39,457 bases of DNA from Ulvibacter algarum (GTDB lineage: Bacteria > Bacteroidota > Bacteroidia > Flavobacteriales > Flavobacteriaceae). The notes under the pieces were generated by a model. The model saw only the letters and a program-made list of their open reading frames with translations. It had not been told where the DNA came from and did no database searches. The position numbers were made by a program, and so were the translations under genes. The stretch is from NCBI GenBank assembly GCA_947488905.1, contig CANLBJ010000011.1, forward strand, positions 1-39,457, read 5' to 3'. Shown piece by piece: positions 1-39,457 of this stretch (the stretch's first letter is position 1; every line of letters starts with the position of its first letter).

Positions 1-120
1 GGATGGGATGGTACTTATAATGGCAATCCGTTGCCGTCTAGTGATTACTGGTTCTTGATAGAATATACTGAAGACGACGTAAGAAAAGAATTTAGAAATC
101 ACTTTACATTGAAACGATAA
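1..120 (+). CDS. 3' end of a type IX-sorted surface protein (CHU_C type), partial
   Basis: The first 39 codons are open from the window edge and end in TAA. They read GWDGTYNGNPLPSSDYWFLI and finish with HFTLKR. The pattern W-D-G-x-Y-x-G-x-x-L-P-x-x-x-Y-W is the last part of the gliding motility-associated C-terminal domain (CHU_C, type B sorting signal) that sends proteins through the type IX secretion system. The body lies outside the window, so its function is unknown. A PorP/SprF gene starts 8 bases downstream, the arrangement known for large adhesins such as SprB with SprF. By analogy this is probably the end of a large surface adhesin or repeat protein. Confidence 0.85.
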   Translation, partial: GWDGTYNGNPLPSSDYWFLIEYTEDDVRKEFRNHFTLKR

Positions 121-128
121 AAAAGCTT

Positions 129-1145
129 ATGAAACTTAACACAATCTACTTACTCCTGGCATTGTTTTTTGCCCAAATCAGCGTTGCACAGGATGGTCTG
201 CCAATATATTCAGATTATTTTGCAGATAATTACTATTTGCTTCACCCATCTATGGCGGGTGCAGCTGCTCATAACCAACTGCGTTTAACTGCTCGTCAAC
301 AATGGTTTGATGATCAAGACGCACCTAATTTACAAACAGCAAGTGTTAATGCTCGTATTGGTGAAAGTTCTGGAATAGGGGCAATTATCATGAATGACAA
401 AAATGGATACCATTCTCAAACTGGTGGTTATATTACCTATGCGCATCACTTAATGTTCTCTAGAAGTGAGGTAGATTTAAATCAACTTTCTTTTGGTTTA
501 AGCGCTGGTCTTATCCAATCACGTTTAGACGAGACAAACTTTGACCCAGACATATTTGATCCAATTATTGGTAACATACTACAGAGCGGATCTTATTTTA
601 ATGTAGATACAGGACTTTCATACAACTTCTTAAATTTTTCTGGTCATTTTACTGTGAAGAATTTAATATTTCAGAATAGAGCATTAAATGATCCTGGATT
701 TGAATCTAACAACCAACGTAAATACCTATTAGGAGCAACCTATGCAATTGCTGGCCCTGGTAGCTCACGTTCTGGTAGTGTATGGGCATTTGAGCCTGGA
801 TTCTTATTTCAATGGCAAGAACGCACTAATGAGCAGTCTATAGATGTAAACTTTAAAGCATATAGATCTCTTGATGAAGGTAGACTTTTTGCAGGTATAT
901 CTTACAGAAGAAGTTTTGATGGCGCTGAGTTTATTGACGGCGCAGAAGTAAGTGATCAAAAATTACAATATATCACCCCAGTAATAGGTGGTACATATAA
1001 AAACTTTATGCTAGCTTACACCTACTCTTATCTTTCTGGTAACGTTCGTTTTAATAGCGGAGGGTTTCACCAGTTAACACTTGGTTTTGATTTCTTAAGT
1101 GGTAGAAGAGCACCATACAGCTGTAATTGCCCTGCGATTAATTAG
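129..1145 (+). CDS. PorP/SprF family outer-membrane protein of type IX secretion
   Basis: A 338-residue protein with a signal peptide ending near residue 20 (ISVAQ). The motif YSDYFADNYYLLHPSMAGAA matches the family opening, in which a short 'Q-Y-x-x-N-x-Y-x-x-N-P-A' block precedes the barrel. Alternating beta-strand patterns follow to the C terminus, which has the short end SCNCPAIN. Family members form outer-membrane barrels that bind type IX-secreted type B proteins or hold them at the surface. The start lies 8 bases after the stop of a CHU_C-ended gene, so the two are almost certainly co-transcribed and this protein probably serves that partner. A strong terminator follows. Confidence 0.9.
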   Translation: MKLNTIYLLLALFFAQISVAQDGLPIYSDYFADNYYLLHPSMAGAAAHNQLRLTARQQWFDDQDAPNLQTASVNARIGESSGIGAIIMNDKNGYHSQTGGYITYAHHLMFSRSEVDLNQLSFGLSAGLIQSRLDETNFDPDIFDPIIGNILQSGSYFNVDTGLSYNFLNFSGHFTVKNLIFQNRALNDPGFESNNQRKYLLGATYAIAGPGSSRSGSVWAFEPGFLFQWQERTNEQSIDVNFKAYRSLDEGRLFAGISYRRSFDGAEFIDGAEVSDQKLQYITPVIGGTYKNFMLAYTYSYLSGNVRFNSGGFHQLTLGFDFLSGRRAPYSCNCPAIN

Positions 1146-1176
1146 GGATTAGCTTACGCGAAAATAATATACATTG

Positions 1177-1208
1177 AAAACCCGTCTGTTTTAAAACAGA
1201 CGGGTTTT
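1177..1208 (+). terminator. Rho-independent terminator after the PorP/SprF gene
   Basis: A perfect inverted repeat, AAAACCCGTCTGTTTT facing AAAACAGACGGGTTTT, with the T-rich 3' arm running into TTTTGTATTT. It closes the adhesin-PorP/SprF operon. Confidence 0.9.
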
Positions 1209-1334
1209 GTATTTATATAAAATAGCAGCAAAAGCAGAACTATGGAAATAGCATCAATATATAAGAATACATTAATTTACAAAACGGTAACCAATACTTA
1301 ACCTTAACTAAAATTTATACTACAATATAATATA

Positions 1335-1342
1335 TAGCTTTG
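1335..1342 (+). promoter_or_regulatory. Possible Bacteroidota -7 box in an intergenic region
   Basis: TAGCTTTG fits the TAnnTTTG consensus. No convincing TTG -33 element is visible at 17-23 bases upstream. It lies in the 315-base gap between PorP/SprF and the next gene, which is on the opposite strand, so any transcript from it would not be an mRNA leader for a known gene. Confidence 0.4.
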
Positions 1343-1348
1343 CCGATA

Positions 1349-1425
1349 TAAGCATTATTACGATTTTGAGGAGAATCATATATTGTTAAGTATCCCTTTC
1401 ATAGATGTGTTAGGGATTTTTTATT
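1349..1425 (+). ncRNA. Putative small intergenic RNA
   Basis: The stretch between the -7 box at 1335-1342 and a terminator-like hairpin could be an independent transcript of about 75 nt. The hairpin pairs ATCCCT (1392-1397) with AGGGAT (1412-1417), followed by TTTTTATTTT. It contains no plausible open reading frame. The 6-bp stem and 14-nt loop are weak, and no RNA family is recognised. The rest of the 1146-1460 gap, apart from the terminator at 1177-1208, shows nothing further. Confidence 0.3.
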
Positions 1426-1460
1426 TTAATAAATCATTCATAACACCATACATAAAGTGA

Positions 1461-2228
1461 TTAGAATCCAGTTACCAGTAGATTTCTAGCACCTCTTATA
1501 CCACATTTTTGATATATGTGATACGCTTGAGCAGCGCGTTCTCTAATTTGAAAATCTGATTCCTTTTTAATCCATCCGTCTATAGCCGCTTTTAACGTAT
1601 ACGCTTCTGGAGCCATTAAATTTGAGGTCCACACTAGAGGGTTTGCCCCTGTTTTCTTTAGATAAGGAGTAAAATATGGTTTACTTGCACATGCCAATAT
1701 AATTGCATCTTTACTAGATTCGCAAGATGAAAACTCTTGGTCTAAACTAAATTCCATAAGACCATCGTGACCTACATAAGCAACAAGACCAGATGCACCA
1801 CCAAATTTAAATTCTTTAGTGTCGTAATTAATAATTTGTACGTGATCTCCCCCACTCGCTTTTAAAAAATCTATAGTAGTTTGCTTTATAAAGAGGCCGT
1901 CATAAGCATCTGCTAACAAATAAGTATTTGAGGTTTTATGTTTAAAAAGTACGCGCTCTAAAATTTGTGGGTTTGTAGATTTAATTGTTTTAAGAAAAGA
2001 CCAATCTGCACTATTATTAAAATGCGTTTTAACGCCATATAAAGCTCCCCAATACAAATTGCTTCGTGGATTTTGACCATTCCCTAAAGATTCATTAACA
2101 GGAACGATACCTTGATTCTGGTTATCACATAATGCCACATAAACATGAATTGTTTTAAGGGTATCATTCTGTGCATTCAGCACTAGACTAAATAAAATAC
2201 AAAAAAGGAAAATATAAAATTTCATCAC
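1461..2228 (-). CDS. Secreted protein of unknown family with a clan CD peptidase-like His/Cys pattern
   Basis: A 255-residue protein with a signal peptide (cleavage near LNAQ, residue 20). I do not recognise a named family. The N-terminal part has HVYVALCDNQNQGIVPV, a beta-strand plus an N/Q-rich loop. Further on, a hydrophobic block leads into G-H-D-G (H154) and a second hydrophobic block leads into A-C (AIILACAS, C180). A hydrophobic strand followed by His-Gly, then about 25 residues later a hydrophobic strand ending in Ala-Cys, is the layout of clan CD cysteine peptidases (caspase, gingipain, legumain). Here the residue after His is Asp, not Gly, so the match is imperfect. A substrate-binding or inactive relative is equally possible. 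The gene lies downstream of a lipoprotein gene on the same strand. Confidence 0.6.
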   Translation of the reverse strand: MMKFYIFLFCILFSLVLNAQNDTLKTIHVYVALCDNQNQGIVPVNESLGNGQNPRSNLYWGALYGVKTHFNNSADWSFLKTIKSTNPQILERVLFKHKTSNTYLLADAYDGLFIKQTTIDFLKASGGDHVQIINYDTKEFKFGGASGLVAYVGHDGLMEFSLDQEFSSCESSKDAIILACASKPYFTPYLKKTGANPLVWTSNLMAPEAYTLKAAIDGWIKKESDFQIRERAAQAYHIYQKCGIRGARNLLVTGF

Positions 2229-2231
2229 GAA

Positions 2232-2269
2232 AGAGTTATTTAGAATTATAAACGCGGTGCAATAACTCT
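2232..2269. repeat. Inverted repeat between two minus-strand genes
   Basis: AGAGTTATT at 2232-2240 faces AATAACTCT at 2261-2269, a perfect 9-bp stem with a 20-base loop. It fills the gap between the lipoprotein gene's stop and the next gene's start. It has no U-tract, so it could be an mRNA stability hairpin or an operator rather than a terminator. Confidence 0.5.
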
Positions 2270-2279
2270 AACGTTAATT

Positions 2280-2840
2280 TTAATTCTTAATTGGCGGATT
2301 CTTAAAAAAAATATCTTGGTAATTTGCAGTAGATAAATACTCCTGTTTCATAGCTCGTAAAAAATTAATCACCTCATCCCTTGATAAGTTTGTGTCTGCT
2401 AACGCATCATTATAATCTTCATCATTAACAGTAATGATTAGGTACCACTGTCCATTTCTACTAGAATAAGTATTAATAAAGGCATCACCATCAGTAATAT
2501 TTTTATTTTCTAAAATGGCATCTGCAACTATGGGCAGTAAATTTATAGTCTTTGTTTTTCGCTCTGCCTCAAAAAATGTCAAGTAATAAGTAGTACCATT
2601 TACCTCTATAGGATTATTAAATTCTGCATCTAAATGTTGTCTATTAAATTTTACATTAATATACGTATAAAATTCATCTGCATTTTTAGGGTCCTCAAAA
2701 ATAAACGTAGTTTGGTTTGGCAAGCCTTTCTTAAATTTTGCGCCATTTGTAATTTTATAATCTTCAATCTTAGGCTTAACAGCAACAGGAATACAAGATG
2801 TAAAAAGCAAGAAAGCGAAGATAAAAAGAGAATATTTCAT
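2280..2840 (-). CDS. Uncharacterised lipoprotein
   Basis: A 186-residue protein with a signal peptide and lipobox LFTSC (Cys16), followed by Ile-Pro, so it should be lipid-anchored in the envelope. The mature part is mixed alpha/beta with strands such as GTTYYLTFFEAER and GQWYLIITVNDEDY, and no catalytic motif is evident. No family is recognised. It is followed by an inverted repeat and then the clan-CD-like secreted protein in the same direction, so the two could form one transcript, but nothing in the sequences links their functions. Confidence 0.75.
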   Translation of the reverse strand: MKYSLFIFAFLLFTSCIPVAVKPKIEDYKITNGAKFKKGLPNQTTFIFEDPKNADEFYTYINVKFNRQHLDAEFNNPIEVNGTTYYLTFFEAERKTKTINLLPIVADAILENKNITDGDAFINTYSSRNGQWYLIITVNDEDYNDALADTNLSRDEVINFLRAMKQEYLSTANYQDIFFKNPPIKN

Positions 2841-2900
2841 TTTTGGATTGTTAATATATAGACTTCAAAAAGAGAGCCTAAAAATGATTTTTAAACACAG

Positions 2901-2930
2901 AACCCCAACCAGCTAATGCTGATTGGGGTT
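2901..2930 (-). terminator. Terminator hairpin after rpmA
   Basis: On the minus strand AACCCCAATCAGC pairs with GCTGGTTGGGGTT around an ATTA loop. The following bases (CTGTGTTTAAAAATC) form only a weak U-tract. It lies about 25 bases past the rpmA stop and ends the rplU-rpmA operon. Confidence 0.75.
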
Positions 2931-2956
2931 TGCTATAATATAGGTAAGATAAAATC

Positions 2957-3220
2957 TTAAGCCTCTCCTACTGGAACAATGCTTACATAAGATTTATTAT
3001 CTCTTTTTTTAGTGAACTTCACATAACCATCTACTCTTGCGTGTAGTGTATGATCTTTACCACCGTATACATTCTCACCTGGGTGATGTGTATTACCTCT
3101 TTGTCTTACTATGATGTTTCCTGCAAGGGCAGCTTGTCCACCAAATATCTTAACGCCTAGACGTTTTGATTCTGATTCTCTACCGTTTTTAGAACTACCA
3201 ACTCCTTTTTTGTGAGCCAT
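2957..3220 (-). CDS. rpmA: 50S ribosomal protein bL27
   Basis: An 87-residue basic protein starting [16 protein letters not shown], the standard mature bL27 start close to the peptidyl transferase centre. The later blocks [16 protein letters not shown] and [16 protein letters not shown] are also typical. The N terminus begins directly with AHKKG, so no N-terminal cleavage extension of the Firmicutes kind is present. It lies downstream of rplU with a 67-base gap, the usual pair. Confidence 0.98.
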
Positions 3221-3236
3221 AATTTATAAATTTAGG

Positions 3237-3250
3237 TCCGCCGTGGCGGA
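3237..3250. repeat. Short GC-rich palindrome between rplU and rpmA
   Basis: TCCGCCGTGGCGGA is a 6-bp perfect stem with a 2-base centre, strikingly GC-rich in an AT-rich spacer. It may be a small hairpin in the rplU-rpmA mRNA or a copy of a dispersed GC-rich palindrome. Only one exact copy is in the window. Confidence 0.5.
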
Positions 3251-3287
3251 TTATATTAAACTTAGAATTTTTCTGGTGTTAACTAGC

Positions 3288-3932
3288 TTAAGCTGGTTTA
3301 CCTCCGTCTAATTCGTCTTGCCATACTTTTAATTCGTCCCATTTACCATCTGCAGCCATTTGAGCTTGTGCTGGCCATGTATCAGTTACGTGATTTCCAC
3401 GAACACCTGCGATGATTTCACTAATCTTAGCAGCATCAGTTTTTGCTAATTCAGCAAAAGTGTTGATTCCTGCTTCGTTAAGCGTTGAAGCGATTTTTGG
3501 TCCAATTCCTTCTACTTTTTTAAGGTCATCCCCTTTAGTAGATTTCTTTGGTGCTGCTTCTTTTACAGGAGCTGCTTTTTTAGCCTCTTCTTTCTTTGGT
3601 GCTGCTTTTTTCTTAGCACCAGAAGTGGCGATGCTTTCAATTACGATTTCAGTAAGGGCTTGTCTATGACCGTTTTTTACACGGTAACCTTTTCTTCTTT
3701 TCTTCTTGAAAACAATAATTTTGTCACCTTTAAGGTGTCTTAGGACTTTCGCTCCTACAAGAGCTCCGTCTATAGCCGGGGCGCCAACAGTAATTGCATC
3801 ACCATCACCTACTAAAAGAACATTGTCAAACTCTACAGTTTCACCTTCTTCAGTTGATAAACGATTTACAAAAACCTTTTGGTCTTTCTCAATTTTAAAT
3901 TGATGCCCTGCTATCTCTACAATTGCGTACAT
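3288..3932 (-). CDS. rplU: 50S ribosomal protein bL21 with C-terminal helix-hairpin-helix extension
   Basis: A 214-residue protein, about twice the usual bL21 length of about 103. Residues 1-102 are a normal bL21 (MYAIVEIAGHQFKIEKDQ, HLKGDKIIVFKKKRRKGYR, NGHRQ). Residues 105-133 form an Ala/Lys/Pro/Glu linker. Residues 134-175 are a helix-hairpin-helix unit (LKKVEGIGPKIASTLNEAG) of the kind that binds nucleic-acid backbone. The tail has regularly spaced Trp residues (TWPAQA, GKWDEL, WQDEL). Extended L21 proteins of this kind are known in Bacteroidota. The extension's role is not established, and an rRNA contact is an inference. The gene is first in the rplU-rpmA operon, with a good promoter about 100 bases upstream. 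Confidence 0.95.
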   Translation of the reverse strand: MYAIVEIAGHQFKIEKDQKVFVNRLSTEEGETVEFDNVLLVGDGDAITVGAPAIDGALVGAKVLRHLKGDKIIVFKKKRRKGYRVKNGHRQALTEIVIESIATSGAKKKAAPKKEEAKKAAPVKEAAPKKSTKGDDLKKVEGIGPKIASTLNEAGINTFAELAKTDAAKISEIIAGVRGNHVTDTWPAQAQMAADGKWDELKVWQDELDGGKPA

Positions 3933-4029
3933 AGCTGTAACGTTTAAATATTAATTAATTATTAGTTTTCTCTAGGTTTCATAAGGCTTGCCATAAAAAC
4001 AACAAGACACAATTCTCCTTAGAGGGCTG

Positions 4030-4060
4030 CAAATATAATTCTATTACTCATATTTACAAA
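4030..4060 (-). promoter_or_regulatory. Promoter of rplU-rpmA
   Basis: On the minus strand TTTG (4060-4057), exactly 19 bases, then TATATTTG (4037-4030). This matches the Bacteroidota -33/-7 consensus at good spacing. Transcription would begin near 4023, leaving a leader of about 90 nt. That leader contains TAAGGAG, which is too far from the start codon to be its ribosome site. Confidence 0.85.
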
Positions 4061-4187
4061 GTGTTTGCTCGTAATTTTAAGAGTTTTTAAACAAAGAGAC
4101 CAAATTACTTCAACAGATAATTAAAAAGCATCCTATCTAGATGCAATTATCAATACAAGTTACATAAATCAAAAACCATTAAACATA

Positions 4188-4233
4188 ATAGAGCTCACTT
4201 CGGAAATATTAATATTTCCGAAGTGAGCTCTAT
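4188..4233. repeat. Perfect 46-bp palindrome made of two inverted CTTCGGAAA words
   Basis: Each 23-base arm is an exact reverse complement of the other, with no loop. The left arm runs ATAGAGCTCACTTCGGAAAT to the centre at 4210/4211. The arms contain SacI-type GAGCTC and the word CTTCGGAAA (4198-4206 and 4215-4223), which recurs across the window. The palindrome lies between divergent rplU and the M16 operon, near neither start, and no U-tract follows. Candidate roles are a protein-binding site, a cruciform, or a relic of a small mobile palindrome. Confidence 0.95.
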
Positions 4234-4465
4234 AATAGACACGAAAAGTCAAGCTAAAAAAACTACTGTAAAACAATGAGGCAATAAAGTTTAGCATATG
4301 CACTAATCCCGTGACATTAAATCTATATATGTAGCTGATTCTTATACACTGCAGTAATAAAAAGACCTTGTTAACTACATCAAATTTTGGCCTTATCTTT
4401 TAATTTCCTTTTCTTAAAGAAGTCCTAAAAATCTCACTATCTAAGGAGAAAAAAGATCTGCTCAC
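4234..4465. other. Intergenic stretch without recognised features
   Basis: This is the remaining part of the 610-base gap between rplU and the M16 operon. It is AT-rich, has no open reading frame of note and no clear hairpin. The rest of the gap holds the rplU promoter, the 46-bp palindrome and the M16 promoter. Confidence 0.6.
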
Positions 4466-4473
4466 TATATTTG
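4466..4473 (+). promoter_or_regulatory. -7 box of the M16 peptidase operon
   Basis: TATATTTG matches TAnnTTTG. The -33 element is not clear. Transcription would begin near 4480 and give a leader of about 64 nt, which contains a small inverted repeat AACGTGTAACGTT. Confidence 0.65.
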
Positions 4474-4543
4474 TAATTGAAACGTGTAACGTTTTTAAAG
4501 TAAAACCAACTAACTGTAACAAGTTAAAACTAAAACCCAATTT

Positions 4544-5887
4544 ATGAAAAAAGTACTTTTAAGTGCAGCATTATCACTAGGCCTTATTGCCAGTGTTAGT
4601 GCACAAAAGGTGGAATTTGAAGAATACACCTTAGATAACGGTCTCCACGTTATCCTTCATCAAGAAAATGCTGCCCCTGTAGTGACAGTAGGTGTTATGT
4701 ATCAAATAGGCGCAAAAGACGAAATTACAGGCCGTTCTGGTTTTGCTCACTTTTTTGAACATTTATTATTTGAAGGAACACCTAACATTGAGCGTGGCGA
4801 ATGGTTTAATATTGTGAGTGCTGCAGGTGGTCGTAATAATGCAAACACTTCTCAAGATCGTACGTATTATTATGAAACGTTTCCGTCTAACAATCTAGCA
4901 ATGGGTTTATGGATGGAAAGCGAACGTATGTACAACCCTGTAATTGAACAAATAGGAGTTGACACACAAAACGAGGTTGTAAAAGAAGAAAAGCGTCAGC
5001 GTATTGATAACGCTCCCTATGGCGCTATCATTTACAGAACGGGTATTGACAAACACCTTTTTAAGACACACCCATACGGGAGATCTGTAATTGGATCTAT
5101 GGATGACCTTGATGCTGCAGAGCTTAAAGAATTTCAAGAATTTAATGACACGTACTACAACCCAAACAATGCGGTATTAGTGGTGACAGGAGATTTCCAA
5201 AAGGAAGATGCTAAAAAGATGATCTCAGATTACTTTAGCACAATACCTAATCTAGCAAAAGAAAACGTACGCACAGATATAGTTGAAGCCCCTATCACAG
5301 AAACAAGATATGCTACTGAGTATGACAGTAACATTCAGATTCCGGCATTTATCTTTTCTTACATTACACCTAAAAGTGTAGACAAAGATGCTTATGTATT
5401 AGATTACATTTCTACTATTTTAACTGGAGGAAATAGCTCTAGAATGTACAAACGTATGGTAGAAGATGAAAAAGTTGCAGTACAGGTTTTAGCTTTTAAC
5501 CAAGCAAACCAAGATTACGGAACTTATACAATGGGTGCTCTTATTAAAGGCGAGCCTGATTGGGATAGCCTTAGAGCAATGATGGATGATGAGATTAGCA
5601 AGCTACAAACAACGCTTATTTCAGAAAAAGAATATCAGAAACTTAAAAATCAATTTGAAACTAGGTTTGTAAACGCAAACTCTAGCGTAGAAGGTATTGC
5701 AGGTTCTCTTGCTACATTTTATATGCTAAAAGGTGGTGACACTAATGGAATAAACAAAGAGTTAGATATGTACAACAGTATTACTCGTGAAGACATTATG
5801 CGCGTTGCTAAAAAATACCTAAACCCTAACCAACGTCTAGAGCTTAAGTACCTTGCAGGTGAAGCTCCAGCAGCATCTAAAAAATAA
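4544..5887 (+). CDS. Secreted M16 family zinc metallopeptidase (catalytic subunit)
   Basis: A 447-residue protein with a signal peptide (cleavage after SVSAQ, about residue 21), so it acts in the periplasm or envelope. It carries the inverted zinc motif H69-F-F-E-H73 (HxxEH) with the distal glutamate cluster NEVVKEEKRQ about 75 residues later, giving a complete active site. The R/Y block near the C-terminal half (GGNSSRMYKRMVEDEKVA) is the second M16 lobe. Paired with the next gene (gap 8 bases), it fits the two-subunit arrangement of mitochondrial processing peptidase and bacterial M16B pairs, one subunit catalytic and one not. The substrate is unknown; peptide degradation in the periplasm is likely. 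Confidence 0.92.
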   Translation: MKKVLLSAALSLGLIASVSAQKVEFEEYTLDNGLHVILHQENAAPVVTVGVMYQIGAKDEITGRSGFAHFFEHLLFEGTPNIERGEWFNIVSAAGGRNNANTSQDRTYYYETFPSNNLAMGLWMESERMYNPVIEQIGVDTQNEVVKEEKRQRIDNAPYGAIIYRTGIDKHLFKTHPYGRSVIGSMDDLDAAELKEFQEFNDTYYNPNNAVLVVTGDFQKEDAKKMISDYFSTIPNLAKENVRTDIVEAPITETRYATEYDSNIQIPAFIFSYITPKSVDKDAYVLDYISTILTGGNSSRMYKRMVEDEKVAVQVLAFNQANQDYGTYTMGALIKGEPDWDSLRAMMDDEISKLQTTLISEKEYQKLKNQFETRFVNANSSVEGIAGSLATFYMLKGGDTNGINKELDMYNSITREDIMRVAKKYLNPNQRLELKYLAGEAPAASKK

Positions 5888-5895
5888 AAAACATC

Positions 5896-7956
5896 ATGAA
5901 AAAATATATTTTATACACATTTGCGTTGGTTCTTACTGGACTCACCGCAACAGCACAAATAGACAGAACAGTAATGCCAGCATCTGGCCCTACACCAGAA
6001 GTAAATCTTGGTGAAACAGATGAGTTTACCCTAAAGAATGGGCTTACTGTTTTAGTTGTTAATGACGATAAGTTACCCTCTGTAACTTTTAGCCTTAACT
6101 TAAACAACCCATCTGTTTTTGAAGGTGATAAAGCTGGAGTACAATCTCTAACCGGTGCTCTTTTAGGTAAAGAAACTCAAAAATCATCTAAAGAAGATTT
6201 TAGCGAGAAAGTAGATTTTCTAGGAGCAAGAGTAAATGTAAGCCCTAATGGAGGTTTTGGTTTTTGTCTTTCAAAATATAAAGATGAAGTATTTGCGCTT
6301 TTTGCTGAAGCAGCTCTTATGCCAAAATTTACACAAGCTGAGCTAGATTTTGAAAAAGAGCAATTAATAGAGAATATTAAAAATGGCGAAAATAGCGCAG
6401 CAGCTATTGCTAGCAATGTTCGTAATGCATTAGCGTACGGTAAAAACCACGCCGCTGGTGAGATTGTTACAGAAGAAACAATAAACAATGTAACTCTAGC
6501 AGACGTAGAAGCTTTTTACAAAAACAGATTTAAGCCATCTAATGGCTATATGGTTTTTACAGGAGACATCACAACAAAAGAGGCTAAGAAGCTTTTAAAG
6601 AAATACCTTAAATCTTGGGAAGCTGGAAAAGTTGAAACTCCCTCTTACCCTGCAACTAGTGATGTAGCGACAACAGAGATTAATTTTGTAGATGTACCTA
6701 ATGCTGTACAAACTGAGTTAGCGATTATGAATATGGTACCGCTTAAGATGAGCGACAAAGATTATCACGCAGCTGTTGTAGCAAACTACATTTTTGGTGG
6801 TGGTTTTGGCTCTTACCTTAATATGAACTTACGTGAAGCAAACGGTTACACATATGGCGCAAGATCTTCTATAGGTAGATCACGTGATTATGACGCAACT
6901 TTTATGGCAACAACTAAAGTACGTAATGCCGTTACAGATAGCGCAGTAGTAGAGTCTTTAAAAGAGATGAAAAGAATACGCACTACAACTGTTGATGCAG
7001 AAACGTTAAAAAACGCTAAAGCAAAATTCTTAGGTAGCTTTATACTTGAGTCTGAAGACAAAGCAGTATCTGCTAGAAGAACAATTAATATTAAAACGAA
7101 TAATCTTCCTGTAGACTTCTACAAAAACTTTATCGCAAATATTAATGCAGTAACACAAGATGATATACAGCGTGTGGCTAACAAATATTTTAAAATAGAC
7201 CAATCTCGTATTGTTCTTGTAGGTAAAGGAACAGACGTGATAGAAGGTATTGAAAACATAATGTGGGAAGGCAAAAAAATACCTGTAAAGTATTTTGACA
7301 AAGATGCAAACCCAACTAAAAAACCTTCTACAGTAGCAATACCTGATGGTGTAAATGCAAAATCTGTAATGGATAGCTACATTAAAGCTATTGGTGGTCG
7401 TGCAGCAGCAGAAGGTGTAAAAAGTTTAGCTTTTGTAGGTGAAGCAGAAATGCAGGGGATGAAATTCCAGGTAGAAAACAAAAACACTGCAAAAGCGCAA
7501 TCTTCTATGGTACTATCTATGGGTGGTAACGCATTACAAAAAACCATTTTTAATGGTAAAGAAGGATACACGTTAGCAAGAGGGCAAAAAATACCTAATA
7601 CGCCAGAACAAAACAAAATGGCTATGCAAGGTGCAATGCCTTTTCCAGAGTTAAATGGCAGCGATATGACCCTAGAAGGAATTGAACCTGTAGACGGTAA
7701 AAACGCTTACGTTCTTGCTACAGGAGATGTTAAAAACTTCTATGATATGGAAACTGGACTTAAATTAAAGTCTACCGTAACAATGTCACAAGGTGAACAA
7801 TCTATGACTGTTGGTACAACTTTTGGTGACTACAAAACAGTGAACGGAGTAAAGGTGCCTCACACTATCGCTATGGCAATGGGACCTCAAGAGTTAAAAT
7901 TTGTAGTATCTAAGGTAATGGTTAACGAAGGTGTTACAGACGCAGACTTCGAGTAA
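5896..7956 (+). CDS. M16 family peptidase-like subunit without HxxEH, with C-terminal lipoprotein-carrier-like domain
   Basis: A 686-residue protein with a signal peptide (ALVLTGLTATAQ). Residues about 40-480 are two M16 lobes: TLKNGLTVLVVND at the start and the typical FGGGFGSYLNMNLRE with NGYTYGARSS in the second half. At the position of HxxEH the sequence is AGVQSLTGALLGK, so the zinc motif is absent and this subunit should be inactive. From about residue 485, MDSYIKAIGGRAAAEGVKSL starts a separate domain of about 200 residues resembling LolA/DUF4292-like outer-membrane lipoprotein carriers. Many Bacteroidota M16 partners have this extra domain. It is co-transcribed with the catalytic subunit and probably shapes substrate binding. 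Confidence 0.88.
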   Translation: MKKYILYTFALVLTGLTATAQIDRTVMPASGPTPEVNLGETDEFTLKNGLTVLVVNDDKLPSVTFSLNLNNPSVFEGDKAGVQSLTGALLGKETQKSSKEDFSEKVDFLGARVNVSPNGGFGFCLSKYKDEVFALFAEAALMPKFTQAELDFEKEQLIENIKNGENSAAAIASNVRNALAYGKNHAAGEIVTEETINNVTLADVEAFYKNRFKPSNGYMVFTGDITTKEAKKLLKKYLKSWEAGKVETPSYPATSDVATTEINFVDVPNAVQTELAIMNMVPLKMSDKDYHAAVVANYIFGGGFGSYLNMNLREANGYTYGARSSIGRSRDYDATFMATTKVRNAVTDSAVVESLKEMKRIRTTTVDAETLKNAKAKFLGSFILESEDKAVSARRTINIKTNNLPVDFYKNFIANINAVTQDDIQRVANKYFKIDQSRIVLVGKGTDVIEGIENIMWEGKKIPVKYFDKDANPTKKPSTVAIPDGVNAKSVMDSYIKAIGGRAAAEGVKSLAFVGEAEMQGMKFQVENKNTAKAQSSMVLSMGGNALQKTIFNGKEGYTLARGQKIPNTPEQNKMAMQGAMPFPELNGSDMTLEGIEPVDGKNAYVLATGDVKNFYDMETGLKLKSTVTMSQGEQSMTVGTTFGDYKTVNGVKVPHTIAMAMGPQELKFVVSKVMVNEGVTDADFE

Positions 7957-7970
7957 TACACTTATTATTT

Positions 7971-7979
7971 CTTCGGAAA
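7971..7979 (+). repeat. Intergenic copy of the CTTCGGAAA word
   Basis: This copy lies between the M16 stop and the terminator. It is one of 13 copies of this word in the window; the others are listed in the findings. Confidence 0.9.
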
Positions 7980-7991
7980 ATTTAATGAATC

Positions 7992-8023
7992 AAGACCGTC
8001 AATTATTTGGCGGTCTTTTTTTG
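7992..8023 (+). terminator. Terminator of the M16 operon, overlapping the 3' end of the EamA gene
   Basis: AAGACCG (7992-7998) pairs with CGGTCTT (8011-8017), extended inward by T-G and C-G pairs, and is followed by a run of seven T. The stem contains the last codons of the convergent EamA gene, so the two ends are compactly shared. Confidence 0.9.
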
Positions 8024-8884
8024 TTTTCTATTTGCTAGATACACCCCAAATATAATAAGGCTCGCAGCTCCTATTTGAGAAATCCCAAATTGCTCTCCAT
8101 CTAACAAACCCCAAAACAAAGCCACAATAGGTATTAAATACGTCACAGAAGTCGCAAAAACAGGAGTACTTATTTGCACCAGCTTATTAAACAACACCTT
8201 TGCTACACCAGTGCCAACCACAGCTAATATTAAAAGATAACCCAACGAAGTCATCACCTCTTCATTAGCAAGAATGTCCTGCTCAAAAAAGCCTGACAAC
8301 AATAGCACCACAAAAGCAGGAATAATCAAAACAATAAAATTACCTACAGCAATCCCAAAAGCAGATATATTCTGTAAATGCCTTTTAATAATATTTACAT
8401 TTACTCCATAACAGAGAGACGCTCCTATCACTAGTAAACTATACCAATAATTTTGACCAGGGTTAAGTGTTGCTCCACTCCATATTAACAATATACTACC
8501 CAGCAATCCAACAATGACACCCACAAGCTGGTTGCGAGTAAACCCAATGCTAAACACAAACACCCCGAGCAGTAAGGTTATAATAGGCACTGTAGAGTTT
8601 AAAACAGACACTACCGCACTATCAATTTCTGTCTCTGCAAAAGCAAAAAGAAAAGCAGGAATAAAAGTTCCTAAAAAAGCAGAAATACTAAGCCATTTCC
8701 ATTTGTCTTTTGGGATGCCTTTTAAATGCTTAAAGCCAAAAGCTAGTAAAAAAGTTGCAGCAAAAAGCGTTCTTAAAGCACCTAACTGCATTGCAGTAAG
8801 CCCTATTAAAGATTTTTTAATAAGTATAAACGAACTCCCCCATACTATGGAAAGGATGATTAAGTAAAGCCATTTTTTTTGCAC
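8003..8884 (-). CDS. EamA/DMT family inner-membrane exporter
   Basis: A 293-residue protein with ten predicted membrane segments arranged as two EamA repeats of five. The first opens with LIILSIVWGSSFILIKKSL and the second with YWYSLLVIGASLCYGVN. The family exports amino acids and other metabolites, but the substrate cannot be told from sequence. The start is GTG at 8884, directly followed by a Lys-rich stretch, and no alternative ATG lies nearby. Upstream, CATCTTTGC at about 8900 is one base from a -7 box. The C terminus ends in NRKQKKTAK, cytoplasmic by the positive-inside rule. Confidence 0.9.
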   Translation of the reverse strand: MQKKWLYLIILSIVWGSSFILIKKSLIGLTAMQLGALRTLFAATFLLAFGFKHLKGIPKDKWKWLSISAFLGTFIPAFLFAFAETEIDSAVVSVLNSTVPIITLLLGVFVFSIGFTRNQLVGVIVGLLGSILLIWSGATLNPGQNYWYSLLVIGASLCYGVNVNIIKRHLQNISAFGIAVGNFIVLIIPAFVVLLLSGFFEQDILANEEVMTSLGYLLILAVVGTGVAKVLFNKLVQISTPVFATSVTYLIPIVALFWGLLDGEQFGISQIGAASLIIFGVYLANRKQKKTAK

Positions 8885-9007
8885 CGGAGGTTAATTAGAT
8901 TGCAAAGATGGAATAATTAGTCTTGAGTTTTAAAAAGAATTTAAAGATTTTTAAACTTAAAGTATCCACAAAAGTCCAACCATTTTAAAAACCCAAAAAA
9001 TCGAAAA

Positions 9008-9565
9008 TTATTCCCCACGCCACTCCATAGTTTCCATCATCATACGCATATCATTACGTACATACTCGATAGCTGGGAGTAGGGAGTCAAAATTAGGTTT
9101 TGTGTCAAAATATAGCGCGGCGGTCACAAAATGTTTTGTACTGTCTGTAAGATGAAACTGGCCGTGTGAGGCTGCATTACCATTAATCTCATAAAAAGTA
9201 CCGTAGGTTTTCTTATCTGGATTTACATATTGACTTTGAGGGATACTTAATGCCCTTGGCCCGTGGTTTAAAGCAAGCCGTTCTGCCTCTCTAAGTTGGG
9301 CTTCTAATATTGATGTATTAGTCTCTCGATAAGTTATAAAAACAGTAGCCTTCATATTAGGGTAATCTACTTTTAGACCACAATTCTTATTGACAGAAAC
9401 TTGGGCAAATTCGTTTTGCTTAAAGACAAATGGGCAATCCATATTAACGGTACTATAAACTGGAGTAGGAAATCGCAATCTCAATGCGGCGTGAGGTTTT
9501 ACCACCACGTCGTCTTCACAAGAAGTAAAAGATGCAATTAATAAAAAGAAAAAAACAAATCTCAT
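9008..9565 (-). CDS. gldD: Gliding motility lipoprotein GldD
   Basis: A 185-residue protein with lipobox SFTSC (Cys16) followed by acidic residues. The family blocks PHAALRLRFPTPVY, CPFVFKQNEFAQV and GTFYEINGNAASHGQFHLTD are GldD-like. GldD is needed for gliding and type IX secretion and is thought to be in the periplasm or outer membrane. Placement directly after gldE (8-base gap) in mutY-ssb-gldE-gldD is the order known for Flavobacterium johnsoniae and relatives, which supports the name. Confidence 0.93.
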   Translation of the reverse strand: MRFVFFFLLIASFTSCEDDVVVKPHAALRLRFPTPVYSTVNMDCPFVFKQNEFAQVSVNKNCGLKVDYPNMKATVFITYRETNTSILEAQLREAERLALNHGPRALSIPQSQYVNPDKKTYGTFYEINGNAASHGQFHLTDSTKHFVTAALYFDTKPNFDSLLPAIEYVRNDMRMMMETMEWRGE

Positions 9566-9573
9566 TTTTAAAA

Positions 9574-10905
9574 TTATTCAGGAACTCGGGTCAATTTTAC
9601 TTGTTTGATACGTTTATTATCAAACGCCTCTACCACAAACGCATAATTATTAAAATTTATTACCTCATTCTTTTTTGGGAAACCTTTTGAGATCTCTAAA
9701 AGAAAACCAGCAATTGTTTCTGCTTCTCCTTTTTGATCTTCAAAAATGGCAGGATCATCAAGTTCTAAAACTCTATAAAAATCTTTAAGTGATGTCTTTC
9801 CTTCAAAAACAAATGTATTATCATCCAGCTTAGAGAATATTAAATCTTCATCATCAAACTCATCACTAATCTCCCCTACTATCTCTTCTATAATATCTTC
9901 TAGAGATATAAGACCACTTGTACCACCATACTCATCAACCACAATGGCTAGATGCATTTTCATCTCTTTAAACTCGTTGAGAAGATCATCTAGCTTTTTA
10001 TTTTCAGGCACAAAGTAAGTATCGCGCTTTAGCATTTTCCAGTCTAGCTCTTTACGCTCTATGTGAGGCATTAAATCTTTTACATATAAAACACCAGTAA
10101 TAGTATCTATACTATCTGTATAAACAGGTATTCTAGAAAAACCACGCTCAATTATTTTAGGCATTATTTCAGCAAAAGGAGTCTCTTCGTTTAATGCAAA
10201 AATCTCCATTCTTGGTTTCATCACCTGCTTGGTATCTGTATTACCAAAGGTCACAATACCCTGCAATATTTTTTGCTCTTCATGTGTTGTGTCTTCATCA
10301 TCTGTAAGTTCTAATGCTTGATACAATTGATCTACACTTATATTAGAACTTTGTTTCCCAAAACGATTTTGAAGATAAATTGTCATAGCTCGCATAGGCA
10401 TACTTACGGGCGTAAATAAAAAATCTAACACATTAAGAGGATATGCCATAAAAGAAGCAAAAGAAACTTTGTTTCTACTTGCATATACTTTAGGTAAAAT
10501 CTCACCAAAAAGTAAAATAAGAAAAGTAACTGCAACCACTTTAATTAAAAACACAGCACTAACATTAAAAAAGTAGAGGTTAATCTCGTACACCCAGCCC
10601 TCAAACCAGATATTACTTAATGACTCAAAAAGTAAGACAATCGCAATATTGATAAAGTTGTTTGCTACAAGTATTGTCGCCAATAACTTTTTAGGTTTAT
10701 CTAGTAGTTTTTTTACGATAGAAAGTTTTCGCGAAGCGGCATCATCTGTAGCATTAAGGTCAGAGCCACTTAAAGAAAAGAAGGCCACCTCTGCACCAGA
10801 AATCATCGCAGAACAAACCAAAAGAATCACAAGCACGAGCAGGCTCGGTATTTGAGAATAAGAAATTAATGATATTAAAATAAAACTAGGAGGCTCTATA
10901 TCCAC
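9574..10905 (-). CDS. gldE: Gliding motility protein GldE, CNNM/CorC-type membrane protein
   Basis: A 443-residue protein. Residues about 15-190 are a DUF21/CNNM membrane domain with about four segments (SLLVLVILLVCSAMISGAEV, then INIAIVLLFESL). Residues about 205-330 hold two CBS domains (VMKPRMEIFALNEE, GVLYVKDLMPHI), and the end is the CorC_HlyC domain (VDEYGGTSGLISLEDIIEEI). The start is GTG at 10905. GldE-like proteins are needed for or help gliding, partly overlapping with GldD. Their biochemical activity (Mg/Co transport as in CorC/CNNM) is inferred. The SSB gene is 60 bases upstream. Confidence 0.93.
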   Translation of the reverse strand: MDIEPPSFILISLISYSQIPSLLVLVILLVCSAMISGAEVAFFSLSGSDLNATDDAASRKLSIVKKLLDKPKKLLATILVANNFINIAIVLLFESLSNIWFEGWVYEINLYFFNVSAVFLIKVVAVTFLILLFGEILPKVYASRNKVSFASFMAYPLNVLDFLFTPVSMPMRAMTIYLQNRFGKQSSNISVDQLYQALELTDDEDTTHEEQKILQGIVTFGNTDTKQVMKPRMEIFALNEETPFAEIMPKIIERGFSRIPVYTDSIDTITGVLYVKDLMPHIERKELDWKMLKRDTYFVPENKKLDDLLNEFKEMKMHLAIVVDEYGGTSGLISLEDIIEEIVGEISDEFDDEDLIFSKLDDNTFVFEGKTSLKDFYRVLELDDPAIFEDQKGEAETIAGFLLEISKGFPKKNEVINFNNYAFVVEAFDNKRIKQVKLTRVPE

Positions 10906-10965
10906 TTGTTATGTTGCGTTTAAGCACCTAAGTGCTAAGTATACATTAAAAGTATTATTTATTAT

Positions 10966-11421
10966 TTAGAATGGCAAATCATCATTCTCACCAGTGCTTG
11001 CTTGAGAAGATTGTTGAGTAGACTGCTGTGGTTGCTGGGCTTGTTGTGATTGTGACTGCCCACTATTCATACCTTCATTTTCTCCTTTTGGAGATAAAAA
11101 AGTAAAATCTGTACAGTGAATCTCTGTATTATAGCGATCATTACCCTTTTCATCTTGCCATTTACGAGTTTTAAGACGCCCTTCTATATATACTTTATCA
11201 CCTTTTTTAAGGTACTTTTCGCAAATTTCTGCAGCCTTGTTGCGCACAACTACGTTATGCCACTCTGTGTTACTCACACGCTCGCCCGTAGTTCTATTTG
11301 TATACGTCTCATTAGTAGCAATAGGAAATCTCCCTATACTACCACCACCTTCAAAAAAGTGCATTTTTACATCATCACCCGTATGCCCTATTAGCATTAC
11401 CTTATTTAAAGTACCACTCAT
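10966..11421 (-). CDS. ssb: Single-stranded DNA-binding protein
   Basis: A 151-residue protein with an OB fold (MSGTLNKVMLIGHTGDDVKM to about residue 105), a Gln/Ser-rich linker, and the acidic tip NDDLPF that recruits replication and repair partners. An in-frame ATG 24 bases upstream would add MLSNNYTI. I choose the ATG at 11421 because family members start at MSGTLNK. It lies 36 bases after the mutY stop, in the conserved mutY-ssb-gldE-gldD run. Confidence 0.95.
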   Translation of the reverse strand: MSGTLNKVMLIGHTGDDVKMHFFEGGGSIGRFPIATNETYTNRTTGERVSNTEWHNVVVRNKAAEICEKYLKKGDKVYIEGRLKTRKWQDEKGNDRYNTEIHCTDFTFLSPKGENEGMNSGQSQSQQAQQPQQSTQQSSQASTGENDDLPF

Positions 11422-11457
11422 AATTGTATAATTATTAGACAACAAAGATACAACACA

Positions 11458-12528
11458 TTAGTCATTATTAAACGGCAGAAACTCATCAATAAAATTACCA
11501 ATTAACACCGGCACTGCTTTTTGTTTTACCTCCTTAATAGTCATCATTTGGTCCATCTCAGTATTTAAATTTACAATCCAAAACCGCGTATGCAAATGCT
11601 GGTGTGATAATTTATGGATCACTGCAGCTTCATTATATAAGGAGACAGCCCCAATATCCCAATCTTTAATTTGACTTCGGAAATTTTCTTCTTCAAGTAA
11701 TTGCTCTTCATTTACTAATTGTGAAGTCTCTATTAATGGAAACTGAAATAGATTTTGCCATATCCCCTTTCCCTCTCTTTGTTCTAAAAGCGTTAGCTTA
11801 TCTTCAGATAACGGAACTAAGAAATTAAAGTAGCGGCTTCTAACCTTGGTTTTTTTCAACTTAACTGGTAGTGTAGTTACCATATTATTTCTGAAGGCAA
11901 CACAACCATCTTTAAACACACAAGTGTTACAATCTGGGTTTTGAGGCAAGCAATGTCTTGCACCAAACTCCATCATTGCTTGATTATGATCACTAGGTTG
12001 TGAAGGATCTAATAATTGTTGAGCAAGTATTTTAAACTCTTTAATCCCTGCGGTTGTACTAATAGGTGTATCAATACCAAAATAACGAGATAAAACCCGG
12101 TACACATTACCATCTACTACAGCTGTAGGCTCATTAAAACAGATGGACGCAATGGCACTTGCCGTATAATCGCCTACACCTTTAAGCTTTAATATTTCAG
12201 AATAAGTACTAGGAAAAACACCATCAAGGTCATTTATCACATATTTTGCAGCTGTATGAAGGTTGCGGGCACGAGAGTAATAACCTAGGCCTTGCCATAA
12301 TTTTAAAACAGTTTCTTCTTCTGCGTTTGCTAAGTCTTTAATAGTAGGAAATGCCTCAATAAATGCAAAATAATAAGGAGTTCCCTGTATTACACGTGTT
12401 TGTTGTAGAATAATTTCTGAAAGCCAAATAAAATAGGGATTAGATATACCACGCCAAGGCAAATCGCGTTTGTTATGCAAGTACCATTTAATGAGTGTTT
12501 TAGAAAATTGAGGGCTTATTTTTGGCAT
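11458..12528 (-). CDS. mutY: A/G-specific adenine glycosylase MutY
   Basis: A 356-residue protein. The HhH-GPD fold contains E38 in LSEIILQQT (catalytic acid), helix-hairpin-helix LKGVGDYTA (residues 115-123), and D139 in VVDGNVYR. A [4Fe-4S] loop follows, C193-x6-C200-x2-C203-x5-C209. The C-terminal NUDIX-like domain (about 225-350) reads 8-oxoG opposite the mispaired adenine. All key residues are present, so it should be active in repairing A:8-oxoG pairs. It heads the ssb-gldE-gldD operon and shares a 130-base spacer with the divergent HU gene. Confidence 0.97.
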   Translation of the reverse strand: MPKISPQFSKTLIKWYLHNKRDLPWRGISNPYFIWLSEIILQQTRVIQGTPYYFAFIEAFPTIKDLANAEEETVLKLWQGLGYYSRARNLHTAAKYVINDLDGVFPSTYSEILKLKGVGDYTASAIASICFNEPTAVVDGNVYRVLSRYFGIDTPISTTAGIKEFKILAQQLLDPSQPSDHNQAMMEFGARHCLPQNPDCNTCVFKDGCVAFRNNMVTTLPVKLKKTKVRSRYFNFLVPLSEDKLTLLEQREGKGIWQNLFQFPLIETSQLVNEEQLLEEENFRSQIKDWDIGAVSLYNEAAVIHKLSHQHLHTRFWIVNLNTEMDQMMTIKEVKQKAVPVLIGNFIDEFLPFNND

Positions 12529-12598
12529 CCCGCTAAATTACCTTTTATCTAATTAAATTATAATGTTTTAGGCTATTAGTATTTCCTACTAAAATTGT

Positions 12599-12606
12599 TA
12601 TATTTG
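12599..12606 (+). promoter_or_regulatory. -7 box of the HU gene
   Basis: TATATTTG followed by C matches the Bacteroidota consensus. No clear -33 TTG is seen. The expected start near 12612 gives a leader of about 47 nt that is A-rich just before the ATG, the usual Bacteroidota translation signal. Confidence 0.75.
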
Positions 12607-12658
12607 CACTCTTGAAAAAGTAAAAAGATTTTTATAAAAACTATTAAGAAAAAAAAAC

Positions 12659-12949
12659 ATGACGAAAGCAGATATCGTAGCTAAAATTTCAGAAAGACTT
12701 GGAATGGAAAAAGGTGATGTACAAGCTACTGTAGAAACATTTATGGCAGAGGTAAAAACTTCACTAGAAGGTGGCGACAACGTTTACCTAAGAGGTTTTG
12801 GAAGTTTCATAATAAAGACACGTGCTGAGAAAACTGGTAGAAATATTTCAAAGAATACAACTATCAAGATTCCTGCACACAACATCCCGGCTTTTAAGCC
12901 TGCAAAAGTTTTTGTAGAAGGTGTTAAGACAAACGTAGAAGTAAAGTAA
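12659..12949 (+). CDS. HU/IHF family DNA-binding protein
   Basis: A 96-residue protein, full length for the family: helices MTKADIVAKISERLGM and VQATVETFMAEVKTSL, then the beta body VYLRGFGSFIIKTRAEKTGRN and the arm residues IPAHNIPAFKPAK. The proline-containing arm wedges into DNA and bends it. It has its own promoter. The next gene downstream is a tiny ribosome-type protein 39 bases away, and the two share a terminator, so they are likely co-transcribed. Confidence 0.96.
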   Translation: MTKADIVAKISERLGMEKGDVQATVETFMAEVKTSLEGGDNVYLRGFGSFIIKTRAEKTGRNISKNTTIKIPAHNIPAFKPAKVFVEGVKTNVEVK

Positions 12950-12988
12950 TAACCCGTTCTATTCATTTAGGACACAATACTCATTTAT

Positions 12989-13078
12989 ATGCCAAGCGGT
13001 AAAAAAAGAAAAAGACATAAGGTAGCGACGCACAAGCGTAAAAAAAGAAGACGCGCTAACAGACACAAGAAAAAGTAG
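12989..13078 (+). CDS. 29-residue basic protein of the AURKAIP1/COX24 type
   Basis: MPSGKKRKRHKVATHKRKKR followed by RRANRHKKK, then TAG. Eighteen of the 29 residues are Lys, Arg or His counting densely. Short proteins of this type (SGKKRKRHK...HKRKKR) are conserved in Bacteroidota and resemble the C-terminal domain of mitochondrial COX24/AURKAIP1, which is ribosomal protein mS38. A role as a small ribosomal protein is likely by that relationship, but I infer this and do not see it directly. It is too short for usual gene finders. It lies between HU and a terminator that overlaps its last codons. Confidence 0.9.
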   Translation: MPSGKKRKRHKVATHKRKKRRRANRHKKK

Positions 13079-13097
13079 TTTTAAACTACTTTTTTTG
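13070..13097 (+). terminator. Terminator after the HU/COX24-like operon, overlapping the last codons
   Basis: AAAAAGTAGTT pairs with AACTACTTTTT, followed by TTTG. The stop codon TAG is inside the stem. It separates this operon from the RNase gene, which must therefore have its own promoter. Confidence 0.85.
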
Positions 13098-13099
13098 TT

Positions 13100-13312
13100 T
13101 AATAGCTAATTGAACAATGGCTATTATTATTTAAAAAATCGTTCTTTGAAAACGAAATGCATATCATTCTAACCTGTATGGTGTGACATTTCTACGGATA
13201 TTGATACAAACTAGCTCCTTTATGGTGCTAGCTTGTAAAAATCCTGTGAAAATTATTGTTTAATCCATTCCAGAAGCCCAATTTTTGGGCAACGGAATAA
13301 AAATTAATTAAC
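13100..13312 (+). promoter_or_regulatory. Structured 5' leader of the RNase E/G gene
   Basis: The 213 bases before the RNase start contain three inverted repeats: TAATAGC/GCTATTA (13100-13126), ACAAACTAGC/GCTAGCTTGT with one mismatch (13206-13236), and a two-part hairpin with outer ATTCC/GGAAT and inner GCCCAA/TTGGGC (13267-13298) ending 15 bases before the GTG. No coding potential is seen. Long structured leaders of rne in Enterobacteria mediate feedback control by the enzyme. Such control here is an inference. Confidence 0.55.
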
Positions 13313-14857
13313 GTGAACTCAGAATTAATAATTAGATCCAGTTCACAAGAAGTTGATTTTGCTCTTTTTAAAGATGGAAGACTCATCGAACTTCACAAGG
13401 AGGAAGAAAATAACAAATTTTCTGTGGGAGATATTTATCTCGCTAAAATCAGAAAAACTGTTCCGGGTCTCAACGCTGCATTTGTTAATGTAGGGTATGA
13501 GAAAGATGCATTTTTGCATTACCATGATTTAGGTCCCAAGATCGCCTCTTTATTGAAGTTTGTAAAACGTGTAAGCACAGGTAAACTTAAAGATTATTCT
13601 TTAAAAGATTTCCCATTAGAAAAAGAGATTGATAAGCACGGTGGTGTTAATGATGCCATCAAGTCTAATCAATCTATTCTGGTACAAATTGTAAAAGAAC
13701 CCATATCTACAAAAGGACCGCGTATAAGCTCTGAGCTTTCTATCGCGGGTCGTTATATAGTTTTAGTTCCTTTTTCAGATAGAATTTCTATTTCTCAAAA
13801 AATAGAAAGCAAAGAAGAAAAAGAAAGATTAAAGCGATTAATAACGAGCATACGTCCTAAAGGATTTGGTGTTATTATACGTACAGTAGCAGATGGCAAA
13901 AAAGTAGCAGAACTGGATAAAGATTTACAGAATCTTATGGATCGCTGGAACGCGATGTGTAAAAAGCTACATAATGCTCACCACCCAAGTAAGGTGTTAA
14001 GTGAGTTAGATAGAGGAGCATCCATATTAAGAGACGTGTTTAATGACTCGTTTACTAATATATGTATAGATGACGAAACACTCTATTTACAAATAAAAGA
14101 TTACGTGCAGAGCATTGCACCAGACAAAGAGAATATTGTTAAATATCATGACTCTAACGTGCCTATTTTTGAAAAATATGGCGTAGATAGACAGATTAAA
14201 ACTTCTTTTGGTCGTAGCGTATCAAGTACTAAAGGTACTTACTTAGTGATAGAACATACAGAAGCCATGCACGTCATAGACGTAAACAGTGGTAACCGTA
14301 GCAATAAGTCTAAAAACCAAGAAGATACAGCGCTAGAAGTTAACATTATTGCAGCTACAGAAGTTGCCAGACAATTACGCTTGCGTGATATGGGTGGTAT
14401 TATTGTAGTAGATTTTATAGATATGGGCCAAGCAAAAAATCGCAAGGCACTCTATGATCATATGCGTGATGAGATGAAAGACGATAGAGCAAAACATAAG
14501 ATTTTGCCTCCTAGTAAATTTGGTTTAATCCAAATAACAAGACAACGTGTACGTCCTGAGATGAACATTAAAACTCGTGAAGAAGCTCCCGGCACAGAAA
14601 GTGGCGAGATTGAAGCTCCTATCATAATAGTTGATAGAATTGAAGAGGATGTAAAACGAATCTTATTAAACAAAGACTATAAAAAGGTAACGCTTAATGC
14701 ACACCCTTTTATAGCAGCCTTTTTAACAAAAGGTTTTCCATCAATGCGACATAAATGGTTTATGGAGCATAAAAAATGGGTTAAAGTTCAACCGAGAGAT
14801 GCTTACACGTATCTAGAATACCACTTTCAAGATAAAGATGGTAACGAGATAAACTAA
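13313..14857 (+). CDS. rng: Ribonuclease E/G family endoribonuclease
   Basis: A 514-residue protein starting at GTG (NSELIIRSSSQEVDFALFKD). Residues about 37-130 are the S1-like RNA-binding region. The catalytic DNase I-like region has D323 (MHVIDVNSGN) and D367 (VVDFIDMG), the two Mg2+ aspartates. The length and the absence of a long disordered tail fit RNase G rather than RNase E. The CPxC zinc-link found in Proteobacterial enzymes is not present; at that position the sequence reads RQRVRPEMNIKTREEAPG. The enzyme cuts single-stranded RNA in mRNA decay and rRNA processing. It stands alone between two terminators. Confidence 0.93.
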   Translation: MNSELIIRSSSQEVDFALFKDGRLIELHKEEENNKFSVGDIYLAKIRKTVPGLNAAFVNVGYEKDAFLHYHDLGPKIASLLKFVKRVSTGKLKDYSLKDFPLEKEIDKHGGVNDAIKSNQSILVQIVKEPISTKGPRISSELSIAGRYIVLVPFSDRISISQKIESKEEKERLKRLITSIRPKGFGVIIRTVADGKKVAELDKDLQNLMDRWNAMCKKLHNAHHPSKVLSELDRGASILRDVFNDSFTNICIDDETLYLQIKDYVQSIAPDKENIVKYHDSNVPIFEKYGVDRQIKTSFGRSVSSTKGTYLVIEHTEAMHVIDVNSGNRSNKSKNQEDTALEVNIIAATEVARQLRLRDMGGIIVVDFIDMGQAKNRKALYDHMRDEMKDDRAKHKILPPSKFGLIQITRQRVRPEMNIKTREEAPGTESGEIEAPIIIVDRIEEDVKRILLNKDYKKVTLNAHPFIAAFLTKGFPSMRHKWFMEHKKWVKVQPRDAYTYLEYHFQDKDGNEIN

Positions 14858-14892
14858 ACTCATTCTTAAGCGAAAACTTTTGAATAAAATTT

Positions 14893-14927
14893 AAAACCCC
14901 TCACTATTTATTTAGTGAGGGGTTTTT
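14893..14927 (+). terminator. Terminator of the RNase gene, possibly bidirectional
   Basis: AAAACCCCTCACTA pairs with TAGTGAGGGGTTTT, followed by T runs. On the other strand the hairpin is followed by TTTTAAATTTT, so it may also stop the convergent NTF2-like gene. Confidence 0.93.
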
Positions 14928-14954
14928 TTATTGAAAAAAAAGAATGAGAATAAC

Positions 14955-15446
14955 TTATTCTTCTTCTTGATTTTTAAGATTTCCGAAGGTACCTTCTTTA
15001 AAGTGCTTTAAAAATTTGACTAACTCTGTAGGGTAAACGTCATGATTATTTAAAGGTAGTAGCGATAAAGAATTACTCAAATGAACAATTTTAAATGTAT
15101 CATTATCAAGAGCTAAGAGAAACACGGTGCGTAACTTATCAAACTCTGGAGCATTTTCAAAAATAGGTATATGCCAATAAGAAATAACCGTAACAAGAGT
15201 ATACCCATGTTTAATTTCTTGAACATTGCAATCAAAAATAGTTATTTTAAATGGTACAGGTATTTCTTTATAATCGTGTTTAAGAGCATCTATCCAGCTT
15301 TCTCTGTCATAAATTTTAACAGAGATACCATCTAATCCCATAAAATCTTTATCGTAAAGTGAAATCACACTGAGGTCCCTTTTGCTATAAGATTTCAAAT
15401 AATCTCTAACAAATTTTTCAGGCATAACAAGGTTTTCGCTTTCCAT
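14955..15446 (-). CDS. NTF2/SnoaL-like protein
   Basis: A 163-residue cytosolic protein without signal or membrane segments. FVRDYLKSYSKRDLSVISLY resembles the first helices of the NTF2-like cone, followed by strands GYTLVTVISYWHIPIFEN and TVFLLALDNDTFKIVHLSNS. The fold often binds small ligands or serves as a sensor domain. No catalytic residues can be assigned, so the assignment is to fold only. A CTTCGGAAA word lies in its last codons, encoding T-F-G-N. It is a single gene convergent with rng. Confidence 0.6.
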   Translation of the reverse strand: MESENLVMPEKFVRDYLKSYSKRDLSVISLYDKDFMGLDGISVKIYDRESWIDALKHDYKEIPVPFKITIFDCNVQEIKHGYTLVTVISYWHIPIFENAPEFDKLRTVFLLALDNDTFKIVHLSNSLSLLPLNNHDVYPTELVKFLKHFKEGTFGNLKNQEEE

Positions 15447-15629
15447 AGAACTAATTATGCTTAAATATAATTTAAAATTATTGCATTATCACGACAAATA
15501 ATTAATTTAAAATTATATTGAATTACTATTTATCAAGTTTTTGTCAAAATGAAAACAACAAAATACCTATGATAAAGAAGCCTCTTAAACTACTTATGCT
15601 GACCTTAAAATGTATTATTTTTACATAAA

Positions 15630-15713
15630 ATGAACCAGCTTAAAACATACACCGTAAAAGAAGCCACTTCGGCTACGCTCAGTATACTTGAATTGTGCTA
15701 TTATTATATTTAA
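15630..15713 (+). pseudogene. Relic of a second recX 5' end upstream of recX
   Basis: ATG at 15630 opens a 27-codon frame that begins MNQLKTYTVKEA, while recX begins MNPIKTYTVEEA. Nine of 12 residues agree and most nucleotide differences are in third codon positions. After GCC the similarity stops at a GC-rich sequence, ACTTCGGCTACGCTCAGT. The frame then runs to TAA at 15711-15713, which overlaps the recX ATG (TAATG). It could be translated as a leader peptide coupled to recX. The synonymous pattern suggests an old or foreign recX copy rather than a recent tandem duplication. Confidence 0.65.
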
Positions 15714-16192
15714 TGAACCCTATTAAAACCTATACAGTTGAGGAAGCAAAACGAAAGATAGAACGCTATTGCGTGTATCAAGAGCGTTGTCATTATGATA
15801 TAGAAAAGAAGCTACGAGAGATGCGGATGATCCCGCAAGCGATCGATGAAATTTTTGGGCACCTCATCCAGCACAACTTTTTAAACGAAACACGCTTTGC
15901 GCAGGCTTTTGCGCGTGGGAAGTTTAGAATAAAAAAATGGGGGAAATCCAGAATTACGCGCGAACTTAAAATACGGAAAATTTCGGTATATAATATTAAG
16001 TTGGCTTTAAAAGAGATTGAAGATAAAGAATACTACACCACATTTGATGCACTCGCAGAAAAGCGACTATTACAAGTAGAAAAAGAAACAAATATCTCAA
16101 AAAAGCGCAAAAAAATAGCAGACTACCTGCTGTATCGTGGCTGGGAGTCTGCTATGATTTATGAATTTTTAAATGAGCGGGTTAAATATTAA
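15713..16192 (+). CDS. recX: RecX family regulator of RecA
   Basis: A 159-residue protein built from RecX three-helix repeats: AKRKIERYCVYQERCHYDIE (first), AIDEIFGHLIQHNFLNETRF and FARGKFRIKKWGKSRITREL (second), and a third after about residue 100 (KRKKIADYLLYRGWES). RecX binds RecA filaments and tempers recombination. I chose ATG at 15713 over an upstream GTG (15695), because the protein from ATG matches the relic's start and the family start. The gene ends convergently with the outer-membrane gene, overlapping by 4 bases. No recA gene is nearby. Confidence 0.9.
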   Translation: MNPIKTYTVEEAKRKIERYCVYQERCHYDIEKKLREMRMIPQAIDEIFGHLIQHNFLNETRFAQAFARGKFRIKKWGKSRITRELKIRKISVYNIKLALKEIEDKEYYTTFDALAEKRLLQVEKETNISKKRKKIADYLLYRGWESAMIYEFLNERVKY

Positions 16193-16713
16193 AGATTAAA
16201 TACCGCCCCTAAACTTACATTAAACTGGTTGTTTAGTTCTTTTCTTGGCGCTTCAAAATCTGAATAATCATCACTGTTTTTATATGAAGCAAAAGGAATC
16301 TGCAACTCTGTGTAAACACCAAAACCTTCTGTAAAGAAATAACGAGCTCCTAAGTGACCACCAAAGTTTTTAAGCCCTAAGTTAAGACCTGGATATAAAT
16401 CAAAGTTTTCATCTATATTAAGTACGTTACTTAAGTTTGCGTTAAAACGAGCACGTAGATCAAAACGATCTAAGAATTCTGCGTTTTCTCCAAGAAGTTC
16501 TTTTTTAAAGTCTGTAACTCCCAAAAGATAAATAGACGATAAACCAACAGAGATATTCTCTCCTAAGCCAACATCATATGTTGCATGAATACCCTGTCCT
16601 TCTGCCTGAATATTTGCTCCAACTTGAAATTTTGTATCTCCTTTACCTGTGTAGGCTTGAGCAAAAATTGCAGTGGATGCTAATGCTAAAATAAATGTAA
16701 AAAGTGTTTTCAT
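16189..16713 (-). CDS. Small outer-membrane beta-barrel protein
   Basis: A 174-residue protein with a signal peptide (LASTAIFAQA, cleavage near residue 19). It is followed by about eight amphipathic strands with aromatic girdles, such as TKFQVGANIQAEGQGIHATY and NISVGLSSIYLLG, and a last strand FNVSLGAVFNL with a terminal hydrophobic residue. This layout fits a small eight-stranded barrel and resembles the DUF6646 group. The function is unknown. It has its own promoter. Confidence 0.8.
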   Translation of the reverse strand: MKTLFTFILALASTAIFAQAYTGKGDTKFQVGANIQAEGQGIHATYDVGLGENISVGLSSIYLLGVTDFKKELLGENAEFLDRFDLRARFNANLSNVLNIDENFDLYPGLNLGLKNFGGHLGARYFFTEGFGVYTELQIPFASYKNSDDYSDFEAPRKELNNQFNVSLGAVFNL

Positions 16714-16735
16714 TATTTAAGTGTTTTTGTTACTG

Positions 16736-16743
16736 CAAAGATA
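16736..16743 (-). promoter_or_regulatory. -7 box of the small outer-membrane protein gene
   Basis: The minus strand reads TATCTTTG followed by CAG, a full TAnnTTTG match. Just upstream TTGACGAAAATCAA is an inverted repeat (16745-16758) that could be an operator. The expected leader is about 15 nt. Confidence 0.75.
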
Positions 16744-16773
16744 TTGATTTTCGTCAATTATTAACGTGGAAAA

Positions 16774-17628
16774 CTACAAGCTTTTATTGGTTCTAACAAT
16801 TGCTTGTTCGTTTTTCCAGTCTATCCAATCTTGCCCTTTGCGTCTACGCATATAATTATCATAATGACGCATAACAAAAACGTTATAGAGCGCTTTTGCA
16901 AGGTTTTTAGGGTTCCTTGATATAGAACGAAGACTCATTGATACTCCTGGCGTTACATAGTGCATATAATGCCAATAACCCTCTGGCATGTACAACACTT
17001 GCCCATGTTCTAAAGTTCCCTTAAATCCTTTTGCTTTTTTAAGCGCTGGCCATTTATCATAATCTGGATTTTGAAGATTAATATCCTCTCTAATTATTAA
17101 CGAGTGTGGTATTTTATATAAAATATTACTCTGAGATTGATCAAATAGAATCACTTCTTTTTTTCCGTGGAAATGAAAATGAAAAATATTTGCCAAGTCT
17201 ATATCATAATGCATAAACGTATGGCTATCCTCCCCACCAAAAAACAACATAGGCAGCCGCTTTAATAGGTGTACACCAAAATCTGGATAGCTATAATCTT
17301 TCTGTAATGCTGGGACTTCTTTTAATATATTCCAGAGAAAAATTCTGAATTTTGTGGGCTCTCTCTTTAACAGCGCCACATATCCTCGCAAAGTCATAGT
17401 TGCATGAGGCTCATTAAAACCATCTTTATGAGACACAGGTCTGTCATCATATAGCGGTACCGTTTTATCACCTGCTATTTCGGCAAAATAATCAAGATTC
17501 CATTTTTTAAATGCAGGCCAATCTTCAATAAAATTTTCTATGATCACAGGTTTCTGAGGTTTCAGAAAACGCGTCTTAAAATCTTCTTTTGAAATGTTCT
17601 TTACTCTAGGAATTTCCGTTAATTGCAT
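16774..17628 (-). CDS. JmjC/cupin-8 Fe(II)/2-oxoglutarate oxygenase-like protein
   Basis: A 284-residue protein. KPVIIENFIEDWPAFKKWNL (26-45) is the cupin_8 opening. The metal triad is H140-x-D142 (FMHYDID) and H220 (YMPEGYWHYMHY). Residues 150-154 (HFHFH) and the basic R/K-rich region around 230-285 complete the domain. Relatives include FIH and JMJD5, hydroxylases of protein side chains. The substrate here is unknown, and a ribosomal protein or RNA-modifying target is conceivable. It lies after bioB but behind a strong terminator, so it is likely a separate unit. Confidence 0.85.
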   Translation of the reverse strand: MQLTEIPRVKNISKEDFKTRFLKPQKPVIIENFIEDWPAFKKWNLDYFAEIAGDKTVPLYDDRPVSHKDGFNEPHATMTLRGYVALLKREPTKFRIFLWNILKEVPALQKDYSYPDFGVHLLKRLPMLFFGGEDSHTFMHYDIDLANIFHFHFHGKKEVILFDQSQSNILYKIPHSLIIREDINLQNPDYDKWPALKKAKGFKGTLEHGQVLYMPEGYWHYMHYVTPGVSMSLRSISRNPKNLAKALYNVFVMRHYDNYMRRRKGQDWIDWKNEQAIVRTNKSL

Positions 17629-17732
17629 AACTGCTAGTATGATATATTTATATAGTATACCTACGGTAAAAATAACTAAAAGGTTGTGAATTAATGATAA
17701 CAGTTCGTTAATTGCTCCTGCTCAAACAACAA

Positions 17733-17759
17733 AAAGCCGAAGAGTTCATCTTCGGCTTT
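17733..17759 (-). terminator. Terminator after bioB
   Basis: AAAGCCGAAGA pairs with TCTTCGGCTTT around GTTCA. On the minus strand it is followed by TTGTTGTTTGAG. The symmetric arms could also work on the other strand, but only minus-strand genes abut it. Confidence 0.88.
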
Positions 17760-17780
17760 ATTTAATATATGTGACGAGTT

Positions 17781-18866
17781 TTACTTCGCTTTTGCTTTCG
17801 CTTCAAGGTTACGTTCAATGGTGTGACCAGGTCTTGACCATTTTGGTTTTTCGCCCTTCTCCTTATATTTTGAGTATTGCGCTTCTACACTTTCTGGCTG
17901 ATCCTTTTTAGCAAAAGGTTTCATAGGTACTAAACCTAGTAAATCAAACATTTTCATGTCTTCATTTACATCTGGATTAGGCGTAGTTAATAACTTATCT
18001 CCTGCAAAAATAGAGTTTGCTCCTGCAAAGAAACACATTGCTTGACCCTCGCGAGACATATCTGTTCTACCTGCAGAAAGTCTTACTTGTGTATTAGGCA
18101 AGATAATTCTAGTTGTTGCTACCATTCTAACCATTTCCCAAATAGAAACTTTTTCAAACTCCTCCATAGGTGTTCCCGCTACAGGAACTAATGCATTAAT
18201 AGGTGTGCTTTCTGGTTGTGGGCTCAAACTAGCAAGCGCTACAAGCATTCCTGCACGATCTTCTAGTTGTTCTCCCATACCTATAATACCACCACTACAA
18301 ACCGTTACATTTGTTTTACGCACATTATCTATAGTATCTAATCTATCTTGAAAAGCACGAGTAGAGATTACATCTTTATAATAATCTTCACTAGTATCTA
18401 AGTTGTGATTGTAAGCATATAAACCTGCTTCTGCAAGACGTTGTGCTTGGTTTTCTGTAATCATACCAAGGGTACAACAAACCTCCATATCAAGCTTGTT
18501 AATGGTACGCACCATTTCTAATACGTTGTCAAATTCTGGCCCGTCCTTCACATTTCGCCAGGCAGCTCCCATACATACACGTGAGCTACCGCTAGACTTT
18601 GCACGTAATGCTTGCGCCTTTACTTGCTGCACACTCATTAAATCGTTTCCTTCAATATCTGTGTGATATCTTGCTGCTTGTGGGCAATACCCACAATCTT
18701 CTGGACAACCACCAGTTTTTATAGAAAGTAAAGTAGAAACCTGTACTTGATTTGGGTTATGATTTTCTCTATGTATTGTAGCGGCTTTATATAATAACTC
18801 CATTAATGGCGTGTTATACACTTCCATTACTTCGTCTTTAGTCCAGTTATGTTTTGTTTCTGTCAT
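17781..18866 (-). CDS. bioB: Biotin synthase BioB
   Basis: A 361-residue radical SAM enzyme that inserts sulfur into dethiobiotin. The SAM/[4Fe-4S] motif is C54-PED-C58-GY-C61. The [2Fe-2S] ligands are the conserved Cys of SRVCMGAAW, the CC of MEVCCTLGM, the Cys of VCSGGIIGMGE and the Arg of VRLSAGRTDM. The C-terminal end has a lysine-rich tail. It lies 2-8 kb from bioA, bioD and bioF on the same strand but is separated by flotillin/NfeD and the ketoacyl synthase, so it forms its own unit. Confidence 0.97.
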   Translation of the reverse strand: MTETKHNWTKDEVMEVYNTPLMELLYKAATIHRENHNPNQVQVSTLLSIKTGGCPEDCGYCPQAARYHTDIEGNDLMSVQQVKAQALRAKSSGSSRVCMGAAWRNVKDGPEFDNVLEMVRTINKLDMEVCCTLGMITENQAQRLAEAGLYAYNHNLDTSEDYYKDVISTRAFQDRLDTIDNVRKTNVTVCSGGIIGMGEQLEDRAGMLVALASLSPQPESTPINALVPVAGTPMEEFEKVSIWEMVRMVATTRIILPNTQVRLSAGRTDMSREGQAMCFFAGANSIFAGDKLLTTPNPDVNEDMKMFDLLGLVPMKPFAKKDQPESVEAQYSKYKEKGEKPKWSRPGHTIERNLEAKAKAK

Positions 18867-18883
18867 ATACGGGGTTTATGATG

Positions 18884-18891
18884 CAACAATA
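18884..18891 (-). promoter_or_regulatory. Possible -7 box of bioB
   Basis: On the minus strand TATTGTTG is one base off TAnnTTTG and is followed by C. An imperfect palindrome GGTTAAACTAGAATTAAACC lies just upstream (about 18910-18930) and could be an operator. It does not match the classic BirA box spacing. Confidence is low. Confidence 0.35.
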
Positions 18892-19013
18892 GTGGTTAAT
18901 TAAGGTAGGTTTAATTCTAGTTTAACCAGGCATCTTTATGAACTTCAAAAATAAGTAAAAATAAAACTTATTAAAGCTCCTTCTCTTTTGAATTATTGAA
19001 ATTTCAGTATAAA

Positions 19014-19046
19014 AAAAGATCTGCAAATTAGATTTACAGATCTTTT
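19014..19046 (-). terminator. Terminator after the NfeD-flotillin operon
   Basis: AAAAGATCTG pairs with CAGATCTTTT, extended inward by AAAT/ATTT. On the minus strand it is followed by seven further T. It lies just beyond the flotillin stop. Confidence 0.92.
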
Positions 19047-19068
19047 AATCTCATTTAAATTTTATGAC

Positions 19069-20475
19069 TTACTTATTCTCTGGAATCACTTTAGCGTCTT
19101 CGCCCTCTAATTCCTTTCCTTTTAAGTAATCTGGTAATTGCATACCTGCCATATTAAACATCTCTTGCAATGGTGGCACAGAACCATACATTCCAGAAAT
19201 AAAGTTTGAGGTTGCTGTTTTACCGTCTTTTCCTCCACCGTTTTCCCAAACAGTTACTTTATCAATTTTTATGTTTGCAATCGCTTCTGCTTGCGTCTTC
19301 ACTAATTCTGGTAGTTTATCTGCTACTAGTAAAAGCACCGCATCTTTTGGGTTGTTTCCTGCAGCTTTCACTATTTGATCTAAACCTTGTGCTTGTTTTG
19401 TTAAGATCTCAAATAGACCTTGTGCTTCTGCTTGCTTCTTAAAAAGAATTGCATCTGCCTCACCTCTTGCTAATCTTCTAATTCTTTCAGCTTCAGCTTC
19501 TGCATCAATTTCTACTTTTCTTTTATCAATCTCTGCTGGTACAATAATATCTGCTTGTTGTGTACTACGCTCTCTTTCTGCACGAGATATTTCTGCTTCT
19601 TTTTCTGCTGAATAAGATTCTTCTAAGGCTTTTGCCGTCTGTACTTTTTCCGAAGCAATGGCAACTCTACCTGCTTCTGCTTCTCTTTGTCTTCTTAAAG
19701 AATCTGAGTTTGCAACCGCAATTTTTGCTGTATTCTCTCCTTCTACTGCTTTTGCATTTGCTGCTGCTACCTGTGTTCTTTCATCTTGTACTGCGTTTGC
19801 CTCACCAATAGAACCATCTCTAGTTTTCTCTGCAACAGACTTACGTGCCGCGTTAATTGCGTGTGCTGCAGCTTCTTTACCTAAAGCCTCAATATACCCA
19901 GACTCATCAACGATATCTGTAATGTTTACGTTGATTAATTTTAGACCTACTTTTTTAAGTTCGCTCTCAACACTGTTAGAAATGTTAGTTAAAAACTTGT
20001 CACGGTCATTGTTAATCTCTTCAATATCCATAGATGCAACTACAAGACGTAATTGACCAAAGATAATCTCCATTGCTAGTTCTTGAATCTCCTGTTGACC
20101 AAGACCTAACAGACGCTCTGCAGCATTTTGCATTACTCCTGGCTCTGTAGATACACCAATAGTAAAACGAGATGGCACATTTACACGTATGTTTTGCTTA
20201 CTTAAAGCGTTTACTAAGTTTACCTCTATTGAGATAGGTGTTAAATCTAAAAACTCATAATCTTGAATTACTGGCCAGATAAAAGCAGCCCCACCATGTA
20301 TACACCTGGCAGAGTTTCCAGAACCTACTTTACCATAAACTACAAGTATACGGTCTGACGGACACCTTTTATACCTGCGTATAAAGGTTACGATAATAAT
20401 AAAGAAAAATAAAATTGCGAATCCTATTGCGGCTAAACCTGCAAAAGCTTCTAGTTGTAATGGTAGTGTTAGCAT
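19069..20475 (-). CDS. Flotillin-like SPFH membrane scaffold
   Basis: A 468-residue protein. One N-terminal membrane segment (FAGLAAIGFAILFFFIIIVTF, about 11-30) is followed by an SPFH domain (about 30-200: CPSDRILVVYGKVGSGNSAR, PSRFTIGVSTEPG, VNVNITDIVDESGYIEALG). The long Ala/Glu/Arg-rich coiled coil (about 210-350) carries flotillin EA repeats such as KAVEGENTAKIAVANSDSLR. The C-terminal region ends in a hydrophobic stretch near GMYGSVPPLQEMFNMAG. Flotillins organise membrane microdomains (YuaG/FloT in Bacillus, with NfeD partner YuaF). The gene follows NfeD with a 1-base gap, so the two are translated together. Confidence 0.95.
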   Translation of the reverse strand: MLTLPLQLEAFAGLAAIGFAILFFFIIIVTFIRRYKRCPSDRILVVYGKVGSGNSARCIHGGAAFIWPVIQDYEFLDLTPISIEVNLVNALSKQNIRVNVPSRFTIGVSTEPGVMQNAAERLLGLGQQEIQELAMEIIFGQLRLVVASMDIEEINNDRDKFLTNISNSVESELKKVGLKLINVNITDIVDESGYIEALGKEAAAHAINAARKSVAEKTRDGSIGEANAVQDERTQVAAANAKAVEGENTAKIAVANSDSLRRQREAEAGRVAIASEKVQTAKALEESYSAEKEAEISRAERERSTQQADIIVPAEIDKRKVEIDAEAEAERIRRLARGEADAILFKKQAEAQGLFEILTKQAQGLDQIVKAAGNNPKDAVLLLVADKLPELVKTQAEAIANIKIDKVTVWENGGGKDGKTATSNFISGMYGSVPPLQEMFNMAGMQLPDYLKGKELEGEDAKVIPENK

Positions 20476-20476
20476 A

Positions 20477-21052
20477 TTATTTAGAGTGTTTGTTTACTAT
20501 TAATATTCCGTTGTCTGTTACATTAGTAACTGTAATTATATCTCCTTGCTTCAGGTCTATATTTTCATCTGTAAGTGCTTCAAGACTTCTCAATCCTCCT
20601 TGCACATTTACTTGTACCTTACCTATTCTAGATCTATTTGCTCCTATTGACAGGTACACTTCGCCTACACTATTGATGGCGTTTTTCATTCTAAGAGAGC
20701 CATCACTATTTAGTTTATGCAAATAGTAAAAAAGTGATGCCATTGCTAGCATCATCAGTAAGCCACAACTAACAGAAATAATAATCGTAATCACATTAGA
20801 ATATCCCGCATTTAATGCTGCAATACCTGACCAACTAAAAATGGTAAAAAAACCCATTAAATTTTTAAAAGATAAAAACTGAAATCCTATTCCAGTGTCT
20901 CCATCAATCTCTGCATCTACATCGCCTAGATCATCAACTTCACCACCTATAAATGTAAGCACTAGTAGGATTAAAAAGATGACAGAAGAAATACCTGCAG
21001 TAAGCCAATAGACCTTCTCAAAAGTATTTAAAGCCGCAAACCATTGTTCCAT
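20477..21052 (-). CDS. NfeD-like membrane protein (flotillin partner)
   Basis: A 191-residue protein. There are membrane segments at about 14-35 (YWLTAGISSVIFLILLVLTF), 60-80 and 85-110. The C-terminal cytosolic OB fold (about 120-190) has INSVGEVYLSIGANRSRIGK and GDIITVTNVTDNGILIV. It is the short, protease-lacking NfeD type linked to flotillins, as YuaF is to YuaG. It is the first gene of the pair. No convincing -7 box precedes it within 60 bases. Confidence 0.9.
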   Translation of the reverse strand: MEQWFAALNTFEKVYWLTAGISSVIFLILLVLTFIGGEVDDLGDVDAEIDGDTGIGFQFLSFKNLMGFFTIFSWSGIAALNAGYSNVITIIISVSCGLLMMLAMASLFYYLHKLNSDGSLRMKNAINSVGEVYLSIGANRSRIGKVQVNVQGGLRSLEALTDENIDLKQGDIITVTNVTDNGILIVNKHSK

Positions 21053-21250
21053 AATTAAACTGTTTTTATAGATTAGTAATATACTACCTTATTAAAAAAC
21101 ACCGAACGTTTTACGCTAATGATTGTTCACAAGGATACTAACATATTTTAATAAAAACATGCGTTGTGAAACCCTTTGGTTTTTGCGCCATTTCGGGATA
21201 AATAAATGTAGTTTAGAATATGCTTGGCGTGCCTATAAAATGATTGGTTG

Positions 21251-21287
21251 TCAACACTTAATAATTTTTGAAGCTTCGCAGTGTTGA
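21251..21287. repeat. Inverted repeat between NfeD and the ketoacyl synthase
   Basis: TCAACACT (21251-21258) faces AGTGTTGA (21280-21287) with a 21-base loop that contains GAAGCTTC. No U-run follows on either strand. The rest of the 298-base gap 21053-21350 shows no gene, promoter or tRNA that I can support. Confidence 0.6.
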
Positions 21288-21350
21288 GACACACAAGCAC
21301 AGAATTAGTCGCTAGTTTTAATTTTTTGTTACAACCTAGCCTGTAATAAA

Positions 21351-22496
21351 TTATGGTTTTTGTAAAATCACACTCACAGCATTACCGCCAAAACCTACCG
21401 CATTTACCATTATTGTTTTTAACTGCTCTGGCAAATGTCTCGCATTGCTATAAAATGGATTTTCTATAAATGTATTATGTTGCAACATTAGTACCGCCAG
21501 CTCTACACTAAACAAACCACTTGCCCCAAAGGTGTGCCCTAGCATCCACTTATTTGAAGTTAATAGAGGAAGCTGTTTCTCAAAAACAATATCTATTGCA
21601 TTCTTCTCAGCGCGATCTCCTTTTGCGGTTCCTGGCGCGTGCATTACAATCGCGTCAACCGTTTTTAGGCCAGCAGAAGCAAGAGCTCGCTTCATAGAAT
21701 TCTGAAAGCAATCTGCATTTTCAGAGATTGAGCTATTATGTTTTAAAATTTCTGAAGCAAAACCATAACCACTTATTAAGGCTAGTGCGTTTTTTGTAAC
21801 CCCACGCTCCAATACTGCCATTGCAGCACCTTCTCCTAAAACCATACTGTTTATAGTTTTTTCAAACCTCATAGACTCGCAGGCAAGATGACTGTAAGAT
21901 TTTGAGTATAATTTTAAAGCCTTCATTTGGGCCATTGTAAATGGCGTTAGCGCCGCCTCGCTACCTCCCACTAAAAAAGAATCTGCCATTTCTGCTTGCA
22001 ACCAAGCAATACCATTTAACATTGCATGCATCGCCGTTGAGCAAGTTACAGAGTGGTCTATTGTCACGCCATCTAGGCCTAAATCTTGGGCAACCCAAGA
22101 TGATATGTTCCCTAAAGTTGTGGTGGGTGACGCAAATGGCGACACCTTATCTCTCGCTAAAAACTGTTTGTGATAGCCTTCAAATAAACCCGTTGCGCCT
22201 CTAGAAGAACCTATATTCACGCCTACATTTCCCTTCGGAAATTTTAACAACTTGACACTTGCACGCCCCATTAACATGGCTAACAATACCGTTCTGTCAA
22301 GGTTTTTAAACGCAGGTTTTTCTGCGATTAATTGAGTAATCTCAGCTTCATTTTTTTCTGAAACTCTTGACACCCAGTCTCCTTCCATCTTTGAAAAAAG
22401 TCGCTTTTTATCAATATAAGTTTGCCAAACCTCTTCTGGCGTATTACCTAAAGCAGAGATTGAATTAATTGAAGAAATAGAAATGGGATGTAACAC
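21351..22496 (-). CDS. Beta-ketoacyl synthase (FabF-like) adjoining the biotin genes
   Basis: A thiolase-fold condensing enzyme of about 380 residues. Counting from a TTG at 22517, the active site is C159 (DHSVTCSTAMHAM), H293 (VMHAPGTAKGD) and H328 (LGHTFGASGLF), the C-H-H triad of KAS I/II. The 22517 start is inside a promoter -7 box, so I choose the next in-frame start, GTG at 22496, which gives VLHPISISSINSISALG, close to the usual family N terminus. The gene has its own promoter, divergent from a Coa1-like gene. A role in making the pimeloyl chain for biotin is suggested by position but not shown; ordinary or polyunsaturated fatty-acid or pigment synthesis is an alternative. Confidence 0.85.
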   Translation of the reverse strand: MLHPISISSINSISALGNTPEEVWQTYIDKKRLFSKMEGDWVSRVSEKNEAEITQLIAEKPAFKNLDRTVLLAMLMGRASVKLLKFPKGNVGVNIGSSRGATGLFEGYHKQFLARDKVSPFASPTTTLGNISSWVAQDLGLDGVTIDHSVTCSTAMHAMLNGIAWLQAEMADSFLVGGSEAALTPFTMAQMKALKLYSKSYSHLACESMRFEKTINSMVLGEGAAMAVLERGVTKNALALISGYGFASEILKHNSSISENADCFQNSMKRALASAGLKTVDAIVMHAPGTAKGDRAEKNAIDIVFEKQLPLLTSNKWMLGHTFGASGLFSVELAVLMLQHNTFIENPFYSNARHLPEQLKTIMVNAVGFGGNAVSVILQKP

Positions 22497-22514
22497 TCTT
22501 TTTGTAATTTGCAG

Positions 22515-22522
22515 CAAAAATA
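22515..22522 (-). promoter_or_regulatory. -7 box of the beta-ketoacyl synthase gene
   Basis: On the minus strand TATTTTTG followed by CTGC fits TAnnTTTG. It overlaps the longest possible reading frame start (TTG at 22517), so transcription at about 22508 rules that start out. The leader to GTG at 22496 would be about 12 nt. Confidence 0.7.
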
Positions 22523-22562
22523 CGGGTTCTCTTAATCTTAGAAAATCTAAAAAGACAATTAT

Positions 22563-23003
22563 ATGGAAACAGATACTGTTAAAAAAAGCTGGTGGAAACG
22601 TAACTGGAAATGGGTGGTGCCTACTGGGGGTTGTTTAGGCTTAATTGCCTTGGTATTAATTTTTGCTGGATCTTTATTTTTTGGCATTAGCTCTATGATG
22701 TCAGACAGTGAAGCTCAAAAAGCTGGAATGGCAGCAGCAAAAGAAAACACTCAATTAATTGAACTCTTAGGCGAACCTATAGAAGATAACGGAATGACAA
22801 GCGGAAGCTTTAACACCAGTAATGGTTTAAAATCTGCAGACATTAACATCCCTATTAAAGGACCAAAAGGAGAAGCAGTAATTAGAGTTGTAGGCTCTGG
22901 AGTAGGCGACACCTGGGACTTCACAACTATGCAAGTATATATAGATAGCGAAGACACTATTATAGATTTATTAGATAATCAAGATCCAGATTTACAATAC
23001 TAA
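22563..23003 (+). CDS. Coa1-like membrane protein (cytochrome c oxidase assembly factor family)
   Basis: A 146-residue protein. A short basic N terminus (KKSWWKRNWKW) is followed by one membrane segment (about 18-42, GGCLGLIALVLIFAGSLFF) and a soluble domain. That domain has NTQLIELLGEPIEDNGMTSG and the strands ADINIPIKGPKGEAVIRVVG, the Coa1/Tim21-like pattern (PF08695). Mitochondrial Coa1 helps assemble cytochrome oxidase. The bacterial role is not established. It is convergent with bioA, overlapping it by 4 bases. Confidence 0.75.
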   Translation: METDTVKKSWWKRNWKWVVPTGGCLGLIALVLIFAGSLFFGISSMMSDSEAQKAGMAAAKENTQLIELLGEPIEDNGMTSGSFNTSNGLKSADINIPIKGPKGEAVIRVVGSGVGDTWDFTTMQVYIDSEDTIIDLLDNQDPDLQY

Positions 23004-24265
23004 AAACTTTGCAATGCCTCTTCAAAGGCTGCATAACATTTTGAAAGCTCCTGGTCTGTTATTACATAAGGGGGTAGTAAATAAATAGTACTCCCTAAAG
23101 GCCTTATGAGTACACCTCTATCTAAGAAAAACTGATACAACTTATCTCTCACACTCCCATAGCGATCCATGTCAATTGCTAGATCTATTGCTAGAATAAC
23201 TCCTCTAGTTCTACTATTTTTTACTTTAGGGTGGCTCTTAACTTTGTCTGCAAACTCTTGATGTGAGTTAGCTATTCTTTTTTTGCTCTCTACCATTTCT
23301 GGCGAGTTCAACAAGTCTAACCCAGCAATAGCAGCAGCACAACCTAAAGGGTGCGCGCTAAATGTGTGTGCATGAAAAAACCCTTTATGTACTTCATCGC
23401 TTAAAAAAGCATCATAAATTTTTTGCGTACAACTTGTAATACTCAACGGAAACATACCAGCCGTTAATGCTTTACTAAGACACATAATATCTGGTTGTTG
23501 CGTTAATTGATCACAAGCAAAATTAGTTCCTGTTTTACCAAAACCTGTCATTATTTCATCGGCAATACAAAGCACCGTATGCTCTTGGCATTTTTTAATG
23601 ATCGCATCAAGACCATCAGCACTATGAAATTTCATGCCTGCCGCGCCTTGCACTAATGGCTCAAATAAGAAGGCTGCACATTTATTGTTATTAAGGATGC
23701 GGTCTAACGTTTTTAATATTTCGGCTATATTATCATCTGTAGGCACCGGAATACGCTCTACCTTTAATAAAAAATCTTCAAAAGGGCCATTGTAACTTGA
23801 GATTCCAGAAGCACTCATGGCACCAAAAGTATCACCGTGAAAACCGTCTTCAAACGCTATTAATGTGTCGCGTTTTTCGCCATGATTAAAATGAAATTGC
23901 AAGGCCATTTTTATGGCTGCCTCTACAGCGGTAGAACCATTATCGTTAAAGAAGATTTTATTTTGATTAGACGGTAAAATCTCCATCAATTTTTCTGACA
24001 ATTCTATTGCAGGTTTGTGTGTGATACCGCTAAACATCACAAAATCTAGCTCCTGCATTTGTTTTGTCATTGCCGCAGTAATATATTCATTGCAATGCCC
24101 ATACATACTTGTGTACCACGATGCGATACCATCTATGTATTCTTTACCATCTTGATCCCAAAGTAAGGCGCCTTTTGCTTTTACAATAGCTAGCGGGTCT
24201 TTTGCAATTTTATGCTGTGTTAATGGATGCCAGAGGTGGGCTTTGTCTCTTTGGGTTAGTTTCAT
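23000..24265 (-). CDS. bioA: Adenosylmethionine-8-amino-7-oxononanoate aminotransferase BioA
   Basis: A 421-residue class III aminotransferase. HLWHPLTQHK (10-19), DGIASWYTSMYGH (45-57) and GFHGDTFGAM are BioA signatures; D236-E237 (IADEIMTGFGKTG) holds the pyridine ring and K265 (CLSKALTAG) forms the PLP aldimine. It converts KAPA to DAPA using S-adenosylmethionine as amino donor. A repeat-bearing leader of 141 bases separates it from bioD, and the leader resembles the one before the DUF2007 gene. Confidence 0.97.
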   Translation of the reverse strand: MKLTQRDKAHLWHPLTQHKIAKDPLAIVKAKGALLWDQDGKEYIDGIASWYTSMYGHCNEYITAAMTKQMQELDFVMFSGITHKPAIELSEKLMEILPSNQNKIFFNDNGSTAVEAAIKMALQFHFNHGEKRDTLIAFEDGFHGDTFGAMSASGISSYNGPFEDFLLKVERIPVPTDDNIAEILKTLDRILNNNKCAAFLFEPLVQGAAGMKFHSADGLDAIIKKCQEHTVLCIADEIMTGFGKTGTNFACDQLTQQPDIMCLSKALTAGMFPLSITSCTQKIYDAFLSDEVHKGFFHAHTFSAHPLGCAAAIAGLDLLNSPEMVESKKRIANSHQEFADKVKSHPKVKNSRTRGVILAIDLAIDMDRYGSVRDKLYQFFLDRGVLIRPLGSTIYLLPPYVITDQELSKCYAAFEEALQSF

Positions 24266-24282
24266 TTTGTAAAGTTAATGAT

Positions 24283-24338
24283 AAAAAGGGACGGTTTGAG
24301 CCACGACCGTTCGCTTCGCTTTCTGCACGACTCACGAC
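24283..24338 (-). repeat. Leader repeat, copy 1 (before bioA)
   Basis: On the minus strand this reads GTCGTGAGTCGTG, a variable middle of about 20 bases with GC-rich CAGAAAGCGAAGCGAACG, then GGCTCAAACCGTCCCTTTTT. Copy 2 at 25415-25472 has the same ends and a different middle. A nearby hairpin pairs CCACGACCG (24301-24309) with CGGTCGTGG (24382-24390). The sequence between repeat and start codon (TAACTTTACAAA) also resembles copy 2. Confidence 0.85.
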
Positions 24339-24406
24339 GTTACATTAAAAAAAAGTCTTGAATTGTGTAGCGCCGAAGGTGCGGTCGTGGGGCAAAACGT
24401 CAAAAA

Positions 24407-25021
24407 TTAAAGGCTACTCTTCAACATCTCCGCATATTCCTTAATCACATTTTGATCAAAATAAGGTTCTTCATCAATACGCCCTAAAATGTTGACGCCG
24501 CTCATTTTTGCAATAATCGCCTCTGTTGTGGGATGTTCTGCACCGCTAAATAAGATTCCGTGAATAGTTAAGTTTCTTGATTTTAAAGCTTCAACAGTTA
24601 ACAAGGTGTGATTGATACTGCCTAAATAATGACGAGACACGATGATTACCTTATCTGTTGGATCAATAATATCTGCAATGGTTTCGGTATCATTTAAGGG
24701 CACTAGTAAACCTCCCGCACCTTCAATGACCAAGTTGTTTTTTGTAACAGGGCGCTTTATATTTTTCGCAACTATTTTTGCCCCATCAATCACCGCAGCT
24801 GCATGAGGGCTCATAGGAGTTTCTAGATCAAAGGCAGAATCGTGAAACACAGTCTTTTTATTTGAGATAAACCGCTTTACTTTATGAGTATCGCTATTCT
24901 CTAACTCACCCGCCTGAATAGGTTTCCAGTAATCTGCCTCAAGGGCTTCTGTAATTATTGCAGATGCGATTGTTTTACCAACTTCGGTAGAAATTCCGGT
25001 AATAAAATAAGTCTCTTTCAT
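24407..25021 (-). CDS. bioD: Dethiobiotin synthetase BioD
   Basis: A 204-residue P-loop enzyme: GISTEVGKT (9-17) is the ATP site, YWKPIQAG binds substrate, and VIEGAGGLLVPL is the BioD signature. It closes the ureido ring of DAPA to dethiobiotin with ATP and CO2. A longer frame starting at 25048 exists, but ATG at 25021 gives the family start MKETYFITG. It overlaps the DUF2007 stop by one base (TAATG), so the two are translationally coupled. Confidence 0.95.
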   Translation of the reverse strand: MKETYFITGISTEVGKTIASAIITEALEADYWKPIQAGELENSDTHKVKRFISNKKTVFHDSAFDLETPMSPHAAAVIDGAKIVAKNIKRPVTKNNLVIEGAGGLLVPLNDTETIADIIDPTDKVIIVSRHYLGSINHTLLTVEALKSRNLTIHGILFSGAEHPTTEAIIAKMSGVNILGRIDEEPYFDQNVIKEYAEMLKSSL

Positions 25022-25398
25022 TAAAAAATGGTTTGGCAAACAGTACACTTTCTCTTAGTTTTTTCAAAAAAAGGAAAGAGCATGTAAAATATGTTTTTAC
25101 GCTCTAATGGCGCTATTAAAACTTTGTGAGAGTTACAGTTAGGACAACTATAAGGCGCATTGTCACTATCTGTGGCATAGACTCTAATCTCGTTGTAAAT
25201 CTTTTTAGCTTTTGTTAAATCATCATTGTGCACTGCTAATTTTACACCACCTATTGCCACGCTAGCTAAAGGGTCTGAGTCTACTGTTTTCTCATCTATT
25301 AACTGCACTTCTACTCCTTCAGCTTCAAGTTTTGCCTTAGTAATTTGTGCTTCTGAAGAATATTCAAAAACGGCCAGTATGGTATAATTGTCGTTCAT
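25021..25398 (-). CDS. DUF2007 protein with C-terminal zinc ribbon, coupled to bioD
   Basis: A 125-residue protein. The N-terminal part (YTILAVFEYSSEAQITKAKL, AEGVEVQLIDE) is a DUF2007-type ferredoxin-like signal-transducing fold. The C terminus carries CPNC (about residues 84-87) and CTVC (about 118-121), a treble-clef or zinc-ribbon pair. The function is unknown. The TAATG overlap with bioD suggests fixed stoichiometry, but the link to biotin could be mere position. Related DUF2007 proteins in Bacteroidota often stand alone. Confidence 0.85.
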   Translation of the reverse strand: MNDNYTILAVFEYSSEAQITKAKLEAEGVEVQLIDEKTVDSDPLASVAIGGVKLAVHNDDLTKAKKIYNEIRVYATDSDNAPYSCPNCNSHKVLIAPLERKNIFYMLFPFFEKTKRKCTVCQTIF

Positions 25399-25414
25399 AT
25401 TGTAAATTTAGGTA

Positions 25415-25472
25415 AAAAAGGGACGGTTTGAGCCACAACCATCCCGCGGGGCGGGGCTACACGACTCACGAC
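25415..25472 (-). repeat. Leader repeat, copy 2 (before the DUF2007-bioD genes)
   Basis: Same ends as copy 1 (GTCGTGAGTCGTG and GGCTCAAACCGTCCCTTTTT on the minus strand) around a very GC-rich middle, TAGCCCCGCCCCGCGGGAT, which contains the palindrome CCCGCGGG. The remaining bases to the ATG also align with copy 1. The rest of the 141-base spacer to bioF shows no other feature. Confidence 0.85.
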
Positions 25473-25539
25473 TAAAAACCGATGTAAGAATTAAATGTCC
25501 AACTTTTATTCTGTATCTATTTTTATGTCGAGGGTCTCT

Positions 25540-26751
25540 TTATTCATGTTTCAAAACGTCCATTTCTAGAAGGGTTCTTAATGCGCTAACTAAATCTGTA
25601 ATCTCAGTATTCGTATTATAACTATGTACACAAATACGCAGACGCTCAGCTCCTTCAGCTACCGTAGGTGATAGTATAGGCTTTACATCAAAACCCATAT
25701 TTTTTATAGCTTCGGAAATATTCTTGACTTGATTATTGCCCGGAATCACACAACAATGAATGGCAGATTTACTTGCAATAAAATGAGCATCTAATTGATT
25801 TTCTTTAATAGCGCTAAGTAATATTGCAATATTACTTTTTAAATCTATTCTTGTTTGATTGTTTATAGCTAGTTCTTTATAAGCTGCACATATAGTTGCT
25901 ACCGAATGAGGAGGTAATGCTGTCGTGTAAATAAAGCTTCTCGCAAAATTTATTAAATAGCTTTTTAAATCTGATTTGCATAAAACAGAAGCTCCGTGAC
26001 AACCCAGCGCTTTTCCGAAGGTAATAATTCTTGCAAAAACTTCATTTTCTAATCCTAATTCTTGGACCAGTCCCTCTCCATTTTTTCCGCAAACTCCTAT
26101 AGCGTGTGCTTCATCTACTATTAAATGGCAATTGTTCTCTTTTGCTATTTGAGCTATTGCTTTAAGATCTGGCTGATCACCATCCATAGAGAAGATGGAT
26201 TCTGTTACAATGTATATATTTTGGTCTTGGGAGGAAGACCCTCTCTGTCCTGCAGACATCTCTCCCAGAGGGAGAGAGTTAGTACTCTTTTTGTTTATTA
26301 GCCTGGTTAAATCTTCAAGGTCATTATGAGCAAATTTATAAGACTTTGCATTGCTCATTTTGATACCATCTCTTATAGAGGCATGACATAACTCGTCGTA
26401 TAAAATGACATCACCTCTTTGAGGTACACTACTAAAGAAACCTAGGTTTGCATCATAGCCACTATTAAAGAGTAGCGCATTTTCACTATTATGAAAATTA
26501 GCGATAGTTACTTCTGCGTCTTGGTAAATCTCGTAATTACCTGTTAAAAGTCTTGAACCTGTGGCTCCATTTACTTCAAGGTTGTGACGTTTTAAAATTT
26601 CGGAAGTTTCATTAAAGATATTTTTGTTCTTACTAAAGCCTAAATAATCATTGCTTGAAAAGTCAATGAATGTATTAGGCGTACCTAGTTTCCGAAGTAA
26701 ATTTTCATCTACTCGATTTTGTAATCTTTTATTTAGTTTATCTGGTAACAC
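25540..26751 (-). CDS. bioF: 8-amino-7-oxononanoate synthase BioF with an in-frame repeat insertion
   Basis: A 403-residue PLP enzyme that condenses pimeloyl thioester with alanine to KAPA. FSSNDYLGFS, NGATGSRLLTGNYE and LIVDEAHAIGVCG (D213) are signatures, and K247 (TFGKALG) forms the aldimine. Residues about 156-177 (STNSLPLGEMSAGQRGSSSQ) are extra compared with typical BioF of about 385 residues and coincide with a palindromic DNA element. The start is GTG at 26751, immediately behind a -7 box, so the mRNA may be leaderless. Three CTTCGGAAA words lie in this gene. Confidence 0.95.
   Translation of the reverse strand: MLPDKLNKRLQNRVDENLLRKLGTPNTFIDFSSNDYLGFSKNKNIFNETSEILKRHNLEVNGATGSRLLTGNYEIYQDAEVTIANFHNSENALLFNSGYDANLGFFSSVPQRGDVILYDELCHASIRDGIKMSNAKSYKFAHNDLEDLTRLINKKSTNSLPLGEMSAGQRGSSSQDQNIYIVTESIFSMDGDQPDLKAIAQIAKENNCHLIVDEAHAIGVCGKNGEGLVQELGLENEVFARIITFGKALGCHGASVLCKSDLKSYLINFARSFIYTTALPPHSVATICAAYKELAINNQTRIDLKSNIAILLSAIKENQLDAHFIASKSAIHCCVIPGNNQVKNISEAIKNMGFDVKPILSPTVAEGAERLRICVHSYNTNTEITDLVSALRTLLEMDVLKHE
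26221..26286. repeat. Palindromic repeat inserted in frame in bioF
   Basis: On the coding strand it reads CTCTCCCTCTGGGAGAGATG then CTGCAGGACAGAGAGGGTC. CTCTCCC/GGGAGAG is a hairpin stem, CTGCAG a second palindrome, and GACAGAGAGGG partly repeats the first arm. It translates without a stop as SLPLGEMSAGQRG, between the conserved HNDLEDLTRLI helix and the IVTES strand. Similar palindromic insertions in coding regions are known in Bacteroidota as a general phenomenon. No second copy is visible in this window. Confidence 0.75.
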
Positions 26752-26755
26752 AGGT

Positions 26756-26763
26756 CAAAGATA
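26756..26763 (-). promoter_or_regulatory. -7 box of bioF
   Basis: On the minus strand TATCTTTG ends 4 bases before the GTG start. Transcription would begin at or next to the start codon, giving a leaderless or nearly leaderless mRNA. Confidence 0.65.
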
Positions 26764-26812
26764 GTCCGTAGATAGGTAGCTTAAAAATGAACTCTAAAAA
26801 TATATTTTGTTT

Positions 26813-26866
26813 TTATTATCGTTTTTCAATGATTAATTTATATTTGTTATCGTAAAACAATAATAA
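26813..26866 (+). promoter_or_regulatory. Promoter with flanking inverted repeat: probable operator of the DUF2975-Xre operon
   Basis: TATATTTG (26839-26846) is a -7 box. It is bracketed by TTATTATCGTTTT (26813-26825) and AAAACAATAATAA (26854-26866), reverse complements at 12 of 13 positions. The arms also contain the direct pair TTATCGTTTTTCAAT and TTATCGTAAAACAAT. The arrangement fits an autorepressor binding over its own promoter; the Xre protein at 28127-28333 is the obvious candidate. The binding is an inference. Confidence 0.65.
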
Positions 26867-26872
26867 AAATTA

Positions 26873-27622
26873 ATGAGAAATATTTTACCTTCCATTCTTT
26901 ATCGTGTTTTTGCCTTCCTCTTTTGGCTCATTATTACATTTAGCCTTGTCAATTTATGTATTAACTTATTTACTGAAAATGGCCAAATAGGCAGCTTAAC
27001 TGTCGTTCCTTTTTACAAAGAAGGTTACGTAATACCTGTGAACCTTAAATTGAGAACCCCAGATAGCATAGTAGATTTTAAAAAACATAATAGCGAAAAG
27101 AAGCTAGGTATTAAGATAAAAACTCCTTTTAAATACCAGATAACAAAAGACTCTGAAGTTAAAAACTGGAATTTCTCCTATGAAGAATTTGGGATAAGCA
27201 CGGCAATACGAATAAAAGCCAAATCGCTAACATTAAAAATACTTTCAGGTTTTAATAATTACTGGCCAATACTATTTATAGGGATGCTTATGTACTTATT
27301 AAAAAACACCTTTTACAAACTCAAAACAAAAATAGAATTCACTAAAGATATTAGTTTTTATATTAAAAGTATTGCTATACTATTAATTGTAAATGAGCTA
27401 ATAACCTTTATGTTAAGCATCTATTTTTCTACACAATTTGATATTATAAGATACATATATGAAGACACTAATACGCTCATAAATCAAGGTATATCGTTAC
27501 AACTAAACCCTAGATTAGATATAAATCCTTTTTTCATTATTGTAGGACTCTCTCTACTAGTTTTAAATTCACTTTTATCTAAAGGGCAAAATTTACAAGA
27601 AGAAAACGACCTTACAATATAA
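26873..27622 (+). CDS. DUF2975 membrane protein, long form
   Basis: A 249-residue protein with four membrane segments: about 10-32 (FLFWLIITFSLVNLCINLF), about 132-147, about 167-190 (IAILLIVNELITFMLSIYF) and about 218-236 (PFFIIVGLSLLVLNSLL). It ends LQEENDLTI, the DUF2975 C-terminal signature. A soluble region of about 80 residues lies between the first and second segments. DUF2975 proteins are commonly encoded beside small Xre regulators (YoaS-YozG in Bacillus). The function is unknown. It is the first gene of a three-gene operon with 1-2 base gaps. Confidence 0.85.
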   Translation: MRNILPSILYRVFAFLFWLIITFSLVNLCINLFTENGQIGSLTVVPFYKEGYVIPVNLKLRTPDSIVDFKKHNSEKKLGIKIKTPFKYQITKDSEVKNWNFSYEEFGISTAIRIKAKSLTLKILSGFNNYWPILFIGMLMYLLKNTFYKLKTKIEFTKDISFYIKSIAILLIVNELITFMLSIYFSTQFDIIRYIYEDTNTLINQGISLQLNPRLDINPFFIIVGLSLLVLNSLLSKGQNLQEENDLTI

Positions 27623-27624
27623 TT

Positions 27625-28125
27625 ATGATAAATAGAACAGCGGCAATCATTTTTTTAAACTTCATTTTCATCTTTATGCTTGAAGTGATAATTATGAATA
27701 TACTAAATAACCCTACTCCATTACTTGTGGATGTACTAGAGATTAAAGGTATTCAGTACGACGTAAGCATCTGGGATAAATTAGTATTTGTTTGCCTAAT
27801 ACTTTATGGGATAGTGGTTGTGTTTTCGATGGGATTTATAACTTATACTGCCTACAAGTGGAATAAACTTTATTTTTATGACAAATCTATTTTTCGAAAC
27901 TTTAATCTCATAGGTGTAGTATTTACTGTTATAGGTATATTGACATTCATTAGCAGTGCAAACACGATACAATCTGAATTTCACAAAGTAAGGATAGTTG
28001 AATATACTTCTCTAGATTTCAAGGACAGTATTTTTATTATAACAATAGGCATGCTTTTCTTTTTGATAACTGCAATTCTTAAAGAAGCGAAAAGGCTAAA
28101 AGAAGAAAACGACCTAACAATATAA
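27625..28125 (+). CDS. DUF2975 membrane protein, short form
   Basis: A 166-residue protein with four membrane segments (about 6-24, 52-74, 92-112 and 134-155). It ends LKEENDLTI, almost the same terminal nine residues as the preceding gene. The soluble loops are shorter. It probably arose by duplication, and the two may form a heteromer. It starts 2 bases after the first gene and 1 base before the Xre gene. Confidence 0.85.
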   Translation: MINRTAAIIFLNFIFIFMLEVIIMNILNNPTPLLVDVLEIKGIQYDVSIWDKLVFVCLILYGIVVVFSMGFITYTAYKWNKLYFYDKSIFRNFNLIGVVFTVIGILTFISSANTIQSEFHKVRIVEYTSLDFKDSIFIITIGMLFFLITAILKEAKRLKEENDLTI

Positions 28126-28126
28126 G

Positions 28127-28333
28127 ATGGCAATAAAAATATACTTAGACGGCATCTTACAAGAACGCGGTATGCGAGGTAAAGAGCTAGCAGAACGCAT
28201 AGGGATCACGCAAGCAAACTTATCTATACTTCGTTCTGGGAAAGCAAAAGCAATGCGCTTTACAACACTAGAGGCTATCTGTGAAGTATTAGATTGCCAG
28301 CCAGGGGATATTTTAAAATTTGAAGACGATTAA
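28127..28333 (+). CDS. Small Xre-family (YozG-like) HTH regulator
   Basis: A 68-residue protein that is a single Cro/C1 HTH. Helices 2-3 are KELAERIGITQANLSILRSG with the recognition helix QANLSILRSG, then FTTLEAICEVLDCQPGDILK. YozG-like regulators pair with DUF2975 genes. It is the third gene of the operon, likely acting on the operator at 26813-26866. Its stop overlaps the convergent lipoprotein gene by 4 bases. Confidence 0.92.
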   Translation: MAIKIYLDGILQERGMRGKELAERIGITQANLSILRSGKAKAMRFTTLEAICEVLDCQPGDILKFEDD

Positions 28334-28923
28334 AAATAATAGGTCTTTGATGGCAGTCCTTCATCAAACACTATAATATCACCTCCATTTGGGAATTTAT
28401 CTGTTGAAGGTTCTAGTGAGGGGTTTTTAGGATACGTTCCATTTTTAAATTTTAAATTTTTAAACGTGCCCTCAGTTTCTACCATTAAATCTTTCCAACC
28501 ATTAGTTTCAGTAATACTACTCACATATATAGAAGTACTAAGCACTGCAAATTTTGCAACTTGTTTATTAGTATTATCTAAGATTAAAAATGTACAACCA
28601 TCACTGCTACAGAAGGGTCTCCCTAATAGATGCACAATAGTTTCATCACTTCTATCACTATTTAAATCTATTTTATAAATCTTAAATTGACGGTCTGAAG
28701 CACTTAGTCCATCTAGTTTATTTTTAAGAAGCTCCTCTTTAATATACTTACTTATTTGCTCTGCTTTATAGTCATCTACCGTCTGCGCAACAAGTGCTTT
28801 TTGTTCAAATGGTTCATCTTCAACTATTACATCTACAACAGGTTCTATTTCAATGTCTTTAGCTTGTTCTTTACAGGCAATAAAGCTAGTTACTATAAAT
28901 AATGCGTAAATAAATTTTGTCAT
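28330..28923 (-). CDS. Uncharacterised lipoprotein with an EF-like loop and two cysteines
   Basis: A 197-residue protein with lipobox SFIAC (Cys17) and an acidic linker (about residues 23-40, rich in E, D and V). The middle has YKIDLNSDRSDETIVHLLG, a D-x-N-x-D-x-x-D-E run like a calcium-binding loop, followed by FCSSDGCTFLIL, where two Cys may form a disulfide. The C-terminal beta region ends SKTYYF. No family is recognised. It is convergent with the Xre gene. Confidence 0.7.
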   Translation of the reverse strand: MTKFIYALFIVTSFIACKEQAKDIEIEPVVDVIVEDEPFEQKALVAQTVDDYKAEQISKYIKEELLKNKLDGLSASDRQFKIYKIDLNSDRSDETIVHLLGRPFCSSDGCTFLILDNTNKQVAKFAVLSTSIYVSSITETNGWKDLMVETEGTFKNLKFKNGTYPKNPSLEPSTDKFPNGGDIIVFDEGLPSKTYYF

Positions 28924-28966
28924 CTTTTGTTTTTAAATTTTCGGTAGTAAATATATTTAATAATTA

Positions 28967-29464
28967 TCACAACCACTTACCATTGTGAGGGTCAGAGGCA
29001 TCCCAAAGATCAATTTCTAATTTTTTTGCGACTGCTTTTCCTGCAATTAATCCACTCTCTGCGTCTTTAAAAACACCTACAGTATATGCATCATTTTTTG
29101 ATATATATATTTTGAGAACATATACTCCCTCACTTTGCTTAAAAACAGAAATGTACTCTAAGTTAGGTAAAGGTTCCCACCATCCAAACTTAAATATGCT
29201 AATTTGCATCTCTTCTCTAAAACGATGCCTCTTAAAATCGAACACGAAATTACTCGTTGCAGTTAAGAAAAACCCGAACACTAAAAAAAAGGCAGCACCA
29301 TAGAGGTACATAATATTAATATAAGGAAAGTTTAGATAGGCATAAATCATTTTACCAATACAGTAAATCATTGCTGTAAAGAAAGCGGCACCTAGTATTC
29401 TGCTAAAAATAGACTTTCTACCTTGGGCTATAACCACGTATCTGCTTCCTACAAGTAATGACAT
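28967..29464 (-). CDS. Uncharacterised membrane protein with a PH-like soluble domain
   Basis: A 165-residue protein with no signal peptide. Two membrane segments (about 22-42, AAFFTAMIYCIGKMIYAY, and about 52-70, MYLYGAAFFLVFGFFLTA) are followed by a soluble beta-rich domain of about 90 residues (NFVFDFKRHRFREEMQISIF, VYVLKIYISKNDAYTVGVF). Its W-W-x-P-L motif and strand order suggest a PH-like fold, an inference from pattern only. The C-terminal end is WDASDPHNGKWL. Confidence 0.65.
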   Translation of the reverse strand: MSLLVGSRYVVIAQGRKSIFSRILGAAFFTAMIYCIGKMIYAYLNFPYINIMYLYGAAFFLVFGFFLTATSNFVFDFKRHRFREEMQISIFKFGWWEPLPNLEYISVFKQSEGVYVLKIYISKNDAYTVGVFKDAESGLIAGKAVAKKLEIDLWDASDPHNGKWL

Positions 29465-29517
29465 TTAACCTCTTTTTAATTTATCTAAAGATACTTTCTA
29501 CACTTAACATTTCGGCA

Positions 29518-29544
29518 TAAAAAAAGCACCTAATTAAAGGTGCT
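29518..29544 (-). terminator. Terminator of atpD-atpC
   Basis: On the minus strand AGCACC pairs with GGTGCT around TTTAATTA, followed by TTTTTTTATG. Confidence 0.9.
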
Positions 29545-29608
29545 CAATATTTTATAATAAAATCTCATTAACTGAGTGGTCCTAATGTAAAATTGAGTTT
29601 TACAGAAA

Positions 29609-29884
29609 CTAGTCTGCTAATACAATCACTTTATTATTATTCATCTCAAGTGTACCACCGCTAATTTGCATTAACCATTGTCCATCTTTTTGAGTAAATT
29701 TATTTTCATATCCAGCAGCAATTGTAGGGTTTCCTTTAAACATCACAGTACCTTCTACTAATAAAGACACGATAGCCGCGTGATTATTTAACATCTGAAA
29801 GTTACCATTTGTCCCTGGAACCGTTACACTCTCTACCTCACCGCTAACGATGCTTGCCTCTGGGGTTACTATTTCTAAATACAT
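29609..29884 (-). CDS. atpC: F1 ATP synthase epsilon subunit (short form)
   Basis: A 91-residue protein: only the N-terminal beta-sandwich of epsilon (MYLEIVTPEASIVSGEVESV, GTNGNFQMLNNHAAIVSLL). The C-terminal helical arm, about 40 residues in E. coli (139 aa), is lacking. That arm inhibits ATP hydrolysis in many bacteria, so this form cannot do so in the classic way. The short form is usual in Bacteroidota. It follows atpD by 87 bases. Confidence 0.95.
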   Translation of the reverse strand: MYLEIVTPEASIVSGEVESVTVPGTNGNFQMLNNHAAIVSLLVEGTVMFKGNPTIAAGYENKFTQKDGQWLMQISGGTLEMNNNKVIVLAD

Positions 29885-29890
29885 ATTTTT

Positions 29891-29954
29891 TTAGTATTGA
29901 GTATTTAGTAATTAGTATTGAGTTTAGCAATATGCGCTAACAACTCAATACTAA
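29891..29954. repeat. Direct and inverted repeats in the atpD-atpC spacer
   Basis: TTAGTATTGAGT occurs at 29891-29902 and again at 29912-29923, with related TTTAGTAATTAG between. The second copy faces AACTCAATACTAA (29942-29954), giving a perfect 13-bp stem with an inner TAGC/GCTA pair. It is a sizeable hairpin within the bicistronic mRNA, perhaps affecting the atpD:atpC ratio. Confidence 0.8.
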
Positions 29955-29971
29955 CTACTCACTACTATTTT

Positions 29972-31492
<1,521 letters not shown>

Positions 31493-31548
31493 TTATAGTT
31501 ATCTATGGGTACAACAAGCACCCTGTTTTTTAACGCTGCAAAGATAGT

Positions 31549-31570
31549 TTTTTCTGCTGAAATATTACAA
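31549..31570 (-). promoter_or_regulatory. Promoter of atpD-atpC
   Basis: On the minus strand TTG (31570-31568) and TATCTTTG (31556-31549). The two are only 11 bases apart, so the -33 element is doubtful and the -7 box is the firm part. It gives a leader of about 65 nt. Confidence 0.6.
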
Positions 31571-31601
31571 GGTTAAAATAAGGTTTTTTTGAGGGTTTTT
31601 T

Positions 31602-31610
31602 CTTCGGAAA
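31602..31610 (+). repeat. Intergenic copy of the CTTCGGAAA word
   Basis: Lies upstream of the atpD promoter and runs on as CTTCGGAAATTTT, the extension shared with copies at 11675 and 22233. Otherwise the 305-base gap 31478-31782 shows only the atpD promoter. Confidence 0.9.
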
Positions 31611-31782
31611 TTTTAAATGTTCAACTTTTGTTTTTCAATGAGAGTGATGTTAAAAACCAGTAGTTTACCCACGAGAATTTCTACAACTAATAAAATGATT
31701 CTTCTTTTTCTTTAACCAAACATCATTTCTTTAGTGCTTGTTTGTAATCTAATCCATAATTTTACAATGTAATATACATAAA

Positions 31783-32823
31783 ATGCGCTACACAAAAATC
31801 CCCAACACAGACCTTAAAGTTTCAAAAATATGCCTTGGCTCTATGACCTGGGGAAGACAAAACACAGAAGTAGAAGGTCACGATCAAATTGACTTTGCTT
31901 TAGATAAAGGAGTAAACTTTATTGACACTGCAGAGATGTACTCTGTACCTTTTACTATGGAGACTTATGGAGCTACAGAAAAAATTATTGGGTCTTGGCT
32001 AGCTAAAACTGGCAGAAGAAAAGACATTGTTCTCGCCTCAAAAATTACTGGACCAGGGCGTGGCATATTTTCAGACATCAGAGAAAACTTAGATTTTAGT
32101 GCAGTATCAATAGAAGATGCATTGCACAAAAGCTTAAAGCGTTTGCAAACAGATTATCTAGACTTATACCAACTACACTGGCCAGAGCGCGCTGTAAATA
32201 TTTTTGGTGTTCGTGATTATAATCACAAACCTAACGTAGCTTGGGATGATAACATTTCAGAAATACTAGAGAGACTTGAGGGTTTTGTTAAAGAAGGAAA
32301 AATAAGACATATAGGTCTTAGCAATGAAACTCCTTTTGGGGCAATGCGCTATATGGAAGAACACCGTAAAGGAAAACTTAAAATGGTTTCTACCCAGAAT
32401 GCTTACAATCTTCTGCAACGTAGAGATGATATAGCACTTGCCGAAGTACTGCAAATGGAGAACATAGGCTACTTACCTTACTCGCCTTTAGCTTTTGGCG
32501 TATTAACAGGAAAATATCTAAATGGAAAGATGCCTGAAAACTCTCGTGTTTCAAAATTTCCTGCCTACTCAAGATACTCTAGCGAGTCTTCTACAAAAGC
32601 AACAAAGGCTTATTATGAGATTGCAAAAAAACACGGCTTGAGCTTAACACAACTTGCGCTAGCTTTTGTAAATGATAGACCTTTTGTTACTTCAAATATT
32701 ATAGGAGCAACAAATCTTGAGCAACTTTCAGAAAACATAGGGAGTATTGATATTCAACTTTCCGAAGAAATATTGCAAGAAATTGAAGCGGTACACGTGG
32801 CAATCCCTAATCCTGCAGCTTAA
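31783..32823 (+). CDS. Aldo/keto reductase (Tas-like)
   Basis: A 346-residue TIM-barrel oxidoreductase. The catalytic tetrad is D48 (FIDTAEMYS), Y53, K87 (LASKI) and H132 (YQLHWP). The NADPH-binding end has IGATNLEQLSENI. The long insertions (VPFTMETYGATEKIIGSWLA) are of the Tas subfamily. The substrate is unknown. It has a single-gene layout, with a CTTCGGAAA word in the last 70 codons encoding L-S-E-E. Confidence 0.93.
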   Translation: MRYTKIPNTDLKVSKICLGSMTWGRQNTEVEGHDQIDFALDKGVNFIDTAEMYSVPFTMETYGATEKIIGSWLAKTGRRKDIVLASKITGPGRGIFSDIRENLDFSAVSIEDALHKSLKRLQTDYLDLYQLHWPERAVNIFGVRDYNHKPNVAWDDNISEILERLEGFVKEGKIRHIGLSNETPFGAMRYMEEHRKGKLKMVSTQNAYNLLQRRDDIALAEVLQMENIGYLPYSPLAFGVLTGKYLNGKMPENSRVSKFPAYSRYSSESSTKATKAYYEIAKKHGLSLTQLALAFVNDRPFVTSNIIGATNLEQLSENIGSIDIQLSEEILQEIEAVHVAIPNPAA

Positions 32824-32933
32824 TTAGTAATATAATATTTTAATACTGAGAAAACAACTCACACGCTTATTTTATGTATTTTTAATGTGTGTTATCAATT
32901 GACACTGTTTTTATTAGACTAAAATTTAAGATT

Positions 32934-34019
32934 ATGTTTTCAAATTCTATACTCAATTTAAACTCTGTAAACAGTGAGCTACAAAGTGCACTACAATCTA
33001 GCCTCTTAGAGTTTGGAGAAGAGAGGAGCAATGCCGATTTCTGGGCTATGAGCAGTCTGCAAAGTAACGTAGAAGCTGCAGCAAAAAAAATAACAGCAAG
33101 CCAGTTTAGTGGGTTTGGTGGGCCGGGAGATCCGCCTGGAAAAGGGTTTAAAATATCTTTTGGACTCCAAATTTTAGTAGGTTATAAAGTAAGATATAGA
33201 GCAAATGCAAATCTTGGTTACGGTAATAGATGGGGAAATTTTGGAGCAACATCTTCGCTTCATTTTTCTGCTTATAACGGCGGTTTGGGCACCGGAATAA
33301 ACAAAAAAAATCTCGTAGTAGATTTAACCGCAGCAGTTAATTTAACTGTAGGTGGAGGCTATGGCACTCCTTTGCAATCCTACTCACTCAACTATAACTC
33401 TGCAATACCTATGTTAAATGATTTTCAAAATTCTTTTAGTTACGGACAGCTATTAACCTGGAATTCTGGTTTAAATGAAAATCAATTTTCTCTTGATAAA
33501 CTTCAAAGAGAAGGAATGATAGGTTTTAGATTAGGTGATGTTAACGTGAGTAGTAATAATGATACACGTAGGGCATATTTTGGGGGAGGTACAGACATGG
33601 GTTGGACCGGCGGCATAAGCGTAGCTACTCCTTTTTTTGAAGTTGGTTTTCAAGATTTTTCTGGAGATTATTTAAAAGATGCCCCAGAAGAAGTGAAAAA
33701 AGATAAAATAGGTCAAGAGATTAAGGCAATAAAAAAAGATGAGAGTCTCACTAAAGATGAAAGAAAAGAAAAAATCGCTGTCTTAGAAAAAGAATTAAAA
33801 GAACTAACTTTTCATAAATTTCACAATCAATCTGCTTATCAAAAAAACCTTAATAAGGCCTCTACTTATTTGCGCATAAACAACTCAAATGAGTTTGGCG
33901 CTACCGTAGATTTAATAGGAGATGCTTGGCTACAAAATGCCATACATAGAGCTATTAAAGATTTTAGATTTGAGTACGATCTTAAAAGTACAGAGGTATG
34001 GCGTGGAAAAACCTGGTAA
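32934..34019 (+). CDS. Probable type-23 polymorphic toxin-like protein
   Basis: A 361-residue protein counted from ATG 32934; an upstream GTG at 32889 would add 15 residues, and I prefer the ATG. No signal peptide. A short N-terminal helical part (about 1-60) ends in a Gly/Pro hinge GGPGDPPGKG. Residues about 72-246 then show YNGGLGTGINKKNLVVDLTA, YGQLLTWNSGL, QREGMIGFRLGDV and YFGGGTDMGWTGGIS, which I recognise from memory as the bacterial toxin 23 domain. A charged helical insertion (about 250-300, DKIGQEIKAIKKDESLTKDE) and a last segment follow. There is no large delivery domain, so release or secretion is unexplained. The next gene overlaps it by 22 bases. Confidence 0.65.
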   Translation: MFSNSILNLNSVNSELQSALQSSLLEFGEERSNADFWAMSSLQSNVEAAAKKITASQFSGFGGPGDPPGKGFKISFGLQILVGYKVRYRANANLGYGNRWGNFGATSSLHFSAYNGGLGTGINKKNLVVDLTAAVNLTVGGGYGTPLQSYSLNYNSAIPMLNDFQNSFSYGQLLTWNSGLNENQFSLDKLQREGMIGFRLGDVNVSSNNDTRRAYFGGGTDMGWTGGISVATPFFEVGFQDFSGDYLKDAPEEVKKDKIGQEIKAIKKDESLTKDERKEKIAVLEKELKELTFHKFHNQSAYQKNLNKASTYLRINNSNEFGATVDLIGDAWLQNAIHRAIKDFRFEYDLKSTEVWRGKTW

Positions 34020-34567
34020 TATATACTTGCATTGCTTTTTGCTTAATAGGGTGCTCTAGTTTATTTAAAAATTATTACACAAACGATGAAGGTGGCAATA
34101 GACCTAAACAAGCAAAATTTACATTAAACAATCCTTCTTATAATTTACAACAAGAAGATTTAATTGATAAAAATGCTGTGTATGTAAATACGTCTTACAT
34201 TTATTATGGCGGCAAAACACATACTGATTATCACTACCTAAGATTTTTTAAAAATGGGCGTTATATGGAAGATCTAGTGTCTAAAAAAGAAGATCTTACT
34301 GTATCCACTTTTAACAAGGTTAATAATGCTTTAATGATAGGTTATTTTACAATTGAAAATAACGACTATTTAAATTTAGAATATTTCAGAGTAAAATATG
34401 GTGAAGGTGGGTTTTATGATAAAAGGCAAGGTTTTGTAAAAAACGATAGTATTTTTCTTTATTACGGTAACGTTATAAACAACAACTTCCCCTCTCCTAC
34501 TTCACAAAATTGTAGAGTATATGTAAAAAGAGAAGTAGCAGATTTACAAGGAACACCAGACTGGTAA
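33998..34567 (+). CDS. Lipoprotein overlapping the toxin-like gene; candidate immunity protein
   Basis: A 189-residue protein with lipobox LIGC (Cys19). The mature part is beta-rich (NAVYVNTSYIYYGGKTHTDY, YMEDLVSKKEDLTVSTF). It starts inside the preceding gene (22-base overlap), so the two are translated as a pair. Immunity genes typically follow their toxin directly. A lipid anchor would place protection at the envelope, which suits a toxin that acts in the periplasm or at the membrane. No family is recognised; immunity is an inference from position. Confidence 0.75.
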   Translation: MAWKNLVIYTCIAFCLIGCSSLFKNYYTNDEGGNRPKQAKFTLNNPSYNLQQEDLIDKNAVYVNTSYIYYGGKTHTDYHYLRFFKNGRYMEDLVSKKEDLTVSTFNKVNNALMIGYFTIENNDYLNLEYFRVKYGEGGFYDKRQGFVKNDSIFLYYGNVINNNFPSPTSQNCRVYVKREVADLQGTPDW

Positions 34568-34580
34568 TCATTATAAATTA

Positions 34581-35789
34581 TCAAGACGTCATCCATTTTT
34601 TTAATTGAGTATAAACCTTTGGATTACTCAATAAACCTACGTGATTTGTCTCATAAACTATAAAGATATTTTCTTCTTTGAAATTTAATTTTTTTGACGA
34701 TTTTCTATGTATTCCTAAAGCGCTTTTGGTACTTACTAGATTATCTCCAAAACGCTGTTTAACTTTTGATGCTGTCTCTTTTACTGCAACTCCAGCTACA
34801 TTGTAGCTTGCTACTTTTTCAGGTAACGGTACGTGGGTTCTTTGATCTCCTTTTATAGCGTGCTGATCAATATCTTGCCAGTCTTCATCTAAAAGATTGC
34901 CATACCTTAAATCTGTAACACCAGCACCTCTTATTTTTGCCAATCGTGCAAAAGGTTTGGCATAAGGTATTGCCTTTAAAATTACCTCTACATAATTACC
35001 AGCTCTCTCTAGTGAAGCACCATGATGTGGTGTTCCTAGAAAAACTATCTTATTAAGCTTTTTAGTCCAAGTCTGCTTTTGTTGCTGCCCATAATGCACA
35101 GCACTGCGAGTAACTAGGCCTCCCATACTATGTGCGATGATGGTGATTTCTTTAACGGTAACAGGCCACTCTTTAACTAGTTGTTCTAATAATGTTGTTA
35201 ATTCTTGCCCATTAGTAGAAATATGTCGCCCACTATTATAGTTAAGAAATAGAAGGGTTTTATTAAACTCTTTTGCTAATGCTACACCGTGATTATGGTC
35301 ATTTTGAGTCCATTGCTGATCACTTAAGCAAGAGCCGTGAACCATTAATAAAATTTTATCTGTGACAGCAGTAGATGTCTCTTTTATCTTTTTCTTTTTT
35401 AAAGGCAACTCTTTACCTTCATTCTTAAACTGCATATCTATTTTTAAAGGATTATCTGTTTTAACCAGATAATCTCCTATCAATCCATTTAATAAGGCTC
35501 TTGTTACTTGTCTCTCGTCTTTAGTCTTAATGGTACCCAACACAGAAGATAATTTACCTAAGGCCATATCTGCACCTTTACCTATAAACTTAGAACTCCA
35601 TCTTATATTTTTATAAGCCATCCCCGCAATATCTGTTATTAGATGTTGCACAGGAGTAGATGGTAATAGAGGAGGATGCACAATACGTCTGTGCATTGCC
35701 TCAACAAGATCTGTCACCTCTAGTGTAGCATCAACGACTAATCGTGTGATTCCTTGAAGTTGAGAGTCTGGCTGTTTTTTGTTAGACAA
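34581..35789 (-). CDS. Alpha/beta hydrolase, lipase-like (PGAP1/esterase type)
   Basis: A 402-residue cytosolic protein. A long N-terminal region (1-140) of unknown fold is followed by the hydrolase: oxyanion segment LLMVHGSCLSDQQW (147-160), nucleophile elbow AHS221MGG, and the strand KIVFLGTPHHGASLERAG. The late His of YETNHVGLL near the end completes a Ser-His triad. It is probably an esterase or lipase of unknown substrate. It converges with the toxin pair (13-base gap). Confidence 0.88.
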   Translation of the reverse strand: MSNKKQPDSQLQGITRLVVDATLEVTDLVEAMHRRIVHPPLLPSTPVQHLITDIAGMAYKNIRWSSKFIGKGADMALGKLSSVLGTIKTKDERQVTRALLNGLIGDYLVKTDNPLKIDMQFKNEGKELPLKKKKIKETSTAVTDKILLMVHGSCLSDQQWTQNDHNHGVALAKEFNKTLLFLNYNSGRHISTNGQELTTLLEQLVKEWPVTVKEITIIAHSMGGLVTRSAVHYGQQQKQTWTKKLNKIVFLGTPHHGASLERAGNYVEVILKAIPYAKPFARLAKIRGAGVTDLRYGNLLDEDWQDIDQHAIKGDQRTHVPLPEKVASYNVAGVAVKETASKVKQRFGDNLVSTKSALGIHRKSSKKLNFKEENIFIVYETNHVGLLSNPKVYTQLKKWMTS

Positions 35790-35880
35790 TTTGATGCTTT
35801 TTTTAACTTTAAAAACTAATAATGTGTACTTAAAGATACAAGCAAAAAAGTTTAAATAGGATTAATATTTTTGAATTAGT

Positions 35881-35900
35881 TATATATATATATATATATA
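35881..35900. repeat. TA dinucleotide repeat, ten units
   Basis: Ten TA units lie about 90 bases upstream of the hydrolase start and about 38 bases past the terminator of the CHU_C gene. Its length could vary by slippage and change hydrolase promoter spacing, though no promoter elements are certain there. The rest of the 228-base gap holds only that terminator. Confidence 0.9.
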
Positions 35901-35937
35901 TGTGATAATTTTAAATTTCTTGTGACCTATAAATTAA

Positions 35938-35971
35938 AAACCACTATCTCTAAGATTAGAAAAAGTGGTTT
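35938..35971 (-). terminator. Terminator of the surface-protein cluster
   Basis: On the minus strand AAACCACT pairs with AGTGGTTT around an 18-base loop and runs into TTTTTAATTT. It lies 47 bases past the CHU_C gene stop. Confidence 0.75.
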
Positions 35972-36017
35972 AAAAAATTTATTTTATTCTGAAATATTCT
36001 TTTAATAAATCATTCTT

Positions 36018-37163
36018 TTAGCGATTGATATAAAAAGGCCCAGCCATATCATCTCTGCCATTTATTTTTAATACATAATAATACGTTCCTACTGGTAATG
36101 TATCGCCCTCTTTTAAAGTAACACGACCATCAGACAAACCGTCAAAAGAATTATCATACCCACTCTTGCGATACACCTCTACACCCCACCTATTATAAAG
36201 AATCAACTCATTGTCTGGAAACGCCTCTAAACCTCCAATTATCAAAAAGTCATTATCACCATCTCCATTAGGAGTCATTATATCATACACAATAATAGAA
36301 GCTCCCGCTTTTAAAACAGAACCAATAGTTATAATCTCATATGTATTAGGTATAAAATTTTCTGATGTAATTGTTCCAGTCTCAAAGTCTCCTGTAGTTT
36401 GAACGTTACCTAAATCTTCCCATTTTTGATTGCTTATAGAAAAACCAACCACTCTAAGATCGTTTAATGTATTTGCTAAAATAGACACTAAACTTTGAGA
36501 ATCCCAAGTAAGTTTTGCTTGTGTATTTTCTGTACCATTTAAATCCCAAAATTCTTGTTCGCTAATAATACTTAACTCAGGCACAAAACTACTCGTGTTA
36601 AAGTCATCATTAAATGTTGACGCACTGTTTGGGTCTTCATAGAAGTAAGCAGACTGAAATCTCTCACTAGTCATACTCGCGGGAATAACTGAGAGTGGCC
36701 TTAATCTGTAATCATCACCAATAGGGAATGTAAAATCTAACTCGCCAGTTACAGTGGCATAACCATCTGTATGTCTATCATCGTTTTCTCCAAAGTATAA
36801 ACTGTTGTTTAGAAAATCTAAATTAACATTTAAATTGTTTCGAGGTGTTATTACTAAACCTTGAATGTAGTCTATCATATTAGTAACACCTACAGAAACC
36901 TCAAGATTAAGGTTGTCAACTACAGAAACCTCCATGTCTTTAAACACAGGTCTATTTGATCCAGAAACGGTTAAGTCATTATCGGTATTATAAAAACCAG
37001 CAAGGCCCTCATTGTCATCAAAGTCTCCGTTGTTAATTACATCAACGTGAAAACCAATAGCCCCATTGTCGTGTATTTTAGCATTTCCGAAGTTATGAAA
37101 AGCATCTTGCGCAAAACTAACTTGGAATACTAGAAAGGATAGTATATAGATTAATTTATTCAT
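36018..37163 (-). CDS. Secreted protein with type IX CHU_C sorting domain
   Basis: A 381-residue protein with a signal peptide (LVFQVSFAQ, cleavage near residue 19). Residues 20-290 form a beta-rich body with many Asp/Asn loops and no known domain (GFHVDVINNGDFDDNEG, FTFPIGDDYRLRPLSVIP). The last 80 residues are the gliding motility-associated C-terminal domain: MTPNGDGDNDFLIIGGLEAF, ELILYNRWGVEVYRKSGYDN, PVGTYYYVLKINGR. It should be exported by the type IX system. It follows the collagen-like gene by 3 bases and is last in the cluster. Confidence 0.93.
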   Translation of the reverse strand: MNKLIYILSFLVFQVSFAQDAFHNFGNAKIHDNGAIGFHVDVINNGDFDDNEGLAGFYNTDNDLTVSGSNRPVFKDMEVSVVDNLNLEVSVGVTNMIDYIQGLVITPRNNLNVNLDFLNNSLYFGENDDRHTDGYATVTGELDFTFPIGDDYRLRPLSVIPASMTSERFQSAYFYEDPNSASTFNDDFNTSSFVPELSIISEQEFWDLNGTENTQAKLTWDSQSLVSILANTLNDLRVVGFSISNQKWEDLGNVQTTGDFETGTITSENFIPNTYEIITIGSVLKAGASIIVYDIMTPNGDGDNDFLIIGGLEAFPDNELILYNRWGVEVYRKSGYDNSFDGLSDGRVTLKEGDTLPVGTYYYVLKINGRDDMAGPFYINR

Positions 37164-37166
37164 ACA

Positions 37167-38477
37167 TTATTTATAAGCAGTGTATAATACAACTACGTTA
37201 TCAGCTTTAGTGCTTACATTAATTGTAAATCCAGTTGTATCAAAGGACGAAAGACTTGCTAAAGTTCTTCCTAAAGCGTCACCATTTTGATTACCATATC
37301 TTAGTCCAATACAATTTGAGCTAGAGGCATATCTAGAAATATCATTAATAGAATTACCACTACCACCAACATAGATAACCTGTTGAGTTGTTGTCCCTGA
37401 ATCATTGCGAGCAAACCCATTCATAGTTCCATAAGAGTTTGCTAAGCCCGTATTGTTGTCACCTACACCATTATCAGAATCTAAGTTTAAAGTTTCTACA
37501 TTAGCGTGTGCTACAAATGTGATAGAAGATGGCTCAAATGGTAAACCTGTTATAACTTGGTCACCAGTTGCGGTAATAATAAATTGACCAACATATGTAC
37601 TTGAAGGACCAACTTCACCTTGAGGACCTTGTGGGCCTACTGCTCCATCAGCACCATCTGCTCCCGGAACACCTTGAGGACCTTGTGGGCCTGCTGCTCC
37701 ATCAGCACCATCTGCTCCCGGAACGCCTTGAGGACCTTGTGGGCCTACTGCTCCATCAGCACCATCTGTTCCCGGAACACCTTGAGGACCTTGTGGGCCT
37801 GCTGCTCCATCAGCACCATCTGCTCCCGGAACGCCTTGAGGGCCTTGTGGGCCTACTGCTCCATCAGCACCATCTGCTCCTGGAACGCCTTGAGGACCTT
37901 GAGGGCCTGCTGCTCCGTCAGCACCATCTGCTCCTGGAACGCCTTGAGGACCTTGTGGACCTACAATACCAACAGTAGTTGTTTGATTACCTTCGTTTGT
38001 ATAAGTAACCGTTCCGTCACCATTATCATTTAAAGTGGTAATAGTTTCTTTAATCGCAACATCTGTTCCATCTCCAGAAGCATGTCTTGCAATTGTATTA
38101 CCATTGCTAACAGTTTGTAAAACAACTGATGTTAGTGGCGATAAATCTGTAATAATAGTACCACCAGCATCTGTTATTTTTAAATCTGTACCATCAAGAA
38201 TAATCGTAGTATTAAGTTCATTATTAATATCAGAATCTAAGTCGTTTGCATTAGTTACTGTAGTCCATCCCGCTGTAGTGTATACATATACATTTTCATC
38301 TGTTGGGTTGTATAGTAAACTCCCTATAATTGGTGACGTTACATTACCAAATTCTGAAGTTGGGACATTATTTAACCCAAGCATTTCTTCTCCAGTAGGA
38401 GTTTGTGAGTATGCTGATTGTATAAAACAAACAAATGCAAATACTAGAATAAGCCTCAAAGTTTTAATATTTTTCAT
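37167..38477 (-). CDS. Collagen-like secreted protein
   Basis: A 436-residue protein with a signal peptide (about 1-24, [11 protein letters not shown]). Residues about 30-170 are a head with [20 protein letters not shown] and repeats like [20 protein letters not shown]. Residues 173-290 are Gly-x-y collagen-like: six 18-residue units [17 protein letters not shown](A/V) then [10 protein letters not shown]. Residues 291-436 are a C-terminal globular domain with [20 protein letters not shown]. There is no visible CHU_C signal. It probably makes a trimeric stalk with the C-terminal domain as foldon or tip. It sits between a larger surface gene (2-base gap) and the CHU_C gene (3-base gap). Confidence 0.92.
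37608..37961 (-). repeat. 54-bp tandem repeat encoding the collagen-like stalk
   Basis: Six units of 54 bases (18 codons), then a partial seventh. The unit ends alternate Ala, Val, Ala, Val, Ala, Val, so the higher-order unit is 108 bases. One unit has Thr in place of Ala (GTDGADGAV). It is likely prone to length change by recombination. Confidence 0.95.
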
Positions 38478-38479
38478 AA

Positions 38480-39457
38480 TTATCTTGTGTAAAATGTAAC
38501 TGTAACTGGAGCTGCTGGATTTTGTGTCCCATAGTTGTCACCGGCAGGTGATGGTTGATTTCCAGAAATTATAATATTAGTATATGCTGCTAGTGGTGCT
38601 GTACTTGTAATTAAATGATTGTAAGTTCCATCTGCATTATTAGCTGTTGTTATCGTATAATTACCACTAGAGACATTTGGAATTGTACTATATGCGGTAT
38701 TACTTATTAATACTTCATAATCTGTTGCTGTCCCAGTTGTGTTTCTATACTGCATACTGAAAGTGTTTCTATCTGCAAAATTATCTAAAAACAATATACT
38801 TGAATCAGGATTACCAATAGGTGTTGCGCTAGACCCAGTAGTGCTAACACCCAAAAGAGATACAAACTGAACAACATCAGTCACTACTTCTTTAGTGGCC
38901 GAGGTATTAAAATACCAAACTTCATCTACTAAAGGATCTGCTGTTGTACCATTATCACCTGTTGCCACCATAACGTCAAATCCATTTGCTGTTTGCGTTC
39001 CAGTTACTACTGAAACTAATCTTGAATCACGATTAACGAGATCTTCTTGTGCTCCAAAAGTAATATCATAGCTAGCGCCATTAGGATGTGCAGTTGTGAA
39101 GGCAACAGTGTATCTACCAGTTCCAGTTCTTGTTACAGAACTATTTATATTGAAAGAATTTGTTCCATTTGCTAGTGTATGAGCAGCAGCAAAAACATAT
39201 CCAATTGTTTCTTTTGTAACCGTTAAAGTTGGCTGTGGTAAAGTAACCGTATTACCATCTGATATAGTCAATTGATCACCACTAATTGAAAGTGTTTGGA
39301 TCTCATTTGTTGCATCATTATCGGCAAGAGGGATATTATTTACTGCACCTAACTCATCTGTGTAATCTAAAGAGTTTCCATCGGCACCGATTGCTAGTGT
39401 TGTTAATACATTTGCTGGTAAAGCGATCGCAGTGTCTGTTCCTTCTTCGTCTGTATA
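38480..39457 (-). CDS. C-terminal part of a large surface repeat protein, partial
   Basis: The frame is open from the right window edge to its stop at 38480, 325 residues seen; an apparent TTG start at 39271 is only an internal codon. The upstream part reads [20 protein letters not shown] and [19 protein letters not shown], the repeat style D-N-D-A-T-N-E[13 protein letters not shown] seen in long Bacteroidota surface proteins. The C-terminal part is Thr/Ser/Asn-rich beta structure ending VTVTFYTR. It is followed at once by the collagen-like gene; the three are probably one operon for cell-surface or external structures. Confidence 0.85.

Follow-up and report, generated by a model that had tools for sequence, protein, structure and literature searches.

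The word CTTCGGAAA has 13 exact matches in the window (the whole 39,457-nt stretch of DNA that was analysed), 6 on the plus strand and 7 on the minus strand. Nine are in open reading frames (ORFs), where they cover all six coding phases, and four are in intergenic DNA. ORF calls follow a plain longest-ORF criterion, and the gene names used here ("-like") are readings of the translations with no similarity search behind them. The first two copies, at positions 4198–4206 (+) and 4215–4223 (-), are the left and right arms of an inverted pair; the gap in which they lie is bounded by the divergent rplU-like (-) and M16-peptidase-like (+) ORFs. The two copies stand head to head with 8 bp between them and lie within a perfect 46-bp palindrome at positions 4188–4233, the pairing of which was counted by hand. 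Copy 3 (7971–7979, +) is intergenic and is flanked by two convergent ORFs. Copy 4 (11675–11683, +) is antisense within a mutY-like ORF (peptide NFRS), copy 5 (14980–14988, -) is sense within a 163-aa ORF (TFGN) and copy 6 (19647–19655, -) is sense within a flotillin-like ORF (ASEK). Copy 7 (22233–22241, +) is antisense within a ketoacyl-synthase-like ORF (FPKG). The bioF-like ORF contains three copies, one antisense (25710–25718, +, ISEA) and two sense (26012–26020, -, TFGK; 26689–26697, -, LRKL). Copy 11 (31602–31610, +) is found between the divergent atpD-like (-) and aldo/keto-reductase-like (+) ORFs. The latter ORF carries copy 12 in antisense (32759–32767, -, LSEE), and copy 13 (37084–37092, -) is sense within a surface-protein-like ORF (NFGN). 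Three of the 13 copies, those at 11675, 22233 and 31602, lengthen to CTTCGGAAATTTT.

Dinucleotide shuffles of the window have a mean of 0.25 copies of the word and a maximum of 2, and none of 100 shuffles reaches 13; the order-3 Markov expectation is 0.11. The initial annotation had listed the 13 copies, split 6 to 7 between the strands, with well under one copy due to chance, all six phases plus intergenic DNA, differing peptides and an extension in some copies. The coordinates are all exact, and the other items agree with the counts above, except that the G+C content, assumed to be about 37%, is about 35% when measured.

The word is not confined to the window. The 3.55 Mb host genome (G000) has 817 copies, 408 forward and 409 reverse, while the same word read backwards occurs 58 times (26 forward and 32 reverse), in keeping with the earlier proposal of a genome-wide signal. 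In a 439 kb portion of this genome it is the top over-represented 9-mer, with 111 copies observed and 1.0 expected under an order-3 Markov model, and thus it is far from the third-order frequency that the initial annotation had named as evidence against a signal. With an order-5 model the expectation rises to 37, since this background already contains much of the word, and CTTCGGAAA ranks second behind its overlapping neighbour TTCGGAAAT. In the same 439 kb, 42 of the 111 copies are intergenic, and the remaining 69 lie within ORFs, where every one of the six phases is used. Intergenic DNA makes up 9% of the sequence, and the word is therefore about fourfold over its share there (p 5e-16). An origin by chance through codon usage or base composition would fit two observations, namely that the peptides FGN/FGK and SEI recur among the ORF copies and that the sense +2 phase is the most frequent (28 of 69). 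It does not fit the intergenic excess, the use of all six phases or the scarcity of the reversed word. Codon usage, the other objection raised at the outset, does not explain these counts, and with the shuffle and Markov results they rule out chance and codon usage, which we regard as having a negligible probability.

The intergenic excess is also found in two relatives, Patiriisocius marinistellae (58 of 163 copies) and Psychroserpens damuponensis (10 of 23). There is no significant intergenic excess in Ulvibacter antarcticus (6 of 57), G022 (2 of 17), G017 (2 of 9) or the same-genus genome G006 (2 of 14).

A function in transcription (as terminator, promoter or regulator site) or an origin as a mobile-repeat relic would fit the large intergenic fraction and the palindrome formed by the first two copies in the window. 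Close pairs (less than 60 bp apart, in any orientation) number 3 in the host genome and 6 in P. marinistellae, compared with 1.4 and 2.8 at random, and seven of these nine pairs have the head-to-head arrangement. However, most copies are in ORFs, and divergent, tandem and convergent gaps carry the word in proportion to their length, with no excess in convergent gaps. These shares disfavour a terminator or promoter role. Base composition is near background beyond the flanking tracts described below, so that no longer repeat unit is apparent. This group of explanations is considered very improbable.

Along 400 kb of one contig the strands are balanced, with 50 copies on the plus and 48 on the minus strand, and the GC skew is negative in 8 of 10 bins. 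Within this contig the word therefore does not look polar. The initial annotation had argued from the strand split against a polarised Chi or KOPS element, and the strand balance, both here and genome-wide, disfavours such polarity. Spacing, given in the initial annotation as mostly 3–5 kb outside the bioF cluster, has a mean of 3.9 kb with a coefficient of variation of 0.87, and the arrangement looks roughly random and not regular. Four gaps of more than 12 kb are free of the word and might be foreign islands.

The word is part of an extended motif, which consists of a T-rich stretch, then CTTCGGAAAT-n-TT-AA, and then T and A tracts. In 100 intergenic copies from the host genome and P. marinistellae, T shows peaks at positions -9 to -2, +9 to +12 and +19/+20, and those of A fall at +13/+14 and from +22 to +24. 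Control sites anchored on GGAAA, intergenic or coding, do not reproduce this pattern (0 of 1000 resamples equal it), where each control draws 100 of 125 rows so that the variance is understated. The spectrum of the AT tracts is broad (8–11 bp), with no sharp helical period. In U. antarcticus and G022, G rather than T is favoured after the core and the downstream tracts were not seen.

Most of the 27 one-base variants of CTTCGGAAA have a handful of copies in the 439 kb, compared with 111 for the word itself. Those in excess are CTTCAGAAA (42 vs 7.5 expected), CTTCTGAAA (18 vs 7.5), CTACGGAAA (10 vs 2.3), CTGCGGAAA (8 vs 2.0) and CTTCGGCAA (7 vs 1.2). A second word, TTTCAGAAA, is also enriched (98 vs 11), which counts against the reading as an uptake sequence that is developed below. 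The enrichment of TTTCAGAAA, an A/T-centred form of the near-palindromic heart TTCNGAA, would agree with a methyltransferase or restriction-modification target, or with mutation or repair bias as the force that maintains an abundant word, like HIP1 of cyanobacteria, a short palindrome that is very abundant inside genes and between them. Such explanations would also fit a short, invariant word that occurs on both strands and in coding as well as intergenic DNA. The full word, however, is asymmetric, with 115 copies of TTCGGAAA vs 6 of TTCCGAAA in 439 kb, and specific flanking tracts to about +24 are not expected for a methylase site. HIP1 is palindromic, has no asymmetric core or AT tracts, and belongs to a taxonomically distant group. 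Restriction targets are usually avoided in genomes and not accumulated. A modification target or HIP1-like word is for these reasons considered unlikely.

The host genome and P. marinistellae are about 74% identical over the part that can be aligned. Exact conservation applies to 6 of 31 aligned copies of CTTCGGAAA and to 12 of 280 anagram sites (Fisher p 0.005), and TTTCAGAAA, with 9 of 44, also exceeds the anagrams. Per-base conservation of the aligned CTTCGGAAA copies is not above that of their flanks (0.681 vs 0.693; anagrams, 0.714 vs 0.739). The sites thus mostly turn over while each of the two genomes retains hundreds of them.

The host genome belongs to the Flavobacteriaceae, in the genus of P. 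marinistellae. Strong enrichment of the word, defined as at least 150 copies and threefold the control, is present in at least 31 genomes (counted by eye from the table, host genome included) in 20 of the 237 genera sampled from the family. Among named genomes, 17 of 30 pass this rule, mostly one clade plus P. damuponensis; L034 (ratio 2.98) is labelled word-rich in the tree of named genomes and is outside the 17. Outside the family the best result is a mild excess in G557 (147 copies vs 46). Some relatives have other words that resemble dialects, i.e., G006 and Aequorivita xiaoshiensis, and the word of G274 may be a different kind of element. In the search for such words no candidates from G228 passed the spread filter, and pooled Aequorivita counts were not used because the loci are mutually orthologous and not independent. 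No clear alternative word was found in 80 kb of the small-genome relative G007. Many lineages have no enrichment of CTTCGGAAA.

This distribution bears on a further explanation, that the word is bound by a protein of chromosome organisation, segregation or recombination, in the manner of Chi, KOPS, matS or a nucleoid-protein site. A genome-wide element about every 4 kb with an extended motif that resembles a protein site is compatible with this. The strand balance noted above, measured within one contig, counts against it, and turnover between relatives together with the many unenriched lineages would be odd for a core chromosome function. Such a role is also unlikely, and slightly more so than a modification target.

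Genes for natural transformation are widespread. ComEC was found in 39 of 40 genomes and DprA in 14 of 14, with the host genome in both sets, and ComEC is therefore ruled out as a discriminating gene. A pilus ATPase (PF00437) is above cut-off in 7 of 41 genomes, including 2 of 14 that are word-rich (G316 and G454), which argues against a type IV pilus as the general receptor; there is no PF00437 match above cut-off in the host genome or P. marinistellae. The small same-genus genomes G001, G004, G007 and G010 (77–89% complete) are without the word and retain ComEC, DprA and DUF5689, so that none of PF03772, PF00437, PF18942 and PF02481 tracks CTTCGGAAA. A tree of DUF5689 was rejected as a predictor of dialect, as word-rich and word-poor labels are intermixed with 7 changes, a count that excludes four weak genomes (labels ending in w). 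This tree has 31 rows and is drawn without the PF18942-matching genomes G010, G311, G435, G274, G020 and G097 and the marginal G009. Comparison of DUF5689 with solved structures gave no match at E values up to 1. The receptor is likely to be something other than a pilin. By analogy with Riemerella (see below), a candidate reader of the word is an outer-membrane protein paired with a DUF5689 lipoprotein, and from its layout this pair reads as SusC/SusD-like.

Copy number, strand balance, independence of reading frame, flanking structure, turnover and clade distribution together favour the interpretation that CTTCGGAAA in its extended motif is a putative DNA uptake sequence belonging to a clade within the Flavobacteriaceae, with a probability of about 0.78. 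The initial annotation had named an uptake sequence first among its options, and the sequence comparisons support this choice over a restriction or methylation target and a nucleoid-protein site. Several properties looked for in an uptake sequence were found, i.e., a genome-wide excess, occurrence on both strands and in genes and gaps, clade-wise dialects and competence genes, yet word-poor genomes carry ComEC and DprA too. We infer that reading of the word takes place while DNA is taken up. In this mechanism a receptor on the cell surface, part of a natural transformation system, would bind the asymmetric 9–10 bp core on double-stranded DNA, and the phased AT tracts 3' of the core may assist binding or the bending of the DNA at the outer membrane. 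If the core is bound in this way, DNA of kin that contains the word would have an advantage over other DNA in uptake and recombination through ComEC and DprA. In the long run of evolution such a preference could fill the genome with the word where the protein code permits, while individual sites arise and vanish. A literature search, with subscription journals and preprints mostly outside its coverage, turned up neither an uptake sequence in Bacteroidota nor any report of DNA uptake or transformation by a word-rich species.

The core of the Haemophilus uptake signal sequence (USS) is AAGTGCGGT, and CTTCGGAAA is neither this core nor one of its known dialects. The resemblance is in the plan, as the Haemophilus USS is described in PMC12616744 as a 9-nt core followed by two AT regions downstream. 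A 9-nt core, many copies, two downstream AT-rich segments and clade dialects are shared with the Pasteurellaceae USS as presented in PMC12616744 and PMC7811141. The two AT segments are present in the host genome and P. marinistellae, and not in U. antarcticus or G022. The Pasteurellaceae differ in their core, which is unrelated, in phylum (the host here belongs to the Bacteroidota) and in having ComN/PpdA, a minor pilin of type IV, as predicted receptor, whereas the host genome is without a pilus ATPase above cut-off. The DNA uptake sequence (DUS) of the Neisseriaceae is similar in being a short word in genes and gaps with clade dialects, and some head-to-head pairs are found in both; according to PMC3630211 such pairs are common for the DUS, whereas inverted pairs are few here. 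In PMC12616744 the DUS is an uninterrupted motif, at most about 13 nt long, which the pilin ComP recognises, while the motif here is discontinuous with AT tracts. The type IV pilus that would accompany a ComP-like receptor was not found, as judged by PF00437 above cut-off in the host genome and P. marinistellae.

Closer in taxonomy is Riemerella, placed in the Flavobacteriaceae by its authors. It undergoes transformation, with a preference for self DNA in R. columbina (PMC7965970). In R. anatipestifer, an adjacent pair of a CarboxypepD_reg outer-membrane protein and a DUF5689/choice-of-anchor-J protein is reported as essential for transformation (PMC8459023). Riemerella thus shares ComEC, DprA and the adjacent outer-membrane and DUF5689 proteins with the genomes considered here. 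It differs in that no uptake word is identified in PMC7965970, and the k-mers of highest count, which the published table lists, are A-rich or A/T-rich throughout.

In the account of PMC12616744, self-specific DNA uptake is described in Neisseriaceae and Pasteurellaceae alone, and proteins of the type IV pilus read or pull the DNA. Tentatively, and at somewhat less than even odds, CTTCGGAAA may represent a third system for recognising self DNA, one that evolved independently and is the first outside Proteobacteria, with clade dialects across marine Flavobacteriaceae and a SusC/SusD-like outer-membrane protein plus a surface DUF5689 lipoprotein as reader in place of a type IV pilin. The recurrence of this genomic signature across many genera of the Flavobacteriaceae, the majority of those tested having no pilus ATPase, would then mark a third origin with a different class of receptor. 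It would also imply sequence-biased gene exchange among marine flavobacteria, and CTTCGGAAA is a word for experimenters to try when transforming them. Convergence, drive and the formation of dialects would in that case become comparable across phyla, from the DUS and USS to the word described here.

The window has 13 copies of the nine-letter word CTTCGGAAA, six on the forward strand and seven on the reverse, all at the places given in the initial annotation. One hundred dinucleotide shuffles yield a mean of 0.25 copies and a maximum of 2, in line with its estimate of far less than one copy by chance. Nine copies lie in ORFs, where they occupy every one of the six coding phases and specify the various peptides that had been listed; four are intergenic. 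Gene names for the window ORFs are our reading of the translations. The copies at 4198 and 4215 are included in a perfect palindrome of 46 bp (positions 4188–4233, pairing counted by hand). Collagen-like GPQG repeats at positions 37595–38033, within a surface-protein-like gene, leave the complementary strand open over long reading frames and probably explain the repeats of GGTCCTCAAG.

The assembly of Ulvibacter algarum (3.55 Mb, 33 contigs) contains 408 forward and 409 reverse copies, compared with 26 and 32 by strand of the control, the word read backwards. A 439 kb sample (the window together with 400 kb from contig C1) has 111 copies vs 1.0 expected from an order-3 and 37 from an order-5 Markov model. 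These counts are far above expectation, and the genome-wide signal proposed in the annotation therefore withstands comparison with a third-order background. Along the 400 kb the strands split 50 and 48. CTTCGGAAA is the highest-ranked 9-mer under the order-3 model, and under the order-5 model only the overlapping TTCGGAAAT ranks above it; the top 10-mer at order 3 is CTTCGGAAAT (84 vs 0.25 expected). One-base variants mostly occur a handful of times each. Those clearly over-represented are CTTCAGAAA (42 vs 7.5 expected), CTTCTGAAA (18 vs 7.5), CTACGGAAA (10 vs 2.3), CTGCGGAAA (8 vs 2.0) and CTTCGGCAA (7 vs 1.2).

With the window's RNase G gene as query, the sequences retrieved are from Flavobacteriaceae, and the genus of the window also includes Patiriisocius marinistellae. 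A genome is termed word-rich if it has at least 150 copies and these outnumber the reversed word threefold or more. In a family survey of 397 genomes from 237 genera, evenly drawn out of a larger group, we read off the table no fewer than 31 word-rich genomes, spread over 20 genera, with strands near balance. A second survey, which overlaps the first, consists of 30 genomes with named records that we picked from 80 loci; 17 are word-rich. These include Patiriisocius marinistellae (967 copies, 499/468 by strand, vs 42 of the reversed word), Ulvibacter antarcticus (1166 vs 93), Psychroserpens damuponensis (1134 vs 62), Altibacter lentus, Cochleicola gelatinilyticus, Marixanthomonas spongiae and seven of nine Aequorivita. 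Psychroserpens mesophilus (180 vs 74), Leeuwenhoekiella, Maribacter and Meridianimaribacter fall below the threshold. An RNase G tree places the word-rich genomes in an Aequorivita-Marixanthomonas-Ulvibacter-Patiriisocius group, with P. damuponensis apart and six changes in all. Weaker members inside the group are UBA1903, Thermobacterium, Luteirhabdus, Halomarinibacterium, A. xiaoshiensis and A. sinensis. Five small-genome relatives within the window's genus (G001, G002, G004, G007 and G010) show no enrichment, and G003, of the same genus, has barely any excess (57 vs 50). None of the approximately 166 genomes outside the family in an order survey (196 genomes) is word-rich; the nearest is G557 (147 vs 46). 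Genus g277 of family f5 (G508, G522, G544, G557, G571 and G607) has a mild excess, 143–171 vs 46–68.

In U. algarum 42 of 111 copies are intergenic, vs 9% intergenic sequence (p 5e-16); the proportions are 58/163 in P. marinistellae and 10/23 in P. damuponensis. There is no significant intergenic excess in U. antarcticus (6/57) or in the surveyed genomes G022 (2/17), G017 (2/9) and G006 (2/14). The 100 intergenic copies of U. algarum and P. marinistellae display an extended pattern, with T at -9 to -2, +9 (89%), +11 (84%) and +19/+20, and A at +13 (77%) and +22 to +24. None of 1000 draws from 125 resampled intergenic GGAAA sites matches it, and the flanks of 174 coding copies are likewise above their control. 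The tracts alternate roughly one helical turn apart; no exact period is claimed because the spectrum is broad. In U. antarcticus and G022 the AT tracts are missing and G is favoured after the core. Copies per divergent, tandem or convergent gap scale with gap length. Close pairs number 3 vs 1.4 expected in U. algarum and 6 vs 2.8 in P. marinistellae, and seven of the nine are head to head.

U. algarum and P. marinistellae are about 74% identical in the aligned part. Exact conservation is found for 6 of 31 aligned copies vs 12 of 280 anagram sites (Fisher p 0.005); for other words it is 9/44 (TTTCAGAAA), 0/24 (CTTCAGAAA) and 1/4 (reversed word). Base for base, the word is on average no more alike between the two genomes than its own flanks are. 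With few sites conserved, CTTCGGAAA is thus maintained at the genome level while most single sites arise and vanish, as expected if uptake bias supplies the word.

Leading words were sought in 15 genomes, 80 kb apiece. P. marinistellae, U. antarcticus, P. damuponensis, G022 and G017 all have CTTCGGAA, or one of its forms, at the top. In G006 (L169–L172) it is present alongside over-represented AAAGCCGAAA, and at the A. xiaoshiensis locus (L055) the leading word is AAGCCGAA, a form of AAAGCCGAAA. AAAGCCGAAA is possibly a dialect with TTCGG in common. G274, from a genus where CTTCGGAAA is scarce (L125–L128, L252–L254), has 29 strand-matches of GCGAAAGCGG in 140 kb, 14 intergenic and 15 in ORFs, although as a palindrome countable on both strands it may occupy fewer places; it is the heart of the 22 bp palindrome TTCCGCTTTCGCGAAAGCGGAA. 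A comparably strong word is absent from the 80 kb of seven of the remaining eight genomes (G228 gave no list). The variety among relatives resembles dialects, and the G274 word may be of another kind. A second enriched word in the 439 kb of U. algarum, TTTCAGAAA (98 vs 11 expected), occurs in the window at 5619, 12414, 12687, 17560, 22355, 32255 and 32726. It is intergenic in 18 of 98 cases, twice the expected share, is strongest in word-rich genomes, and may represent an older dialect or a weaker one.

Of 40 genomes searched for ComEC, 39 have it, whether rich or poor in the word, and DprA is present in 14 of 14. The pilus/secretion ATPase model PF00437 is over cut-off in 7 of 41 Flavobacteriaceae genomes (L193–L199), scattered over word-rich and word-poor, with 2 of 14 among the word-rich (G316, G454); it is below cut-off or absent in U. 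algarum, P. marinistellae and U. antarcticus. In a study of Riemerella anatipestifer, the authors report no pilus homologs, and a transposon screen with eight genes essential for transformation: a CarboxypepD_reg outer-membrane protein, an adjoining DUF5689 protein, an HHH protein, a DUF1343 protein, ComEC, DprA, ComF and RecA (PMC8459023). Contig C1 of U. algarum has the same arrangement, a CarboxypepD_reg gene (953 aa, L009:15248–18109) and, about 35 bases further on, a DUF5689 gene (728 aa, carrying a choice-of-anchor-J domain and two stretches of DUF5689). The suggested homology to their counterparts in Riemerella is based on the order of the genes and the names of their domains; that the CarboxypepD_reg partner is a barrel protein follows PMC8459023. 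The DUF5689 protein has what we read as a lipoprotein-like start, and its hit to a lipoprotein family model stays under that model's cut-off. PF18942 is over cut-off in 37 of 41 genomes. A tree of 31 DUF5689 proteins shows no sorting by word, so the pair is a candidate receptor.

A putative uptake sequence accounts for most of the observations. Left over are TTTCAGAAA and those relatives in which intergenic excess and AT tracts are missing. Riemerella columbina has a measured preference for its own DNA, and the word table published with that result ranks k-mers by sheer number, its entries being A-rich (PMC7965970). A literature search, with subscription journals and preprints mostly outside its range, turned up no description of an uptake sequence from Bacteroidota. 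According to a 2025 paper, known uptake sequences are confined to Neisseriaceae and Pasteurellaceae (PMC12616744). Because of this, and because the DUS and USS families have a pilin receptor whereas none is indicated for CTTCGGAAA, the word is not placed in either family and is reported as one predicted to work like an uptake sequence.
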